DNA of 64,000 nt from Micromonospora sp. WMMA1947 (GTDB lineage Bacteria; Actinomycetota; Actinomycetes; Mycobacteriales; Micromonosporaceae), in the NCBI RefSeq assembly GCF_027497355.1, contig NZ_CP114909.1:1302001-1366000 (forward strand), given 5' to 3'. The notes beneath the pieces are model-generated. The model searched no databases. It saw only the letters and a list, made by a program, of their open reading frames with translations, and was not told the origin of the DNA. This document shows, one piece after another, positions 1 through 64,000 of this stretch; positions within the stretch are counted from its first letter, which is position 1; each line of letters starts with the position of its first letter. Position numbers and translations under genes: made by a program.

Positions 1-1016
1 TCAAGCTCACCGCCAAGGACTTCAAGTCCGACCAGGAGGTGCGCTGGTGCCCCGGTTGCGGCGACTACGCCATCCTGGCGGCCGTGCAGGGCTTCATGCC
101 GGAGCTGAACATCCCCCGGGAGAACATCGTCTTCGTCTCGGGCATCGGCTGCTCGTCGCGTTTCCCGTACTACATGAACACGTACGGCATGCACTCGATC
201 CACGGCCGCGCCCCGGCGATCGCCACCGGCCTGTCGGTGTCCCGGCCAGACCTGTCGGTGTGGGTGGTCACCGGTGACGGCGACGCGCTCTCCATCGGCG
301 GCAACCACCTGATCCACGCGCTGCGGCGCAACGTGAACCTCAAGATCCTGCTGTTCAACAACCGGATCTACGGCCTCACCAAGGGTCAGTACTCGCCCAC
401 CTCCGAGGTCGGCAAGATCACCAAGTCGACGCCGGTGGGCTCGGCGGACGCCCCGTTCAACCCGCTGTCGCTGGCGCTTGGCGCCGAGGCCACGTTCGTG
501 GCCCGGACGATCGACTCGGACCGCAAGCACCTCCAGTCGGTGCTGCGGGCCGCCGCCCAGCACGAGGGTTCGGCGTTCGTGGAGATCTACCAGAACTGCA
601 ACATCTTCAACGACGGCGCGTTCGACCCGCTGAAGGAGCCGGCCACCCGGGACGACTTCCTGATCCGGCTGGAGCACGGGCAGCCGATCACGTTCGGCAA
701 GGACGGGCAGTTCTGCGTCGTCCACCCGCCGGGTGGCTTCGGGCTGGAGGTCCGGGAGACCGCGAACACGCCGGCCGACCAGATCGTCGTGCACGACGCG
801 GGCGTGGCCGACCCGGCGTACGCCTTCGCGCTGTCCCGCCTGCCGGGCCTGGACCTGAGCAACACCCCGATCGGGGTGTTCCGGTCGGTCGACCGCCCCT
901 CCTACGACAGCGTGGTGCAGGAGCAGGTCGCGGCCGCCAGGGCCACCGTCGACCAGACCCCGGAGCAGCAGCTCGGCGCGCTGCTCGGCAGCGGCGACAC
1001 CTGGACGATCCTCTGA
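1..1016 (+). CDS. korB: 2-oxoacid:ferredoxin oxidoreductase, beta subunit (5' end outside window)
   Basis: The frame is open from the first base, so the start lies upstream of the window; a GTG at 39 is only an internal valine. The product is the thiamine-diphosphate-binding beta subunit of a 2-oxoacid (probably 2-oxoglutarate):ferredoxin oxidoreductase, which oxidatively decarboxylates the 2-oxoacid to acyl-CoA and reduces ferredoxin in the cytoplasm. Visible signs are WCPGCGDY near the beginning, the GIGCSSR segment, and the ThDP/Mg motif GDGDALSIGGNH followed by NNRIYGLTKGQ. The C-terminal 120 residues match the usual beta-subunit tail. The alpha subunit is expected just upstream, outside the window. 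The 2-oxoglutarate assignment rests on family resemblance only; a pyruvate or branched-chain substrate cannot be excluded. Confidence 0.93.
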   Translation, partial: KLTAKDFKSDQEVRWCPGCGDYAILAAVQGFMPELNIPRENIVFVSGIGCSSRFPYYMNTYGMHSIHGRAPAIATGLSVSRPDLSVWVVTGDGDALSIGGNHLIHALRRNVNLKILLFNNRIYGLTKGQYSPTSEVGKITKSTPVGSADAPFNPLSLALGAEATFVARTIDSDRKHLQSVLRAAAQHEGSAFVEIYQNCNIFNDGAFDPLKEPATRDDFLIRLEHGQPITFGKDGQFCVVHPPGGFGLEVRETANTPADQIVVHDAGVADPAYAFALSRLPGLDLSNTPIGVFRSVDRPSYDSVVQEQVAAARATVDQTPEQQLGALLGSGDTWTIL

Positions 1017-1038
1017 TCCGCCGCTGACCCGTCACGGA

Positions 1039-1080
1039 CGAAGGGCGGGCCGTTCCGCGGGGGGAACGGCCCGCCCTTCG
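1039..1080. terminator. Bidirectional hairpin terminator between korB and azoR
   Basis: A near-perfect 18-bp inverted repeat (CGAAGGGCGGGCCGTTCC and its complement, 6-nt loop) lies 22 bp after the korB stop and 18 bp before the stop of the convergent azoreductase gene. There is no clear T-run, as is common for high-GC actinobacteria. Confidence 0.85.
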
Positions 1081-1098
1081 CGGTGTGTGACAGCCCGG

Positions 1099-1746
1099 TC
1101 AGGCGGCCGCCGAGGCGGGCACCCACAGCTCGTCGACGGCCCGCTCGGCCGCGGCGAGGCTCTGCTCGAACAGCGGGATCAGCTCGGCCATCGCCGGGTT
1201 GACCGGGGCCAGGGTCAGCTCGGCGCAGATGAACCGCGGCTCCAGCCCGGTCAGGGAGAGGCCGTGCGGAAGCCACGGCTCGGCGTGGTCCCAGCCCTCC
1301 CGCGGGGTGCCCGGGCCGTACCCGCCGCCGCGGCTGACCAGGACGACGAACTGGCGGTCGCCGAGCAGCCCGGCGTTCGTCACCGGGTCGTACGCGATGC
1401 CGGGGGCGATCAGGTGGTCGACCCAGGACTTCACGCTGCTGGGCGCGCCGTAGTTGTAGAGCGGCAGCCCGAGCAGGACGGTGTCGGCCTGCCTCACCTC
1501 GGCCACCACCTCCTCGGTCAGCTGCCAGGAAGCCCGCTGCTCGGCGGTGTGCTGATCCGGGGGCACCATGCGCGCGAGGCCGCTTGCGGTGTTCAGGTGC
1601 GGCAGCGGGTTCTGACCCAGGTCGCGGTAGGTGACCGTGCCGTCCGGGTGGGCGGCGCGCCAGGCGGCGGCGGCGCGGGCGGTGAGCCGCCGGCTGATGG
1701 ACCGCTCCCCGGTGATGCTGGAGTCGATGTGCAGTAGGTGTGCCAT
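1099..1746 (-). CDS. azoR: FMN-dependent NADH-azoreductase
   Basis: Predicted 215-aa flavodoxin-fold NAD(P)H:quinone/azo oxidoreductase; the family uses FMN and NADH for two-electron reduction of quinones and azo bonds in the cytoplasm. The start MAHLLHIDSS with the typical SITGERSISR loop (FMN phosphate site) is seen, as are LPLYNYGAPSSVKSWVDHL and the SRGGGYGPGTPREGWDH segment that closes the FMN pocket. I chose ATG at 1746 rather than an upstream in-frame start because GGAGGAGG sits 8 nt before it. The gene is divergent from a MarR-type regulator 86 bp away, the usual arrangement for redox- or quinone-responsive control. Confidence 0.93.
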   Translation of the reverse strand: MAHLLHIDSSITGERSISRRLTARAAAAWRAAHPDGTVTYRDLGQNPLPHLNTASGLARMVPPDQHTAEQRASWQLTEEVVAEVRQADTVLLGLPLYNYGAPSSVKSWVDHLIAPGIAYDPVTNAGLLGDRQFVVLVSRGGGYGPGTPREGWDHAEPWLPHGLSLTGLEPRFICAELTLAPVNPAMAELIPLFEQSLAAAERAVDELWVPASAAA

Positions 1747-1832
1747 TGGTGATTCCTCCTCCGACGATCGTTCGTGTAGGACCAACTATTTATAGCAGGT
1801 CGATGTTCCTCGGCTCGCGTAAACTGGGTCAC
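1747..1832. promoter_or_regulatory. Divergent azoR / marR control region
   Basis: This 86-bp gap is markedly AT-richer than its surroundings. It holds ACGATCGT (1764-1771, perfect palindrome) and CTAT-TT-ATAG (1786-1795, 4-bp arms). The second overlaps the best -10-like sequence and is the better candidate operator for the adjacent MarR-family protein. Promoter positions are inferred. Confidence 0.5.
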
Positions 1833-2315
1833 ATGTCCGCCGCACCGGTCGAGGAGTCCGAGCGCCGCTCCGGGCCCCTGCTCGATCACCTGGCCCGGCG
1901 GATGCGGCTGCGCTCGGAGTCGGTGCTGGCCCCGCTGGGTCTGCGCCCCCGCCACCTGGTGGCGCTCACCGTGCTGCGCGACTCCGGCGGCATCAGCCAG
2001 CAGGCGCTCGCCGGCACGCTCCAACTCGACAGCACGAACGTGGTCGGGCTGCTCAACGACCTGGAGGCGGACGGCCTGGCCGAGCGCCGCCGCTCCCCGG
2101 AGGACCGCCGCCGGCACGAGGTACGCCTCACCGAGGCGGGCACGAAGCGACTACGCGAGGCCGAGTGTGCGCTCGCCGGAGCCGAGGAGGAGGTTCTCGG
2201 CGCGCTCGCTCCCGGCGAGCGGGACCTGCTCTACGAACTGCTGCGACGGGCCACCCAGGGCCGGTCGTCGACCTGCGGTGAAGTGCTGGCCGAGGGCGGC
2301 CCGGGCGCCTGCTGA
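1833..2315 (+). CDS. MarR-family transcriptional regulator
   Basis: Predicted 160-aa winged-helix regulator. The order of elements is that of MarR proteins: an N-terminal helix (GPLLDHLARRMRLRSESVLAPLGL), the HTH (GGISQQALAGTLQLDSTNVVGLLNDLEADGL), the wing (ERRRSPEDRRRHEVRLTEAG) and a C-terminal dimerisation helix. I start it at ATG 1833 (MSAAPVEESE), which leaves a normal MarR length; an upstream in-frame ATG at 1740 would overlap the azoR coding region. Divergent to the azoreductase, so it probably represses that gene and itself and is released by a quinone or phenolic ligand; the ligand is not visible from sequence. Confidence 0.88.
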   Translation: MSAAPVEESERRSGPLLDHLARRMRLRSESVLAPLGLRPRHLVALTVLRDSGGISQQALAGTLQLDSTNVVGLLNDLEADGLAERRRSPEDRRRHEVRLTEAGTKRLREAECALAGAEEEVLGALAPGERDLLYELLRRATQGRSSTCGEVLAEGGPGAC

Positions 2316-2339
2316 CCGCAGGTGCTCAGCGGGCCCCGG

Positions 2340-3353
2340 TCAGATCGCGGTGGTGGCCTGCGGCCGGTCGTCCCGGACGTGAACGAGCATGTCGCCGGTC
2401 TCGATCACCGAGGCGGCCCGGTCGTTGAGCGTGACCACCTTGCCCCGGCGGACCAGCGCGATGACCAGCGCCTCCAGCTCGCGCGGCGAGCGGCCCACCT
2501 CGCTGCGCTCGGCCGAGCGCATGGCCAGCGCCATGCCCTGACCCGGGGTGAGCAGGTCCTCCACCACGTCGATCAGGGGCGGGGCCGAGGTCGACAGGCC
2601 GAGCAGCCGGCCGGCCGTGGCCGACGAGACGATCACGTGGTGCGCCCCGCTCTGCTTGAGCAGCGGCGCGTTCTCCGCCTCGCGTACCGCCGCGATGATC
2701 CGCACCTGGCCGGCGGTGAGCTGCCGGACCGTGAGCGCCACCAGCACCGAGGCGTCGTCGCTGTCGGTCGCGATGATGACCGACTTCGCGGTACGCACGT
2801 GCGCCTGCTCCAGCACTGACGAGCGGGTCGCCGAGCCCTCGATCGTCACCAGCCCGTTCGAGGTGGCCTGCCGCAGCGCCGGCCCGCTCCGCTCGACCAC
2901 CACGATCTTGGACTTGTCGGTACCGTTCTCCAGCAGGGCGGAGACCGCGCTGCGGCCCTTGGTGCCGTAGCCGCAGATGATGACGTGGTCCTTCACGGTT
3001 CTCCTCCACCGCGACAGGCGACGGCCGGTGCGGTACTGCTCGGTCAGGACTTCCAGGGTGGTGCCGACCAGGATGATCAGGAACAGCACCCGGGCGGGAG
3101 TGATGAACAGGACGTTCGCCAGTCGCGCCGACGAACTGACCGGCGTGATGTCGCCGTATCCGGTGGTGGAGAGCGAGACCACCACGTAGTAGAAGCAGTC
3201 GAGCAGGGTCAGGCCGGTGTCGTCCACGTCGCGGTAGCCGTCGCGGTCGAGCCACACCACGAACACCGTGGCGAAGACCAGGCCCAGGGCGGCGAGCAGG
3301 CGCAGGCTCAGCGCGCTCAGCGGCCCCCGCCGTTGCGCGGGAAAATGGATCAC
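2340..3353 (-). CDS. Two-TM potassium channel with TrkA-N (RCK) domain
   Basis: Predicted 337-aa channel. A first membrane helix (ALSLRLLAALGLVFATVFVV), a pore loop with the K+ selectivity filter TTGYGD, and a second helix (VLFITPARVLFLIILVGTTL) are followed by a cytoplasmic Rossmann-fold RCK/TrkA-N domain beginning VIICGYGTKGRSAV and a TrkA-C-like tail. The glycine motif GYGTKG suggests nucleotide or ion gating. I chose GTG at 3353, with GGAGCAGGA upstream; earlier in-frame starts overlap the divergent popR gene. It should conduct K+ across the cytoplasmic membrane, and there are no operon partners. Confidence 0.9.
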   Translation of the reverse strand: MIHFPAQRRGPLSALSLRLLAALGLVFATVFVVWLDRDGYRDVDDTGLTLLDCFYYVVVSLSTTGYGDITPVSSSARLANVLFITPARVLFLIILVGTTLEVLTEQYRTGRRLSRWRRTVKDHVIICGYGTKGRSAVSALLENGTDKSKIVVVERSGPALRQATSNGLVTIEGSATRSSVLEQAHVRTAKSVIIATDSDDASVLVALTVRQLTAGQVRIIAAVREAENAPLLKQSGAHHVIVSSATAGRLLGLSTSAPPLIDVVEDLLTPGQGMALAMRSAERSEVGRSPRELEALVIALVRRGKVVTLNDRAASVIETGDMLVHVRDDRPQATTAI

Positions 3354-3507
3354 CGTCGGTCCTGCTCCGCCACCTGCACGCCCACAAGATAACGGGTACG
3401 CCGGGATCCGGCCCGCCGGGTGACGATCGGTACCCGGCGGGGCCGCTGCCGGCGACGCGGACAGGGCATGATGGGGACGTCGGGACGGCGACCGCGAGGA
3501 GGCCGGC

Positions 3508-4149
3508 ATGTCGTTGCTGCGACGCGTGATCGGCGGCGTGCTCCGGCGCATCCGCCTGCGCCAGGGCCGCACGCTGCGCGAGGTGGCCCAGGCCGCCGGC
3601 GTCTCCCTGCCCTATCTCTCCGAGGTCGAGCGCGGACGCAAGGAGGCCTCCTCCGAGGTGCTCGCCGCGATCTGCCGCGCGCTCGGCATCCACCTCGCCG
3701 ACCTGCTCGAAGAGGCCCGCGACGAGCTGCGCCGCGAGCGTCCGGCTCCGGTCGGCCCCGGGATCTCGGCGGCCCGCTTCGACCGGGTGCCGACCGCCCG
3801 CACCGGTCCGCAGCTGCGGGTCGGCGCGCCCCGGCTGTCCGTCACGCGCCGTCCGGCCGTGTCGTCCCGGCTGCCCGTGTCCCGCCGGCCTGCCGTCTCG
3901 CTCCGGCCGCACGTCGCCCGCCGGCCGGTCACCCCCACGCCGCTGCTGGGCGGCGGGCTGCGGCCCTTCGGCCTGGTGCCGACGCCGCTCGGCGCGCCCC
4001 TCGGCGCCGCCACGCCGATCGGGTTCGGTGGCGGCATCCGGATCTGGCCGGCTCCCTCCGCCCCGGCCGTCCGCCCCCGTCCGCGTACCTCCGTCACGCT
4101 GGCGCGGCGGCGAGCCCGCGCGGGCCGGCGGCGGCCGGTCGCCGCGTAG
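3508..4149 (+). CDS. popR: PopR/ClgR-type HTH activator of clpP
   Basis: Predicted 213-aa XRE-family activator. Residues 1-75 carry the ClgR/PopR-type HTH (GRTLREVAQAAGVSLPYLSE, then VERGRKEASSEVLAAICRAL). The rest is an Arg/Pro/Val-rich low-complexity tail ending in ...RRPVAA. In Streptomyces, PopR activates clpP3-clpP4 and is itself destroyed by ClpP1P2 through its two terminal alanines; the Ala-Ala end here fits that rule. The clpP-like gene follows 126 bp later, and the gap holds two tandem copies of the PopR box. An AGGAGG lies about 8 nt before the ATG. PopR is preferred over the paralogue ClgR because of the boxes. The tail (roughly residues 80-213) is long for the family. Confidence 0.88.
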   Translation: MSLLRRVIGGVLRRIRLRQGRTLREVAQAAGVSLPYLSEVERGRKEASSEVLAAICRALGIHLADLLEEARDELRRERPAPVGPGISAARFDRVPTARTGPQLRVGAPRLSVTRRPAVSSRLPVSRRPAVSLRPHVARRPVTPTPLLGGGLRPFGLVPTPLGAPLGAATPIGFGGGIRIWPAPSAPAVRPRPRTSVTLARRRARAGRRRPVAA

Positions 4150-4151
4150 CT

Positions 4152-4181
4152 TCTGCCGAGGGCGAATCTGCCCGGGGCAGA
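4152..4181 (+). promoter_or_regulatory. Tandem PopR boxes upstream of clpP
   Basis: Positions 4167-4181 read TCTGCC-CGG-GGCAGA, an exact match to the published Streptomyces PopR site TCTGCC-3N-GGCAGA. Immediately before it, 4152-4166 read TCTGCC-GAG-GGCGAA, the same box with two changes. The two boxes abut head to tail between popR and clpP, so PopR should activate the clpP promoter from here. The box sequence is known from the literature; binding here is inferred. Confidence 0.82.
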
Positions 4182-4275
4182 AAGCCTGGGCCGCGTGGGT
4201 GCGCCCGGCGGACGCTGGAGACCGCCGGGTTCCCGGGCGGTCCCCCGCCCACCGGCGGCACGGAGGTGGGCGGCG

Positions 4276-4866
4276 ATGAGTGGCATCTGGATGCTCGACG
4301 AGGGCCAGCCGGCGTTCGGCGACCGGGTCTTCGAGCGACTGCTGAGGGAGCGGATCATCTTCCTCGGCACCGAGGTCACCGACGCGTCGGCCAACCAGAT
4401 CTGCGCGCAGATCCTGCTCCTCGCGGCCGAGGACGCGGAGCGCGACATCTTCCTTTACATCAACTCGCCCGGCGGCTCGGTCAGCGCCGGGATGGCCGTC
4501 TACGACACCATGCGGTACGTCAAGAACGACGTGGCGACGCTGGCGCTGGGGATGGCCGGGTCGATGGGGCAGTTCCTGCTCTGCGCCGGGGCGGCGGGCA
4601 AGCGGTTCGCGCTGCCGCACTCGCGGATCATGATGCACCAGCCCTCCGGCGGGATGGGCGGCACCGCCGCGGACATCACCATCCAGGCCGAGAACATGCT
4701 GCACGTGAAGCGCACCATGCAGGAGCTGATCGCGCAGCACAGCGGGCGGACGCTGGAGGAGATCCAGCGCGACTGGGATCGCGACCGCTGGTTCACCGCC
4801 GAGCAGGCCCGGGAGTACGGCCTCGTCGACCAGGTGCTCACCCGCGTCGACCAGCTCGCGGCGTGA
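4276..4866 (+). CDS. clpP: ATP-dependent Clp protease proteolytic subunit (ClpP3-like)
   Basis: Predicted 196-aa ClpP serine protease subunit, which assembles into heptameric rings with Clp ATPases to degrade unfolded or tagged proteins. The catalytic Ser is in GMAGSMGQF, the His in [10 protein letters not shown], and the Asp in RDWDRDRWF before the EYGLVD motif. The [21 protein letters not shown] segment is canonical. GGAGGTGG precedes ATG 4276. With popR and PopR boxes upstream, this corresponds to the conditionally expressed clpP3 of Streptomyces, yet there is no clpP4 next to it: the next gene is convergent. It may therefore form homo-rings or pair with a ClpP encoded elsewhere. Confidence 0.93.
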
Positions 4867-4872
4867 GCGGGT

Positions 4873-4905
4873 GCGGCCCGGCCGGTCCCGCACCGGCCGG
4901 GCCGC
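4873..4905. terminator. Hairpin terminator after clpP
   Basis: A perfect 14-bp stem (GCGGCCCGGCCGGT and complement) with a 5-nt loop lies 6 bp after the clpP stop and 8 bp before the stop of the convergent gene, so it can serve both. Confidence 0.85.
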
Positions 4906-4913
4906 CCTCGCGG

Positions 4914-6713
4914 TCAGGGGTAGCTGATCACCGTGCTGGTGCCGTACGAGCCGACGACGGGCGTGCCGATCTCGTTGATGGTGCGCTCGATGCCGCCGCT
5001 GCCGTCCAGGAACACGGTGATCGCGTCGTGGAACCGCACCCCGGCCCGGCGCGGCGCCTCGATCCCCCTGTCGCAGCGGATGTCCACGCCCTGGTTGAAG
5101 TACGAGTACACGCCCAGTCCCCACGCCTCGTGCGTGCGGACGTGGTCGGCCACCTTGTACGAGGCCCAGCCGTTGCCGGTCGGACTGCGCCAGGCCGCCT
5201 GGCTCGGCGGGTCGTAGGGCAGCTCGCTCTGGTAGAACACGGTCCGGCCGCGCTCGCCGTTCCAGATCGTCTGCCAGCGCTGGTAGTGCTCGACGAACAG
5301 CCCGTACGCGGTCACGTCGTCGCCGTTGACGATCACGCCGGTGGCAGCGGTGTTCACGGTCCAGCCGATGGTGCCGGCCCGGCCGTGGTCGCCACGCCAG
5401 GCCCAGATGTTGTCGATCAGCGTGTGCCGGCTGTGTACCACCAGGCTGGTCACCGCGCGTCCGGCGTACGGGCCGCCGATGCGGAAGAAGACGTCCTGCA
5501 GCGAGATCGGGTTCGTGGCGTGCGACCGGTGGCAGTGCCGCGTACCGACCTCGACCAGCACCGGCGACTCGACCGGCCCGGCGTCCACGAGCACCCCGGC
5601 GATGCGGACGCCGTCCACGTCCTCGATGCGCAGCGCCGCGTCCCCGCGGTCCGGCACCAGGCTCGGCATGCCGAGGCCGAGCACCACGGTGTCCGGGCGG
5701 CGTACCCGCAGGGCCCGGTCCAGGTGGTAGACGCCGGGGGTGAGCAGCAGGTGCCGGCCCCGGGCCAGCTCGGCGTTGATCCGCTTCGCCGAGTCGGTGG
5801 GCCGGGCCAGGAAGAACGCGGACAGCGGCAGCGACGGCACCGGCGCGCCGCCGGTGGCCCAGGTGGTGCCGGCGGTGTTCCGGCGCAGGCGCGGTACGGC
5901 GACCCGCCAGGCACCCCGGGCGTCGACGAACAGGTACGGCTTCTCCCGGGTCACCGGGCTGGTCGGCAGCGTGGTGTAGGGCGGGTCGGGGAAGCCCTGC
6001 GCGGGCGCGCCGATCACGCCGGAGAAGACCTGGTTCCACACACCGTTGGTCCACTCGCCGCCGAGCTCGCTGTCGCGGGTGAGCCACTGCTGCTGGGAAC
6101 CGTTGATGGTGATGCCGTCCACCTTGGAGTCCGCGATGTAGCCGCCGCTGGAGTAGCCGCCGTTGCCGGGTTCCAGCCACAGCACGCCCTTGACGTGCAC
6201 CCGGCGCATCGGTGACGCCTGCGAGACGGCCCATTGGTTCGACCAGTCGGTCGGGGTGACAGCGAGGTTCTCCGCCGAACGCCAGAAGTTGGTGAGCGCG
6301 GAGATGCCGGCGGGCGAGTTCGGGTCGGGCTGCCCGATCACCCGGACCGCGCCGTGGATCTCCACGTCGTCCGGGTGCGCGCCGAGACCGGCGACAGTCG
6401 TGTAGTAGCCGAGCCGGGCGTCCACCTCGTAGCGGCCGGGCTTGAACAGCACGGCGTACCTGTCGAGGCCCATCTCGTTGCGTTCCTGGGCGGTGAACAG
6501 CCGGTCCAGCGTGGACTGGATCTCCTCGACCGGCGTGCTCGGGTCGTACACGAAGACGTTCGGGCCGAAGTCGGGCTCGCGGGCGGGTCGCGCGGCCGGC
6601 GACGCGGCCGGGGACGCGGCGGCGGCACCGGCCGGGAGGCCGAGGGCGGTGAGTGAGGCCGCGGAGGCGGTGAGCGTGAGGAAACGGCGGCGGGAGGGGT
6701 CGGATGATCGCAT
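4914..6713 (-). CDS. Tat-exported beta-helix protein (GH55/pectate-lyase-like)
   Basis: Predicted 599-aa secreted protein. The N-terminus carries a Tat-type signal (SRRRFLTLTASAASLTALGL) ending in an Ala-rich cleavage region. The body begins FGPNVFVYDPSTPVEEIQ and continues through FKPGRYEVDARLGYYTTVAG and VVNGDD-type repeats characteristic of right-handed parallel beta-helix enzymes; a second set (GRHLLLTPGVYHLDRALRVR) suggests two linked helices as in GH55 beta-1,3-glucanases. Database relatives often carry the misleading label adenylyl cyclase. I see no catalytic residues that fix the substrate, so an extracellular glucanase role is inference. A 12-bp palindrome of LacI-operator type lies 28 bp upstream of the start. 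Confidence 0.75.
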   Translation of the reverse strand: MRSSDPSRRRFLTLTASAASLTALGLPAGAAAASPAASPAARPAREPDFGPNVFVYDPSTPVEEIQSTLDRLFTAQERNEMGLDRYAVLFKPGRYEVDARLGYYTTVAGLGAHPDDVEIHGAVRVIGQPDPNSPAGISALTNFWRSAENLAVTPTDWSNQWAVSQASPMRRVHVKGVLWLEPGNGGYSSGGYIADSKVDGITINGSQQQWLTRDSELGGEWTNGVWNQVFSGVIGAPAQGFPDPPYTTLPTSPVTREKPYLFVDARGAWRVAVPRLRRNTAGTTWATGGAPVPSLPLSAFFLARPTDSAKRINAELARGRHLLLTPGVYHLDRALRVRRPDTVVLGLGMPSLVPDRGDAALRIEDVDGVRIAGVLVDAGPVESPVLVEVGTRHCHRSHATNPISLQDVFFRIGGPYAGRAVTSLVVHSRHTLIDNIWAWRGDHGRAGTIGWTVNTAATGVIVNGDDVTAYGLFVEHYQRWQTIWNGERGRTVFYQSELPYDPPSQAAWRSPTGNGWASYKVADHVRTHEAWGLGVYSYFNQGVDIRCDRGIEAPRRAGVRFHDAITVFLDGSGGIERTINEIGTPVVGSYGTSTVISYP

Positions 6714-6740
6714 CTGCCTGCCTGTTCGGTGATGGGACGG

Positions 6741-6752
6741 GAGAGCGCTCTC
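6741..6752. promoter_or_regulatory. LacI-family-type operator palindrome
   Basis: GAGAGCGCTCTC is a perfect 12-bp palindrome with the central GCGC typical of actinobacterial LacI-family sugar repressor sites (compare the CebR box with core GAGCGCTC). It lies in the leader of the beta-helix gene, consistent with carbohydrate induction. No LacI regulator is in the window. Confidence 0.5.
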
Positions 6753-6787
6753 TCGGCTGTTCCTACCGCATCACCGTCGATACCGCC

Positions 6788-6819
6788 AGAGCCCGCCGGT
6801 TCCGGAACCGGCGGGCTCT
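6788..6819 (-). terminator. Terminator after the HAD gene
   Basis: A perfect 32-bp palindrome (16-bp arms, AGAGCCCGCCGGTTCC and complement, no loop) lies 15 bp downstream of the HAD phosphatase stop on the minus strand. It separates that gene from the beta-helix gene. Confidence 0.8.
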
Positions 6820-6833
6820 GCTGCGGGCTGTGC

Positions 6834-7610
6834 TCAGGCGCGCTCGGCGCGCTGCTTCACCAGGTCGTCGACGAGCTTCTCGACGTAGTCGGCGGTCTCC
6901 TCCCAACGGGTGACCGCGACGCAGCGGATGCCCATCGCCTTGACCGGGTAGTCGTTGCCACCGACGTCCAGCCGGTCACCCACGAAGAGCACGTTGTCGA
7001 TCTTCAGATCCAGGTGTTCCAGCAGCTTCCGCATGCCGTACGCCTTGTCCACACCCTTGCGGGTGACGTCGATCGAGGTCGAACCACCACCACGGACCTC
7101 GAGGTCGGGCAGCTTCGCCGCGACCGCGTCCCGCAGCCGCCGCTTCTTGTCGCCGTCCGGGTCCCAGCCGTACTTCTCGGCCGGCGGGGCGGACTGCCCC
7201 AGCGCCGAGAAGGTGATCTGGCTGCCCCGGTCCTCGATGATGTCGCCCCAGGTCTTCGCCTCCCACAGGCCCAGCGCCTGCGCCGACTCGGTCAGCGCCG
7301 TGACGACGCGGGCCTTGTCGGCCTCGGTGAGATCCTCCGCGTAGACCTGCCGCCAGTCCCCGTCGGACCAGCGGTAGTAGCGGGTGCCGCAGGTCGGCAT
7401 CAGGTGCAGCCGGTCGCGCTGCTCCTCGGTGAGGTCGAGGTGGGCGAGCACCTGCGACTGGAACTGCTCGAACCGGCCACCGGAGATGACCAGTACGTCC
7501 ACCTCGGTGAGCAGGTGGCCGAGCAACTCCGCCATCCGACGATCGATCTGGGACTTGGAAATCGCCAGGGTGTCGTCGAGATCGAACGCCACCACTCGAA
7601 GATCGTTCAC
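6834..7610 (-). CDS. HAD-superfamily (IIB) phosphatase
   Basis: Predicted 258-aa haloacid-dehalogenase phosphatase. Motif I is FDLDDT (nucleophile Asp, acid/base Asp), motif II is VISGG, the conserved Lys lies in the TRKGVDKAYG segment, and motif IV is FVGDRLDVGGND. The large cap between motifs II and III places it in the Cof/sucrose-phosphatase/phosphomannomutase-like IIB branch. The substrate is probably a small sugar phosphate, not determinable here. GTG 7610 was chosen because it directly precedes NDLRVVAFDLDDT and has GAGG 8 nt upstream. It is monocistronic and divergent from the GH43-like gene. Confidence 0.88.
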   Translation of the reverse strand: MNDLRVVAFDLDDTLAISKSQIDRRMAELLGHLLTEVDVLVISGGRFEQFQSQVLAHLDLTEEQRDRLHLMPTCGTRYYRWSDGDWRQVYAEDLTEADKARVVTALTESAQALGLWEAKTWGDIIEDRGSQITFSALGQSAPPAEKYGWDPDGDKKRRLRDAVAAKLPDLEVRGGGSTSIDVTRKGVDKAYGMRKLLEHLDLKIDNVLFVGDRLDVGGNDYPVKAMGIRCVAVTRWEETADYVEKLVDDLVKQRAERA

Positions 7611-7838
7611 GAATACCTCATGTCGTCGCGGACAGGCCAGGACCTGCCAGGGTACCGACGGGTCCTGGCACCGGCCTGAGGGCCCGGCGGGTGACACGTC
7701 CCCTCGACGGAGCGTAACGCGGCAGGCCTCCGGGCGGCCCCGCTTCCCGCTCCCGGCTCCAGCACTCCGCCGTTGACGGCATCGCTGACCGTCGATACCG
7801 TTCCTCTGATAATTACCTTCATCAATCAAGGAGTGCCG

Positions 7839-8921
7839 GTGAAATTCTTTCGATCGCGCGGAGGGCTCGTCGCCCTCGCCGCGGCCGCCCTGGTAGTCAC
7901 CCCGGCGGCGGTTGCGCCCGCCGCCGCATCCGCCGACGACCTGTCCACGCTGGCGAGCTCGTCCACCTTCCCGCTGGCCGACCCGGACACCCTGCTGGCG
8001 AAGGACGGCTCGTACGTCACCTACGGCACCACAGTCGGCGCCGGGACCGGCGCGCGCTGCGGCGCGACCGGCAGGTTGTACGTACCGGTCCTCGTCCACG
8101 GCTCCGGCAACAGCGTCGGCATGGCCGACTGCGCCTCGCACGACGCGCTGCCGTCCGGCCCCGGCGCCTGGGCGGAGCCCGGCGGCGCGATCTGGGCACC
8201 GGGCGTCGCCCGCTTCGACGGCCGGTTCTTCATGTTCTACACCGCCTCCCGCAAGGGCTCCGGGCAGAAGTGCATCGGCCGGGCCGTCTCCGACAGCGCC
8301 CGCGGCCCGTTCCAGAACCAGGGCGAGTGGGCCTGCCCGGACGCCGGCCGCTGGGCACTCGACGCCAACCCCTTCGTGGCCGGCGGGAACCTGTACGTCA
8401 CCTACCGGGACGACGCCATCGCCTCCGGCGCCGAGACCGGCATCTCCACCGTCCGCACCGACGGCGAGGGCCGCGCGATCTGGGACACCCGCCGGGACAT
8501 GCTCAAGAGCACCGACATCACCTGGGACACCGCCAAGACCAGCGGCGGTACGCACGTGGTCGAGAACCCGTCGATGTGGAAGGCCGCCGACGGCGACTGG
8601 TACCTCATGTACTCCGGCAACAACTGGGACAGCGCGCGTTACTCCACCGGCATCGCCCGCTGCGGGGCCAGTCCCCTGCCCGGCTCCCGCTGCACCCCCA
8701 TCCGCGAGGGCGTGTCCCGGCCCTTCTTCGGCTTCACCGGAAGCGCCGGCCTCAACCCGATCCGCGACCTGCCCGGCAACCACCAGGGCCCCGGCGGGAT
8801 GGACGTCTTCGCCGCCGCCGACGGCAGCGAGCGCGTGGTGTGGCACTGGTGGAACGGCTCCACCCGCTTCCCGATGACCGGCGTCCTGACCCGCCCCTCC
8901 ACCGGCTTCCTCGTCTCGTAG
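7839..8921 (+). CDS. Secreted GH43-like five-bladed propeller glycosidase
   Basis: Predicted 360-aa exported enzyme. A Sec-type signal (FFRSRGGLVALAAAALVVTP) ends at an ASADD cleavage region. The mature part shows GH43 features: an early Asp in ADPDTLLAKDG, IWAPGVARFDGRFFMFYTA, WALDANPFV, and the probable acid Glu in HVVENPSMW followed by WYLMYSGNNWDS. The family hydrolyses arabinan, xylan or related side chains outside the cell. GTG 7839 follows AAGGAG by about 5 nt; an upstream in-frame ATG at 7773 would add a segment unlike a signal peptide. The upstream gap 7611-7838 holds TGATAAT (7807-7813), a plausible -10. Confidence 0.82.
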   Translation: MKFFRSRGGLVALAAAALVVTPAAVAPAAASADDLSTLASSSTFPLADPDTLLAKDGSYVTYGTTVGAGTGARCGATGRLYVPVLVHGSGNSVGMADCASHDALPSGPGAWAEPGGAIWAPGVARFDGRFFMFYTASRKGSGQKCIGRAVSDSARGPFQNQGEWACPDAGRWALDANPFVAGGNLYVTYRDDAIASGAETGISTVRTDGEGRAIWDTRRDMLKSTDITWDTAKTSGGTHVVENPSMWKAADGDWYLMYSGNNWDSARYSTGIARCGASPLPGSRCTPIREGVSRPFFGFTGSAGLNPIRDLPGNHQGPGGMDVFAAADGSERVVWHWWNGSTRFPMTGVLTRPSTGFLVS

Positions 8922-8962
8922 CCGTGCCCCTCCACCTCGTAGCCGAACCAGTAAGGAGTCGC

Positions 8963-9787
8963 ATGGAACGCGTCAGCAGACGACAGGCACTCGGCCTCGC
9001 GGGCGGCGTCGCGCTCGCCGGCACGCTCGGCCTCCCCGCACCCGCCGGTGCGGCGACCGCCTGGCGGAACCTCGGCGTCGTCACCGCCAACATCGGACGC
9101 GCGAACCTCGAAAAGCGCAAGGCCGCGATCACCGCGGTCCGCAACGCCCTCGGCATGACCGGCCCCGAGGACCGTCCGCTCGTCGGCTGGCAGGAGATCG
9201 GCGGGGGTGACGGCGACACGAAGGAGAAGGGCTGGATCAACGATCTGTTCGGCGAGCACTACCGCAACGTGCACCTCAACGACGGCGGGCACTACGTTCC
9301 GATCTCCGCGCCCAGGGTGTACGACGTGCTCGACAAGCGCGTCACACCCGTACACGACGGTCTGGCGGGTGTCTCGGTGAACCGCGTCATCTCCGAGGTC
9401 CTGCTGGCCGCGAACGACGATGCGGCGCTTCAGTTCGCGTTCCTCAACACGCACTTCGTGGCCGGCGCGTTCAACGGCCAGGAAGATCCGCACGAGGCGT
9501 GGCGCCGGAGCAAGTGGGCGCTCCACTTCGATGTCCTCCGGGAGCGGATCTCCAGTTGGCAGGACCGTGGCTACCCGGTGATCTGGACCGGCGACACCAA
9601 CCGCAACCCGATGCCGAAGCTGTTCCCCGCGAAGGAGACGCGCGCCTTCGACGCCGGCATCGACCAGATCGGCTGGCTCCAGGGGTCGAACGGGGTCCAG
9701 ATCCAGCTGCGCAACCGCAAGACGGTGCCCATGCACGTGGACGGCCACGACGCCCGCGTGGCGGTGCTCCAACTCCGCCGCGCCTGA
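8963..9787 (+). CDS. Exported endonuclease/exonuclease/phosphatase-fold protein
   Basis: Predicted 274-aa protein with a twin-Arg signal (VSRRQALGLAGGVALAGTLG) ending AGAATAW. The mature domain has the EEP-fold order: NLGVVTANIG, the metal-binding Glu in GWQEIGGGDGD, LNTHFVAG, the TGDTNRNP motif, and a terminal Asp/His in VDGHDARVAVL. These are the metal and catalytic residues of DNase I-like phosphodiesterases. The substrate may be extracellular nucleic acid or a phosphodiester, which is inference. GTAAGGAG lies 6 nt before the ATG, and it sits 41 bp after the GH43-like gene, so co-transcription is likely. Confidence 0.78.
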   Translation: MERVSRRQALGLAGGVALAGTLGLPAPAGAATAWRNLGVVTANIGRANLEKRKAAITAVRNALGMTGPEDRPLVGWQEIGGGDGDTKEKGWINDLFGEHYRNVHLNDGGHYVPISAPRVYDVLDKRVTPVHDGLAGVSVNRVISEVLLAANDDAALQFAFLNTHFVAGAFNGQEDPHEAWRRSKWALHFDVLRERISSWQDRGYPVIWTGDTNRNPMPKLFPAKETRAFDAGIDQIGWLQGSNGVQIQLRNRKTVPMHVDGHDARVAVLQLRRA

Positions 9788-10062
9788 CCACACGCCTGCT
9801 CACCGTAAGCTTCGAGCTGGTCACTTTCGGTAGAACTCGTTCACGGAAAATTGCATTTGGCAAGAGATGGCACCGAAATTTTCTCGATGCGATGCATCTG
9901 CTTGTCAGGTACCCGACAGTGAATTACGCACTCTTGTGCTAGCTGTCCGTCGGGAGGATGCTCGAACCGTCGAACGGCACTGCGTCGCCTCGCACAGAGG
10001 GCGGCGCCCGGCTGCCACCGGACGCCGCATTCGACTCCACCGCTGCAACGGAAGGAGTCACG

Positions 10063-10236
10063 TTGACTGTAATCCCTCACGGGTCAGACTTCGAGACACC
10101 AGAGGACGAGGACGAAACCGTTGCCGAGCCGACCGACCGGCACCGGCTCATCCTGGCGTACATCAAGACGCTCAGTCCGATCATCGCCGCCGTCGTCGCC
10201 TGTATCGGGACGCTGGTGGCGGCGCTGGTCCGCTGA
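10063..10236 (+). CDS. Small single-span membrane protein, function unknown
   Basis: Predicted 57-aa protein with an acidic N-terminal half (FETPEDEDETVAEPTDRH) and one C-terminal membrane helix (LSPIIAAVVACIGTLVAALV). The start is a TTG at 10063: a strong GGAAGGAG at 10050-10057 sits 5 nt before it, while no site supports the in-frame ATG at 9958. I do not recognise the family. The preceding 275 bp (9788-10062) are AT-richer than average and probably hold its promoter. Confidence 0.6.
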   Translation: MTVIPHGSDFETPEDEDETVAEPTDRHRLILAYIKTLSPIIAAVVACIGTLVAALVR

Positions 10237-10310
10237 CCCGCCGGCCCCGCGCTCCGGCTCCGGCCGGACGCGGGGCCGTCCCGTACCCGAAGGTCTGGCA
10301 CACTGCGGCG

Positions 10311-10972
10311 ATGCCGACGTTTGATCGACTCTTCGCCGAACATGTCGGCACCGGTCTGGCCCGCCAGTTGGCGCTGGCGGACCTGCTCGGCGAACGTGAC
10401 TGGCAACTCGACGTGCCCGACGGCACCGTGACGTTCGGGACCGACCTGCGGTACCGCGTCCAACTCCTCGGCACCGAGAGCCACGACGACGGCACCTGGC
10501 TGTGGGCCTGGGCCAACGAGGCCAGCAACCTCCCCCGTCGCTGCTCCATCTCGCCGGCTGGGTCCGCGAGTACGGGCACCGCCAAGGGGTCGCCGAACTC
10601 ACCGAGCCCACGTTCCCGCTCCAGCGCGCAGACGGTCACCGCCTCGCCCTGCTGGCGTCCGGCCTGACCGGCCGCTGCTACTACCGCGGGCCGTACGACG
10701 GCGGCGCCGTCTTCTTCCACCTCGACGACGCCCCGCCGCAGATCACCGCGCCGGTCCGGCCGGAACGGGTGCTGACCGTCCTGACGCAGGTCCTGCAGTC
10801 CTTCCCGGTGGAGCACCGCGTCGCCGTCGAGTCGTTCCTGCACCAGCAGGGATGGCGGCTGGATCGGGCGCCCATGTCGGTGACGGCGCAGGACCGTGGC
10901 GGCTCGGTCCTGCGTGTCGACTTCGACGCGATGGGCCGGGTCAGCAACCTGTCGGGAACGGTCAGCCCGTAG
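10311..10972 (+). pseudogene. DUF6882-like protein, single frameshift
   Basis: The first part (from ATG 10311, MPTFDRLFAEHVGTGLARQL) reads to TWLWAWANEASNLP, then the frame is lost at a run of five C at 10532-10536. In the next frame the protein resumes at once (PSLLHLAGWVREYG) and continues to the stop at 10972. One additional C would restore a continuous protein of about 220 aa resembling the DUF6882 family of actinobacterial proteins of unknown function. Either a real inactivating frameshift or a homopolymer sequencing error. Confidence 0.75.
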
Positions 10973-10980
10973 GCGGAATG

Positions 10981-11056
10981 TGGTGCCCCCGGCAGGATTC
11001 GAACCTGCGACACACGGTTTAGGAAACCGATGCTCTATCCCCTGAGCTACGAGGGC
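10981..11056 (-). tRNA. tRNA-Arg (anticodon CCU)
   Basis: On the minus strand a 76-nt cloverleaf can be drawn: acceptor GCCCTCG pairing with CGGGGGC (one G-U), D stem GCTC/GAGC, anticodon loop TTCCTAA giving CCU (reads AGG), T arm GCAGG-TTCGAAT-CCTGC, and an encoded CCA at 10981-10983. The top pair of the anticodon stem is a T-T mismatch. Accessory DNA starts just beyond its 5' side. Confidence 0.95.
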
Positions 11057-11472
11057 GCGAGGGCCCAGTCTAGCGACCTGGGGGTTCACCTGGGGTGGCA
11101 GGGAGTGGCCCCCGTTCACCCACGTTCCCCGGACCGCCGTTCTCGCAGCCCAGGAGCACACCTGGAGCACACAAACCCCGGTTTGCGACCGGCGGTCGGC
11201 TGCGGCGACCCGCGTTGGCACCGGTTCACCCAGGGTGGCATCCGCTAGGGAGCACACACCGCGCACATCATCGAAGGTCACGAGTGCAGCTTCCCGGCCC
11301 GGGACCCGCTGGCCGTAGATCGGGCACCGGCGGCGATGACCGACGCGCTGTCAGCCCTAACTACGCGCCTCGAACCGGTACCGGTGGGAGCAGCCGTAGC
11401 TCGGGTCAGGCCAATCGCCGACACGGTGAATGTCAGGTGCGTGCCGGCGATGTCTTCGGGCACAGTAAGCAA
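11057..11472. repeat. Gene-free 416-bp stretch with short repeats beside the tRNA
   Basis: No convincing gene is seen. GGTTCACCTGGGGTGGCA (11083-11100) recurs as GGTTCACCCAGGGTGGCA (11223-11240), 16 of 18 identical, and GGAGCACAC occurs three times. The repeats contain facing CCACCC/GGGTGG elements, which may be recombinase arm sites or an excision scar. No copy of the tRNA 3' end was found here. Confidence 0.45.
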
Positions 11473-12726
11473 ATGCGCTCGATCTACCTCAGCGCGGACA
11501 CCCCGCGCTGGACTCCGCGCACGGAGTCCGACCTCCAGTCCGCGCTCGACCAGGGCCTGCTAAGTGAGTCGCACTACACGGACTTCAAGCGGGGGCTGAG
11601 CGCCGGAAGAAGCGCCAACAGAGAACTGGCACGCGACCTGGCGTCCTTCGGCATCGACGGCGGGACCCTCATCGTAGGCGTCGAGGAGAATCGGGACGGC
11701 TCGTTCGGCTTGTGTCCCGGACCGCTCCAAGGCTTGGCCGAGCGAGTAGAGCAGGTCGCCCTAACGATCCCGGATCCTCCGCTGCCCGTATACACGGAGA
11801 TTATCCCCTCGGATGCCAATCCGGACGTCGGCTACCTCTTCGTGCACGTGCCGCCGAGTCCGACGGCACCGCATATGGTCGACCATCGCTACTTCGGTCG
11901 AGGCGACAAGACGAAACACCACCTCGCCGACGCAGAAGTGCGCCGCCTTCACGACCTGCGCCGGCTCACTGAAACCGACACGCTCACTCTCCTAGACGCC
12001 GAGTTCGACCGTGACCCGGTTCCGGTGGAACGCCGGTCGCAGTCGCACCTGTTCTTGCTGGCCGAGCCGGCCAATGGCCGCCCAGAGATGCTGCTGAGCC
12101 TCGTCTCCGGCCGTGAATGGCCACAACGCATGCTGCTGTTCACCCGCGGCGCGATCCTGAACCAGCCGACGAGCAACCTCAAATTCGCGCCCGAACTACT
12201 CTCCGCGACCGCCCATGCGCGCCGGGCCGCCGGTGCGGCGCTAACGAGCTATGAACTCACTGCGGACCGAAGGCTGCGCGAAGACTCGTACGACGAGGAC
12301 GCCGTCGAGCTCGAAATCCACGAGGACGGCGGTCTCCGCATCTTCATGAGCCGGCTCAGCGACCAGATGACCAACCCAGATGAGCAGGTCGTCTTCGACG
12401 CCGGAGCGGTCATGTACACGCGACATTTAATCGCACTGGTGCTCGCGGCCGCCGACCAGGCGGGCTACGTCGGCAACTGGGCACTCGCGGTCGGCGCAAC
12501 CAATCTCCGCGGTCGCCGCTCGTACGAGTATCGCAATGGCTGGAGTGCGACGGACGGTCCGCGATTCGGCGAGGACACCTACCGGAAGGCCGCCGTCGTC
12601 TCACACGCACAACTGCTGGCTACGCCCGGACAGGTAACCGGTCAACTCCTAGCGCGGCTGCTGCGAGCCCTAGGGACCGACGACAAATTTGCACCTTTAC
12701 TGACTGACACGACTGAGAACTCCTAG
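11473..12726 (+). CDS. AlbA_2 (Schlafen-like) putative DNA-binding protein
   Basis: Predicted 417-aa protein. Residues about 20-150 match the AlbA_2/divergent AAA_4 domain: LSESHYTDFKRGL, then ANRELARDLASFGIDGGTLIVGVEE and a GYLFVHVPPSP strand followed by YFGRGDKTKHHL. The C-terminal two thirds are unassigned. AlbA_2 domains occur in Schlafen-type nucleases and in phage-defence or regulatory proteins; the role here is unknown. ATG 11473 was chosen because the domain begins soon after, but there is no good ribosome site, so an upstream start in the same frame is possible. It is flanked by a tRNA and an IS remnant, which fits acquired DNA. Confidence 0.65.
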   Translation: MRSIYLSADTPRWTPRTESDLQSALDQGLLSESHYTDFKRGLSAGRSANRELARDLASFGIDGGTLIVGVEENRDGSFGLCPGPLQGLAERVEQVALTIPDPPLPVYTEIIPSDANPDVGYLFVHVPPSPTAPHMVDHRYFGRGDKTKHHLADAEVRRLHDLRRLTETDTLTLLDAEFDRDPVPVERRSQSHLFLLAEPANGRPEMLLSLVSGREWPQRMLLFTRGAILNQPTSNLKFAPELLSATAHARRAAGAALTSYELTADRRLREDSYDEDAVELEIHEDGGLRIFMSRLSDQMTNPDEQVVFDAGAVMYTRHLIALVLAAADQAGYVGNWALAVGATNLRGRRSYEYRNGWSATDGPRFGEDTYRKAAVVSHAQLLATPGQVTGQLLARLLRALGTDDKFAPLLTDTTENS

Positions 12727-13030
12727 CTCTTTGAGCGTTGGAGTCGGCGCCAGCAAACGATGGCACCGGCGAGGGTGAGGAACGCTTGGTGGATGTCGTC
12801 GCGGATCTCCCAGCGGGTGCGCAGGCGGCGGAACCAGTGCAGCAGGGCGATGGTCTGCTCGATGACCTGTCGGGTGCCGGGGCCGGAGCCGGTGTAGAGC
12901 ACGAACAGGATCCCGCGCAACACCCCGCGGTCATCCAAGGGCTTGCGGCCCGGGAACCGATGCCGCCGGGCGGACGGGGTGGTAGCAGCGGTGCGATCTC
13001 GGCCCAGCGTTCGTCCGAGACTATCCACAT
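12723..13030 (-). pseudogene. IS5-family transposase remnant
   Basis: The beginning is a typical IS5-group N-terminus (VSDERWAEIAPLLPPRPP), which continues only after a frame change as RHRFPGRKPLDDRGVLRGIL followed by FVLYTG. It is then joined directly to the family C-terminus (IEQTIALLHWFRRLRTRWEI, then LAGAIVCWRRLQ). The whole DDE catalytic core, normally about 150 aa, is missing. It overlaps the end of the AlbA_2 gene by 4 bp. The element is dead, and I could not define inverted repeats. Confidence 0.85.
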
Positions 13031-13232
13031 CGGCTACTCACCCCTCCTCACGTTGAGAAAGCAGATGATCGCGCACCCGGCGCACAAGGGCGCCGCTACG
13101 AGAGGGAGAGGGGCGGGTTAACGCTATGGAGTCTTAGCGAGACAACAGGTAGCTTGGTCGCACCGCAAGCTGTGCGGACGCCTCATCACGGCGGGGTGCT
13201 TGTCGGCAGCGCATCAGACGCTGGAGGTGATT

Positions 13233-14603
13233 ATGGTCGCCCGGATCGACCCGGCTTGGTGGACGTCGGGCACCTGGGAGGGGCGGCCGATCAGGCAGTT
13301 CCTGGGGAAGCGCGATGTCGCGGTGATCTTCAGGTTCCTGCACGCTCGCGGTGTGTCCTACGGGGCGATCGCCGCTCTGGTCGATGTCTCCGCCAACCGC
13401 GCCGCCGAAATCGCCAAGGGGGCGCGGCAGGTTACGGCCTACGAGGTGTTGGAGCGGATCGCCCTCGGTCTGAACATCCCGCGGGCTGCCATGGGTCTCG
13501 GCCGTGAGCAGGACGTGCCAGCCGTTCGAGAGGTTCGGTCATTACGCGCGCAGGTACCCAAGGGCGTCCCGCATTCACCCCAGCTGATGGGTGAGCGTCC
13601 ATCCGCTGACGTGGGCGGTCTCGCTCGCCTGCGCGCGGAGCTGGACGAGGCACTCTCGTCCTCCACCGTGTCGCCTCGGCACCTTGAGTTGGTTGAAGAG
13701 TCGACGAGCGAGCACATGCGGGTCTATCCCTCTGCGGCCCCGACCGTCATGCTGTCGAGACTCGCGGGTGAGTGTGCCGAGGTGCAGGTCCTGTCGCGCC
13801 GGCGGCAACCCGCGACGGTTCAGGCCCGCCTGTCGGGCGCCGCAGCTCTACTGGCGACGATGTGTGCCGACGCGCTCATGCGACTGGGTAACGCCAGTGA
13901 AGCGCGGTTGTGGTACCGGACGGCGATCCACGCCGCGGACGACAGCGCGGACCCGCGGCTCCAGGTGTTGGCGCGCGCCCAGGCGGCGATGCTGCCCTAC
14001 TACTTCGGTGACCCGCACCAGACGGTGGCGATGGCGGATCAAGCGCTCGCCATCACGACTTCGGCGTCGCCGTCCGGCGCACTGGCAGCCGCCGGACGTG
14101 CAAGGGCGTTGGCCCGCCTCGGGGCGGCTGACCAGGCGAGAGCGGGGATCGAGCAGGCGCACCGCATGTTCGACGAGGCAGGGGACGACGACAGCGACGC
14201 AGCGTTCCGCTTTCCCGCGAAGCGGCTGCTGTTCTACCTGTCCGGGGCAAGGACATGGCTTGGCGATACGAAAGAGGCGTACCGGATCCAGGACGAAGCT
14301 CTGAGCTTGTACGGTCCCAGGCCGAGGGTGCCGATTGATCCTGCCCTTATCGCCCTGGACCGTGCCCTCTGCCTCGTGCGCGACCTTCGATTCGCGGAGG
14401 CGGCAGTGGCCGCCTGCGCCGCCGTCTCCGGGCTGCCCGAGCTGCAGCGCACGGAGATCGTCCTGTCCAAGGCGGCTGAGGTCGTATCAGCGATTCCGCA
14501 ACCCGCACAGGGCAGGGAGGTGGTGGAGCTGGCGGAGTACGTGCGGGCGTGCCGCGAGCGGAGCCGTACGCTGGCAGCCGGAACTGCTGTGCGCGAACCC
14601 TAG
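13233..14603 (+). CDS. XRE-TPR transcriptional regulator
   Basis: Predicted 456-aa regulator. An N-terminal HTH (GVSYGAIAALVDVSANRAAE) is followed by a linker and a helical region of tetratricopeptide-like repeats (residues about 150-440, e.g. GNASEARLWYRTAIHAADDS). This architecture is common for regulators placed at the edge of actinobacterial secondary-metabolite or resistance loci. GGAGGTGA immediately precedes ATG 13233, so this start is preferred over the upstream GTG at 13200. The kinase-like gene follows 7 bp after the stop, hence one operon with it. Confidence 0.82.
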   Translation: MVARIDPAWWTSGTWEGRPIRQFLGKRDVAVIFRFLHARGVSYGAIAALVDVSANRAAEIAKGARQVTAYEVLERIALGLNIPRAAMGLGREQDVPAVREVRSLRAQVPKGVPHSPQLMGERPSADVGGLARLRAELDEALSSSTVSPRHLELVEESTSEHMRVYPSAAPTVMLSRLAGECAEVQVLSRRRQPATVQARLSGAAALLATMCADALMRLGNASEARLWYRTAIHAADDSADPRLQVLARAQAAMLPYYFGDPHQTVAMADQALAITTSASPSGALAAAGRARALARLGAADQARAGIEQAHRMFDEAGDDDSDAAFRFPAKRLLFYLSGARTWLGDTKEAYRIQDEALSLYGPRPRVPIDPALIALDRALCLVRDLRFAEAAVAACAAVSGLPELQRTEIVLSKAAEVVSAIPQPAQGREVVELAEYVRACRERSRTLAAGTAVREP

Positions 14604-14610
14604 GGGCCAC

Positions 14611-15498
14611 ATGTTCGTCGAGGCACGAACGCGTCCGATGCTCGCCGAGGTGTGTCGGGGATTGGGCTGCTCTGCTGCCGACGCGCAGTTGCTCCGGCAT
14701 CACACGAACGCTGTGTACGCCGTGGGCGACGTAGTAGTCAAGATCGCTCCGCTGGAGTTCGGACTCGACCGCTCACGGACGGTGGTGGCGGTCGTTGACT
14801 GGCTGTCGGCCAAAGGCTTCCCGACCGTGGGTCTGTGCTCCCAGGTGCCGGCTCAACCGCTCGTGGTCGACGGGCACGCCGTCACGGTGTGGCAGCGTTT
14901 GGACCCGGCGGACGACAACCCCGTCACCACTGCAGAGCTCGGGCAACTCCTGCGGGAACTGCACGGCTTTCCGATGCCGCCGGTGGAGCTGCCAAGGCTT
15001 CAACCAGCCGAGAGCGTCCGCAGATCCGTGGACAACGCCCACCTCATCGACGATCTGGACCGCGACCTGTTGCTGAACCGGCTCGAGGATCTCAAAGCGG
15101 CCTGGTCGTCGATGGCGTTCCCGCTGGGAGACAGCCTGATCCAGTCCGACCCCCAGACCCGCAACGCTCTACGACGGTTCGACGGTACCCCGGTGCTGGC
15201 TGACTGGGACGGTATCGCGATCGGGCCGCGAGAGTGGGACATCGCCACCGTCGCGGTTCACTGTCGGCGATTCGGTGGCGGCCGGCAGGCCTTCGCGGAC
15301 TTCACCGCCAGCTACGGCTGGGACGCCACCACCTGGTCGGGCTTCGAAGAGCTCTGCCGATTGCGTGAACTCCAGATGATTGCCACCAACGCGCGCAAGT
15401 CCCGGCCCGGCACGTCGGCAGCCTCCGAGGTGCATCGCCGGCTTGACGGCCTTCGCAACGAGAATGGCACCGAGCTGCGTCGCTGGCAGATTCTCTGA
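14611..15498 (+). CDS. APH-family phosphotransferase
   Basis: Predicted 295-aa small-molecule kinase of the aminoglycoside/choline kinase fold. Seen are the N-lobe VVVKIAPLEFG (ATP-binding Lys), the hinge VTVWQRLDP, the Brenner-like segment GDSLIQSDPQTRNAL where the usual HGD is GDS..QSDPQTRN, and the metal-binding Asp in VLADWDGIAIGPREWDIA. The missing His in the catalytic loop is also seen in other APH-like proteins of this context. It sits between a TPR regulator and a duplicate GluRS, so it may modify a cluster product or intermediate (inference). Resistance is an alternative. Confidence 0.78.
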   Translation: MFVEARTRPMLAEVCRGLGCSAADAQLLRHHTNAVYAVGDVVVKIAPLEFGLDRSRTVVAVVDWLSAKGFPTVGLCSQVPAQPLVVDGHAVTVWQRLDPADDNPVTTAELGQLLRELHGFPMPPVELPRLQPAESVRRSVDNAHLIDDLDRDLLLNRLEDLKAAWSSMAFPLGDSLIQSDPQTRNALRRFDGTPVLADWDGIAIGPREWDIATVAVHCRRFGGGRQAFADFTASYGWDATTWSGFEELCRLRELQMIATNARKSRPGTSAASEVHRRLDGLRNENGTELRRWQIL

Positions 15499-15597
15499 CC
15501 GGAAGACAGACGGCGCTCCACCCTGGCGCGCCCGGACGCGGAAATTCGGCCCGGGATATGCGGTTAAGCGACCGCCTCGAATCGGTACGCTGCGTGC

Positions 15598-17007
15598 ATG
15601 GCATCGCCAAACTCCCCGGTCCGCGTTCGATTTGCCCCATCGCCGACAGGCATGTTCCACGTGGGTAATGCCCGCTCGCTGCTTTACAACTGGGTGCTGG
15701 CCAAGCAGTCCGGCGGCACGATGGTGCTGCGGATCGAGGACACGGACGCCGAACGCAGTAAGCCGGAGTGGGTGCAGGGCATCATCGACGCCATGGCGTG
15801 GCTCGGCGCCGGCCCCGATGAGTACGAGGGCCCCCTGTTCCAGTCCGCCTATGTCCAGCACCATCGCGACGCCATCGCGAAGCTGCTCGCGGCAGGTCAG
15901 GCCTACTACTGCGACTGCGTGCGTACGCAGGTCGTGGAGCGAACCGGCAGCGAACACAAGGGGTACGACGGTTACTGCCGCGACCGCGGGCTGGCCGCGA
16001 CCCCTGGCAGCGCGGTGCGGTTCCGGACGCCGGACGAAGGTCAGACAGTCGTGCGGGATCTGGTGCGCGGCGAGCCCACGTTCGACAACGCCACGATCGA
16101 GGATTTCGTCATCGCACGTGGTGACGGCTCCCCGGTGTTCCTCCTCGCGAATGTCGTCGACGACATGGTCATGGGCATTACCCATGTCATTCGCGCCGAG
16201 GAGCACCTGCCGAACACGCCCAAGCAGCAGTTGTTGTGGGTGGCGCTCGGGCACGAACCGCCGGTGTGGGCCCACGCGCCGATCCTGGTCAACGAGAAGC
16301 GGCAGAAACTGTCCAAGCGCCGGGATCGGGTCGCGCTGGAGGACTTCCGCGCCGAGGGGTACCTGCCCGATGCGATGCGCAACTACCTGATGCTGCTCGG
16401 CTGGGCCCCCTCCGGTGACCGGGAGATCGTCCCCTGGGACGACATCGTGACGGAGTTCCGGATGGCCGACGTCAATCCGTCGCCGGCGTTCTTCGACGTC
16501 AAGAAGCTGCGGGCCTTCAACGGCGACTACATCCGCGCGTTGAGCACAGAGCAGTTCATCTCGGCTTGTCAGCCGTGGCTGCGCGGTGAGTACGCCCCGT
16601 GGCGGGCTGAGGACTACGATGACGTCGCCTTCGCCGCTGTCGCACCCTTGGCGCAGACCCGGGTCGCGGTGCTCAGCGAGATCGTCGCCATGGTCGATTT
16701 CCTGTTCCTGCCGATCCCGTCGATCGACGAGGCGGCTTGGAAGAAGGCCATGACCGGGGAGGCTCTGGCGCTACTCACCGAGGTGGCTACCGCTTTCGAA
16801 GAGGTGGAGTGGGATGCCGAGTCGCTCAAGCGCACGGTCGAGAAGTTGGGGGCAGTTCGCGGGCTGAAGCTGGGTAAGGCGCAGGCGCCGGTCCGGGTTG
16901 CCGTGACCGGCCGTACCGTCGGGCTGCCCCTGTTCGAGTCGTTGGAGGTGCTCGGTCGGAGCCGTACTGCCGCGAGGATCAGGAGTGCGATCGACCGGCT
17001 CTCGTAG
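15598..17007 (+). CDS. Second glutamyl-tRNA synthetase-like protein
   Basis: Predicted 469-aa full-length class I synthetase: N-terminal [17 protein letters not shown] (HIGH-type motif HVGN, residues 21-24), LRIEDTD, the zinc-type CDC...YC cluster (residues about 103-128), the KLSKR motif (residues about 237-241) and an anticodon-binding C-terminal half. It should charge tRNA with glutamate. It lies in accessory DNA between an APH-like kinase and a tailoring-enzyme operon, so it is probably not the housekeeping gltX. It may supply Glu-tRNA to a biosynthetic step or be a resistant copy. Its stop lies 3 bp from the stop of the convergent ATP-grasp gene. Confidence 0.88.
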
Positions 17008-17010
17008 GGT

Positions 17011-18393
17011 CTAGGTGGTGCCGCTTCTCTGAGTGGGGGCGGCGCCGCTCCCTACGGGTGGCGGTTGCAGGTCGCCGATTCCGGTGCCGAGGAGTTCGTC
17101 AGCCATTCGGAGAGCTACCACGACGCTCTCCTGCTGCGAGATGCCCACGGGCAGGTGCTTCCGCGCGAGTTGAGCCCGAAGAGCGGTCCCCCGCGGTCCG
17201 TTGATGACCTCGATCGAGCCGTGCGCCTCGTCGGGCCGGCACGCTTCAAGCCCGCGATCGCGCCAGCGAACGTGTCGCCTCGCCAACGGGACCGGTTGCC
17301 CGATCATCGCGAGCAGGTTGAGGTCGGTGGTGTCGTTCAGGGCGCGATGCACGCTCTCCGTCAGCCCGGGTCCGGCCGCGTCGACGCCGCGCAGGCCCTC
17401 CCTGGCGAGGAGCGCGCTCGCGTGGACGCGGACCCGCAGAGGTGGCGGTGCGGCCTCGAAGGCCGAGGTCACCCTGGTGTTGAGGTCGGTGGGGCGGAAC
17501 CCGCTCCGGGTGAGGATTCCGTCGACGGAGAAACCGCCGCGGTAGCCCAGCCGGCGGCGCAGGGCCTCGCCCGTCCACCGGGTCAGCTCGATCAGGCCTC
17601 GCTGTCGGGCCACGGGCATGGGTGCGGTGCCCGCGCAGAGGAAGGTCCCGTCGGCGGGCCGCCGCGGTACGAGAAGCTCCAGTGGGGTGAACGCGACAGT
17701 CGACTCGACGAGCACCAATCCGTGCAGGCGGCAGGGCACGCCGGGGAGCATCGGCATGACGCGGATCCGCCGTCGCCCTGCCGACTCCGCCCGCGGGCTG
17801 GATGTGCCCGCGCTCGACCATCGGATGTCTCCACCGCCGGCCGAGGGCTCGGCCCTGCACGTCTGCCCCGCGGAGACGATTTCGGTCCCCGGCGGGAGGA
17901 CAGGCTGCCACAGCGATCCTGGCTCGTCGTACACCACTGATTCGGCGCGCGGCAGGCCGATCGAGTCCCACAGCACATCCACCACGCTCTTGTGTTCGAA
18001 GAGGCTCCAGCTCGGGTGCTTGATGCCGATGCGCGGCCGGCTGCCTGTCACCGGCGGGTTCAGAGGGTCGGTGACGAAAAGTGCTGCTCGCCTGTCGGGA
18101 TCGAAACGATCCACGAGTGCGCTCAGCGGTGAGTCCGTCGCGAGGGTGGCGAGGAGAGCGTGCCGGTCCGCGAGCAGTTGGGCTGCGCTGCGGGTGCCGG
18201 GCGGGCTGGGCAAGGAGGCGAGGAGATTGCCGTCGAAGGCCAGGACCAGGACGTCGGCCGCGCCCGCAGCCGCCAGCAGATTTCGCCAGTGCGGCTCGTC
18301 CGCGCTGTGGGAGCAGAAGACCACCGCACTCTCACCGGTCACCTTTGGCCGGATCGCGGTGGCGAGCGCTTCGAGGAGATCCTCATCTCGCAT
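17011..18393 (-). CDS. ATP-grasp ligase (PGM1-like), putative amide/peptide ligase
   Basis: Predicted 460-aa protein. The C-terminal half has ATP-grasp signatures: RIRVMPMLPGVPCRLHGLVL, a FLCAGTAPMPVARQ segment, and the metal-binding strand GYRGGFSVDGILTRSGFRPT followed by DLNTR, where ELNPR-type motifs bind Mg-ATP. The N-terminal 180 aa resemble the pre-grasp region of PGM1-type ligases. Such enzymes join a carboxylate to an amine through an acyl phosphate. It is the last gene of the minus-strand operon and overlaps the FkbM gene by 11 bp. The product cannot be predicted. Confidence 0.7.
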   Translation of the reverse strand: MRDEDLLEALATAIRPKVTGESAVVFCSHSADEPHWRNLLAAAGAADVLVLAFDGNLLASLPSPPGTRSAAQLLADRHALLATLATDSPLSALVDRFDPDRRAALFVTDPLNPPVTGSRPRIGIKHPSWSLFEHKSVVDVLWDSIGLPRAESVVYDEPGSLWQPVLPPGTEIVSAGQTCRAEPSAGGGDIRWSSAGTSSPRAESAGRRRIRVMPMLPGVPCRLHGLVLVESTVAFTPLELLVPRRPADGTFLCAGTAPMPVARQRGLIELTRWTGEALRRRLGYRGGFSVDGILTRSGFRPTDLNTRVTSAFEAAPPPLRVRVHASALLAREGLRGVDAAGPGLTESVHRALNDTTDLNLLAMIGQPVPLARRHVRWRDRGLEACRPDEAHGSIEVINGPRGTALRAQLARKHLPVGISQQESVVVALRMADELLGTGIGDLQPPPVGSGAAPTQRSGTT

Positions 18394-19066
18394 GGCGCCA
18401 CCGTCGCTGGCTCACCGGATCCAGCCCTCGCAGGACGAGGTTGGCTGGAGTTCGATGTATGAGCTCGAAGCGATCAGCCCCGAGAGCGCGGATGATCCGC
18501 TCCTCACTGCGGTCAGGGTCTCGGGAGTCGTACTCGATGATGACGATCCCCGGGCAGTGCTCGGCCGGGTCGAAGGACGACCAGACGTCCAGCTCTGTGC
18601 CTTCGACATCGATGTTCAGGAGGTCGACCCGCTCGATTCCGAGGTCGTGGAGCAGGTCTCCGAGCCGGAGGCAGGGAGCGGTGCCCACGGTGTAGCCCTG
18701 GCCCCGGTCACCCAGGCCGGACCAGGAGGGCTTGGCGTCGTACTGGCTGAAGGTCTGCTCGCCGGCGGTGTTAGAGATGGCGCAGTGGCGTACCACGCAG
18801 TGGCGTCTCGTCAGGGACGCGCGGTTCCGCGGATCAGGATCGACGCACAACCCCGTCCATCCTCGCCTCTCGAAGTAGAGGGTGTTGCTACCCCGAACCC
18901 CGTCGCCTGCCCCGACATCGACGAAGACGCCACGCGCCGGAACGGCCAGGTGTTCGACGAGCCAGCGGTCCTCGCCCCACTGACCGAAGTACGGGTGCGG
19001 TTGGGTGTACGGCGGGTCGAAGGCGCTGATGGTCGCTCGGTCCGGCGGATTCGGTGCGGCGGTCAT
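18383..19066 (-). CDS. FkbM-family methyltransferase
   Basis: Predicted 227-aa SAM-dependent methyltransferase of the FkbM type: motif I FVDVGAGDGVRGSNTLYFER, the acidic motif II LCVDPDPRN, and the hallmark RVDLLNIDVEGTELDV segment. FkbM enzymes usually O-methylate hydroxyl groups of secondary metabolites. Its start overlaps the stop of the dioxygenase gene by 4 bp (ATGA), and its end overlaps the ATP-grasp gene, so translation is coupled. Confidence 0.9.
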   Translation of the reverse strand: MTAAPNPPDRATISAFDPPYTQPHPYFGQWGEDRWLVEHLAVPARGVFVDVGAGDGVRGSNTLYFERRGWTGLCVDPDPRNRASLTRRHCVVRHCAISNTAGEQTFSQYDAKPSWSGLGDRGQGYTVGTAPCLRLGDLLHDLGIERVDLLNIDVEGTELDVWSSFDPAEHCPGIVIIEYDSRDPDRSEERIIRALGADRFELIHRTPANLVLRGLDPVSQRRWRHAR

Positions 19067-19791
19067 GAGCCGCTCGCCGAGTAACCGAGAACCAGCAGTC
19101 GCCGCGGTCTGTCGGTGCTGTTCGGCCCGCTGGCGTGCACGAGCGCGGCATCCCAGGCCAGCAGTGATCCCGCTGATGCCTCCAGCGTCACCGCCTGATC
19201 GTCGGGCGCGTCATCGTCCGGGACGACCGGCCCCTGGTTCGGTGTCGGCTCGTGTCGCACAGGGCGTCGGTGACTGCCGGGCCAGACCTGCAGCGCCCCT
19301 GCGGCTGCGGCGCAGTCGTCGAGACACAGCGCCACCGTGATCACCCGGTCGTAGCCGCGCGCCGCGAAGTACGAGGCGTCGGAGTGTTTGCGGACGTCCT
19401 CGCCGAGAACCGGCAGGTCGGCCCAACCGGCGGGGTCGGCGAGTGCCGCCTTGTAAGTGACCTTGTCCTCCATCAGCGTCGCCTTGGCGGAGAGCATCGA
19501 CGAGGCGAGGAATCCGATATCTTCGCTCGCCGCCATACCCGCGAAGGCCGGTGCGAGATCGACGACAGGTTTGATCTTGAAGACGTACGGTCGGCCGTCC
19601 GGCAGGCGCCACCAGGTGAGACGAGGATGCGCCGTCCGCAGCGACTCGGTCTGGCTGATGATCTGCTCGAATGCCAGGTCGGCGGCGGCGCGCAGCTGGG
19701 ACAACGTCTCGCGCTCCAGGAATCCCTCGATGGCGAGGTAGCCGTCCTGGCGGAAGCGGTGCCGGAGGTCGTCGCCGGTCACTCGCATCAT
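19063..19791 (-). CDS. Phytanoyl-CoA dioxygenase (PhyH)-like Fe(II)/2-oxoglutarate oxygenase
   Basis: Predicted 242-aa oxygenase. The facial triad is visible as H-x-D in RKHSDASYF and a distal His in AALVHASGPN, followed by the 2-oxoglutarate-binding Arg in TDRPRRLLVLGY. The YVFKIKPVVDLAP region and LQVWPGSHRRP are typical of PhyH proteins. It should hydroxylate (or desaturate/cyclise) the pathway intermediate. The start is ATG 19791 or the next ATG at 19788, with AAGGGG upstream; it overlaps the stop of the preceding methyltransferase. Confidence 0.88.
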   Translation of the reverse strand: MMRVTGDDLRHRFRQDGYLAIEGFLERETLSQLRAAADLAFEQIISQTESLRTAHPRLTWWRLPDGRPYVFKIKPVVDLAPAFAGMAASEDIGFLASSMLSAKATLMEDKVTYKAALADPAGWADLPVLGEDVRKHSDASYFAARGYDRVITVALCLDDCAAAAGALQVWPGSHRRPVRHEPTPNQGPVVPDDDAPDDQAVTLEASAGSLLAWDAALVHASGPNSTDRPRRLLVLGYSASGS

Positions 19792-20441
19792 TGGACCCCT
19801 TTCCGGGCGCACGGCACGAGGAAGTCACCCGTCGGCTTCGTCCAGCCGCTCGGCAGTTGATTCGCAGGGATGGTTACCTTCGTTGCGCTCCAGCCCGGGA
19901 GGAAGTGGTCCAGCACTTCGGCGCGCGCTTCGGGCAACTCGGTGCCGCTGTGGAAGAAGCTGAAGCGGCCTCCGGGCCGCAGGACAGGGATCGCTACCCG
20001 TTCCACGAAACTGGCGAAATCGGCGTCGGCGTGCCCGTCGGGCGGCCAGGTGTCGTACATGATCGCGTCGATGCTCTCCGGCTCAAGATCGAGCACCTGC
20101 CATGGTTCTACGACAACCGTGACGGGACATGACAGGTACTCGTGGACTCTCGGCGCGACCAGGTCCACGACCGCCGGATGGGGTTCGACGGCGGTGTAAC
20201 TGGCGGGTCGCAGCGGCGCGATCTGCTGGGCGAAGACGCCCAGGCCAAGGCCGATTTCCAGCACGTGGGCTCCGTGTTGGTCTCCGAGTAGCGCGGCGGC
20301 GTGCTCAGCCATCAGGGCGGACTCGGCGAAGAACATCACGTACGTGCCTCCGAGGCGGAGGCCTTCGTCATCGATCATGGCCGGGCGGGCGCACAGCTCG
20401 CGGAGATGACGGAGATGAACCTCGTCCAACGCCGGCGGCAT
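19788..20441 (-). CDS. Class I SAM-dependent methyltransferase
   Basis: Predicted 217-aa methyltransferase. Motif I is VLEIGLGLGVFAQQI, followed by YTAVEPHPAV (acidic ribose-binding loop), IDAIMYDTWPPD (motif IV) and LRPGGRFSFFHSG. The overall pattern recalls guanidinoacetate/arginine N-methyltransferases (RMT2/GAMT), so an N-methylation role is suggested but not proved. ATG 20441 has AGGAG 8 nt upstream; a GTG at 20447 is an alternative. It is embedded in the operon with stop/start overlaps on both sides. Confidence 0.82.
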   Translation of the reverse strand: MPPALDEVHLRHLRELCARPAMIDDEGLRLGGTYVMFFAESALMAEHAAALLGDQHGAHVLEIGLGLGVFAQQIAPLRPASYTAVEPHPAVVDLVAPRVHEYLSCPVTVVVEPWQVLDLEPESIDAIMYDTWPPDGHADADFASFVERVAIPVLRPGGRFSFFHSGTELPEARAEVLDHFLPGWSATKVTIPANQLPSGWTKPTGDFLVPCARKGVQ

Positions 20442-21667
20442 CAGCACGGCTCCTGCACGCGGAAGCGACTCACCGGGTCGGTCTCCAGGAACCGCTGGAT
20501 GTATCCAGGCGCCGTCCGCATCGCTGCCCGAGCGAGTGCCTCGCCAGCGGCCCCGATGGGCGCCTCGGACCGGATGAGCACGTACGCCGGATCGTCCAAC
20601 TGGCCGCCGTTGCGTGCCGCGATGAGCACCTCGGCGTACGTCCCGAGCTCGGCCATGATGCGTCGTGCCAGTTCGTCGGCTACGGCCGTGTAGATCTTCC
20701 CGACGTGGTGAAGCGGGTTCTTGCCTGCGGGCGCCTCGCCGCTCGCCGGACGAAGGGGCTCGATCGCCCCGTTGTACCGGTTGCCCCGTCCGACAGCGCC
20801 ACAGTCTCCCTTGCCCAGTGAGGTGCCGAAGGGTGCGAGGTAGCCACGACCGGGCACGTCCTTGGTGTTCAGCGACAGCCGTGCCCCAGTTGCCGTCGGT
20901 GTCTCGTCGAGCACCCGCTTGAGCTCACCCTCGATCTCGTCGCGGATGGCGTCCAGCGCCGTCCGATACTCCGACCAGCCGTGAACGCTGGCGGGATGGA
21001 AGGGCACTGCCGCGGTCACGTCCAGTTGGCCACGGTCGCGGACCACCATGACTTTGACGTCGGTGCCGGTCTGGTAGCGGGTTCGGAAGGTGGCGCCGGT
21101 CAGCAGCGTCTCCAGTCGGACCGCCGTCCGCGCCGCGATGCCACGAAGGCTCGTCCCGGCGCACACGACGGTGTCGTTGGCGACGGCCTCACTGGCGAGT
21201 ACCTTCGTGATCCCGGCAGCCGTCCGAGGCTGGTAGAACTCCCTGTCGTGATCGACCCCGGTGCCGGCGGTGTTGTTCACGTGAATGCGCAGGTGCCCAA
21301 GGATTGCCGGGTCGTCCAACGTACTGGTGAGAACAGCGCGGACCGTGTCGTCGAACAGTTTGGCGACGGATACATCGTTGCCGTCGATCCGCTCCGTGAC
21401 CTTGCCGAAGAGGTAGCAGTCGACCGGCTTGCGGATGTCGTACCCACCGAAGCGAACGTCGGCGGCCGCGCCCACCAGCGTCACCTTGTCCACCCAGTGG
21501 TTCGGCACCGCACCGAAGCGCTCCCGGCAGGTTGCGGAGTAGCGGCGGGAGAAGCTGTCGGCGACCAGGTCCGCGAGGCTGTCAGGGTGGCCGATGCCCT
21601 TGCGCTCCGCGACATCGAACGGTGACTGGTCGGGGTGTACCGCTCCGAGGCTGGTGATGACCTGCAT
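20441..21667 (-). CDS. Archaeal-type S-adenosylmethionine synthetase
   Basis: Predicted 408-aa methionine adenosyltransferase of the archaeal (MAT_2) type rather than the bacterial MetK type: ERKGIGHPDSLADLVADSFS, a GYDIRKPVDCYLFGK strand, HVNNTAGTGVDHDREFY, and GRGNRYNGAIEPLRPASGEA followed by GKNPLHHVGKIY. It makes SAM from methionine and ATP. Archaeal-type MAT in an actinobacterium is almost always accessory and often found in biosynthetic loci; here it sits between a radical SAM gene and two methyltransferases, so it probably supplies SAM locally. AGGAG precedes ATG 21667. Confidence 0.93.
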   Translation of the reverse strand: MQVITSLGAVHPDQSPFDVAERKGIGHPDSLADLVADSFSRRYSATCRERFGAVPNHWVDKVTLVGAAADVRFGGYDIRKPVDCYLFGKVTERIDGNDVSVAKLFDDTVRAVLTSTLDDPAILGHLRIHVNNTAGTGVDHDREFYQPRTAAGITKVLASEAVANDTVVCAGTSLRGIAARTAVRLETLLTGATFRTRYQTGTDVKVMVVRDRGQLDVTAAVPFHPASVHGWSEYRTALDAIRDEIEGELKRVLDETPTATGARLSLNTKDVPGRGYLAPFGTSLGKGDCGAVGRGNRYNGAIEPLRPASGEAPAGKNPLHHVGKIYTAVADELARRIMAELGTYAEVLIAARNGGQLDDPAYVLIRSEAPIGAAGEALARAAMRTAPGYIQRFLETDPVSRFRVQEPC

Positions 21668-21684
21668 GGCGCTTTCTCCTCTCC

Positions 21685-22602
21685 TCACGAACGCGACGGG
21701 GCAGCGGCGGCGGACGCGGGCTGTGGCGGATCGACGAGGTACGCCATGCACTGCGACAGGACCAGGACACGCTTCGCCGGGCACGGCTCCGGTGCGGAGG
21801 CGGGCCGGAAGGTCCCGTCGTAGAGGTTCCCGTAGCTGGTCGGCACAGAAGCACACCGCCGGACCTCACCGGTCACGGTCACCTTGAAGGAGGTCATCCC
21901 CGCCGTGCAGGGCTGGCCGCGGAAGGCGAGCATCCCGTCGAGGTACGGCCGGTTGAAGGTGTACTCGCCGGACTTCTCCAGGATCAGCTCACGCTCCGCG
22001 TCGGTGTACGCCTCGGGGTACCGGCGACCGTCGTAGACGCCCTTGAACACCTTGGCCCGCAGCGGATCCACCCCGAGAGCCGCCAGCGACGCCAAGTCGT
22101 CGCGTAGTCGCGGGAGCAGCGGCGGGAAGAGCACGTAGAGTGCCACCACGTCGAAGCCGGCCCCGCGCAGGATCCGGAACGACTCGGCGTACTCCGTCAT
22201 CGGCAACCCGAGGCGTTCCCGCTCCGGTACGTGCAGGGCCGCCACGATCTTCGCCACCCGCGTCGGGTCCACCTCGTTGGCGAAGCGGGTGACCAGCTCG
22301 GGCGACGCCAGGTTGGTGTTGATGCTGATCCAGTTGCGGCGGGTCAGCCCGGCGCAAAGTTCGACGAACCCGGGAAACAGGAACGGCTCTCCGCCCGACA
22401 TGTGCACGAGACTCGTGCGGTCGAGATCCTCGAAGCGCCGCACCACCAGGTCGGCGTCAGGCTCGTTCAGGTGCTTCTTGTTCAACACGTGACGAATCTG
22501 CGGATGGCAGTACTCGCAGAAGAAGTTGCAGCGGTTCGTCAGGTGCCAGTCGAACTCCCACTCCCACGGCGCCGGGTCCGACGTCATCGCTGACACACGC
22601 AC
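21685..22602 (-). CDS. Radical SAM enzyme with C-terminal Cys-rich (SPASM/twitch-like) region
   Basis: Predicted 305-aa protein. The [4Fe-4S]/SAM motif is C-x3-C-x2-C (CNFFCEYC, residues 25-32), followed by the glycine-rich HMSGGEPFLFPG. The C-terminal 70 aa hold at least four more Cys (QPCTAGM, VRRCASV, PEPCPAK, SQCMAYL), enough for an auxiliary cluster. I use GTG 22602 because GGAGG lies 8 nt upstream; the internal ATG at 22587 lacks a site. It is the first gene of the operon (17 bp before the SAM synthetase). The radical step and substrate are unknown. Confidence 0.87.
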   Translation of the reverse strand: MRVSAMTSDPAPWEWEFDWHLTNRCNFFCEYCHPQIRHVLNKKHLNEPDADLVVRRFEDLDRTSLVHMSGGEPFLFPGFVELCAGLTRRNWISINTNLASPELVTRFANEVDPTRVAKIVAALHVPERERLGLPMTEYAESFRILRGAGFDVVALYVLFPPLLPRLRDDLASLAALGVDPLRAKVFKGVYDGRRYPEAYTDAERELILEKSGEYTFNRPYLDGMLAFRGQPCTAGMTSFKVTVTGEVRRCASVPTSYGNLYDGTFRPASAPEPCPAKRVLVLSQCMAYLVDPPQPASAAAAPSRS

Positions 22603-22691
22603 CGGTCCCACCTCCCCACGCTCGGCCGCCGACATCGATTCGACGGATACCGATGTCAACTCTGGCGTTGAGGGTGTTGACCGGGACACCT

Positions 22692-22726
22692 CACGGTGGG
22701 GTCCCACGGTGGCCCCTCACCGTGGG
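22692..22726. promoter_or_regulatory. CACGGTG repeats in the divergent radical-SAM / permease promoter
   Basis: CCCACGGTG-GCCCCT-CACCGTGGG (22703-22726) is a perfect 9-bp inverted repeat with a 6-nt loop, and a further direct copy CACGGTGGG lies at 22692-22700. The cluster sits about 90 bp upstream of the radical SAM start and 160 bp upstream of the permease start, as expected for an operator shared by both operons. The regulator is unknown. Confidence 0.55.
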
Positions 22727-22887
22727 CTGTCCCACCTGCCGTGATCACGTAATCGTTCATTCGTCCTGCGCTGCCAGGGGTGCAGAACGGATCACCGGGG
22801 CGCAGGCACACGTAGGGCGCGTGAGTTACGAGAGGCAATCCTCCGCATGCGCCCTCATCCAGTGCCGATGCAGGAGGAGGGCATCGA

Positions 22888-24294
22888 ATGTTTGAACAGA
22901 ACGACTTGGCCCGTTACGGCTATCGCCAGGAGTTGGCTCGGAGGTTGCGCTTCCGGGACCTCTTGGCCTACGGCCTGGTGTACATGGTGCCGATCGCGCC
23001 GATGGCGATCTTCGGCAGCGTGTACGCCGGTTCCGGCGGGATGGTGGCCCTGGCGTACGCGGTCGGTGTGGTCGCGCTGGTGTTCACCGCGTTCTCGTAC
23101 GCGCAGATGGTCAAGGCGTTCCCCATGTCCGGCAGTGTCTACAACTACGCGGGCCGAGGTATCAGCGCGCCGGTCGGGTTCCTGGCTGGCTGGGTGATCC
23201 TGCTCGACTACGTCCTCGTACCGGGCCTGCTGTACCTGGTGGCGTCGGTGGCGATGCACTCCACCGTGCCCGCGGTGCCGGTGTGGCTGTGGTTGCTCGG
23301 GTTCGTCGCGGTCAACACGGTCGTCAACTCGGTGGGGATCCGGATGACCGCGATGGTGACCCGGGTGATGCTCGTCGGCGAGCTGATCGTCCTGGCGATC
23401 TTCCTCGCCGTCGCCGGTTGGGCCCTCGCCTCGGGCAGGGGCCGGTTCAGTTGGGATGCGTTCTACAACGCCGACACCTTCACGTGGTCGCTCGTCGCGG
23501 GGGCGGTGTCGATCGCGGTGCTGTCCTTCCTCGGCTTCGACGGGATCAGCATGCTGGCCGAGGAGACCAAGGGCGGTTCCCGGCAGATCGGCCGGGCGAT
23601 GGCCGCCGTCCTCGTCTTGGCCGGCGTGCTGTTCATCGCCCAGACCTGGCTGGCCGCGATGCTCGTCGCCGAGCCAGCCTCGCTGCTCAGTGACGGTGAT
23701 CCAATCGGCACCGCCTTCTACGACGCGGCGCAGGTGGCTGGCGGAGGCTGGCTGGCAACGTTGTGCGCGGTCGCGACAGCCATCGCGTGGGGCCTGCCGA
23801 ACTCGATGGTCGCGCAGGTCGCCACGTCCCGGCTGCTGTACGCGATGGCCCGCGACCGGCAACTGCCCGGCTTCCTGGCGAAGGTGTCGATCCGCCGGAA
23901 CGTGCCGATCAACGCCACCCTGCTCACCGGCGCCGTGTCCCTCGCGCTGGGCCTGTTCATGGCGACCCGCGTCGACGGGATCACGCTGCTGTCGTCGCTG
24001 ATCAACTTCGGGGCGATGGTCGCGTTCCTGGTCCTGCACGTCTCCGTCGTCGTGCACCACCTCATCCGCCAGCGCAGCCGCAACTGGTGGGCACACCTCG
24101 TCATGCCCGGTATCGGCTTCGCGATCCTCACCTACGTGGTGGTCAACGCGAACATCGCCGCGCAGCGCCTCGGCCTGGCCTGGCTCGCCCTCGGCATGGT
24201 CGTACTCGCCGGCCTGTACCTGTCCGGCCGCCGGCCCGCCCTGTCGGGCCTTGCGCCCGCGCAGCCGCAGGCCCGCCACGTCGGGCGGGTGTAG
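22888..24294 (+). CDS. APC-family amino-acid/amine permease
   Basis: Predicted 468-aa integral membrane protein with about twelve hydrophobic spans. The amino acid-polyamine-organocation signatures are visible: LLAYGLVYMVPIAPMAIFG in TM1, SGSVYNYAGRGISAPVGFL, and FLGFDGISMLAEETKGGSRQ between TM6 and TM7. It should import an amino acid or amine by proton symport. ATG 22888 follows GGAGG at about 12 nt. It heads a plus-strand operon with a formamidase, divergent from the radical-SAM operon. Confidence 0.9.
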   Translation: MFEQNDLARYGYRQELARRLRFRDLLAYGLVYMVPIAPMAIFGSVYAGSGGMVALAYAVGVVALVFTAFSYAQMVKAFPMSGSVYNYAGRGISAPVGFLAGWVILLDYVLVPGLLYLVASVAMHSTVPAVPVWLWLLGFVAVNTVVNSVGIRMTAMVTRVMLVGELIVLAIFLAVAGWALASGRGRFSWDAFYNADTFTWSLVAGAVSIAVLSFLGFDGISMLAEETKGGSRQIGRAMAAVLVLAGVLFIAQTWLAAMLVAEPASLLSDGDPIGTAFYDAAQVAGGGWLATLCAVATAIAWGLPNSMVAQVATSRLLYAMARDRQLPGFLAKVSIRRNVPINATLLTGAVSLALGLFMATRVDGITLLSSLINFGAMVAFLVLHVSVVVHHLIRQRSRNWWAHLVMPGIGFAILTYVVVNANIAAQRLGLAWLALGMVVLAGLYLSGRRPALSGLAPAQPQARHVGRV

Positions 24295-24299
24295 CGACC

Positions 24300-25304
24300 A
24301 TGGACACGATCACCTACCGGCCCGCCCGCGACGAGCTGGCCTACACCTTCGGTGGCCGGATGCCGGTGGCCCACGTCCGCTCCGGCGACGTGCTTCAGGT
24401 GCACACCGAGGACTGCTTCGGCGGGCTCGTCCGCGGCCCGGCGGACCTGCCGTCGCAGGTGTGCCGCATGCCGTACCTGAACCCCGTGTGCGGGCCATTC
24501 TTCGTCGAGGACGCCGAGCCAGGTGACACCCTCGCCGTTCACCTCGCCTCGATCGTTCCGGCCCGCGACTGGGGAGTCTCCTCGACGTTCCCGCACTTCG
24601 GGGCACTGACCTCCACCTCGCACACGGCGACCCTGCAGCCGCCTCTCGAGGAGCGGGTGTGGGTGTACGACATCGACCAGCAGGCCGGCACGGTCCGCTT
24701 CCACGCCACCGACAGCGATCACACGGTTGACCTGCCATTGGACCCGATGATCGGCACTATCGGGGTGGCCCCGGGCGGTTTCGAGGCGCGTTCGACCATC
24801 GTGCCCGACAGCCATGGCGGGAACCTCGACACACCGGAGCTGCGCGCCGGCACCACCCTGTACCTGGGCGTGAATGTGCACGGGGCGATGCTCGCCCTCG
24901 GCGACGGCCACGCCCGCCAGGGCGAAGGTGAGGCCTGCGGCGTCGGGGTGGAGATCGCCACAACCACCACCCTGATCATCGAGGTCATCAAAGGCGTCCC
25001 GACGGTGTGGCCCCGCCTCGAGACCGACACGTCGATCATGTCGGTCGGCTGTGCCCGCCCGCTGGAGGACGCCTACCGGATCGCGCACCGCGACCTGGTC
25101 GGCTGGGTGGGTGACCTCACCGGCCTGGAGCAGCTCGACGCCTACCAGCTGGTGTCGCAGGCGGGACGGGCGCCGATCGGCAACGTCTGCGACCCGAACT
25201 ACACGATCCTCGCCGCCGTCGACAAGCTGCTGCTTCCGCAGCCGCAGGCCGCCTACGCCGGGGTGCACGCCCGCCTGCGGCAGCACGCCAGCGGGCCGCG
25301 GTAG
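24300..25304 (+). CDS. Acetamidase/formamidase family protein
   Basis: Predicted 334-aa FmdA_AmdA-type amidase: SGDVLQVHTEDCFGG, CGPFFVEDAEPGDTLAVHL, PMIGTIGVAPGG, and PDSHGGNLDTPELRAGTTLY followed by GDGHARQGEGEACGVGVEIA. The family hydrolyses formamide, acetamide or related short amides to ammonia and the acid. The gene starts 5 bp after the permease stop, so uptake and hydrolysis of an amide-bearing compound are probably coupled. Confidence 0.92.
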   Translation: MDTITYRPARDELAYTFGGRMPVAHVRSGDVLQVHTEDCFGGLVRGPADLPSQVCRMPYLNPVCGPFFVEDAEPGDTLAVHLASIVPARDWGVSSTFPHFGALTSTSHTATLQPPLEERVWVYDIDQQAGTVRFHATDSDHTVDLPLDPMIGTIGVAPGGFEARSTIVPDSHGGNLDTPELRAGTTLYLGVNVHGAMLALGDGHARQGEGEACGVGVEIATTTTLIIEVIKGVPTVWPRLETDTSIMSVGCARPLEDAYRIAHRDLVGWVGDLTGLEQLDAYQLVSQAGRAPIGNVCDPNYTILAAVDKLLLPQPQAAYAGVHARLRQHASGPR

Positions 25305-25318
25305 GGGACGGAATCGAG

Positions 25319-26002
25319 ATGACCTCGTCCATCCCGCAGTTGCCTTTGCGGGACGAGTTGTTCCTGCTGGGCCACGACGACGACACCGGCCAGCCGCACA
25401 TCCACCGCCAAGCCCTCGCCCTCGGCCTGGCTGGTGCGGTTCTCATCGACCTGTTCCTCGCCGGGCGGATCGCCCTCGACACCACCGATGACACCGGGCC
25501 GGGCGGGGAGCAGCGGCTGTGGCTGCACCTGGACCGCCCGGTCGGTGATCTGATCGCCGACACCGCCCTGGCATCGATCCGCTACGCCCATCCGGCCCCG
25601 CCGCTGCGGGGGTGGCTGCGCGGGTTCGCCGCCGACCTGTACGACCGCACCCGCGCCGGCCTGCACGCCGGCGGGATCCTGCGCCACGACGTGCGCCGCC
25701 GCCTCGGCGGGCTCGCCCGCACCGACCGCTACCTGCCCACGGACCTCAAGTGGCCGGTCGTCGCCCGCGCCCGGCTGCACTACATCGCCGCCGGCCGTGA
25801 CCAGCCCGACAACCACACCGCCGCCCTCGGCGGCCTCGTCGCGACCCTCGGCCTGACCAACCACCTGTACCTCGCCGACGACACCGCCGCCCTCACCGTG
25901 CAACTGCGCACCATCGCCGCGCAGCACCACCGGCAGGTACGCGACATCACCGCCGCCGTCGACGCCGCCGTCGGTGACCTCGCCACCGCCACCTACCGGT
26001 AA
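25319..26002 (+). CDS. GPP34/GOLPH3-family protein
   Basis: Predicted 227-aa all-helical protein of the GPP34 family (bacterial relatives of Golgi phosphoprotein 3, a PI4P-binding protein). It starts LPLRDELFLLGHDDDTGQ, with LALGLAGAVLIDLFLAGRIA and RTDRYLPTDLKWPVVARARL typical of the family. Actinobacteria carry many copies, but their function is unsettled; membrane-lipid association is a reasonable guess only. ATG 25319 was chosen, 14 bp after the amidase stop, so it is in the same operon. Confidence 0.82.
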   Translation: MTSSIPQLPLRDELFLLGHDDDTGQPHIHRQALALGLAGAVLIDLFLAGRIALDTTDDTGPGGEQRLWLHLDRPVGDLIADTALASIRYAHPAPPLRGWLRGFAADLYDRTRAGLHAGGILRHDVRRRLGGLARTDRYLPTDLKWPVVARARLHYIAAGRDQPDNHTAALGGLVATLGLTNHLYLADDTAALTVQLRTIAAQHHRQVRDITAAVDAAVGDLATATYR

Positions 26003-26039
26003 GCCCGCCCCACCCACCCGCTGCCCTTGGAGGCATCCC

Positions 26040-26708
26040 ATGGACGTCATTCCGCGTATCCGTGCCGCCCGGTGGGCGGACAAGGAACCGGTCGCCGCGC
26101 TGATCGCCGACGCCCTGCATTCCGGCCCGCTCGCCCAGTGGCTGGTACCCGACCCGACCTGCCGGCGGCGGATCCTCACCGACGTGGCGGTCATCTGGGT
26201 GGAACACGCCATGTTCTTCGGCGACATCCAGATCACCGACGACCTGAGCGCCGCGGCGATGGGGTTTCACCGCTACCGCAGCATCCCGCCACCGTCGAAC
26301 TACCACAGCCGACTGACTTACGCCGCCGGCCCGCACGCGCGGCAGTTCGAACTCCTCGACCAACTACTCACCAAGGTCCGACCCACCGAACCTCACTACC
26401 ACCTGGCAGTTCTCGCCGTTCTTCCCGCCGCCCAGCGGCGCGGTATCGGCGCGGCGGTGCTCACCCACCATGAAAGCCGCGTCGACCGCATCGACATGCC
26501 CTCGTGGACCGAAATCGCGCCCGACAGCCAGGACCTGTACCGCGGGCACGGCTACCTCCCGAGACCCGCGCTCACCCTGCCCGACGGGCCGGTCCTCGCC
26601 CCGATGCGCCGCAACCCTCACCCGAACCGCAGCTCCTGGCCTCTGAACACCGCCAGGCCGGCACCCGTCACCGCCGCGGCCCGCGCCCAGTCCGACGCCC
26701 AACGCTAG
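26040..26708 (+). CDS. GNAT-family N-acetyltransferase
   Basis: Predicted 222-aa acetyltransferase: N-terminal RIRAARWADKEPVAALIADAL, then HYHLAVLAVLPAAQRRGIGA, where the Q-R-R-G-I-G-A motif binds acetyl-CoA pyrophosphate, and a final YRGHGYLP strand. The substrate is unknown. GGAGG lies 6 nt before ATG 26040. It is the last gene of the permease-amidase-GPP34 operon; a strong hairpin follows. Confidence 0.87.
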   Translation: MDVIPRIRAARWADKEPVAALIADALHSGPLAQWLVPDPTCRRRILTDVAVIWVEHAMFFGDIQITDDLSAAAMGFHRYRSIPPPSNYHSRLTYAAGPHARQFELLDQLLTKVRPTEPHYHLAVLAVLPAAQRRGIGAAVLTHHESRVDRIDMPSWTEIAPDSQDLYRGHGYLPRPALTLPDGPVLAPMRRNPHPNRSSWPLNTARPAPVTAAARAQSDAQR

Positions 26709-26858
26709 GCCCTGGGTTTCGGTAGCCAGGTCCGGCTACCGGCTAGCACCGCCCCTCTCTGTCGCCGCCCCGCGTCGTCGCCCACCCTCTGCGTCGGGCC
26801 CACATCGGTGCGTCCAAGCCGGTCGCCCGCCCGTAGAGGGAGGGCAGCGGCGACCGAC

Positions 26859-26899
26859 GTGGCCGGCGACGACAGCCCCCCACTGTCGTCGCCGGCCAC
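26859..26899 (+). terminator. Terminator of the permease-amidase-GPP34-GNAT operon
   Basis: A perfect 17-bp stem (GTGGCCGGCGACGACAG and complement) with a 7-nt C-rich loop, about 150 bp after the GNAT stop and 100 bp before the next gene. Confidence 0.85.
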
Positions 26900-27003
26900 A
26901 CCCTCCGCTCACATGCACCGTCTGCGGATCATTACGAAATTCACAAACCCGGCGCCGCTCCCACCGTCTGAACGCAACCATGAACCCCAAGGAAGGAACG
27001 CCG

Positions 27004-28116
27004 ATGCCGACGCGGACGACAGCCATCCCCGCGTGGACACCCGCCTTCGTCGCCGAGGTCGTCGCCGCGACCATCGAACAAGCCGCCGTCCACGGCCTGC
27101 ACCAAGCGCCCCGGGACGTTGCCCGCAGCCACCACCTGTCGCCCGCGACGGTTGAGGAATGGGTCTCGCGGGCCCGCGCCGTGCAGGCCGCGCCCGTCCC
27201 ACCCGGCCTCCTGGCCTGCCACACCTGCGCGCGATCCATGATCCTCATCCAGCTGCCCGGCAGCGGCAGGGCATACCTGTGCGCGCCGTCCTGCGGGCGC
27301 ACACCGGTGCCGGCCGACGAGATCCGCGACGCCGTCGCTGCGGTGATCCTGCACCGCACCCCACACCTCGTCCCACCCGGCAAGACGACCCAGGCCGCCT
27401 CCTACGCGCTCGGCCCTATCCAACGCGTCACCGTCGGCGCGACCGGCACAGACCTGCACATCACCTGGAGAGCCGTCTCCCTACAGGTCACCGGCCCGAT
27501 GATGGCCATGGCCCAGCGTCTACACCTAGCCCAGCGCCACGCCGCCGACAACAAGCCCGAGCGTGCCATCGACGTCCTGCGCAGCGGGCTCCTGCACATC
27601 GACCCCACCAACAGCCGGCTCGCCCTGGACACCGCGACCGCCCGCGCCGCCGCGCTTCTGGCCGCCCTCACCCTCACCAACGGCGATTCAGCCGCCGCGC
27701 TCCCCTGGGCCCAGTGGGGACACCGCAGCCTGCGCCACCTCCTCCGAGACCCCACCAACCCGGAAGTCCGCGCCGCCCTGCGCGTCCTGGCCGCCACCCA
27801 CCGCGCCGCCGGGAACCTCACCGCCGCCGCCGACTGCTACAGCGACCTCATCCGCCACCACACCCAGGCCGACGGACCCTACGCACTACCGACCCTCGCC
27901 ACCCAAGCCACCCTCGCCGTCGTCCTGTACGAACACGGCCGCCAGGAACCGGCGCAGCAACTCCTCGCCCGGACCATCGCCGATCACCGCCGTGTCCATC
28001 CCCGCCACCCCGCCATCGCGCGCATGACAGCCGTCCTATACCGCATGCACACCACAGCTACCGTCCCTCGGGAAGGCGGTGGCGCAGACCGCCAGGTCGA
28101 AGGTGTCGTCGGGTAA
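27004..28116 (+). CDS. Zinc-ribbon and TPR-like protein, function unknown
   Basis: Predicted 370-aa protein. Residues about 25-65 hold a short helical/HTH-like segment (HLSPATVEEWVSRARAV). A C-x2-C ... C-x3-C ribbon follows (LACHTCARS and YLCAPSCGR), then tetratricopeptide-like helices from about residue 180 (NKPERAIDVLRSGLLHIDPT, RAAGNLTAAADCYSDLIRHH). It may be a regulator or scaffold. AAGGAAGGAA precedes ATG 27004. The last 15-20 residues (VPREGGGADRQVEGVVG) look unrelated and overlap a truncated gene on the other strand, so the C-terminus may have been replaced at a recombination junction near 28065. Confidence 0.6.
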   Translation: MPTRTTAIPAWTPAFVAEVVAATIEQAAVHGLHQAPRDVARSHHLSPATVEEWVSRARAVQAAPVPPGLLACHTCARSMILIQLPGSGRAYLCAPSCGRTPVPADEIRDAVAAVILHRTPHLVPPGKTTQAASYALGPIQRVTVGATGTDLHITWRAVSLQVTGPMMAMAQRLHLAQRHAADNKPERAIDVLRSGLLHIDPTNSRLALDTATARAAALLAALTLTNGDSAAALPWAQWGHRSLRHLLRDPTNPEVRAALRVLAATHRAAGNLTAAADCYSDLIRHHTQADGPYALPTLATQATLAVVLYEHGRQEPAQQLLARTIADHRRVHPRHPAIARMTAVLYRMHTTATVPREGGGADRQVEGVVG

Positions 28117-28419
28117 CGGCACGGTGGTGAAGTCGCCCTCGACGACGGTCACGTCCTGGCCGGTCAGGTTCGTTCGCAGCCGGGCCACCAGCCGGCCACC
28201 GAGTTCCACCGCCAGCACCGACGTGCAGGCGTCCACGAGGGGACGGGTCATCTGCCCGGTTCCAGGTCCGATCTCCAGGACGCGCGCACCCGTTCGCAGC
28301 CCGCGCTCGGCAAGCACCTCGTACACCCGCGGCGGGTGTCCCGGCCGGGCCGTTTGGTAGTTGTCCGGGTCCTCGTCGAAGCTGCCCCGCCGGCTCAGCC
28401 GCTGGTCGTCACCGCTCAC
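28036..28419 (-). pseudogene. 3'-truncated class I SAM methyltransferase
   Basis: From ATG 28419 the frame begins like a complete small-molecule methyltransferase (RGSFDEDPDNYQTARPGHPP, motif I RVLEIGPGTGQMTRPL, VVEGDFTTVPLPDDTFDLAV). It stops matching after VCATAF, where HW usually follows, and ends 11 residues later; about half the protein is missing. The break coincides with the odd tail of the convergent TPR gene, so both were probably cut by the same deletion or insertion next to the integrase. Confidence 0.75.
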
Positions 28420-28500
28420 GTCGCGAGCGTATTCGCTCAGGTGACCGGGTCGGGCGTGGCCGCACGCGGTCGTCCGCTGCCGCTTCGATGGAGGTGGGTC

Positions 28501-29961
28501 TCACCCCGCCTTGCGGCGCTTCCGGTTGATCTTCTTGGCGACGGCATCGGCGGCGTCCTGGTGCATCCGTTTGGTGACGCTCTGGTAGGTGTCGCGGGTC
28601 AGGGTTGTGGTGGAGTGGCCGAGTTGCTCGGAGATGACCTTGATGTCGATGCCGGCGTCGAGGGCGATGGTGGCGGCGCTGTGGCGCAGGTCGTGCAGCC
28701 GGATCGGGGGTAGCCCGGCTTTGCGGACGAGTTTGCGGAACCGTTGGGTGACGGCGTTGGGGTGCCACGGCTTGCCGTCGGGGCGGACGAAGAACAGGCC
28801 GGTGTCGGGCCATGTGTCGCCGGCGGCGAGTTGCCAGGCGGCGCGGCGGGCCTTGTATGCGGTGAGGACTTTGGTCGTGTCGGTGTCGAGGGCGACGTCG
28901 CGGTTTCCGGCCCTGCTCTTCGGTGGTTTCTGCACGGCGGTGTAGCCGTGGGTGGCGATCTGGTTGTTGATGGTGGTCTCGCGGCGGTGCAGCCGCACCT
29001 CGCTGTCCCGCAGGCCGCACGCCTCGCCGCGGCGGGGTCCGCGGTAGGCCATGTAGTGCCACATGGGGTGCAGGTCGGGGGCGTGTGCGGCTGCGTAGTC
29101 GAGGAACTGCACGACCTGGGCGTCGGTCCAGACCATCACCGGTCCGGGGACTTCGCCGGTGGTCTTCCACCGCTGTACGCGTTCGTCCTCCCACACGATT
29201 GGTAGGGGCCGGTCGGCGGGGACCTTGATCAGGGCGGCGGGGTTGGCGCCGACGAGGAGTTCGTCGGCGAGGGCGTCGTTGATCGCTTTGCGCAGGCAGG
29301 CGCGGATGCGCTGGCGTGTGCTGGCACCAGTGGGTCGCACGCCGGTGACCGACGCGCGGATCGCTGGGTCGCTGCTCGCCTTCGCGGCGGCGATCTCGTC
29401 GTTGCGGCGCTCGATGGCGGCGAACATGGCGCGGATGTGGGTGGTGCGCAGCTTGTCCAGCGGGATGTCGCCCAGGTGTGGGATCAAGTGGACCCGAGCG
29501 ATCGATTCGTAGCCGCGCTGCGTGTTCGCGTCGATCGTGAGGTGGGTCAGCCAGCCGGTGAGGTACTCGGCGACGGTGGGCATGTCGGCGAGCGCACCGT
29601 CGCCGCGCAGCCGCTGGCGGATGCGGTCGACCTCGGGCAGGGGACGTTTGGCGCGTACGGCGGTTTGCAGCAGGTCGGCGATCTCGGTACGGCGGCGCCG
29701 GTCACCGTCGGCGAGGGCGAGCAGGTCGCGGGCCTGGTCGAGTTCGTCGGCGGCGGCACGCCGGGTGGGAAAGCTGGAGCGGCGTAACTGCCGGCGCCCG
29801 CCATCGGTGGTGGGTGGCAGTTCAAGTTGGTAGGCCCAGTGGCCGTGGTCGGAGCTCCAGGCGCGGTTCGCGCGGCGTAGTTTCGGGCAGTCGTTTCCCA
29901 GCGGCTTGCCCGTGTCGGGGTGGCGGCAGCCGCAACGCTTGAAGATGCTTCCGTCTGGCAT
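28501..29961 (-). CDS. int: Tyrosine site-specific integrase
   Basis: Predicted 486-aa tyrosine recombinase of actinomycete integrative elements. The N-terminus has a Cys/His cluster (RCGCRHPDTGKPLGNDCPKL), followed by a SAM-like core-binding domain (VAEYLTGWLTHLTIDANTQR). The catalytic residues are Arg in YRGPRRGEACGL, Lys in PPKSRAGNRDV, HxxR in LHDLRHSAAT, His in QLGHSTTT and Tyr in TRDTYQSV. All are present, so it should be active. No att core was identified beside it; the nearest tRNA is tRNA-Arg at 10981, whose 3' end points away. Confidence 0.95.
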   Translation of the reverse strand: MPDGSIFKRCGCRHPDTGKPLGNDCPKLRRANRAWSSDHGHWAYQLELPPTTDGGRRQLRRSSFPTRRAAADELDQARDLLALADGDRRRRTEIADLLQTAVRAKRPLPEVDRIRQRLRGDGALADMPTVAEYLTGWLTHLTIDANTQRGYESIARVHLIPHLGDIPLDKLRTTHIRAMFAAIERRNDEIAAAKASSDPAIRASVTGVRPTGASTRQRIRACLRKAINDALADELLVGANPAALIKVPADRPLPIVWEDERVQRWKTTGEVPGPVMVWTDAQVVQFLDYAAAHAPDLHPMWHYMAYRGPRRGEACGLRDSEVRLHRRETTINNQIATHGYTAVQKPPKSRAGNRDVALDTDTTKVLTAYKARRAAWQLAAGDTWPDTGLFFVRPDGKPWHPNAVTQRFRKLVRKAGLPPIRLHDLRHSAATIALDAGIDIKVISEQLGHSTTTLTRDTYQSVTKRMHQDAADAVAKKINRKRRKAG

Positions 29962-30176
29962 CAGAGGTGGTGCTCCCGTTCATCCTCGGTGGTGGGGCAT
30001 CGGTTTGGTCGATCGACATCCACGCGTGACCGGCGGCCACAATCAAGTCACCGCGGTGCCAGGTCCGGTGGGTGGTCCATGCGCTGGGGCCGGTGACCGG
30101 CGAACGTCAGATGCACCCTGCTGCGGAGTCTGGGATCCTGTCTGGTTCGCGTGAGATCGGGCATGGAGGACGGCCA

Positions 30177-31565
30177 ATGGTGGCGGCAGATGACGTGGCG
30201 AGGGGCCGGGCGCGACGCCCACAGCTGCACGCGGCAGTGGGCCAGCTGATGGCGGCGGTGCTCGGCGACTTGGCCGCTCGCGACGGCGTGCCGGTGTTCG
30301 CGACCGTTCCCGACTTCGGCGAGTGGCACCGCCACGGGCAGGAGTCGTTCGTCGCGATCCGCCGCGGCGCCTGGCAGATGCCGGCCCGGGTCACCGACTA
30401 CCGATTCTTGGACACCTTCGCCGAGATCGGGGCGGTGCGGGCGGTCGTGGCCGCCGACGAGGTGCTGCGTGAGCGGGTGGACTGCCTCGTCGGGGTGGAG
30501 TTCGCCCTCACGCTCCGGCAACTGGGGCCGACGCTGGTTAAGCACGTCCTCGAACCCATGGTTGCCGCCGTCGGGGGTTACCGGTTCGACCAGGAGGCCT
30601 TCGACGCCGCGTACAGCAGGTTGGAGGACGGTCTGCTGGCCACGCGGGCGCGGCTGGTCGAGGTGGTCCCGCTCAACGCCTTCACCCCCACCGCGGGCAT
30701 CGAGGCGGTCACGTTGCCCGACGGCCTGGTACTGCAAGCGATGAGCGACCGGCAGATGAGCGCCGCGATCGGCTACCTCGCGGTGCCGATCGCCTTCGCG
30801 GGCGGCCCGACCTCGGTGACCGTGTCGCGGTTCCACCAGTGGGCCCTGACCCGCTGCACCTCGTACCCGGTGTGCTCGGCCATGGACGTACCCGCCCAAC
30901 CGACGGCGCCGGAGTCTGGCGCGCTGGTCGAGCCAGCCAGCCGTCTCGTGACCGCGCTGCGGCTGGTGTGCGGTAGGTCCGTCACCGCGACTCGGGCGAT
31001 CCGCTGCCCACCGGACGACGACTTTCCCCAGGGGCTGGGGCCGACGGCGTCACTGTCGGCGCTACCCGCCTTCGACGAGAAGCGACCAACGATCCTTGGG
31101 CAAGAGCAGGTCGAGGCGGTGCGCGAGGCATACGACCTCCTCGCGCATCCCGCAGCACGGGAGAATCGGGGTCTGCAAACCGCGCTGCGCCGGCTGGTCC
31201 TGGCCGGGGCCGACCGGGTACCGACCGACCGGCTCATCGACCTGATCGTCTGCGCCGAAGTGCTGTTCATCAAACTGCCAGGCCTGCCAGCGGATCGTTG
31301 GAAGCAGGACAAGATCGTTGACGGAGCGAACGCGCTCTTGGCGGACGACCCTGTCCTGCAGGCGCCGCCCGAGCGACTCGAGGCCCTCCTGCGTCTGGGA
31401 TACCGGCTCCGCAACGACGAGATGCACGGCGACGACCCGAGCAGGCAGGAACTGCACACCCTCACCGGGCAGCCGGCAGATCGCCTGTCAGCGGTCGTGG
31501 ATGACATCGAGCGGGTGTTGCGCCGCGCTCTGGTCCGGCTTCTCTCCCGCGTCGTCGAGCAGTAG
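30177..31565 (+). CDS. Putative HEPN-type protein (defence-like cargo)
   Basis: Predicted 462-aa protein. The C-terminal 150 aa are helical and include RLRNDEMHGD, where R412-x4-H417 matches the HEPN RNase motif (R-x4-6-H) in its usual place between helices, preceded by LIDLIVCAEVLFI. The N-terminal 300 aa are mixed and unassigned. HEPN proteins often act as RNases in abortive infection or toxin-antitoxin systems; this role is inferred from one motif. GGAGG lies 7 nt before ATG 30177. It sits between integrase and excisionase-like genes, a usual cargo position. Confidence 0.55.
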   Translation: MVAADDVARGRARRPQLHAAVGQLMAAVLGDLAARDGVPVFATVPDFGEWHRHGQESFVAIRRGAWQMPARVTDYRFLDTFAEIGAVRAVVAADEVLRERVDCLVGVEFALTLRQLGPTLVKHVLEPMVAAVGGYRFDQEAFDAAYSRLEDGLLATRARLVEVVPLNAFTPTAGIEAVTLPDGLVLQAMSDRQMSAAIGYLAVPIAFAGGPTSVTVSRFHQWALTRCTSYPVCSAMDVPAQPTAPESGALVEPASRLVTALRLVCGRSVTATRAIRCPPDDDFPQGLGPTASLSALPAFDEKRPTILGQEQVEAVREAYDLLAHPAARENRGLQTALRRLVLAGADRVPTDRLIDLIVCAEVLFIKLPGLPADRWKQDKIVDGANALLADDPVLQAPPERLEALLRLGYRLRNDEMHGDDPSRQELHTLTGQPADRLSAVVDDIERVLRRALVRLLSRVVEQ

Positions 31566-31579
31566 CCAGGGCGACTGCA

Positions 31580-31606
31580 CCGGCACGGCGTACGAAGCCG
31601 TGCCGG
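31580..31606. terminator. Hairpin between convergent HEPN and HTH genes
   Basis: A perfect 10-bp stem (CCGGCACGGC and complement) with a 7-nt loop, 14 bp after the HEPN-like gene and 27 bp before the stop of the convergent HTH gene. Confidence 0.75.
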
Positions 31607-31633
31607 CGAACAATGCGTACTACCCGGGCGGGG

Positions 31634-32125
31634 TTACGGCGGGGGCCTGCAGCCCGTGGTGTCCCTGTCCGCGCCCGAATGCCCGCCGTCCCCGTCGGCA
31701 CCCGCCCCGCCGGTGTCACCAGATGTCGGTACCGGTGGGGACTCGAGGTGCAGTTTCCGCAGGATCGGGGCCGTCGGGACGCGGTAGTGCGCGCCGGCCC
31801 GGAACAGTGGCACCGGGAACGCGTCGCGGGCGGCCAGCTTGTAGGCCGCCGAGCGGGAGATGCCGAGGATGGCGGCGGCGGTGGCGAGGTCCGTGGTCGC
31901 CCCGAGCGCCAGGATGCGCTCCGTGGTCCACGTGCAAGCTGCGGCGTCGCTCCGTGGGTTGGCGGCGGGGGCGGGCCTGCGGGTTCGTCGTGCTGATCGC
32001 ATGAGCGGTACCGGCGGGTCGCCGGCGACCAGGTCGGTCGATGTCGGATCGACCCCGGCCGGCGGGCCGGTGTCGGCGGTGGGATCGGGATGCGGGTTGT
32101 GGTGCTGCGGCGTGTGGTCGGTCAT
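31634..32125 (-). CDS. Excisionase-like HTH DNA-binding protein
   Basis: Predicted 163-aa protein with a MerR/HTH_17-type winged helix (DLATAAAILGISRSAAYKLA, then PLFRAGAHYRVPTAPI) at residues about 75-125, as in Xis/AlpA-like proteins of actinomycete integrative elements, flanked by disordered Pro/Thr/Asp-rich tails. It may control excision or repress element genes. ATG 32125 gives MTDHTPQ; an upstream GTG at 32170 is possible. One arm of the 42-bp inverted repeat lies 37 bp upstream of its start and may be its operator. Confidence 0.72.
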   Translation of the reverse strand: MTDHTPQHHNPHPDPTADTGPPAGVDPTSTDLVAGDPPVPLMRSARRTRRPAPAANPRSDAAACTWTTERILALGATTDLATAAAILGISRSAAYKLAARDAFPVPLFRAGAHYRVPTAPILRKLHLESPPVPTSGDTGGAGADGDGGHSGADRDTTGCRPPP

Positions 32126-32157
32126 GTGGTGTCGGCTCCGCGCCGCGCCGTGGTGCG

Positions 32158-32890
32158 CTGACACCCTCAAACCGGTGTTTGTCAGCCGTGGCGAACACCT
32201 GCCCCCCTCACGGGGATCTCGCAGATGTCTGACAGCGGATTTCCGTCCGCATGGCTGTCCTGACAGCCCCGGGGGACACCCTTGCAGACGCCGGCGCCAC
32301 GACGGTCGATCAGCGTCAGGAGACTGTCAGAGCCCACCATCAACCCAGCTCTGTCAGACACCCGGGGTTACGACCACGTCGGCCACGACAGCGACGTACG
32401 CCGATGACATAGGAGTGCTAACCGGCGTTGTCAGACCACTGTCCGGGTCCCCCAGGGCGGCAGCGGCGTCACCGAGGACACCGGCTCCGGGCCTGCCATT
32501 CGGACGGCGGCTCGTCAGACCGTCACGGCCCGCCGGGCGGACGCTGCCGGCCGGGCACGCCGACGCGCGGCGCCTGAGGGGATGCCGATAGGCGGCGGTG
32601 AAGCCGGTCGCGGTCTGACACCGCTGCGCCTTATGGCGCTGTGAGATCGTGTCAACGGGCAGGTCAGCGTGGCTTTGTCGAAACGATGACGCACGTCGAA
32701 GTCGATCGTCAGTGAGCGGTGCACGTGGGGCGGCTGACATCGTCGACCCGGTGTCCATGCCTACGCAGCCTGCACTGTCAGGAGTCCGTGAGACCGGGAC
32801 GGCGCAATGCCGGTCAGGCGCGCCCGCCGCAGCGCTCCGACCGTCATCGACACTCGTCGCTGGCATGGGAGTTTGTGACATGACACCCTC
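32158..32890. other. Gene-free region dense in TGTCAG/CTGACA hexamers
   Basis: About a dozen copies of TGTCAG or its complement lie here, for example at 32158, 32180, 32229, 32324, 32351, 32429, 32615, 32734 and 32775, with paired forms such as GGCTGTC-CT-GACAGCC at 32253-32268. I see no gene. Chance expectation for this length is one or two. The pattern suggests binding sites (iterons or multiple operators) of an element-encoded protein. Confidence 0.6.
32162..32203 (+). repeat. 42-bp inverted repeat, left copy
   Basis: The 42 bases starting CACCCTCAAACCGGTG match the reverse complement of 33833-33874 at 40 of 42 positions. The two copies face each other across 1.63 kb. Confidence 0.9.
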
Positions 32891-33720
32891 CGCCACCGGC
32901 TGGCCTGGCTCGCCTCTGGATGCCGTGGACTCCGCCTTCGCCGATCTGACCTGCGGCCCCGACCCGTTGTGGACCTCGGTCCGCTGGCCGGGCAGCTCGG
33001 CGATGACACCGGTCTGCTCGGTGGTGTCAGCGCGTTGCCGGCGTTGCGGCAGTGGTTGCTGGAGCATCCGCGCGCCTACACGGTGCGGGACGTGGTGTGG
33101 CTGATCCGCCGCGCCCGTCTCGACGGGCCCGCTTGGGTCATCGCCGCGGTCGCCTTGGCGATGCCCGCGCTGCGCCGCTACGCCGGCCGGCTGGGCCGGC
33201 GACGCCCACGACCTGGACGCCGAAATCCTCACCGGCTTCCTGACCGCTCTACGCGACCAGGTCGACCTGGCCCGCCCGGCACCAAACGCGGCGCTGCGTG
33301 GCCGCGCGGCGGGCCGGCCACGAACTGCGGCAGCGTGACGGCTACCGGTGGACGACCTCGAACACGTTACCGGCCCCGTATCCCGAAGCGGCCCTACGGG
33401 CATCCGGACCTCCTCGTACGCCGCGCCGTCGAGCTGGGCATCGTCGACGAGTGCGATGAGCAGCCCTACATCGACCTGCGGCTGGGTCACCGGGCCAATC
33501 GAGCCCATCGCCGTCCGGCTCGACGTGGAGGTCGACACGCTGCGGCGGCGCGTCGAGCGCATCGACGTCCGCGTCACCGCGGCGCTCGCCGCCGGGCTCC
33601 TCACCGAGGTGACCTCACCGCAGGTGCGGGAAACGTCATCGCGCTCACTGTCGGATCGCCCGCCGGAGACCTCACCGAGCTGACAGCGACGCCCGCGGGA
33701 CGACGTTCGGCGGCTGTGAG
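32881..33720 (+). pseudogene. Decayed sigma-70-like protein of integrative elements
   Basis: Fragments of one protein lie in successive frames: PLAGQLGDDTGLLGG and LRQWLLEHPRAYTVRDVVWL through AMPALRRYAGRLG; then GDAHDLDAEILTGFLTALRD; then VAARRAGHELRQRDGY; then PKRPYGHPDLLVRRAVELGI; then IAVRLDVEVDTLRRRVERID. The last is like the region-4 HTH of sigma factors. This order matches a conserved small sigma-like protein of actinomycete integrative elements, here broken by at least four frameshifts. Confidence 0.72.
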
Positions 33721-33832
33721 GCTTCCGCGCCGACGCCCACAGCGGTCCGCCCCGGAGCGACATGAGCGTCAGGCCGGTCGCTGACCAGCGCTGTCAGACA
33801 TGGGTGAGGTTGTGTCGGAACGGTGTGGGGCC

Positions 33833-33874
33833 GGCAGGTGTTCGCCACGGCTCACAAACGCCGGTTTGAGGGTG
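33833..33874 (-). repeat. 42-bp inverted repeat, right copy
   Basis: Reverse complement of 32162-32203 with two mismatches. Beyond it, 33875-34530 (656 bp) holds no gene I recognise; only short, compositionally poor open frames and a few further TGTCAG/TGACAG sites are seen there. Confidence 0.88.
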
Positions 33875-34530
33875 CGGAACTCCTCCGGCGCCACCACGGC
33901 GTCACCCGGGGCCTGGTTGCGCCCGCCGCCGGGCCGGGACATCTGGCCGACACGGGACCGGGCGCCTGGGGTGCCGCGCCAGGTTGATGCGGTGACACCT
34001 CATCGATCGCCGCCAACCCGAGCGGGGGGACGAGCTCCTGCCGAGGTTCGCCGCGCTCCCCTGTCCGACAGGTGTCTCCCGAGCCCGGCGACCGGCTCCC
34101 CGACCACCGTTCGACGATCGCCCCGGCGTCAGCCGGGGGCGGTAGGTGCAGCCACCCATATCCCCCTACCGTGGGCGCGGTCCCGTGCCCTGACCACCAC
34201 GCTGTCCACGCCTCACCGCATCGCCCGGGTCGCCGCGCCCGCCGCGGCTGCAGTCTGATCGTCCGCCACCCCTCCGCGCTCCGGGTGGAGAGCAGCCGAG
34301 GCGTTGCCTGCACGGGACATCAGCGCCGTGTTCGGCTCGGTTCGGGTTGCTGTCCGTGTTCCGGTCCGCGCCGCCCAGCAGTTCGGGGTCCAGCTTCAGG
34401 TGGACGGTGACACGGACCCGCACCGGCGTCTGTCAGCGCAGCACCGGGCCGGTGTGACAGTCCCGGCCCGCTGCTCAGAGACACCACCGGTGTCATCTCT
34501 GCCCTACCACGAATCCGAAAGGAAACCCTC

Positions 34531-35415
34531 GTGCCTGACCACGTCCTCCGCGTGCAGTCCGTACTCACCGCCCGCGACCATCTCCTCCTCGAATGGCTCA
34601 CCGACCACGGCGTGTTCACCACACCGCAGCTCGCCCACGCCCTGTTTCCATCCCTGGACTTCGCCCAACACCGACTCGCCCGACTCACCGCCCTACGGGT
34701 CGTGGACCGGTTCCGGCCCTTCCGCCCCGACGGCGGCTCGTTCCCGTTCCACTACGTCATCGACCAACTCGGCGCGGAAGTCGTCGCCGCCCAACGCGAC
34801 CAACCCCCACCCCGCCCCGGCCACGCCAAAACCAACCGGCGGCGATGGACCGCCGCCCGCACCCTCGGACATCGGCTCGGCGTCAACAGCTTCTTCACCG
34901 ACCTCGCCGGCCACGCCCGCACCCACCCCGCCCACGCCCTCACCCGCTGGTGGCCCGAATCCCGCTGCGCACAAACCGGCGCGTTCGCCCGACCAGGCGA
35001 CCCCGTGGCCCTGCACGCCCTGACCGCGCCGATCCACCCCGATGGCCACGGCATCTGGACCACACCCAACGCCCACGTGCCGTTCTTCCTCGAGTACGAC
35101 ACCGGCACCGAACCCCTGACCGAACTCATGCGCAAACTCATCGGCTACACACAACTCGCCGCCGCCGGCGGCCCCCGCTGGCCGGTGCTGTTCTGGCTCC
35201 ACTCCGCTACCCGCGCCCACCACCTCCACCAACACCTCGCCGCCACCCCCGTCACGGTTCCCGTGGCCACCGCCAGCCGCGACCATGCCACCCATACCGG
35301 CCACAGCCCCGCCGGACCGCTCTGGCAACTCCACGGCCAGCCCGGCCCACTCCCCCTCGCCGACCTCGCCACTGCCATCTCCACCACGCCCACCACCTAC
35401 AAGCCACCGGCCTGA
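34531..35415 (+). CDS. Replication-relaxation family protein
   Basis: Predicted 294-aa protein with the winged-helix N-terminus of the replication-relaxation family (LTARDHLLLEWLTDHGVFTT, QLAHALFPSLDFAQHRLARL, then VVDRFRP). The central GHRLGVNSFFTDLAGHART and the acidic FFLEYDTGTEPLTELMRKLI, close to the ExD nuclease-like strand, are also typical. The family is common on actinomycete integrative and conjugative elements and linear plasmids, presumably in mobilisation or replication. GTG 34531 follows AAAGGA by about 7 nt. Confidence 0.85.
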   Translation: MPDHVLRVQSVLTARDHLLLEWLTDHGVFTTPQLAHALFPSLDFAQHRLARLTALRVVDRFRPFRPDGGSFPFHYVIDQLGAEVVAAQRDQPPPRPGHAKTNRRRWTAARTLGHRLGVNSFFTDLAGHARTHPAHALTRWWPESRCAQTGAFARPGDPVALHALTAPIHPDGHGIWTTPNAHVPFFLEYDTGTEPLTELMRKLIGYTQLAAAGGPRWPVLFWLHSATRAHHLHQHLAATPVTVPVATASRDHATHTGHSPAGPLWQLHGQPGPLPLADLATAISTTPTTYKPPA

Positions 35416-35563
35416 CCACGCCGGCGATGATCTGCCGGCGACTTGACCTTGAGCAAGAGATGAGCGTGAATGGCTCCCGCCAAAGCCGACGCGCGGCGAC
35501 ACCACGACCAGCGCGAATCAGGCGGCCCGCCCATAAGCGTGGCCCTCGACGAAAGGTCTACCG

Positions 35564-35944
35564 ATGCCACAGCCTCACCGCGAACGACCCGGACGCCTCG
35601 CCGCAGTACCCGACGACATCACCGATCCCCTGCTGTGGCGCCTCGCCATCGACGTCCTCGCCGCCCACCAACCCGGACACGACGGCAACTGCCGCAACCT
35701 GCAGTGCGCCGGACAAACCGGCATCTGCGCCGCGGCATCCCACGCCCGCCGAGCGCTCACAGTCGCCCGAACAGCCACACGCCCCGCCAACCCCGCACCC
35801 CGCGAAGCGGCACCAAGACCACCCGCGCCACGCAGCGTGAATTTCATCGGCTGGTTCACGACACCGAAGCCGGCCACCACTACCGAACTGCCTGATTCTG
35901 GATCGCCACGGAGACCCATCACATCACTGCGACACGCCGCATAG
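35564..35944 (+). CDS. Small integrative-element protein, function unknown
   Basis: Predicted 126-aa protein with the recognisable pattern DPLLWRLAIDVLAAHQPGHD and a Cys-containing CRNLQCAGQTGICAA motif (three Cys, possibly metal-binding), then a Pro/Arg-rich tail with a conserved-looking NFIGWFTT. Similar small proteins accompany replication-relaxation genes in actinomycete elements. GAAAGG lies upstream of ATG 35564. It begins 149 bp after the previous gene. Confidence 0.62.
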   Translation: MPQPHRERPGRLAAVPDDITDPLLWRLAIDVLAAHQPGHDGNCRNLQCAGQTGICAAASHARRALTVARTATRPANPAPREAAPRPPAPRSVNFIGWFTTPKPATTTELPDSGSPRRPITSLRHAA

Positions 35945-36268
35945 CACCGACACCCCACAGGCCGCCCCTCAACGACCAGCGCCTGGCTGATACTGCTACG
36001 CCTGCTTCCGCGCCGCCGCCATCCCGCGCCAACAAGCTCATCGCCCTCGTTGAATCCCGCCGCTCCCGGCTCACTCTCGACTTCGGTCTGTCTCGGCGGC
36101 TGCGGTTACCACGACATCCAGTTGGCTCAATGGTTTGATCAAGACGGGCGCATAACCGCGCCGAGTCACATATCTGCCGCAGCAGCCGCAAGGCGAGAAT
36201 GATCCGCATCATCGCAGCCGTAGGGTGCCTACCAAGACGGCGCACACTCGCGAGGGGCGGTTGACACG
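35945..36268. other. 324-bp intergenic region
   Basis: No gene is supported. A plus-strand fragment reads RANKLIALVESRRSRLTLDF without a start or full domain and may be a gene remnant. TTGACA at 36261-36266 lies immediately before the next start codon, too close to be its -35 element. Confidence 0.4.
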
Positions 36269-37675
36269 TTGTCGACGCTAATTCAGCTGACGGCCGAGCA
36301 GGTCGAACTCGTCCGGTATGGTGTCCTGTCCGATGCCACCTTCCAGCCGATGCCGATGGCAGCGGTCAAGTCGTTCGAGTCGGCACGGGAAGGAACCCGG
36401 CGCGCTCGTCGCGCACCGGCCCGGAAAGCAGCTGAGCCTCGCCGGCGCATTGACTCCCTAGACCGCAAGGTCGCCGCCGAATACTGGAAGCACCAAACGA
36501 TCGAGCTGGCCCTGCTGATCGGCAACGTCGACCTGCCCGGCTCACAGGGCTCCGGATGGGCGGTGGTGGCGCTGGCCCGGGCGCACGCCCTCGGCAGGCT
36601 CGGCAGCGGGACGACCGGCGTACGCAATCTGGAGATCCGGAATTGGACCGTGCTGGCCACACCAATCCCGGTGGATGCCATCATCAGCGGGCTGCCGGTC
36701 AACGAGGCCCACTGGTGGCGGCGGAATCTGCACGCGTCGGCGAGGCCCATCCCGCCCAGCACCAACGAGGCGACTCTTCGCCAACTGCGGCAACGGATCA
36801 CCGGCTTCGACGAGATAGTCCGGACCGTGCTGCTCCCACCCGCCCCGGCCGGTGGCGCCGCCGTCGCAGGGCGGCCCGCCCTGCAGGAAGCCCGGGACGC
36901 CAACATGACCGCGGCTCGCCTGTTCTCCCCGGACTGGCGTGACCTCGAGCCGGTCCCGCTATCCGACGAGCCGCCAGCCGAGGCAGCGGCTTTCGTCGCA
37001 GAACTGAGGCCGGACGAGAACGACCTAATCCAGGACGACATCATTCCCTTCGAGGGCTGGGAGCAGCATCGGTCGCAGGGCGGCTGGGTGGAGTTTCAGT
37101 CCGAGGGGCGCCGACTGCTGGTGAAAAACATCAACTTCAAGCGGGCTGAAACGCAGACCGGCGCGGACCTGGTCTACTGGCGCAGCGAGCCGGACGCCTT
37201 CGTCATCGTGCAGTACAAGGTGCTTGACCGTGACCGTGAAGGACTGATCCACCGGATCAATGGCAACGACCGCCTACTCGGCCAACTCGAGGCGATGCTG
37301 GCCTGCACCCGGCCGGACGGCGTCCCGCCCGCGAAGGTCGCTGACTTCCGGCTGGCCGGCACCAGCGCGTTCGTCAAGTTCGCCCATCCAATGACCAAGC
37401 TGCATACCGACCACCAGCTGATCGACGGGCATTATCTTCCCGCAGAGCTGGTCCAGCTCATGTATGCGGAACCGGATCAAGGGCGCGACGGCGGCAAGAT
37501 GCTGCGCTTCCCACCAGAGCGCAGCATCGACCCTGAAACCTTCTCCCGGCTGGTCCGCGACTGCTGGATCGGCACCTCGGGCAAGGCCAGCGATGCCCTC
37601 CACCGGTTTCTACCGGGCCTCCGCGCGATGCCTCCCGCGCACCTGGTCATCGCCTACGATGAACGTCGCCGCTGA
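36269..37675 (+). CDS. Putative PD-(D/E)xK-like nuclease-fold protein
   Basis: Predicted 468-aa protein not assigned to a named family. Around residues 300-317, GADLVYWRSEPDAFVIVQYK has the spacing of a D...QxK active site of the PD-(D/E)xK fold, as in restriction enzymes where Glu is replaced by Gln. The N-terminal 220 aa are helical and basic (RRARRAPARKAAEPRRRIDS). I use a TTG start at 36269 (STLIQLTAEQVEL) with GAGGGG about 11 nt upstream; the start is uncertain. It is convergent with the XRE-ImmA module, separated by a hairpin. Possible restriction-like effector. Confidence 0.5.
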   Translation: MSTLIQLTAEQVELVRYGVLSDATFQPMPMAAVKSFESAREGTRRARRAPARKAAEPRRRIDSLDRKVAAEYWKHQTIELALLIGNVDLPGSQGSGWAVVALARAHALGRLGSGTTGVRNLEIRNWTVLATPIPVDAIISGLPVNEAHWWRRNLHASARPIPPSTNEATLRQLRQRITGFDEIVRTVLLPPAPAGGAAVAGRPALQEARDANMTAARLFSPDWRDLEPVPLSDEPPAEAAAFVAELRPDENDLIQDDIIPFEGWEQHRSQGGWVEFQSEGRRLLVKNINFKRAETQTGADLVYWRSEPDAFVIVQYKVLDRDREGLIHRINGNDRLLGQLEAMLACTRPDGVPPAKVADFRLAGTSAFVKFAHPMTKLHTDHQLIDGHYLPAELVQLMYAEPDQGRDGGKMLRFPPERSIDPETFSRLVRDCWIGTSGKASDALHRFLPGLRAMPPAHLVIAYDERRR

Positions 37676-37702
37676 CGATGCTCTTGCCTCGGGTTCGCGC
37701 AG

Positions 37703-37732
37703 CAGGCCGGCATGTCGAGACTGGCCGGCCTG
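37703..37732. terminator. Hairpin between convergent genes
   Basis: CAGGCCGGC ... GCCGGCCTG, 9-bp perfect stem, 12-nt loop, 27 bp after the nuclease-like gene and 130 bp before the stop of the ImmA-type gene. Confidence 0.6.
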
Positions 37733-37861
37733 TTCCTCTCGCGTGAGGGCCAGCAATACGATCCTGACACTGAGCGAGGCAGGCACATCAATGCGGCTCT
37801 GCCGCTCAGGCTGGACGGCTACTCGGGGTTGTTAGAGCCCCACGTGTCCCAGCGGAGGTCG

Positions 37862-39112
37862 TTAGGCCATGTCCGTAGCAACTGCCCGTAAATGACGAAT
37901 GCGATCAGTCATTGGCGATGGCTGCTCCGCCGCTTTACCGCCGGCTATGAGATTGAGTGTTGGGCGGTCGGTGACAGCACCAAGTAGTTGCCGGATCCGC
38001 TCCACCGGCCAGCGCAGTTCTTGCGCCAGCGCGGATATGGTGAGCCCATGATCGGCAGCCAGTTCGAAGGCTCTTCTTAGGAGTGTCGGCTGTTCGCCGG
38101 GGAAGCCGTCGATAGGTTCCAGGGCTAGTTTGGATTGGTTGAGGCGTTGGTAGGCGCGTGCCGCAGTAGTGTCCGTGTAGACGCCTACTTCTCGGCAGCG
38201 GTAGATGAGGCTCTGGATCGACGTACCCCACGTGCGCTGGAGCTCAGCGAACGCCGCAAAGTTCACCCTCGCGGGCAGGAGGGGGCTGATGCTGTCGCGC
38301 GGAGTGAGGAATTCCGCGGCGAAGGCGTCGGCGTCCCGTTCATGCCTGGAGTCACCGGGAAGGGCGTCGGCGTGGAGTACGAGGTGGGCGAGTTCGTGCG
38401 CGGCGGTGAAGCGCTGCCGGTATACATCCTGGGATCGGTCGCGACTGATGACGATGAATGGCCGCGGTAGCCGTGAGGTCGAGAAAGCATCCACGGTACG
38501 GAAGTCGCCATCGGCTGGCGCATGGACGACGACGATGCCGTGGACCTCGAGAGTGCGCACGAGGTGCGGAATGGGCGCGGCGCCGAGATTCCAGTGCTGA
38601 CGAAGAGCTTGGGCGGCCTGGACTGGCTCGGTGGGAAGGCTCGCGCCGGGATGAATCTCGCCGCCGGCGAACCCGGGAAGGTCTACGTGGGGCAGGAAGA
38701 CGCGCCGTTCGAGGGCGTAGATGAGTTCCCAGACCTGCTCGGTAAAGGAGACGGCCTTGGCGCGCTGGTAGGAGCGTGTCTCGCGGAGATGGCGGAAGTG
38801 CGCTGCGGAGGAGTCGAGGCGGGCGTAGGGACGCCCGACCTGGAAGAAGCCAACGGGGTAGCCGAGGTGTTCGGCGAGGGCGATCAGAATCTCGGGTCGT
38901 GGCCGCGCCCCCGATTCGTACTGGCCGATGGCCGCGGCGCTGACCCCGACCCGGTCGGAGAGTTCCTTCTTGGTCAGCCCGGCGAGCTGGCGAGCTTGTG
39001 TCAGGCGTGCCGAGTCGAACTGCCTGGCGACAGCACTCGCTGACCCCGAGGGCGGCTCCACGGGAAGGCCGCCGGCAGAGAACAGGTCATCGGGCTCGTC
39101 AGTTCTGGGCAT
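37862..39112 (-). CDS. XRE-family regulator with ImmA/IrrE metallopeptidase domain
   Basis: Predicted 416-aa two-domain protein. Residues about 30-95 are an XRE HTH (RLTQARQLAGLTKKELSDRV, GVSAAAIGQYESGARPRPEI). Residues about 170-300 are the ImmA/IrrE peptidase with the zinc motif FTAAHELAHLVLH (HELAH near residue 240) and a downstream ERDADAFAAEFL Glu. Such fusions regulate mobile elements or act as antitoxin-like repressors that are cleaved or released on stress. It overlaps the 3' end of the upstream gene by 14 bp, so the two form a pair. Confidence 0.88.
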   Translation of the reverse strand: MPRTDEPDDLFSAGGLPVEPPSGSASAVARQFDSARLTQARQLAGLTKKELSDRVGVSAAAIGQYESGARPRPEILIALAEHLGYPVGFFQVGRPYARLDSSAAHFRHLRETRSYQRAKAVSFTEQVWELIYALERRVFLPHVDLPGFAGGEIHPGASLPTEPVQAAQALRQHWNLGAAPIPHLVRTLEVHGIVVVHAPADGDFRTVDAFSTSRLPRPFIVISRDRSQDVYRQRFTAAHELAHLVLHADALPGDSRHERDADAFAAEFLTPRDSISPLLPARVNFAAFAELQRTWGTSIQSLIYRCREVGVYTDTTAARAYQRLNQSKLALEPIDGFPGEQPTLLRRAFELAADHGLTISALAQELRWPVERIRQLLGAVTDRPTLNLIAGGKAAEQPSPMTDRIRHLRAVATDMA

Positions 39113-39887
39113 CGCTTCGCTGTTGGTGGTCGCTACGTTCGGCTACGGGGCTAACGGTGGCCTGCTCAGCGGCGGTACGGGCGCGCAGCGTCGGGCTGGC
39201 CAGCTCCGCCTGGTCGAATCGCGGCGACACGGTCGAGGCCGACGGCTGAGTCATCAGGCGTAGCCCAGGGATCGGGTCTGCGGACGGGACGAGGAGGGGT
39301 TGTGCGGATACCCAGCTCGCTGTGCCGGTCTGGCTCACGCTGATCTGGCCCCATCCGATGTTGAGCAGCCCGTGCCGCTCGTGCGCCGCGTAGTAGATGA
39401 TCACGATACCGTCTGGTTCCAGCCCTCGCAGAACGTCGGCGGCATGGGTGTCCGACTCGGATTCCATCCCTTCGAAAGCCGGCTGCTCATGATCGGGTTT
39501 GGGGCCGAAGAGCCGCGCCAGCTCCAGCGTCGTCTTGTTGATCTTCTTCAGGGCGCGAGGGCTGTCGTAGGCGGTCGCGAGGTCCTTCGCGTACTCCACC
39601 GGCAGCACAGCGACGTTGTTGATGACGACGATGCGGTAGCTCTTGCCCAGTGGGCGCACTGTCTGGGCGCCGGGGACCTCACCGAGGTGGTTGACCAGTT
39701 CCTCGTACCGCGCCGGCCAGCCTCCGCCGAAGGCGTGGCGCGACGTCAGGCGGACCGCGTGGTGGCCGTCCATCTGCCGTCCGACGGCGGCCTGAATGGC
39801 CGCCGGGATGGCCTCCGTCAGCGTGGATGCCACGTCGCGGCCGAACAGCGATGCCGCCCACGCTGCCGGCCGGATCTTCTTCGACAC
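39099..39887 (-). CDS. Partner protein of the XRE-ImmA gene, function unknown
   Basis: Predicted 262-aa protein I do not recognise. An N-terminal helical part (ASTLTEAIPAAIQAAVGRQM) is followed by a segment with strands (YRIVVINNVAVLPVEYAKDL) and a central EPDGIVIIYYAAHERHGLLN strand. The last 50 aa look disordered. It is the promoter-proximal gene of a two-gene operon with the overlapping XRE-ImmA gene; in such pairs the partner is often a toxin or effector controlled by the ImmA protein (inference). Confidence 0.5.
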   Translation of the reverse strand: MSKKIRPAAWAASLFGRDVASTLTEAIPAAIQAAVGRQMDGHHAVRLTSRHAFGGGWPARYEELVNHLGEVPGAQTVRPLGKSYRIVVINNVAVLPVEYAKDLATAYDSPRALKKINKTTLELARLFGPKPDHEQPAFEGMESESDTHAADVLRGLEPDGIVIIYYAAHERHGLLNIGWGQISVSQTGTASWVSAQPLLVPSADPIPGLRLMTQPSASTVSPRFDQAELASPTLRARTAAEQATVSPVAERSDHQQRSDAQN

Positions 39888-39894
39888 GGTTCTC

Positions 39895-39940
39895 CCCTCT
39901 GCTTTACCTGCGTGCAGAAGACTAGCATTTGTGCTTTAGT
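39895..39940 (-). promoter_or_regulatory. Probable operator/promoter of the XRE-ImmA operon
   Basis: An AT-rich patch directly upstream of the operon has two inverted repeats: TCTGC...GCAGA (about 39898-39919) and AGCA-TTTG-TGCT (39924-39935). XRE regulators of this type commonly bind such sites and autoregulate. Inferred. Confidence 0.45.
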
Positions 39941-39982
39941 TTTGAGCGCGATCACGCCACTTTGATGGCGCTGAGCGTGTTG

Positions 39983-40021
39983 CCGCAGATCACGCCGCCT
40001 TCTGTGTGGCGTGATCTGCGG
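39983..40021. repeat. Perfect 14-bp stem-loop between divergent genes
   Basis: CCGCAGATCACGCC and its complement flank an 11-nt loop. The neighbouring genes point away on both sides, so this is not a terminator for either. GATCACGCC is also present about 30 bp to the left (near 39951). It may be an operator, a small mobile-element end or a relic. Confidence 0.6.
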
Positions 40022-40116
40022 TGCGCGATCTTGGCGGACGTCGAGCGGGCCGCGCCCGGTGTCCGGTGCGGCGTTGCGGGTCGCCCAGGATGAGCGGCCG
40101 GGGAGGAAGGGGACGC

Positions 40117-40354
40117 ATGACGGCGGATCTGACCAGGTTCGGCCGGGACGCAGTCGTGACCACGGTGACGCAGGCCGCCAGTGTCTGGATGTCGCCGGGA
40201 CCGCCCGGCGAGCGCTGGCGGCAGGTGGCCGAACTGCACGGACGGGTCGCGCTGGCGCACCTGGCGCACGGTGAACCTCTGCTGCCCCTGGTGGCCTTCA
40301 CCGACTTGTTGACCGGCTCGCTGTCCGGGCTTCCGCCGGACGGAGAGTGTGGAT
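40117..40354 (+). pseudogene. Hypothetical gene interrupted by the ISL3-family element
   Basis: ATG 40117, preceded by GGAGGAAGGGG, opens a frame (LTRFGRDAVVTTVTQAASVW, LAHGEPLLPLVAFTDLLTGS) that reads into the insertion-sequence end and stops at 40401 inside it. No continuation is visible on the far side at 41754-41773, so the 3' part is lost. The family is not recognised. Confidence 0.6.
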
Positions 40355-41753
40355 CTAACGGCTCTGTCTCACATTCGGTGGTGACGGAGGGTGCTGGTTA
40401 GCCGAGCAGGATGCGGTGTCGTAGGAGAGCGAAGCCCGCGCGTCCGTACATCTGTCGCTTGATCAGTTTGGTTTTGGTGTTGACGCCTTCGGTGCCGCCG
40501 TTGTGGAAGGGGGAAGTCAGGGCGGCGTTGACGGCGTCGCGGTCAAGAGCGAGGCCGCGGGTGAACGTGTGCAGGTGGGGCAGGGCCGTGGCCTTGACGT
40601 CGGCGATCCACGTGGTGAGGCGGTCGCCGTTGCCGCCTGCGGGTGTGAGGAGCGCGGCGAACGAGCCGATGAAGCCGGCCAGCGCGGTCATCTGTGGGCA
40701 CGCGCCGGTGAGAGCGTCGACGAGGGTCCGCTGGTGTTCTTTGAGCTGGTCGGGGGCGGTGAGGAGGTAGCGGGTCAGGCGCCTGGGCGAGATGGCTGGG
40801 CGGGCCGAGGTTGAGCCGGCGGGCGCATTCCAGTAGGCCGACGCCCTTGTCGAGCAGGTCGTGGACCTGCTGCCACCGCTACCGGGTGGTCACGGCCCGA
40901 ATGCCGTCCTGCGGCGGGCCGGCGGTGGCCCAGCAGGAGCTGTGTGCGGTGACCTCCTTGCGCACGGCCTCGGCGAGGTTGTGCCACAGGTGCCAGCGGT
41001 CCGCGACCTGCACCGCGCCAGGTAGGGCGCGGCGGACCGCTTCGGCGTAGGCGCCGGAGGAGTCCCGGCACACCACCTCGACACCAGGATGCTCACGCAG
41101 CCACGTCTGCAACGTTGCGGCCTTGCGGTCGGGCAACACATCGATCCGCTGGCGGGTGACCGCGCCGATCAGGACGGTGGCGTAACGGCGACGCCGGCAC
41201 AGCGCGAAGTCGTCCACCCCGAGCACCCGGGGCACCCGCCGCTCGGGCAACGGCAGACGCAGCAGCGCCCGCAGGGCCGTGTGCCGGGACACGACCACCG
41301 CCAGCGCCAGCGCCAGCGCCCGGGTGCGGCCAGCCAACTGCCGCACCACCGCACCGACCTGGGAGATCAGCCGAAAGGTGCGGCGCTGGTAGTGGTTCAA
41401 AACCCCGGGCAATTGTTCCCGGAACGTCCGAGGGGCAGCCCGGGTCGGGCACACCAGACGACGTACACGCACCCGAAGTACCACCGGCCGGGCATCGACC
41501 GGCACGTCCGCCACGGTCCGCTGGTGCTACCCGTGCACCCGGCCCGTCACGGCCGCGCAGCCCGGACAGGCCACCGGACCCCCGGGAGTCCGAGCCCGCA
41601 CCAGAATCCGCTCGCCCTCGTCCGTCACGTCGTCGATCACCAGCGGAAACAGCCCCGAGAACACCATCTTCGTAAGATCACCGATCTCGCATACATGATC
41701 TCAACGACATCGGCCACCTTCCGTCACCACCGAATGTGAGACAGAGCCGTTAG
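40355..41753. mobile_element. ISL3-family insertion sequence (defective)
   Basis: The ends are perfect 34-bp inverted repeats beginning CTAACGGCTCTGTCTCAC; the usual ISL3 tip is GGCTCTG, so CTAAC/GTTAG may be symmetrical flanking sequence. Length about 1.4 kb. No 8-bp target duplication is seen at either boundary. It lies 20 bp downstream of the last gene of the defence operon. The transposase is broken. Confidence 0.88.
40398..41667 (-). pseudogene. ISL3-family transposase, degenerate
   Basis: The N-terminus (from ATG 41667: MVFSGLFPLVIDDVTDEGER, then the zinc-type ACPGCAAVTGRVHG) hits an in-frame TAG at 41527-41529. The next part ([20 protein letters not shown], then [20 protein letters not shown] with the first catalytic Asp, and [11 protein letters not shown]) ends at 40879 by frameshift. 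The C-terminus (FHNGGTEGVNTKTKLIKRQM, YGRAGFALLRHRIL) lies in another frame at 40398-40691. At least one nonsense and two frameshift lesions; inactive. Confidence 0.88.
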
Positions 41754-41773
41754 CGAGACAGCCCCATAGGGAA

Positions 41774-44700
41774 TCAGTCGGCGGCGACTGCGGTCTTGGT
41801 ACTGCCGCCGTGTTCGGTGATCCGCGGCCGAATGTGTGCCTTAACGGCGCTGCGGCTGAAGGCTGGATCGGTCGCCTTGCCTGACCAGATGTAAACCTCT
41901 CCTCGTCCCAGCGCTGCCATCTTGGCCGGCGTTAGATCGGCGAGAGCGGCGTTGGCCTTCTGCAGATGCTTTAACCAGGCTGGAGAGGTGAACCGGTGCA
42001 AGATGAGTTGGTTGGAGAGCTCGATGAGGGCTATCGGCACTGATGCTGGTTCCTGGCTCGCCACCAGGATGCTCATCCCCTTGTGTCGCATCTCTCGCAC
42101 GCTCTCGATCAGCCCGGCGGCGAGATCCGGGCTGTCGATGAACTTGTGTGCCTCGTCGAAGACGACGAGTTTGTTGAACCGACGCCCGGCGCTGGTGGCT
42201 TCCGAGAACAGCTCCATGAGTACGACGAACAGGCCGAGAGCCTCGTCCTTCTCAATCAGTTCGTCTCGAAGATCCACAATGATTACCCGACCGGGGCGGA
42301 CCAGGTCCTGAATGCGGGCCGTGTCGTCGATGTAGTCGGCGGCGAGGTCCAGACGCTGGTGGGCCAGCTGTTTGATGGGATCCGACAACGACGATTGGTC
42401 GACCCCGGCGCGCAGAGCGTCGATGGACAGGTTGTTGCGGTGCGCCTTCATGATCCGGCCGAGTTGGCGGATGTAGGTGGACTGGTTGCCGACCGCTCCC
42501 ATCAGAAAACGCCAGTGTGCGGCCCGTAGCTCCGTCGAGCTGAATTTGAGTGCCCGCAGCTCGATGCCGGGATATTCGTTCCGACGTTGCTCCAGTTGGT
42601 CTTCGGGGACCAGCATAAGCACATCGTCGAGCCCGGCCGGCGCTACGCCGTAGCGGTCCCGCAGACGTTGGACCTGCGTCGCGTCGGAGTTGGGGGCGAC
42701 CAGGCTGGTGAACTCAGGTACGTAGCTCAGGATCGGACTGTAGTGGAAGATGATGGTGGCCAGCGGCTGCGGCAGCCGGTTGACCGGTGGCGTGGCGAGG
42801 GAAGCAGCTTCGACGATGGTGCCCAGCGTGTAGCTCTTCCCAGCGCCCTGCACGCCGAACAGGCTGATGGTGTGGGTCTCGTTTAGGTCGAGAGCAATAT
42901 GCCGCCCGCCGTACTCGCCGATGATGCCGTACTGGGGGGACGGACCGGCTGCGCCGATGTAGATGTCAGGCTGAACCGATGGAGCCGGTGGGTCGGGCAC
43001 AGGCTGTTCTGACCGGTCTGTCGACTCCAGCAGTTCCGCTGGTCCGGTGGATTCCACCGGCTCCGGCCCAGTTGGCGTTGCATCGGTGATCGCATCGTCT
43101 CGGTCGTTTGGGGTCTCGGGGGCGCGGTCGCTCGGTGGCCGACCCTGCGGCACGACATGGTCGCGGGCAGGTGCCCGGAACGCGGCCTGTGGCAGATGTG
43201 CGACGGTGGACTGACGTGTTCCGAAGGTCCCCTCGGAGTGGGTGTCGGTCGGCGAAGCCGCCGCAAGAACCGGATCGGTGGCGATGCCGCCGAGTAGTTC
43301 GCTGATGACGTCGCGGCCGACGCGGTGAAACTCGACCTCGCCCTCGTCGTCTTGGTCAGTTCCGCTGCCCCGCAGGTCGAAGATGAGTCCGGTCTGGGTG
43401 AAGCTCAGCTGATATCCCCAGTCGAGGTGGTCCAACATCCAGTGAGCTTCTTCCGTGATCTCACTGGCACCATCGATGATGCCGTGGCGGACCGCCCGGC
43501 CGAGATAGAAGCGCAACAACGCGGCGAGCTCCGCGTTGCGGCTCGCCCGATCGGGACGATCGGGCTGGTAGTACGCGGGGTCGAAGCCCTCGGCGAGCAC
43601 GTCTCTGCTGCGGCTGAGCTGCTCGGTGATCTCGTTTCGGACCTTTTGCAGGTCCGCGATGCTGGTCAGCGTGCTGTGACACTTCACTTCGACGAGCCGG
43701 CAGGTGATGGCGCGTCGCTGCGCGTCGAGACTGAAGAGGGCAAGGTCGGTGCGTCGAAGTCCGACGCTTTCGGCGACTTCGTCGGCTCTGCGGCGAGCGT
43801 CGCGGTATAGCTCCAGGTGGGAGTCGAGGGGGACGAGGATCTGGTCGCCCAGGACTCCCTGGTGCGACAGGTAGAGCCGGGCGAGCGCCAAGCCCAGGAC
43901 TTCGGTCCGCTGGTTCGGTGCGGTGGACGCGATCTTGAAGGCCAGCCTGCCGGACAGTAGCCGAAGCTGGTCGAAGAAGGTCCCAGCGTGTCTGCGGTCG
44001 ACCTGGAATCCGTGCTGATCCAGCATTGGACGCAGCAAGGAGCGCAGCTCGTCGACCGACCTGGAGCTGACCACCAGTTGGTGGCCGAGGCCGTCTGGTC
44101 CGGTGCTGGCGAAGTCGATGATGTAGTCGGTTCGGCGGGAACTTCCTGGGCTGTCGAAGTACTCGACGCCCAAGGTCCGGTCCACGGTGATGACCCAGTC
44201 GCTGCAGCGGTGTGCCTGATGTAGCAGGCTGGCGTCGGCGGCGGTCAGGTTCAGCGTTATCCGTGGCACCAGCCCGGTTCCTGCTTCGCCGGTGGCCACC
44301 GTCGCTGTGGCGACCGAGATCGTCTGGGGAAGTGCGGTGAGCAGGTCGGAGTATTCCTCGGACCCTGGAATGTCCCGGCCAGGGCCGTGCCGGGGCTGCT
44401 TGTGCCAGGCCACGATGCCGTCGGTGGTGTCGACGTAGTCGACGGTCAACTCCTGGACCAGCCCGTGCAGGGGTGCTGTCGAGTCGGGGCGGGCCGGACC
44501 GACACCGAGATCTTCGCCGCTGAAGGCGTCGAAAAGCAACGTGAGGTGTGCCGTGTGCCGGCTTGTCGCCGAGCGGAAGTCGTCGAGCGGCAGCACCGCG
44601 ACGGCGAGTTTGGGCGCCAACCCGGCGCTTGTCGGTGTGCAGAACGTCTCCGCCTCGGCGGTGGTGCTCCACTCGCCGCTGAGCAGTTGAGCGAGCGCCA

Positions 44701-47215
44701 CACCGATGCCGGTCTGCTGCGGGTCTGCCGCGAACAGTCGCAGGTCGTACGAGAGATGCCGAAGGTTCTTGCGGCGTTCCAGCTCGATGAGGGTGTCCGC
44801 CAGCTGCTCCGCGCGCCCCGGGTTGACCACGCACAGGACCAGGGTGGCGACGTAGGGGTGCATCCGGACGTAGCGCTCGATCCGGTCAGCGAGTTGTCGG
44901 GCGGTGACCGTCAGGGCCGCGCTCGGACTGTCCGGCACGCCGAGCGCCGATGCCACGTCGGCCAACAGGGTCCGCGGGTCGCCCGTTTCCGCCGGCAGGT
45001 AGACCCCCCAGTGGGTGGCGAAATCGACGGTAGCGGCGCTGAGCCGGCGGTCGGTGCCGACGGCGGTCAGCGGGAAACCGGTCGGTGCCAGGGCGAACAA
45101 CCGCTCGGCCGCCGCCCGTACCCGGTCCTTGTCACCCGCGTGAACGAGCGGGGCGACGGACGAGGCTTCCGCGAGCCAGTGTCGCCCAAGCCGGGCCCAG
45201 GTGACCATCCACAGCAGACGCAGTGGGTGGGTGGGGGCGACCAGGGTGAGCTGGTGCAGGTTGCCCCGGATGTCCTGGTGCTCCACCACGACGGTGTCGA
45301 TCTGCAACAACGTCGTCAGTTGCCGCGTCAGCTCGGTGTCAGCGATCCGCCCGGTGCTGTGCAGCGATCCGTTGAGCAGCTCGGTGTATGCCTCCGCGTA
45401 GGCGAGTACGGCGGTGTCGATCCGGCTCAGATCACGGCCGGCAACGACCATGCCATCGTCACCACTGATCGCGGTCAGGACGGCGACCCGGGTGGCGAGG
45501 AACGTGTCGAGCCGTTCCGAGGCAGCCAACGGTGGGTGCTGATGCTCGACCTCGACAAGGCGCGGCGATTGCCCGGCCGCTGTGCTCAACTGACGGCCGG
45601 CGAGCCGGGTGGGCTCGGCCAGGATCTGCCGTTCCAGCTCGGCGAGGATCGGAGCGAGCGCCACCTGCGCGGTGCCATGCCCGCCGAAATCGGCCTCGAC
45701 GATGGTGCGGGCCGGATCCTTCCATGACGTCTGCTGGCAGCTGACCTCCTGCCAGTCCCGCCCGTCCGCCGACGCCTCGAACGCCAGCCGGAGCAGCTCC
45801 TGGGTCACTCCGGCGGTCCGGCGGTTGTTGGGTTGGCTGGGCGGCTCGTCGAGGTCGTTTTCCGCGACCACGTAGAACCGGTGACTCTCGTTGTCAGGGT
45901 GGCTGGGCGGAAGCTCGGATTCCGGCTGGTCGCGGCGGCTTGCCGGCTGGGAGGTCTCGACCGGCAGCGGCACGCCCGTGTTGTCCATCGGCGTGACCCG
46001 GATGTAGTGCCAGCCGTGGTCGAGCCGGGCAGAGCGCAGCCGCTTCAGCACCGCCTTGTACGCCTCCCGTCGGTTGGTGCCGACCTTGACGGTGGTGTGT
46101 ATCCCGGTCGGGCCGGACTCCTCGGACATCAGCTGGACGGAGAAACTGGTCAGGCCACGGACCTGTCGGGCGTCCGGGGTCACCCCGAAGACCACCGACA
46201 GCTGGTTGTGGCCGGATGCGCCGCCTGGCAGGTAAGCCTGGCCGGAGATGCTGCCCAGGACCGGGTGGTCGCGGTGCTCAGCTCGCCCGCCGGCCCGCGG
46301 CAGGGGCAGCTCATCGATGGTGATGCGTACGGCCGATGCGACCCGGTCCTCCGGCAGCGGCCAGCGGTGGAACGACAGCCCCCAGTTGGCGCGGTCGACG
46401 ACGATCCGGCGGGTCCACTCCGGGGAGGTGTCCTGGCCGACGTCGGCCAGGAATTCGGCCACCTTGGCGCGGAACGCGGCGTCGGTGAGCCGCAGGTCAA
46501 CGACGCGTTGCCGGACCGAGCGGTCGGCGCGGTTCAGCGCCTGGATGGTCCGGGCGTTGCGGGTCGCCCGGGTGCGCACCTGGGCGGGGTCGGCGAACAG
46601 CTCGAAGTCGGGGATGAGCCCGAGCTCGAACAGCGCGCCCCCGACGGCCTGCCGGTCCCGGTCATTGTGTTCGACGGTGAGCAGGAACCGGGCCCGCTGT
46701 AGCGGGCCGGCGACGACCCCGTACGCCTCGGTTGCCTGCTCGTCGAGCACGCCGAACAGTTCGCTGATCGCCGTGCGCAGCCCGTCGGGTAGGGCGGTCT
46801 GCAGGCGGGTGGCGAGCTCCTGGTAAACGTCGCCGGGTTCACTTTGCTCGAAGGTGGCGACCCCAAAGGAGTCTTCGGCGCTGGCGTGTGTGCCGGGTGG
46901 AATGAACACGAGCAGCGGTGGGCGCTGGCGGTCATCGGCGTCGGGGTTGCGCAGCTCGACAAGCTTGGTGCCGCTGATCGCCACATCGTCGGGCACCTGG
47001 GGTGGCTGTCCGAGGACGTGGACCTGGGCGGCGGCACCGGCCGCGCCGCGTAGCCGGCGACACAGCTGGGCGGCCAGCGGCGCGCCGAGGTCGGTCACCC
47101 GGACACAGTGCCCCGGTGCGCGGGCGGCGAGCAGCGCGGCGAACCGGGGCACCAGGACCCGTTCGAGGGCTTCGTCGAGGTCGGTGTCGGTGACTTCGCG
47201 CAGTCCGGTGCTCAT
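41774..47215 (-). CDS. mad8: MADS giant ATP-binding protein with nuclease-like and HerA-type ATPase domains
   Basis: Predicted 1813-aa protein, last gene of the defence operon. Most of the first 1150 aa is unassigned. Near residue 1175, after LRRTDLALFSLDAQRRA, the strand CRLVEVKCHS supplies a D...ExK arrangement of the PD-(D/E)xK nuclease fold. After an acidic/Pro-rich linker (about 1330-1420) comes a HerA/FtsK-like ATPase: GIIGEYGGRHIALDLNETH, Walker A GVQGAGKSYTLG (about 1452-1463), Walker B NKLVVFDEAHKF (about 1687) and a SILVASQEP sensor. The layout fits the ATP-binding protein MAD8 of the methylation-associated defence system; it probably translocates on and cuts unmodified DNA (inference). 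ATG 47215 overlaps the mad7 stop. Confidence 0.8.
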   Translation of the reverse strand: MSTGLREVTDTDLDEALERVLVPRFAALLAARAPGHCVRVTDLGAPLAAQLCRRLRGAAGAAAQVHVLGQPPQVPDDVAISGTKLVELRNPDADDRQRPPLLVFIPPGTHASAEDSFGVATFEQSEPGDVYQELATRLQTALPDGLRTAISELFGVLDEQATEAYGVVAGPLQRARFLLTVEHNDRDRQAVGGALFELGLIPDFELFADPAQVRTRATRNARTIQALNRADRSVRQRVVDLRLTDAAFRAKVAEFLADVGQDTSPEWTRRIVVDRANWGLSFHRWPLPEDRVASAVRITIDELPLPRAGGRAEHRDHPVLGSISGQAYLPGGASGHNQLSVVFGVTPDARQVRGLTSFSVQLMSEESGPTGIHTTVKVGTNRREAYKAVLKRLRSARLDHGWHYIRVTPMDNTGVPLPVETSQPASRRDQPESELPPSHPDNESHRFYVVAENDLDEPPSQPNNRRTAGVTQELLRLAFEASADGRDWQEVSCQQTSWKDPARTIVEADFGGHGTAQVALAPILAELERQILAEPTRLAGRQLSTAAGQSPRLVEVEHQHPPLAASERLDTFLATRVAVLTAISGDDGMVVAGRDLSRIDTAVLAYAEAYTELLNGSLHSTGRIADTELTRQLTTLLQIDTVVVEHQDIRGNLHQLTLVAPTHPLRLLWMVTWARLGRHWLAEASSVAPLVHAGDKDRVRAAAERLFALAPTGFPLTAVGTDRRLSAATVDFATHWGVYLPAETGDPRTLLADVASALGVPDSPSAALTVTARQLADRIERYVRMHPYVATLVLCVVNPGRAEQLADTLIELERRKNLRHLSYDLRLFAADPQQTGIGVALAQLLSGEWSTTAEAETFCTPTSAGLAPKLAVAVLPLDDFRSATSRHTAHLTLLFDAFSGEDLGVGPARPDSTAPLHGLVQELTVDYVDTTDGIVAWHKQPRHGPGRDIPGSEEYSDLLTALPQTISVATATVATGEAGTGLVPRITLNLTAADASLLHQAHRCSDWVITVDRTLGVEYFDSPGSSRRTDYIIDFASTGPDGLGHQLVVSSRSVDELRSLLRPMLDQHGFQVDRRHAGTFFDQLRLLSGRLAFKIASTAPNQRTEVLGLALARLYLSHQGVLGDQILVPLDSHLELYRDARRRADEVAESVGLRRTDLALFSLDAQRRAITCRLVEVKCHSTLTSIADLQKVRNEITEQLSRSRDVLAEGFDPAYYQPDRPDRASRNAELAALLRFYLGRAVRHGIIDGASEITEEAHWMLDHLDWGYQLSFTQTGLIFDLRGSGTDQDDEGEVEFHRVGRDVISELLGGIATDPVLAAASPTDTHSEGTFGTRQSTVAHLPQAAFRAPARDHVVPQGRPPSDRAPETPNDRDDAITDATPTGPEPVESTGPAELLESTDRSEQPVPDPPAPSVQPDIYIGAAGPSPQYGIIGEYGGRHIALDLNETHTISLFGVQGAGKSYTLGTIVEAASLATPPVNRLPQPLATIIFHYSPILSYVPEFTSLVAPNSDATQVQRLRDRYGVAPAGLDDVLMLVPEDQLEQRRNEYPGIELRALKFSSTELRAAHWRFLMGAVGNQSTYIRQLGRIMKAHRNNLSIDALRAGVDQSSLSDPIKQLAHQRLDLAADYIDDTARIQDLVRPGRVIIVDLRDELIEKDEALGLFVVLMELFSEATSAGRRFNKLVVFDEAHKFIDSPDLAAGLIESVREMRHKGMSILVASQEPASVPIALIELSNQLILHRFTSPAWLKHLQKANAALADLTPAKMAALGRGEVYIWSGKATDPAFSRSAVKAHIRPRITEHGGSTKTAVAAD

Positions 47216-48810
47216 CGTGGCGCTCCGTCGGGCTCGAGGCGATAACGCGGGGTGATGGTCTGGGTGAGGTAGGCGTCGGAGAGGTCGGTGTAGAAGCCGA
47301 TCTCCCGCAACCGGGCGACGAACGCGGCCCGGTTCTCCCGAAGCGCCCGGTGGTCGATGATGCTGGGCTGGCCAAAGCCGTCCCCTGGCGGAAGCTCGTC
47401 GATGTATAGCCCATACCGGTCGCGTAGCACCGCGAGGAATTCGTCGACTCGGATCGCAGCGGTCCGCAGCGCCCCGGCGCCGTCGGGCCGCAGCAGGGCC
47501 AACTGGAGGAGCACTTCGAGTAGTCGGCTGTCGAGCACGAAGCGGCGCTGTCCGCGACGCGGCTGGGTGAGCATCGCGCCAGGACGGTGTTTGAGCAGCA
47601 GGCTGTCGAGGCAATCGGTCAGGTAGCCACGGTGGAACTTGATCCGGTAGGCGGTGATGATCTCGATGTAGGTGGCGAACGGGTCGAGCTTCAGCTGCAG
47701 CAGGTCGGCGATCTGCGGATCGAGGCCGTTGTCCTCGCCGGATGCCGCCTCCACGACCCGGGCCAACCGGGCTTCGGCGAACCGGCCCCGGTCGGCCTTG
47801 TGCGCCGGGCCCAGCAGCGACAACAGTTGCTCGATGAGGAACATGCCATCGGCCGGCTTGCGTAACTTGCCGATCTTCACCAGGTGCCAGCCGAAGTCGT
47901 CGAGCTTCTTCACGGTGAAGGTCGCCTGCACGAACGCCGGGATCCGGTCGTACCAGACCTGGGCGCTCGTTTCGGCCAGCCGGGCGGCGGGTGTGCCGGG
48001 CACTCCCGCGACGTCGAGGAAGAATCCGCCACCGAATCCGACGCGGTCGCCGGTTGTCCAGATCGGCAACGTCTTCATGATCCGGAAGTGGTACCGTGCC
48101 AGGTGGAAGGCGAACAGGATCTTCAGGTGGTCGACCAGCACCGATCGGGGTACGACTCCCCGGTGGTACAGCAGCCGGGTGACGTCCTGGGTGAGTAGCT
48201 CGGCGGCGGCGGTGTCCAGCGGTGGGTAGATCTTGCGGACCCGGCTGCGGTCCTCCCGGTCGGTGACCTTGGTCTTGGCCGCCTCGCAGAGGTTGATCAG
48301 GGTCTGGGTCTCGACGTCGATCTCGGTGGCGTCACCGACGCCACCGATCCGTTGGTCGACCCCCGCGAAGAAGAAACGTTTCAGCTGCTCCAGCACGGTG
48401 CCACGAGTTGTCGAGCCGTGATGGAGCATCCAGTAGAGCTGTTCGTCGGCGCCGTATGGCCGGGATCGGCGCGCTACTCGGAAGCGGTAGGTGAAGCCGT
48501 GCAGCGGACGCAGCCCGGCGATGGCCTGGCCAGGTTTGCCCCGGTTTACCAGGTCGAGCAGGTGGGTTTCCAGCCAGCGGGCGGTGACCTCCGGGTCGAA
48601 TCCGACGAAGTGATCAGGATGCTTGGTGATCTCTTCGACGAAGACGTCGACGCTCAGATCCGCCCCCGAGCCGACCAGCACGCTCGGCGAGCCCTTCCAC
48701 CGCAGCCGGGGCAGCAAGGCGGTGAGCACCCGGTCCATGTCGAGCTGTTTGTAGTCGAGGTAGCTGACCGCCGGGTGGCGGAACTCCTTGTCGTCCTTGT
48801 GTAGCCCCAC
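47212..48810 (-). CDS. mad7: MADS protein of unknown function
   Basis: Predicted 532-aa cytoplasmic protein with no recognisable catalytic motif. It begins VVGLHKDDKEFRHPAVSYLD and is rich in helices throughout (DEQLYWMLHHGSTTRGTVLE, HLKILFAFHLARYHFRIMKT), with a winged-helix-like C-terminus. GTG 48810 overlaps the TAG of mad6 (TAGTG), with GGAGGAG 5 nt upstream, so the much longer open frame upstream is not used. By position and size it matches MAD7. Tight coupling suggests it works in a complex with its neighbours. Confidence 0.75.
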   Translation of the reverse strand: MGLHKDDKEFRHPAVSYLDYKQLDMDRVLTALLPRLRWKGSPSVLVGSGADLSVDVFVEEITKHPDHFVGFDPEVTARWLETHLLDLVNRGKPGQAIAGLRPLHGFTYRFRVARRSRPYGADEQLYWMLHHGSTTRGTVLEQLKRFFFAGVDQRIGGVGDATEIDVETQTLINLCEAAKTKVTDREDRSRVRKIYPPLDTAAAELLTQDVTRLLYHRGVVPRSVLVDHLKILFAFHLARYHFRIMKTLPIWTTGDRVGFGGGFFLDVAGVPGTPAARLAETSAQVWYDRIPAFVQATFTVKKLDDFGWHLVKIGKLRKPADGMFLIEQLLSLLGPAHKADRGRFAEARLARVVEAASGEDNGLDPQIADLLQLKLDPFATYIEIITAYRIKFHRGYLTDCLDSLLLKHRPGAMLTQPRRGQRRFVLDSRLLEVLLQLALLRPDGAGALRTAAIRVDEFLAVLRDRYGLYIDELPPGDGFGQPSIIDHRALRENRAAFVARLREIGFYTDLSDAYLTQTITPRYRLEPDGAPR

Positions 48811-51800
48811 TACGACTCCTCCCGTGGGGCCACCGGCTCCATCCGGATCTGCCCAGTTGGCTCCCGCAGCACCCGCCACAGCTCCCGCCCGGTCACGGTG
48901 AGCAGCAGTTCCTGGTACGGGGCGGCGGACAGCTCGTGCTTGAAGATGGTCAGGCCGAGATGCAGCCCTTGGCGTTCGGCGATGCCGGGCAGGTAGCCGT
49001 CCCGCAGCCGGTTGAGTAGCTCGAACAGGTCGAGCCGGATCCGCAGCGCGGCGTGCTGGTCGGCTGCGCTCCGGTAGCCCAGCACCAGCTCCTGGGCACC
49101 ACCCTCCAGGTAGGGCGACTGCGGCGCACCGTCCGCACGCAACGACAGCTGCCCGGCGGGGAACAGCCGGTAGCTGCGGATCCTGCCGTCGGGCACCGCT
49201 CGGACCTGCAACGCCAACGCGTCGGCGATCCGGGCGGCGTCGCCGAGTCCTTCGCTGCGGTTCAGCGCGCCGATGAGCTCCGGCAGCCGAGACGGCAGGT
49301 CGTCCGGGCGGGCCAGCAGGCTCAGGAAGTCCGATGCCGAGCGGTACGGCAGCATCCGACGTGACCGTTCGTCGTCGACGCACTCGAAGTAGAACCGGCG
49401 ACGGGCGGCGGCGAGGTAGCGGCGGTGCGCCTGGCCGGTGGCTGAGCTCAGTGCCGTGCCACGTGGCAGATCGCCTACCAGGCGTTGCAGCAGCTGCAGG
49501 TCGTATTCACCGCGCTGGTCGACCGTCATCAGGGCGCGGCCGGCGTCCGGGCCGACGTAGTCGAGCCGGCGGTCCAGGCCCGGATCGGCGACCGCAGCGA
49601 TATCGACTTGGGTCAACAGGTTCAGTAGTCGGTCGGCGCCGTCGACCGGCCCGGCCCAACTGTTGAAGTAGAAGCCGTCGAGCACCTCGGTGAGCTGGTC
49701 GCTGGCGTACAACTCGTGGATGTCCGCGCAGTCGAGACCGGAGGTGAGCATGAAGGCCAGCGCCGACTGGACGTCGCGGACGGTGATGTGCGCGATGCCG
49801 CGCAGCTCGGTCAGGCGGTAGAGCATCCGCAGCCGTGCCGTGATCTTCGGCCCGATCGCCGGGTGCGCGAAGGTCTGGGCGTTGTGCCGGGCGTAGCACT
49901 TGTCGACGAGCACACACCCGTCGCACCCCTCCCACCGTTGGGGGTGGGTCATCCGGCTCAGCATCCGGTCGAAGACGGCACCGTTGAGCTCGTCGGAGTC
50001 GTCCAGCAGGCTGCGGCGGTTGAGGTTGATGACCACGACGCCTGACTCAGCGGCACCTGGACCAGCGGCACTCGTGTCAGCGCCGGCGGTCGGCGCTTCG
50101 GACCGGCCGTGCAGACCGGTCAGCACCTGGTCGGCCAGGGTCGGGAACGTCGACCTGTGGGTGTCGAGGAAGTCGACCAGCCGACCTTCGTTGATCGCGA
50201 TCAGCCGGGTTTCTCCGGCGACCCCAGCCAGGTCGGCACCGGCGAACGGCGCGAAGAAGTCCAGCAGGACATCGTCGTTGTGCTTGTCCGACTCGTCCTG
50301 GCTGCCGTCATGGTTGGTCCGCAGGACCAGGCCGGTCGGGGTCTCGAAGTCCGCTCCGTTGGCACGCCGCACGGGGATGCGCGGCCCGTCCTTGGTGGCG
50401 ACCGTCAACAGCCGTTCCAGGAACGCGGTCTTGCCGTCGCCAGCGTTGCCAGTGATGATCACCAGCCGGTAGGTGCCGGCCAACACGTCGGGGGTGAGCT
50501 TGTCGTCCAGCGCGGTGGTCACGTAGAGATCGAACGCCGGGTTGCCGCCGGCGCGGGTGCCGGCGTTGCTCCGGACGCTTTGGCTGTAGAGCGTCTGCAG
50601 GTGCCCGACGAACGAATTGCTGCCGGCCGACGACGGCGTGGGCGGCGGGAGCACCGGGTCGGCGGGCTCCGGTCGCACCGGCTCGAACACCTGGTCGCCG
50701 AGGTCGCGCAGCGCGTCGCGCAACTGCTGGGCGCTGGTGTACCGCTCGCTGCGCAGTGGGGCGATGGCGGTCAACAGGGTGTGGACGAGTCGTTCGGAGA
50801 GGTTGCCGAGCCCTGGCACCTGGCGTGGGTCGTCGGGCCGCCGACCGATGGTGGCGGCGCGATCCGAGAACGGCCACTGACCGGTCAGCACCTCGTAGAG
50901 GGTCAGCCCGAGCGCGTAGACGTCCCGGTCGATGAGGTCGGCGCGGGTGACCGGCCCGCCGACGGCGAAGTCCGGCGGGGCGTAGCGGGCGGTGCCACCG
51001 GTGCGCGACAGGCTGGAGTCGTCGGAAACCGCCACGTTGAAGTCGATGATCTTGCAGCCGTTGTCGGTCCGCAGCAGGTTCGCGGGCTTGATGTCACAGT
51101 GGTAGATGCCGTTGTCGTGCAGGTAGGTAAGCCCGTCGGCGACGTCGATGCCGAGCCGCACGGTGTCCGCCGGCCCCAGCGCCCGCTGACTGACCAGCTC
51201 GGCTACCTGCTGACCGTCGACGTATTCGAAGACCAGGTACGGGATCTCGCCGCCGTCGAGGAAGTCGGCGCTCTCCACCTTGACCACACTGGGATGTGCC
51301 GGCAGCCGCAGCAGCAGTTGATACTCGACCCGCAGCCGTTCGATCACTGAATCCCGGTCGCGGTGCACGATCTTCACCGCCCGGTCGAGGCCGGCAAGAC
51401 GGTCGTACGCCTGGTAGGCGGTGCCGTAGGAGCCCGGCTTGCCGAGCCGGCGGCGGATGGTGAACTTGTGCGTCAGCTGGTGACCTGGCGGCAGGTCCCG
51501 GAATTCGGGCTGCGGCGGCGTCGGCGTGGAGGCAGCCTCGGCCCGCCTGGTGTTGCCCGGTCGGATCAGCCACCCCAGGTCACGCAGGGCCTCGGCGGTG
51601 GTGGGCCGCGCCGATGGCGCCAACGCGCACATCCGGCGCAGCAGCTCGGCCAGCGCCGGACTGAGTCCGGCAGCGGTCATCACCTCCGGCGGCAGTACGC
51701 TGCCCCGGCGGATCTGGTCGTCGGTGGTGGCGAATGGCAGCTCGCCGGTGAGTAGCCGGTACGCGATCACCCCGGCGGCGTACACGTCGGACGCTGGGCT

Positions 51801-52943
51801 CATCGCCTGGGCCCGCCGCTGGCATTCGGGGGCGACGTAGGCCGGGTCGAGCACGTCGGCCAGCCGGTCGATCACCGAGTGGTCTCGTGGCCCCTGTGGC
51901 CGGGCGTAGTCGAACCCGGTGAGCACGCCACGGTTGTCCCGGGTGACCAGCACCGACGCCGGGGTCAACGCCCGGTGCAGCACCCGGTGGGTGTGCGCGT
52001 GGGTGAGCCCACGCAGCAGGTCCGCGACGATCCGCAGCCGCACGTCGGCGCTGAGCGCCTGCCGTGGGTCGGTCAGGTGCACGGTCAGCGGTTGGCCGTC
52101 GACGTCGTCGAGGACGAGGACGAACTGTCCTTCGTCGTCGGTGGGGAAGAAGTCGCGTCGACCCACGATGTGCGGGCTCGGCGGCATCTTCGTCAGGACC
52201 TCGTACGCGTTGCCGATCGCATGGCGCTGCATCGCCCGCTGATCGGCGGGCAGGAACGGGTCGGCCCGGTAGACCCGCAGCAGCACGGTCTCCGAGGCGA
52301 CGATGGTGGCGTTGCGGGCCCGGTACTCGGTGACCTCCTCGTCCCCGCCGAGCCGTTCGCAGACCTGCCAGTTGCCGAAGTGTCGGGGCCCGGTGCGACG
52401 GCGGACACCGCTGCCCAGGGCGTTGAGGACGGTCGCCTGCTGGGCTCGGATGTCGCGGATCATGCCGGCCCGGATCCGGGCCGGGTCATCGAGGGCCGGT
52501 ATCAGGCTGGGCAGGTCGACGACGTCGATGGCGTCGGCGTCGGGGCGGTCGCTGGGGTCGACCAGCCGGGCGTCGCGACCGGCCAGGACCACCAGGTGGC
52601 CCACGTAGACCTGGGAAAGCTCGGGTCGGGCCCGCTCCAATATGCCTTTCAGGGCCCTGGCGTGCCCCCGGAGTTTGCGCACCGGCGAGGCGAACGAGTC
52701 GCGGCCCTGTGGATACCACCGGACGCCAGCGACGTCGATCCGACCGGCGGTGCCCTTTACGTCGATCAGGTGTACGGCCCGGGTGGTCACCACCACCAGA
52801 TCCACTTCGTACGCGGTGCCGCGCACCGGGATCTCGATGTTGTGCAGCACGAACCAGTCGCCGGGAGCGTTGTCCCGCAGGTGCGCGATCACTCGGCGTT
52901 CCCCGTCGTTGGCCGGGGTGGACCCACCAACGATCTCAGCCAC
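48810..52943 (-). CDS. mad6: MADS kinase: NERD, pseudokinase, kinase and P-loop NTPase domains
   Basis: Predicted 1377-aa protein. Residues 1-180 are a NERD domain (YEVDLVVVTTRAVHLIDVKG, Asp48 and Asp61-x-Lys63 of the PD-DxK site). Residues about 200-450 are a kinase fold without catalysis: VLLRVYRA lacks the Lys, HRALTP replaces HRD, GFDYA replaces DFG. Residues about 490-770 are a second kinase with LDRAVKIVHRD, HCDIKPANLL (about 612-621) and DFN in place of DFG. Then comes a P-loop NTPase (ITGNAGDGKTAFLE, about 829-841) with a C-x2-C-x5-C cluster (CDGCVLVDKC, about 1005). It probably senses infection and signals by phosphorylation. GTG 52943 is 2 bp from the mad5 stop. Confidence 0.85.
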   Translation of the reverse strand: MAEIVGGSTPANDGERRVIAHLRDNAPGDWFVLHNIEIPVRGTAYEVDLVVVTTRAVHLIDVKGTAGRIDVAGVRWYPQGRDSFASPVRKLRGHARALKGILERARPELSQVYVGHLVVLAGRDARLVDPSDRPDADAIDVVDLPSLIPALDDPARIRAGMIRDIRAQQATVLNALGSGVRRRTGPRHFGNWQVCERLGGDEEVTEYRARNATIVASETVLLRVYRADPFLPADQRAMQRHAIGNAYEVLTKMPPSPHIVGRRDFFPTDDEGQFVLVLDDVDGQPLTVHLTDPRQALSADVRLRIVADLLRGLTHAHTHRVLHRALTPASVLVTRDNRGVLTGFDYARPQGPRDHSVIDRLADVLDPAYVAPECQRRAQAMSPASDVYAAGVIAYRLLTGELPFATTDDQIRRGSVLPPEVMTAAGLSPALAELLRRMCALAPSARPTTAEALRDLGWLIRPGNTRRAEAASTPTPPQPEFRDLPPGHQLTHKFTIRRRLGKPGSYGTAYQAYDRLAGLDRAVKIVHRDRDSVIERLRVEYQLLLRLPAHPSVVKVESADFLDGGEIPYLVFEYVDGQQVAELVSQRALGPADTVRLGIDVADGLTYLHDNGIYHCDIKPANLLRTDNGCKIIDFNVAVSDDSSLSRTGGTARYAPPDFAVGGPVTRADLIDRDVYALGLTLYEVLTGQWPFSDRAATIGRRPDDPRQVPGLGNLSERLVHTLLTAIAPLRSERYTSAQQLRDALRDLGDQVFEPVRPEPADPVLPPPTPSSAGSNSFVGHLQTLYSQSVRSNAGTRAGGNPAFDLYVTTALDDKLTPDVLAGTYRLVIITGNAGDGKTAFLERLLTVATKDGPRIPVRRANGADFETPTGLVLRTNHDGSQDESDKHNDDVLLDFFAPFAGADLAGVAGETRLIAINEGRLVDFLDTHRSTFPTLADQVLTGLHGRSEAPTAGADTSAAGPGAAESGVVVINLNRRSLLDDSDELNGAVFDRMLSRMTHPQRWEGCDGCVLVDKCYARHNAQTFAHPAIGPKITARLRMLYRLTELRGIAHITVRDVQSALAFMLTSGLDCADIHELYASDQLTEVLDGFYFNSWAGPVDGADRLLNLLTQVDIAAVADPGLDRRLDYVGPDAGRALMTVDQRGEYDLQLLQRLVGDLPRGTALSSATGQAHRRYLAAARRRFYFECVDDERSRRMLPYRSASDFLSLLARPDDLPSRLPELIGALNRSEGLGDAARIADALALQVRAVPDGRIRSYRLFPAGQLSLRADGAPQSPYLEGGAQELVLGYRSAADQHAALRIRLDLFELLNRLRDGYLPGIAERQGLHLGLTIFKHELSAAPYQELLLTVTGRELWRVLREPTGQIRMEPVAPREES

Positions 52944-52945
52944 GA

Positions 52946-54352
52946 TCAGCGAGCCGCCTCTCGCACCGCCTTGTCGAGCAGAGCAAACGCCTCGTCCTCC
53001 TTGCGGTCCGCGTCGTCGCGGTCACGATACGCCTGCCGGACAACCCCAGCGATCCGCTCCCGGTCCGCCGCCGCCGCCATCGGCACCGGTAGGTCACGAA
53101 GCAAGGACGGGTGATACTCCTGTTGCTTGCCGCCAACGCTCATCGACCGAAGTATGCGGAAAGCCGCATCTGTGCGGAAGAATGCGAACAAGTAAGCACC
53201 AGGCGCATCCTCCTGGCCTGAGACGACGCGGACGAAATCCTGACTGTATGCGTTACTCAGGGCGCGTCCTGTTGCCAGGAGAGAGCGGCCGAATACCTCA
53301 CGTTCGCCAAGTGTGCCGTGTGCGGCGATCAGGACAGTCTCATCAGTCATGTGGATATCGTCCGGAGCTAGCTTGGGATTGATCCAGCGCCCCGACGGGC
53401 GCAGCCAGAATGCCTGCCGTTGTCCAACGAGCCTTACCCCGTGATGCGAATCGGAGTCGTATCGTTTGAACCGTGCTCCGGTTCGAAGCGATCCGCCGGT
53501 GCAGATGTCGCCGAGGGGGCGGTGGGTGACCGAGCGGAGGGCGTCGATGATGCGGCGGGCGCGGGGGGAGTAGTTAAGGGCCCGCAGGGACAGAGCGGTG
53601 GGCCGCTCGATGGTGAAGGCTAGGTCACGCTCCCGGTCGTGCCAGCGCAGGTCGAGCAACTCGGGGATACCGGCGCTGACGAAGAGATCGCGGGTCGCCT
53701 CCCGTACCCCGTCTTCGTAGTGCTGCCGCAACTGCATCGCCTCGGTGATCAGGGCGTCAATCCGCTGCTCGACGCCGCCACCGAAGCGGGGCACCGGCAG
53801 GTCGGCGATGTGGCTCGGCTCGATGTGCTTTACGCTGGTGCCGTAGATGCCGCCCTTGATCACCGGGATGCCAAATGGGCTGGCCAGGAAGGTGTAGAGG
53901 TAGCCCGCCGGGATCCGGACGAGGTCCGGCACCACCCGGAGAACGTCCTCGCTGCACGCCGCACCGGCCATGCTGAGCCGAGCGTAGGTGACCCGGCCGG
54001 CGGTCATCCCGGAGCGAGTGACCAAGGTCCAGCCCGGCTCCAGCGGCAGCTTCGGGTTCTTATCGAATGACCGCTTGGTGATCATCGGCAGGTTGGCCAG
54101 GTCGGCCTCGAAGATGTCCGCGCTGCCGAGGAACGGCACCCCGTGCGCCGGGTCGGTGGTCCACTCGCGTGTCACTCGGCCGGCGTGGAAGACCCGTGCG
54201 GTGACCGAGTGCAGCGGCTCGCTGTGCGGCATCCGGTGCAGGTATTTGCGGGCGGCGTAGGCGTCGGAGACGTACGGCCCCGGGTCGAGGCGGAACCCCT
54301 GCTCGGCCAGCCAGCTCGCCTGGACGGGATTGTCTGGGCTGGCCAGCTTCAC
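52946..54352 (-). CDS. mad5: MADS specificity subunit (type I HsdS-like)
   Basis: Predicted 468-aa specificity protein with two target-recognition domains separated by helical spacers. The first ends GTSVKHIEPSHIADLPVPRF followed by a helix (RIDALITEAMQLRQHYEDGV); the second ends KQQEYHPSLLRDLPVPMAAA plus a final helix. These repeated segments are the hallmark of HsdS. It should direct the MAD2 methyltransferase to a bipartite DNA site. The GTG start overlaps the mad4 stop by 4 bp (GTGA). Confidence 0.88.
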   Translation of the reverse strand: MKLASPDNPVQASWLAEQGFRLDPGPYVSDAYAARKYLHRMPHSEPLHSVTARVFHAGRVTREWTTDPAHGVPFLGSADIFEADLANLPMITKRSFDKNPKLPLEPGWTLVTRSGMTAGRVTYARLSMAGAACSEDVLRVVPDLVRIPAGYLYTFLASPFGIPVIKGGIYGTSVKHIEPSHIADLPVPRFGGGVEQRIDALITEAMQLRQHYEDGVREATRDLFVSAGIPELLDLRWHDRERDLAFTIERPTALSLRALNYSPRARRIIDALRSVTHRPLGDICTGGSLRTGARFKRYDSDSHHGVRLVGQRQAFWLRPSGRWINPKLAPDDIHMTDETVLIAAHGTLGEREVFGRSLLATGRALSNAYSQDFVRVVSGQEDAPGAYLFAFFRTDAAFRILRSMSVGGKQQEYHPSLLRDLPVPMAAAADRERIAGVVRQAYRDRDDADRKEDEAFALLDKAVREAAR

Positions 54353-55005
54353 AGCTCCTCCTCGGGGAACCAGTCACGTAGCGTGTCGCGCAGTTTCAGG
54401 AACGCCGGATCGACGCAGCCCCTGACGGAGATCCCGGCCGCCAGTCGCTTGAACAGCGCCGGTGAGCGGTCCACCTTGTACCCGTCGCGGCGCAGGTCGC
54501 GGTAGCGATTGCGCAGATGTTCGAGGGCTTCCTTCGGTCGCGCCGGTTTGGCCCGGTCGCGCGGCCAGTGGCCGCTGTCGGCCAGGATCTGCCGGAAGTT
54601 GGCTGGGCAGTTGAGTGCCTGGGCGACTCGGGGGTTGTCCTGCCAGACCCACGCCTCCAGCTCGGGCTCGATCACGATCACCGCGAACTCCGCCCAGGTG
54701 TCGCGCATCCGTTGGTTGAGATCGTTGTAGATCTTTTCCGGCCCGGGGGTGCCCTGCCAGTCGTTGTCCAGCATGATCACCGCACGGTCGTGGCTGCGCC
54801 GGTATCTGCGCAGCAGCTCCGGCCCTTGCCGGTAAACCCCGGGATCCTTGGTGGGGGAGACGAACACATCGTCGCGCGGATCGAAGGCGAACCGTTGGCA
54901 GCCCACGCTTCGGTGGAACTCGGGTCGCCCGAGGAATCCGTGCAGCAGCTGCTGCATCGAGCCGTCGGCGACCAGGAAGATCACGTCACGCATGGGTGGG
55001 GGCAT
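54349..55005 (-). CDS. mad4: MADS small protein, DUF4276/TOPRIM-like
   Basis: Predicted 214- to 218-aa protein. The strand VIFLVADGSMQQLLHGFLG, the acidic AVIMLDNDWQGTPGPEK and IVIEPELEAWVW occupy the places of the Glu, DxD and ExE metal ligands of DUF4276/RloB-like TOPRIM proteins, although the first acidic residue differs. Such proteins pair with an OLD/SMC-type ATPase, which here is the preceding gene. The start is ATG 55005 or 54993; neither has a strong ribosome site, suggesting coupling to mad3, whose stop is 17-29 nt upstream. Confidence 0.7.
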   Translation of the reverse strand: MPPPMRDVIFLVADGSMQQLLHGFLGRPEFHRSVGCQRFAFDPRDDVFVSPTKDPGVYRQGPELLRRYRRSHDRAVIMLDNDWQGTPGPEKIYNDLNQRMRDTWAEFAVIVIEPELEAWVWQDNPRVAQALNCPANFRQILADSGHWPRDRAKPARPKEALEHLRNRYRDLRRDGYKVDRSPALFKRLAAGISVRGCVDPAFLKLRDTLRDWFPEEEL

Positions 55006-55021
55006 CCGGGGGGTGGGAGGG

Positions 55022-56320
55022 TCACGAGAGCACTCCTGAGGCGAAGAGGGTGCCGATGTCGACGCTGCCGCGCCAGTCCTGCATCCGAGGGTGCGCGGTG
55101 CCGGGGATGACCTCGACCGCGCCGTCGCCGTCGAGCCGGGCGAGCACGATGTTGGCGAGGTCGGTGTTGGCCAGCACGATCGGCGACTGGGTGGAGATCC
55201 ACACCTGGTCGTCGGTGAGGGCGGCCAGTGACTGCACCACGGTCTCGATGGCCCGTGGGTGGATGCCGTTCTCCGGCTCCTCGGTAACCAGCAGGCGGGG
55301 CCGCGCGGAGCTGGGCAGGTAGGGCAGCAGCGACAGCGACAGGATCCGCAGGGTCCCCTCGGACAGCCCGGACGAGGTGACCTGGTAGCCGCCGACGTAC
55401 TCCACCGACAGGTAGGCGTAGTGGTCGTCGGCACGCTCAATCGCGGTGACCCCGGTGATCTGCGGCAGCGCCGTCTGCAGGTGATCGATCCAGTAGCCGA
55501 ACCCTTGCGGATCTTCCTGTTGCAGGTGCAGCACCAGCCAGGGCAGGTTGCGCCCGGAGGGCAGCACCCGCAGCGGGTCACCGGGCGCGGCGGCCTGGCG
55601 CAGCTGTGCCCAGTCCGGATCGAAGAAGACGGCACCTTCACGCAGCAGGTTGGCGAACCAGAGCGCCGCCGGGAACAGCTCCGGATCGGCCGGCACGGCG
55701 GCGAGCGCGACCTGACTGGCCGGCACTCGGAAGTCCGGCACCTTTGGGCCTCGGGTGGTCGTCTCGGCGGTGAACGCGGTCGGCTCGCCCGGCCCGCGTT
55801 GGATGACCGGCTGGGCGGCTTGGCGGGCGGACCGGCCGCGCCTGGGCAGGTTGGCTCCCTGCATCGCGATGCCCGCCGCCGGGCGCCGCCGGTCGGCGGC
55901 GGAGAAGAGGTAGAGGTATTCCTCGTCGACCTGCAACTCGTCGTTGAAGATCCGCAGCCGCAGCTCGTACCGCAGACGATCCGGGATCCGGTGCATCATC
56001 GCCGCGGTGCTGCGGCTGGCCATGGTGTTGACGATGTCGGCGGGCAACGCGGCCTCGATGGTGAAGGCCACGCTGTCGCCGCGGCCCTGGTGCACCAGCT
56101 CGGTGAGGGTGTGCGCCCGGGGCACGCCGCGCCACTCCGGTGGGCGGAGGAAGGCGTCGGCCACCCGCTGCTGGGCGAGCAGGTCACCGAGCAGCACCGG
56201 GATGTCCAGCAGGGTGCTCTTGCCGGCACCGTTGGCACCGGCGAGCACGTGGAACTCGCCCAGGTCGATGCTGAGCTGTGCGAAGCAGCGGTAGTGGTAG
56301 GCCTCGATCCGGGTGATCAT
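55022..56320 (-). CDS. mad3: MADS AAA/SMC-type ATPase (OLD-like)
   Basis: Predicted 432-aa ABC-type ATPase: ITRIEAYHYRCFAQLSIDLG, Walker A GANGAGKST (residues 28-36), signature TSSGLSEGTLRILSLSLL, Walker B RLLVTEEPENGIHP, and the H-loop-like QVWISTQSP. This is the arrangement of OLD-family and RloA/AbiEii-partner ATPases, which couple ATP turnover to a TOPRIM or nuclease partner. Here the partner is likely the product of the next gene. ATG 56320 overlaps the mad2 stop (ATGA). Confidence 0.87.
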   Translation of the reverse strand: MITRIEAYHYRCFAQLSIDLGEFHVLAGANGAGKSTLLDIPVLLGDLLAQQRVADAFLRPPEWRGVPRAHTLTELVHQGRGDSVAFTIEAALPADIVNTMASRSTAAMMHRIPDRLRYELRLRIFNDELQVDEEYLYLFSAADRRRPAAGIAMQGANLPRRGRSARQAAQPVIQRGPGEPTAFTAETTTRGPKVPDFRVPASQVALAAVPADPELFPAALWFANLLREGAVFFDPDWAQLRQAAAPGDPLRVLPSGRNLPWLVLHLQQEDPQGFGYWIDHLQTALPQITGVTAIERADDHYAYLSVEYVGGYQVTSSGLSEGTLRILSLSLLPYLPSSARPRLLVTEEPENGIHPRAIETVVQSLAALTDDQVWISTQSPIVLANTDLANIVLARLDGDGAVEVIPGTAHPRMQDWRGSVDIGTLFASGVLS

Positions 56321-58413
56321 GTGCGCTCCCCTGGCTCGGGGTGCTCCGCGCGAAATCGCCGGTAGGCTTGGACGATCTCCGGCAGGTCGTTGTCGACGAC
56401 CTCCTTCTTGCGGGTGACGTCTCGATAGCTGCTGCCGCCGTTGCGATAGACCGGGATCCGCTCCACAGTGTCCTGCAGGATCGGCACGCCGTCCGGCCGG
56501 CACTTGTAGATCTTGTTGCCGCGCCGGTCCACCCCGACCTTCTCCGCCACCGCCATGAAGACCGGATAGTCGGGCTGCTCGCCCAGCTCGGCTGCCAGCT
56601 TCTCCCGGTCGGTCTTCTTCTTGAGCAGCAGCACCGAGGTGAGGATGTTGACGTGGGCGTCGACGATGAAGGTCTCCACCGGCAGCTCGACGCTGGCCAG
56701 GATCCAGCAGTTGTCCAGCACCCAGCGGCGGATCCCTTCGTCCACCGGGCCGGGGTTGGACAGGATGCCATTGGGCAGCACGATGCCGATCCGCCCGCCG
56801 GGCCGGACCCATTCGACCGCCCGTTGGATGAACAACTGCTCCGGCGACATCGCCGACACCCGGCCAGGCCCGGCCTCGACCTGGCCGGTCTGCCGGTTGC
56901 GGACCCAGGACTGGGCCACCCCGTCGCGGTACGCGTCGAGGATGTCCGCGTCTTCGATCTTGATGTCCGAGCCGAACGGGGGGTTGGTCATCAGGACGTC
57001 GATGCTGCCCAGCGGGATCTTCTCGGCTGCGGCGTGCCGTTCGGTCAGGTGGCCGCCGGGGAAGGCGAGGGAGTCCAAGTGGAAGACGTTGCCCTCTTCG
57101 CCGGTGGAGAGCATGACGCTCATCTGCGAGGCACGCACCAGGAATGGGTCGAAGTCGGCCCCGAACAGATGCGTCCGCGAGTACTGGGCCAGCCGCTCCT
57201 GGTGCTCGATCAACTGTGCCTCGGTGTCGGGCAGACCCTTGGTGCCCGCCGCTGCACGCCACTGGTCGAGCAGATAGCGCAAGGGCTCCCGGAGGAAACC
57301 ACCGGTGCCACAGGCCGGGTCGAGGATGGTTTCGTGCTCCTTGGGGTCGAGCATCTGCACCATTAACTCCACGGCGCCCTTCGGGGTGAAGTACTGCCCC
57401 CGGTCGCCGCGCAGGTTGATGCCGACCAACTCCTGATACGCCATGCCCTTGACGTCGATGTCGGTGCCGGCCAGGTCGTAGGAGGCGAGCTCGCCGACGA
57501 TGAAGGCGAGCGCACGCGGCGAAAGGCTGATCTGGTCGCGGTCGGTGAACAGCGGGTAGTTCTTCTTCACCTCGTCGAAGAGCTCATGAATGCGCCCGGC
57601 GATGTCGGCTCGGCCTTCGTTGGTGAAAGGTTCGGCCGGCAGGGCGTAGAACCGGGGTGCGCGGTGCTGTCGGCGGCTGATCCGCTCGTCGTGCACCTTG
57701 GCGAAGATCAGGTAGAGGAACTGCCAGAAAGCGGCATCCTTGGGCAACCCTTCGTTGCCGTGCACGTAGTTGTGGCAGCGCCGGAAGGCGGTCTTGAGCA
57801 TGGCTGCCTCGCCTCGGCGGAGCCGGGCTGCAGAGCCGCTCGCGGCGCCGAAGCTGCTGGCGGCGTCGATCGGCCAGTCGGCCCGCGCCGGGAATTTGAC
57901 GCCGAATCGGGTGTTTTCCCGCTGCAGGAAGAAGAAGTCCAGGCCGTTGGTCCACAGGCCGTACTGCGCGTTGGGGGTAGCCGGCGTGCCGAGTAGATCC
58001 TCAAGCTCCTCCAGATCCTGCCGGGCCTGCTCATGTGTCCTGATCTTGGTGACGGCCCGGCTGACCTTCGGCTCCGGCTTGCAGATCACCACCCGTTGCA
58101 GGTTCTCCAGGGTCTGCTGCGCGCCAGGGGTGAAGACCGCGATATCGGCCTTGCGGATGCGCCGGCGTCGCCCCTCGATGTCGACCGGGATCGGGAAGTC
58201 GCGCGCCATGTCGTCGACCGAGATGCCGTACTCCACGGCCAGAGCTCGGGCGATGCGCTGGCGGACCTCTTCGTTGCCGCGCAGCCGGACCGGCTTGTTG
58301 GTGATGAAGTCGATAGTCTCGTCTGTTGCCAGGGACTCCGGCCCAGCTCCGGCAACCGCTGCCGTGCTGGGTTCGTCGCCCGACGCGACGTCATGGTCCC
58401 TGTCGTCAACCAT
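56317..58413 (-). CDS. mad2: MADS N6-adenine DNA methyltransferase (HsdM-like)
   Basis: Predicted 698-aa type I-like modification protein and first gene of the operon. SAM motif I is DPACGTGGF (about 363-371); the catalytic motif IV is NPPF in DVLMTNPPFGSDI (about 475-478). The N-terminal 180 aa resemble the HsdR N-terminal nuclease-fold domain (RKADIAVFTPG ... VVICKPEPK), but the expected ExK is ICK, so it is probably a non-cutting DNA-binding module. It should methylate self DNA with the MAD5 subunit. ATG 58413 starts MVDDRDHD; an alternative upstream start is not supported by a ribosome site. Confidence 0.87.
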   Translation of the reverse strand: MVDDRDHDVASGDEPSTAAVAGAGPESLATDETIDFITNKPVRLRGNEEVRQRIARALAVEYGISVDDMARDFPIPVDIEGRRRRIRKADIAVFTPGAQQTLENLQRVVICKPEPKVSRAVTKIRTHEQARQDLEELEDLLGTPATPNAQYGLWTNGLDFFFLQRENTRFGVKFPARADWPIDAASSFGAASGSAARLRRGEAAMLKTAFRRCHNYVHGNEGLPKDAAFWQFLYLIFAKVHDERISRRQHRAPRFYALPAEPFTNEGRADIAGRIHELFDEVKKNYPLFTDRDQISLSPRALAFIVGELASYDLAGTDIDVKGMAYQELVGINLRGDRGQYFTPKGAVELMVQMLDPKEHETILDPACGTGGFLREPLRYLLDQWRAAAGTKGLPDTEAQLIEHQERLAQYSRTHLFGADFDPFLVRASQMSVMLSTGEEGNVFHLDSLAFPGGHLTERHAAAEKIPLGSIDVLMTNPPFGSDIKIEDADILDAYRDGVAQSWVRNRQTGQVEAGPGRVSAMSPEQLFIQRAVEWVRPGGRIGIVLPNGILSNPGPVDEGIRRWVLDNCWILASVELPVETFIVDAHVNILTSVLLLKKKTDREKLAAELGEQPDYPVFMAVAEKVGVDRRGNKIYKCRPDGVPILQDTVERIPVYRNGGSSYRDVTRKKEVVDNDLPEIVQAYRRFRAEHPEPGERT

Positions 58414-58546
58414 CCGCTGTGCCAACCCCTCTGAGCCGATCAAGTCTCGATCATTGTCGCCTGTGTGACCGACACTCCCGCGCGACACCCCCGGATCTGC
58501 CCGGGGTGACGAGGGCCGAGCCGGAGGTGGCCAGCACAAGAGGTGG

Positions 58547-58741
58547 TCAGCGGTGGGTGCTGCCCGGGGTGACGAAGGCCGACCAGGCGGTCGGGCCGAA
58601 GGTGAGGGTGCCGCCCGTGCGGTCCTTGCTGTCGCGGACCAGCACCCGGCCCGGCAGGTTGGCGTCGGTCTCGACCCAGTCGCCGCCATTGCTGCCGCTA
58701 CGGGTGCTCTTGTGCCAGTTTGGTGCGTCGCTCATGATCAT
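58547..58741 (-). CDS. DUF397 protein
   Basis: Predicted 64-aa protein with the DUF397 core: WHKSTRSGSNGGDWVETDAN, VLVRDSKDRTGGTLTFGPTA and WSAFV. The family is found almost only in actinobacteria, usually beside an XRE-DUF5753 regulator, and behaves as its small partner. Here the regulator next door is destroyed (58806-59010). It lies 133 bp upstream of mad2 on the same strand. ATG 58741 has AGGG 6 nt upstream; ATG 58735 is an alternative. Confidence 0.9.
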   Translation of the reverse strand: MIMSDAPNWHKSTRSGSNGGDWVETDANLPGRVLVRDSKDRTGGTLTFGPTAWSAFVTPGSTHR

Positions 58742-58805
58742 GGATCACCCTAAGGATCAAGTCGCGGGACAGATCACAGGGTAGCGCTCACGCGCAGATG
58801 GCTTC

Positions 58806-59010
58806 TCAGACAGTTGCCGCGTAGTGCACGTCCTTCATCCTGGTGCCGATCTCACCCCCACCAGGGTGTCGAGGCATACCACCGGCGATCCGTCCGGAAG
58901 AGTGGCGATTGCAAAAGCGCCCGTGAGCCCGGCGTGCACGCCTGCCGTGAACGGGATCACCCGGACGTGTACGTTCGGCCCTGCGGCCCACGTGAATCAA
59001 GCGCCTCAGT
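58806..59010 (-). pseudogene. DUF5753 (Scr1-type) regulator remnant
   Basis: Three pieces in different frames read QDQLRRLIHVGRRAE, then PNVHVRVIPFTAGVHAGLTG with AFAIATLPDGSPVVCLDTLV, then GEIGTRMKDVHYAATV and a stop. They are the C-terminal ligand-type DUF5753 domain of Scr1/XRE regulators. The N-terminal HTH is absent and at least two frameshifts are present. Its position next to DUF397 confirms a former regulator/DUF397 pair. The 250 bp further upstream (59011-59261) hold nothing I recognise. Confidence 0.8.
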
Positions 59011-59261
59011 TGATCTTGCGTTATTCGCGTGCCGCCGTGATGTAGGGCCGTTTCTCCGGGGACTGCGGTCAGCCTCGTGCATTCACGGGGTTTGTGATGG
59101 GTGCGTCCGGGCCGTCCCTGGAGTGAGGAAGGTGCCGTCCCGGTGATTCAGGGAGCTGGTGTGGCCGAAAAGACTTTGCAAAGGTCATGGGTCGGGGGGC
59201 GGGCCACCGTCGCTGCCCGCTCGGCGCGGGCAACATCGCGGTCCATGTCGCGCAGGGGTTT

Positions 59262-60191
59262 TCACCACCAGCGGCGCCTGACCTCGATCTCGCGTACGGG
59301 TATCTCGGAGGGGTGTAGGGGGCGTTCGACCACGGGGCGGATCGTGTGGGGTGTGATTCGGTCGCGTTCGTGTTCCTCGGCGAACCGGGCGGCCTGTTCG
59401 TGTTCGCCAAGATTGTCCAGGGCCTTGAGGAGGTCTGTCACCAGGATGTCGAGGCGGTGGGTTTCGGCTTCGGCGGCGAGGAACCGTTCGTGGTGGGTGA
59501 CTGCCCGGTGGCCGCACCACTGGCGTAGGAGCTCGTGACGGGGCCGGTCGTGGCGGCGGTACCAGTCGTACTCCCATTCCGGTGTCGTCGACCGGCTGTC
59601 GCGGCCGACGCGGTGCTCATCGCCGAACTTGCATTTCTGGCGGGAATGGGCTTCCTGCTCGATGACGATTTCGAGGACCTGGGTCGGATGGGCACGGCAC
59701 GCGGCCTCGACCAGTTGGAGGGTGCCGGCCGGTGACAGGATGGTCCGGCCGTCTTGGTCGAACCATTCAGCCGAGGCGAGGATGTCGTCGGCCGGGCCAC
59801 CGATGATCTCGCTCAGCCGGGCCCTATCGTGGATGTCGGTGGCGCATGACACCGGGGACCAGAGCAGCTCGGCCACGTCATCGCTGATTAAGAGGCCGAA
59901 GATCTCCTCGACGCAGGCTTCCTCTGTGCGATCGAGGCTCAGATCATCGATGCGTTGCCAGTTCGCCATCAGCGCGTCGAAGGTCCCGACCTCGCTCCAC
60001 GGCACCCGCAGCCGCGACCCGGGGACCTTCTCCACCCGCTCGTCGGGGTCGTCGAGAAATCTGATCTCGAGGCGGGCGCTGGTCTTCTTCGGCTCGACGG
60101 CCAGGATGCGGACGCGTTCGGACGGTCCGTGGTCCGACTGCCGGTACGCCCATTCGTCGCCGACGGTGAAGCGGGAGGGGTCGATTCTCAT
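59262..60191 (-). CDS. Hypothetical protein
   Basis: Predicted 309-aa protein, family not recognised. It begins MRIDPSRFTVGDEWAYRQSD, with a small beta-rich domain (VRILAVEPKKTSARLEIRFL) and then an all-helical body (LDILVTDLLKALDNLGEHEQ, AARFAEEHERDRITPHTIRP). No membrane segment or signal is visible. ATG 60191 gives a conventional start, without a strong site. It shares direction with the neighbouring 511-aa gene, about 140 bp downstream of it. Location in a defence island is the only functional hint. Confidence 0.6.
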   Translation of the reverse strand: MRIDPSRFTVGDEWAYRQSDHGPSERVRILAVEPKKTSARLEIRFLDDPDERVEKVPGSRLRVPWSEVGTFDALMANWQRIDDLSLDRTEEACVEEIFGLLISDDVAELLWSPVSCATDIHDRARLSEIIGGPADDILASAEWFDQDGRTILSPAGTLQLVEAACRAHPTQVLEIVIEQEAHSRQKCKFGDEHRVGRDSRSTTPEWEYDWYRRHDRPRHELLRQWCGHRAVTHHERFLAAEAETHRLDILVTDLLKALDNLGEHEQAARFAEEHERDRITPHTIRPVVERPLHPSEIPVREIEVRRRWW

Positions 60192-60331
60192 CCAGCCGTC
60201 CTTCGGGTAAGCGTCACTTGTTGCGTGGTACCGGGTCGTGCTGGCGGTTCGCGCCGCGATGGCGGCAGGTCCCGGCGCAGGCTCGTGCGCATCCGGCCGG
60301 AGTGTGGTGGCGGTTGAGGTGCCACCGCACT

Positions 60332-61867
60332 TCAGGCGCCGCGGTCGAGCAGCCCGTGGTGCCACGAATCGGCTTGCCGGCGGATGCCGGCGTGGGCCTG
60401 CCGGTCGTGATCAGGGCGGTGCTCCTTGCGTGGTCCGTGAGGGCTCCAGCCATTGAGGAACGGGCGCAGGTCGTCGGGTCCGAGTTCGGGGTTGTAGTCG
60501 ATGTCAGCCAGCACGCGGGGATTGCGGATGGGGTCGATCCGGTCGGCGGCGGCCCTGCCCCACGCGACCCATCTGGCGAGGTACCCGCCGGCGCCGGTCC
60601 GCCCCTCGGCCGCCTGTTCGAGGGCGGTGCAGAAAGCGCGGATGTCAGCTGCGGTAGTCCACGCCTGGTAGGCGTTGCGGAAGGTTTCCGCGCGGATGTT
60701 GTCCGCGGCCCGGACGCGCGCGTCGGCCATCGCGGCGTGCCATTGGGCGAGGGTGGCCTCCTCCTGCCGTCTGCGCCCGGCCGCTGCTTCCTCCTGCCGC
60801 CGCCGGTGCTCGGCCTCGGCTGTTTCCCGCGCGGCTTCGGCTGCCCGCCGTTGCTGTTCGTCGGCGGTGACGCCAGCCTCGAACCCTTGGATGATCTGCG
60901 CGACGCGCTGTTCCAGACGTACGCGTGGAGTGTCGGTCCAGGTGTCCCGGTTGTCGTGTCCGGCCCGGGCGATCTCCAAGCGGAGCCTGCCGGAGTCGAC
61001 GACGTCGAACTCCGCGGGTTTCATCCACGGCCGCAGGCGCAGCACCTTCAGCTCCTCGGCGGTGGGTTCGTGCGGGACCTGGTCGCGTTCCTCGGTCAGG
61101 GTGACCGTGCGTCGAACCTGCCCGGCCTGGAGGAACACCCGCGGGTGTTTCGCCTTGGTGTTGACCCCGAGCCGGTGCCCACGCCGGGCCGCCTCGCCGG
61201 CGAGCTGCCGGATCAACAGCAACGCCCGGGGCAGTAGGTCCGAGCTGACGGCGAGGTTAGTCGGATCGGCTTCGAGAGCGCTGAACGCCAGATGCGGGTC
61301 GGTGGTAACACGTCGGGTGTTGAGCCGGATCCGGTTCCAGTCAGTCTCGTCCGCACCGGCACCGGCGTACAGGCGGATAACGATGTCCCCGGCGTCACGG
61401 CCAGTGTGACGCAGATGGTGACCCGATGGCACAAGTCCCTGCTGCTTGAACGCGTGAATGATCCGGCGGTACCGGGCCCGCGTCCCACTGTCGGGACTCT
61501 CGATACGGACCATGCCGCCCTCGTGCTGTAGGCGGTCGAGCAGTTCACGAGCCGATCGCAGCAGGTCCTCCGACGAAGCGCCGCCGGCGATGCCGCCGGG
61601 TGCCGGCGTCTCGGACCGCGGGAGGGAAGCACGGTGGTCGGGATGATCGGGATGGTGGCCATGCTCAAGGTAGAAGCGGCCGGCGTCGGTCGAGCATGCC
61701 CTCCACACCCCTGCCTTGCGTGTCACCGTCACCAGGTTCCGGTCCTGAAGCGCACGCGCCGACCGGCGGTACTCGACGCCGTCCGGGCCGCTGAGGTCAT
61801 TGCCGCCGTGGATCCGGCGAAGCAGGTCGAGCTGCCGCTCATTGAGCGAATCCCATCGCTGCACCAC
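60332..61867 (-). CDS. Hypothetical protein with winged-helix-like N-terminus and coiled coil
   Basis: Predicted 511-aa protein. The first 75 aa look like a winged helix (LNERQLDLLRRIHGGNDLSG, RRSARALQDRNLVTVTRKAG). Residues about 100-290 form a mixed domain with WMKPAEFDVVDSGRLRLEIA, and residues about 325-390 are an Ala/Glu/Arg coiled coil (AAEAARETAEAEHRRRQEEA). Unrecognised. I use GTG 61867 (VVQRWDSLNERQ); the site is weak and the next GTG at 61864 is as good. The 311-bp gap on its right (61868-62178) is the divergent promoter region, in which I see no further gene. Confidence 0.6.
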   Translation of the reverse strand: MVQRWDSLNERQLDLLRRIHGGNDLSGPDGVEYRRSARALQDRNLVTVTRKAGVWRACSTDAGRFYLEHGHHPDHPDHRASLPRSETPAPGGIAGGASSEDLLRSARELLDRLQHEGGMVRIESPDSGTRARYRRIIHAFKQQGLVPSGHHLRHTGRDAGDIVIRLYAGAGADETDWNRIRLNTRRVTTDPHLAFSALEADPTNLAVSSDLLPRALLLIRQLAGEAARRGHRLGVNTKAKHPRVFLQAGQVRRTVTLTEERDQVPHEPTAEELKVLRLRPWMKPAEFDVVDSGRLRLEIARAGHDNRDTWTDTPRVRLEQRVAQIIQGFEAGVTADEQQRRAAEAARETAEAEHRRRQEEAAAGRRRQEEATLAQWHAAMADARVRAADNIRAETFRNAYQAWTTAADIRAFCTALEQAAEGRTGAGGYLARWVAWGRAAADRIDPIRNPRVLADIDYNPELGPDDLRPFLNGWSPHGPRKEHRPDHDRQAHAGIRRQADSWHHGLLDRGA

Positions 61868-62178
61868 CCGACAGTAAGGGGCACGACGTAGTCGATGGAG
61901 CTGAACACGGCCGTATATGGCAGCCCGGACCGAAGAACGAACCGAACTGTCGGCTCCGCCTGAAACTGACCCGTGGTGGTCAAGTCCGACCGGTACTCCC
62001 GAGCAAGGGGCGGCTCCAGTAGACACCCCGCCCCTGACACTCTCGGGGCCCACACGCCCGCGGCTTCCCGTTCGGCCGCCCTCGACGCACCGGGGAATCT
62101 CAGGCCGTTCGACGGCTGGCTCCATGTCGGACCCTGCTGGTTCACTTGGCCGCGAGTGACTGACGAAAGAGGCGTGGA

Positions 62179-62841
62179 GTGACCGATCAGCCGGACGAAC
62201 CCTCGCGGCAGCACCCGAGCCTGCTGCGGGTCGCCGCGTGGATCCCTGACGTTGACGAGAACCTGGAGCGGTGGGAGGAACTCGAGCAGATTGCGGTGCA
62301 GTGGATCGAGGAGCAGGCTGCCGTCGACGGGGTGACCCCGGTGGTGTTCTACAACGCGGCGAAGGCGCACGGGGGCCCTGGCCCGGTCCACCGGCTGGCG
62401 AGCCGCTACCGGTTCAGCTACCCGCTCGACTCAGACCGGCCACGTGGTGCTTTGGTGGCCTACCACCCCGACGCCCGGTCCCTGCGACGAGCGGCTGACC
62501 TGGCGCGCGGATCGGCGCTGGTGGTCTTGGAGAGCGCGATGACCCCCCTGGCCGGATGGGCTGCCGGAACCCGGGCAGAGGACTTGTCCGGGGTGTATCC
62601 GCAGGTGCCGGTGCTGGACCCCGAGGCGCAGAAGGCTCTCGACCGGGCCGTGTTCTTCGGCGGGCACAACAACTGGACCGGAAGTCACGAGCGTGAGCAC
62701 GCCCGCAAGGTATTGGACGCCGTGCTGCGCGGCGGGCTGATCGACGTCGACACCGCTGTGGGGTATGCCCTGGCACACGCCGGGGTCTCGGAGGTGGGCG
62801 CGAAGAACCTCCGCAGCAGCCTGGAACGCAAGAGGCGGTAG
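62179..62841 (+). CDS. Hypothetical protein next to a sacsin-like ATPase
   Basis: Predicted 220-aa soluble protein. It contains ENLERWEELEQIAVQWIEEQ, a strand TPVVFYNAAKAHGGPGPVHR, then AADLARGSALVVLESAMTPL and HNNWTGSHEREHARKVLDAV. No family is recognised. The start is GTG 62179, preceded by AAAGAGG. It lies 24 bp before the sacsin-like gene, so the two are probably co-transcribed and may be functional partners. Confidence 0.6.
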   Translation: MTDQPDEPSRQHPSLLRVAAWIPDVDENLERWEELEQIAVQWIEEQAAVDGVTPVVFYNAAKAHGGPGPVHRLASRYRFSYPLDSDRPRGALVAYHPDARSLRRAADLARGSALVVLESAMTPLAGWAAGTRAEDLSGVYPQVPVLDPEAQKALDRAVFFGGHNNWTGSHEREHARKVLDAVLRGGLIDVDTAVGYALAHAGVSEVGAKNLRSSLERKRR

Positions 62842-62865
62842 TTCCACCCCGGGGAGACAGAGCAG

Positions 62866-64000
62866 ATGAAAGGTACCGAGCCGGCTTCACGTGCCGAGGC
62901 CGACGCGCAGCTGCGTGACCGGGCCGAGCGCCTCGTCCGGGCCCAGCTTATGACCCGGGAGGATCAGGACTTCGCGCGCAGCCAGAAGAGCATGGTCGGC
63001 CAGACGATGCGGGAGTACGGCGGCCGCTTCCTGTTCGAGCTGATCCAAAACGGGTACGACGCGCAGCCGCCGGACGCCGGCAGCGGGCGCATCGCGGTGG
63101 TGCTGGCGCGCGGCGAGGGCACACACGGCACTCTCTACGTCGCCAACACGGGGCGCGGATTCACCGCCAGCAACGCCCGGCGGATCCGCTCACTCGGGCT
63201 GAGCGACAAGCCGATCGGCGAGGGCATCGGCAACAAGGGGGTCGGCTTCAAGAGCGTCCTCCAGATATGCGCGACTCCGGAGGTCTACAGCACCCTCGAC
63301 AGCGGAGACCCGGGGTTTTGCTTCCGGTTCGCTACCGAGGACGACGTGCCAGGGCTCGTCGGCGCAGATCCAGTGCTCGCTCGGCAGATCATCGACGAAG
63401 TTTCGCTCTACAGCATCACGTTGCCGGCCGAGGGGACGCCCGCTCGGGTGGCCACGCTCTGGGCCGACGGCTATGCCACCGTGGTGCGGTTGCCGCTCGA
63501 CGAGGGCGCCGCCGATGCGGTGGCCGAGCGCCTCGACGAGCTCGAAGCGTCAGAGGTGCCGCTCATGCTGTTCCTGAAGCGGCTGGAAAGCGTCACCGTC
63601 CGGAGAGAGGACGGTTCCGCCAGCGAAGAGCGGGTGCTGACCCGGGTACGCGGCAGCGCGCCGGTGGCGGCCGATGACTTCACCTGCGACCTTGTCACGT
63701 TGGACGAGGACGGCACATATCTGGTGCTGTCTCGGCGGGTCGATCCGGCCGCCTACCGGCGTGCGGTGCAGGAAGCGATCGACCGGCGTCAGCTCGACCC
63801 CAGGTATGCCGAGTCGACGGCGGCGGTCGAAGTCTCGGTCGCGGTGCCGTACGCGGCTGCGGACGCGCACGTCGGCCGGTGTTACACCTTCCTGCCGATG
63901 GGCCGTAAGGCGCCGTCGCCGTTCGCGGGGCACCTCAACGCGCCGTTCTTCACCGACCTGTCCCGCACGGACATCGACGAGACGAATCCGCTGAACCGGC
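62866..64000 (+). CDS. Sacsin-like GHKL ATPase (3' end outside window)
   Basis: The frame opens at ATG 62866 and stays open for 378 codons to the window edge. Residues about 55-125 form a GHKL (Hsp90-like) ATPase: FLFELIQNGYDAQ (N box with Glu and Asn), LYVANTGRGFTASNARRIRS where NTG replaces the common DNG, and GEGIGNKGVGFKSVLQI (lid/G box). This is the sacsin-repeat type N-terminal domain found in large bacterial proteins near defence genes. Later strands (HVGRCYTFLPMGRKAPSPFA) match the second half of that module. Role unknown. Confidence 0.82.
   Translation, partial: MKGTEPASRAEADAQLRDRAERLVRAQLMTREDQDFARSQKSMVGQTMREYGGRFLFELIQNGYDAQPPDAGSGRIAVVLARGEGTHGTLYVANTGRGFTASNARRIRSLGLSDKPIGEGIGNKGVGFKSVLQICATPEVYSTLDSGDPGFCFRFATEDDVPGLVGADPVLARQIIDEVSLYSITLPAEGTPARVATLWADGYATVVRLPLDEGAADAVAERLDELEASEVPLMLFLKRLESVTVRREDGSASEERVLTRVRGSAPVAADDFTCDLVTLDEDGTYLVLSRRVDPAAYRRAVQEAIDRRQLDPRYAESTAAVEVSVAVPYAAADAHVGRCYTFLPMGRKAPSPFAGHLNAPFFTDLSRTDIDETNPLNR

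Follow-up and report, generated by a model that had tools for sequence, protein, structure and literature searches.

Gene content and organization of the MADS operon

The analyzed window, a 64,000-nucleotide stretch of the Micromonospora sp. WMMA1947 chromosome, carries seven long genes on the minus strand at 41774–58413, and no internal stops were found in any of the open reading frames (Table 1). The number and position of these genes agreed with a preliminary description of the locus, which had also proposed that nearly all of them are joined by overlaps of 1–14 bp or gaps of 2 bp. This held for five of the six junctions: MAD2/3, MAD4/5, and MAD7/8 each overlap by 4 bp, MAD6/7 overlap by 1 bp, and MAD5 and MAD6 are separated by 2 bp. 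The MAD3/4 junction, however, is a gap of 16 or 28 bp, depending on the MAD4 start chosen (55005 or 54993), unless an upstream non-ATG start is used.

All seven proteins, including the kinase and the 532-aa and 1813-aa proteins, exceeded the curated NCBIfam equivalog cut-offs for MAD2 to MAD8, and the PADLOC models mad2 to mad8 matched as well. The genes form one run on one strand in the order MAD2-3-4-5-6-7-8, and this order recurs in relatives. Since every protein scored above its curated cut-off and the gene order is repeated, the locus cannot be attributed to chance. The HMM search had been set in advance as a check, and its result supported the earlier assignment of the gene content and order to the methylation-associated defence system (MADS), which was reportedly described by Maestri et al. 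in 2024. In comparison with MADS as known here from the NCBIfam and PADLOC models and from citations, MAD2 to MAD8 and their order were identical, and MAD1 was not found at this locus. MADS is an already known anti-phage system, and the locus is a genuine further copy of it. Judging from the sequence comparisons, it is very probably a chromosomal MADS operon comprising MAD2 to MAD8 without MAD1, in which MAD6–MAD8 are homologous to the Dnd/Ssp restriction genes.

Table 1. Genes and selected regions of the MADS operon (window coordinates; NCBIfam scores in bits).
Feature	Position	Strand	Start, length	Description	NCBIfam score vs cut-off
MAD2	56317..58413	-	ATG, 698 aa	N6-adenine DNA methyltransferase, HsdM-like	MADS2, 991.6 vs 720
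MAD3	55022..56320	-	ATG, 432 aa	OLD/AriA-type AAA (ABC-like) ATPase	MADS3, 583.7 vs 420
MAD4	54349..55005 (or start 54993)	-	ATG	Small MAD3 partner	MADS4, 270.9 vs 160
MAD5	52946..54352	-	GTG, 468 aa	HsdS-like specificity subunit	MADS5, 562.8 vs 400
MAD6	48810..52943	-	GTG, 1377 aa	NERD nuclease, pseudokinase, Ser/Thr kinase, DndF/SspF-like P-loop core	MADS6, 776.4 vs 460
MAD6 C-terminal core, residues 776-1377	48810..50618	-		Walker A GNAGDGKT; Walker B with Asn918 replacing Asp; CxxC...C insert	
MAD7	47212..48810	-	GTG, 532 aa	Predicted DndG/SspG-like DNA-binding subunit	MADS7, 610.1 vs 410
MAD8	41774..47215	-	ATG, 1813 aa	DndH-like giant, PD-(D/E)XK-type nuclease and C-terminal HerA/FtsK ATPase	MADS8, 215.2 vs 175
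MAD8 nuclease active-site stretch	43682..43903	-		E1105, D1157, E1176xK1178; invariant in 27/27 relatives	
MAD8 HerA/FtsK-type ATPase	41774..42907	-		Walker A 1454-1463; Walker B D1687 E1688; Q1721	

MADS comprises eight genes, with MAD1, encoding a small HTH protein, located ahead of MAD2. No PADLOC mad1 match was found in the window. Among the loci with at least 180 nt upstream, a model made from proteobacterial MAD1s, six of the loci later found being among its sources, detected MAD1 in 16 of the 17 proteobacterial loci, in none of the 48 actinobacterial ones (a number that includes the window), and in neither of the 2 from Bacteroidota. The PADLOC mad1 model alone is too broad, matching 14/14 control genomes at the limit used; therefore, a position beside MAD2 was demanded in an independent check, and a comparison of coordinates placed MAD1 next to MAD2 in 6/7 proteobacterial genomes. 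On the loci compared, MAD1 is lineage-specific and was not taken as defining MADS. One Bacteroides locus scored as lacking MAD1 (L097) has an annotated helix-turn-helix regulator directly before MAD2, which the MAD1 model did not match.

The MAD2–MAD5 and MAD3–MAD4 pairs

The preliminary identification of MAD2 as an adenine methyltransferase, MAD5 as HsdS, and MAD3 as an OLD-like ATPase was borne out by NCBIfam together with Pfam, PDB, and PADLOC matches. MAD2 matched the Pfam family N6_Mtase and the EcoKI M subunit (E 1.6e-15) and contains an NPPF motif at residue 477. Its apparent absence from some Actinomadura and Streptomyces loci proved to be an edge effect, with MAD2 lying just past the first 10-kb flank. 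PADLOC type I/II specificity models matched MAD5, some of them in two stretches, and a search of PDB sequences with this protein gave 0 matches. At E 0.01, the Pfam matches of the seven proteins included no HsdR-type SF2 helicase, and a type I restriction-modification system was therefore rejected; the only trace of HsdR was a sub-threshold match of MAD2 to its N-terminal domain, HSDR_N_2 (24.9 bits, cut-off 25).

The MAD3 profile matched OLD (6p74, 9.7e-12), PtuA (7.5e-10), and AriA (9.8e-6), in line with its resemblance to the AriA, OLD, and PtuA ATPases. For its partner MAD4, no sequence link to AriB of the PARIS system (AriA-AriB) was seen here. A search of PDB sequences with the MAD4 profile yielded nothing credible, with one match at E 0.22, so the proposed TOPRIM-like nature of this protein was not confirmed.

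MADS operons gain and lose genes in a modular manner. In the locus census, MAD3 and MAD4 were missing from 39 of the 72 loci retaining MAD2 and MAD5; therefore, this pair cannot be part of the core. The census left out L098, which had no match to the MAD models used, and the short pieces L005 and L007, and fragmented genes (L051, L070, L072, L082) were scored as present when at least one fragment passed, the fragments being left unmended. The spacing between MAD5 and MAD6 exceeded 300 bp in 18 loci, one of which (L096) is an artefact, because the annotated HsdS gene extends to MAD6.

Relationship of MAD6–MAD8 to the Dnd and Ssp systems

The MAD6 gene had been described as encoding a NERD-kinase-NTPase, which was upheld by Pfam matches to NERD and Pkinase and by a P-loop core in the C-terminal half. 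Residues E46, D48, and K63 of NERD, K524, D617, and D634 of the kinase, and N918 and C1007/C1010/C1016 of the core were each invariant in 66/66 relatives. In PADLOC, the core matched SspF (2.8e-27) and DndF (1.3e-6), and all seven families listed at E 0.01 were SspF or DndF. The comparison profiles were built from six F, five G, and five H sequences for Dpt, two of each for Ssp, and one of each for Rhizobium; L088 contributed DptF only, because its DptG is split and no DptH is annotated. With hhalign, the core aligned with the DptF profile (P 98.7, E 1.7e-16). The best match of the MAD6 C-terminus among PDB sequences had E 0.32, and the fold list for this region, which did not contain DndF, was uninformative either way.

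A DndG fold is predicted in MAD7; the NCBIfam MAD7 model matched SspG below its cut-off (1.7e-9), and MAD7 had 0 matches among PDB sequences. DndH contains an inactive adenine methyltransferase with a TRD. MAD8 aligned with the DptH profile over 618 columns (P 99.3, E 3.8e-20, hhalign), and the region corresponding to that inactive domain falls within this alignment. The ExK of MAD8 aligns with DptH, the PADLOC mad8 and HerA models match its ATPase region, and the succession of a nuclease and a C-terminal HerA/FtsK ATPase is the DndH layout. As the nuclease-type residues and the HerA-type residues (K1460, D1687, E1688, and Q1721) are invariant in 27/27 aligned relatives, MAD8 is likely a motor nuclease of the DndH kind and not of the HsdR kind. 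The preliminary statement that no HsdR-type motor nuclease is present therefore stands as far as the SF2 helicase is concerned, but a motor nuclease of another kind is probably encoded. In a Bacteroides relative, a PP2C phosphatase gene overlaps the end of MAD8.

DndFGH (DptFGH), the restriction module of phosphorothioate systems, has the same F-G-H order of three genes as MAD6-7-8. Its F protein has a P-loop core whose Walker B carries Asn, its G protein the DndG fold, and its H protein a nuclease with a HerA motor, and all of these recur in MAD6-7-8. The module is accompanied by DndABCDE, whereas MADS has an adenine methyltransferase and HsdS instead, and MAD6 is an F protein fused to NERD, pseudokinase, and kinase. 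Such a fusion has been reported for some DndF proteins; the DndF P-loop core has Asn in its Walker B, and the lid of some versions carries a Zn insert (PMC10853773). The curated DptF/G/H equivalog models TIGR03236-8 gave no match among the window proteins at E 0.01. At E 1e-10, the DptF model TIGR03238 matched in 0 of 149 genomes of the host's phylum and, for the class to which a Pseudomonas relative belongs, in 2 of 369; for the SspG model at this limit, the counts were 0/296 and 4/369. In the ssDNA phosphorothioate-coupled SspFGH system, SspF resembles the MAD6 C-terminus, but SspH is only weakly like MAD8, and the self-mark is sulfur rather than methylation. Homology between the two sulfur-linked modules is reported as absent at the sequence level in the SspFGH paper (PMC8092258), and they are described as homologs in a later review (PMC12707154). 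The FGH genes of Rhizobium phaseoli plasmid pRphaR630c (L098) share the layout of MAD6-7-8, with a NERD-kinase F protein and an adjoining SIR2 gene, but differ in that the examined 27 kb gave no match to MAD2 or MAD5. Further downstream, this record has annotations for a type ISP restriction/modification enzyme and for a methyltransferase.

Proposed mechanism and alternative explanations

The operon may consist of two coupled halves, MAD2 with MAD5 and MAD6 with MAD7 and MAD8, and an optional insert. MAD2 and MAD5 would act together as an HsdM/HsdS-like enzyme, marking self DNA by adenine methylation at a motif specific to the host, and MAD6, MAD7, and MAD8 would form a DndFGH/SspFGH-type complex, for which analogy predicts a 2:2:1 composition. 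In this complex, MAD7 would bind DNA through its DndG fold, the HerA motor of MAD8 would translocate and its PD-(D/E)XK domain nick, and the DndF-like P-loop core of MAD6 would couple nucleotide binding to the work on DNA. Phosphorothioation restrains DndFGH, and filamentation or SOS has been reported when this restraint is missing; we infer that methylation would similarly restrain the MADS motor, leaving unmethylated phage DNA to be nicked. Within MAD6, the fused NERD nuclease and kinase may gate this engine, by phosphorylation, or back it up, and MAD3-MAD4 may be a separable second effector. Taken as a whole, this mechanism seems to us rather probable.

The alternatives considered do not all exclude this mechanism. 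MADS might act mainly by abortive infection, with MAD3-MAD4 (OLD/PARIS-like) and the MAD6 kinase and NERD sensing the phage and stopping the cell, and the FGH-like part merely scanning DNA. The OLD/PtuA/AriA likeness of MAD3 and the invariance of the MAD6 NERD and kinase residues (66/66) are consistent with this, but the loss of MAD3 and MAD4 from over half of the MAD2–MAD5 loci (39/72) and the strict conservation of the MAD8 nuclease and motor residues (27/27) speak against it, and we regard it as unlikely. That MAD6–MAD8 still read phosphorothioate, the link to the methyltransferase being incidental, would accord with their homology to DndFGH and SspFGH; however, no DndC homologue was found in the host genome at E up to 1e-5, and MAD2 was above cut-off in 13/13 MADS genomes tested, which makes this explanation very improbable. 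The N-terminal NERD, pseudokinase, and kinase half of MAD6 is shared with PglW of type 2 BREX, and PADLOC PglW matched residues 40-695, which might indicate a divergent BREX (Pgl) system. The match, however, ends before the SspF/DndF-like C-terminal half, which, like the partner genes, is unlike that of BREX. With NCBIfam PglW at 204 bits, far below its equivalog cut-off of 990, and no Pfam match of the PglZ type among those that the seven proteins gave at E 0.01, type 2 BREX was rejected as scarcely credible.

Phage JSS1 turns DndFGH off by phosphorylation. It is possible, although we propose it tentatively, that a single restriction engine recurs in DndFGH, SspFGH, and MAD6-7-8 with differing self-marks, namely dsDNA sulfur, ssDNA sulfur, and adenine methylation. 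MADS would then be its methylation-tuned form, gated by the F-subunit kinase (compare the PP2C gene of the Bacteroides relative) as a host-controlled counterpart of JSS1 phosphorylation. A 2026 review places MADS among the systems whose mechanism of restriction is unknown (PMC12904381). The relationship of MAD6–MAD8 to the Dnd/Ssp DNA-cutting machine, here paired with DNA methylation, points to a possible route of phage DNA destruction by MADS. If MAD6–MAD8 are a DndFGH-type engine, the existing DndFGH assays (ATPase, translocation, nicking, and self-damage on loss of the mark) would be usable for MADS immediately. DndFGH and SspFGH would be tied together, and a single nuclease-translocase would serve chemically different self-marks.

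Identity and setting of the operon

The seven minus-strand genes of the preliminary description were present in the window (bases 1302001–1366000 of a 6.31-Mb genome assembled as one contig), and their coordinates were set by start and stop codons. The tight junctions claimed for them were found as overlaps of 4 bp (MAD2/3, MAD4/5, and MAD7/8) and 1 bp (MAD6/7) and as a 2-bp gap (MAD5/6); however, MAD3 and MAD4 are separated by 16 or 28 bp, depending on the MAD4 start used. The reading of the operon as a methylation-associated defense system (MADS) was borne out by the HMM check, in which the curated NCBIfam equivalog models MADS2 to MADS8 were all exceeded; the window proteins also matched every PADLOC model from mad2 to mad8. 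The locus is thus a member of an already named system, while the TOPRIM-like character attributed to MAD4 was not confirmed. The closest named MAD7 locus was that of Micromonospora sp. CB01531 (95% identity). MADS is uncommon: among 396 genomes sampled from the host's phylum, 3 had a MAD7 above the cut-off, as did 8 of 160 from its genus, the host genome being included in both counts.

Coordinates of features, in window positions unless a locus is named (L009, host DNA reaching past the right end of the window); MAD gene limits are start and stop codons
Feature	Coordinates	Strand	Remark
MAD2	58413–56317	minus	
MAD3	56320–55022	minus	
MAD4	55005 (or 54993)–54349	minus	
MAD5	54352–52946	minus	
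MAD6	52943–48810	minus	
MAD7	48810–47212	minus	
MAD8	47215–41774	minus	
DUF397 gene	58547–58741	minus	64 aa; upstream of MAD2
ImmA/IrrE-type HTH-peptidase gene	37862–39112	minus	PADLOC RmrA match, 3e-98
Neighbor of RmrA-like gene	39099–39887		262 aa; zero PADLOC matches
ISL3-type transposase piece	40879–41514	minus	downstream of MAD8
TmtA-like protein	62866 to beyond 64000 (L009:7866–13202)	plus	1778 aa; PADLOC TmtA, 1797 bits, nearly full length
IetA-like AAA ATPase	L009:15066–16217	plus	just right of window
IetS-like S8 protease	L009:16220–18778	plus	just right of window
pAgo-like gene	L077:2291–4351		Thiodictyon MAG
PP2C phosphatase gene	L097:22118–22783		Bacteroides finegoldii plasmid
SIR2 gene and NERD-kinase F, G, H trio	L098:1975–15469		Rhizobium phaseoli plasmid; SIR2 gene beside the trio

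Judged by gene content, the presence of RmrA, MADS, TmtA, and the IetA/IetS-like pair in one region marks a defense island.

Composition of MADS loci

Scanning of one genome per species with MAD7 patterns yielded 73 loci; the window and the plasmid loci L096, L097, and L100 were added to these, for a census of 77. According to the taxa given in the records, 54 were actinobacterial (window counted), 20 proteobacterial, and three others. The order MAD6-MAD7-MAD8 was constant, all three genes being visible in 74 loci; the remaining three loci are cut by contig ends. MAD2 and MAD5 were present in 72 of the 77; the other five comprised four short contigs and L072, whose stretch ends within a broken MAD5. 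Among these 72 loci, MAD3 and MAD4 occurred in 33 and were both missing in 39 (present in 18/53 actinobacterial, 15/17 proteobacterial, and 0/2 Bacteroidota loci). Spacing between MAD5 and MAD6 exceeded 300 bp in 18/72, including L096, where it is an artefact. Ten proteins from eight loci with such an insert or similar were scanned: four were AbiU-like (L018, L056, L079, and L023, where the gene sits before MAD2), two were NsnB and NsnC, both of L015, that of L077 was pAgo-like, that of L048 gave a weak AbiEii match and nothing else, and two had no match at all. The pAgo-like gene takes the MAD3-MAD4 position, with MAD2 on one side and MAD5 on the other.

The PADLOC model of MAD1, an HTH of 60 positions, gave 43 matches genome-wide at E 0.01 and none within the window. 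Among census loci with at least 180 nt upstream, MAD1 adjoined MAD2 in 16/17 proteobacterial, 0/48 actinobacterial (window included), and 0/2 Bacteroidota loci, one of which (L097) has an annotated HTH gene unmatched by the model used. In the window, the spot taken by MAD1 in Proteobacteria is occupied by the DUF397 gene, possibly a lineage-specific regulator.

Comparison of MAD6-8 with DndFGH and SspFGH

The kinship of MAD6-8 with SspFGH and DndFGH, restriction modules of phosphorothioate defenses, was explored because of weak PADLOC matches of MAD7 to SspG and MAD8 to SspH. The comparison set comprised annotated DptF, DptG, and DptH from plasmids, SspFGH and a second Ssp-like set, and the NERD-kinase FGH of the Rhizobium plasmid. 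In profile-profile alignments, the MAD6 C-terminus matched the F proteins of Dpt and Ssp with P of 98.7 and 97.6, that of the second Ssp set with 98.4, and that of Rhizobium with 100; in the same order, the values were 99.3, 7.0, 3.8, and 99.9 for MAD8 against H and 0.2, 69.4, 77.5, and 94.9 for MAD7 against G. E-values of these alignments are single-comparison values. As controls, 24 mismatched MAD pairs gave P ≤ 20.0, ten comparisons of F/G/H profiles with other MAD proteins gave P ≤ 12.8, and for MAD3 and DptF, which both have a P-loop, P was 37.0 across 35 columns. MAD8 and DptH aligned over 618 columns, with the HerA motor outside this stretch and the ExK of both nucleases in register. 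MAD6 and DptF aligned over 293 columns, in which their Walker A motifs coincide, as do their Walker B motifs with Asn.

Conserved residues of MAD6 and MAD8 matched published features of DndF and DndH (PMC10853773). Across 66 relatives of MAD6, NERD residues E46, D48, and K63 were conserved (D61 in 65), and kinase residues K524, D617, N622, and D634 were invariant, as were Walker A, N918-E919, C1007, C1010, and C1016 of the C-terminus. Just one of 67 rows retained the catalytic Asp of the first kinase, which makes this domain a pseudokinase. In MAD8, E1105, D1157, E1176, K1178, K1460, D1687, E1688, and Q1721 were invariant (27 relatives). Rakesh, Aravind and Krishnan describe fusion of some DndF proteins to NERD plus inactive and active kinases and view DndFGH as having no in-built modification module (PMC10853773). 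In the MADS loci studied here, MAD2 and MAD5 accompany the NERD-kinase-fused F, whereas in the Rhizobium phaseoli set, possibly a separate FGH-type system, no MAD2/MAD5 matches were found nearby.

The open-paper matches listed contained no statement of this kinship; the founding MADS paper falls outside that scope, and we cannot claim that the link is unpublished. PMC12904381, in the part consulted, names both MADS and DndFGH, with Dnd and MADS in separate rows and the MADS restriction mechanism left blank; in the consulted parts of PMC12421847 and PMC12939059, two papers matched for MADS together with SspFGH, “MADS” occurs just in a cited title or within an author's name.

Two further observations concern related sets. 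PADLOC PDLC04139 (mad7) scored annotated DptG at 206 bits, nearly full length, so PADLOC may call some DndG proteins mad7. In the fetched locus L103, whose layout L104 shares, H was matched by the DndH and SspH models and G by SspG (PADLOC), and the FGH set looks intermediate between Dnd and Ssp; the adjoining PAPS-reductase-like gene was labeled by sight, not by search.

Possible mode of action

DndFGH is a 2:2:1 complex with nicking coupled to translocation; the self-mark represses its ATPase, and self-damage follows when the mark is lost (PMC11662687). Phosphorylation by a phage kinase turns DndFGH off (PMC12345140). In MADS, MAD2 and MAD5 would methylate self DNA, and unmethylated DNA would permit loading of MAD6-8, followed by translocation and nicking; the kinase and NERD domain fused in MAD6 might gate this engine or back it up. 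The PP2C gene, which overlaps the MAD8 end in a single case, fits phospho-control, and its product may work together with the MAD6 kinase. Since MAD3 was OLD/PtuA/AriA-like in the profile search, MAD3-MAD4 may serve as a PARIS-like second effector.
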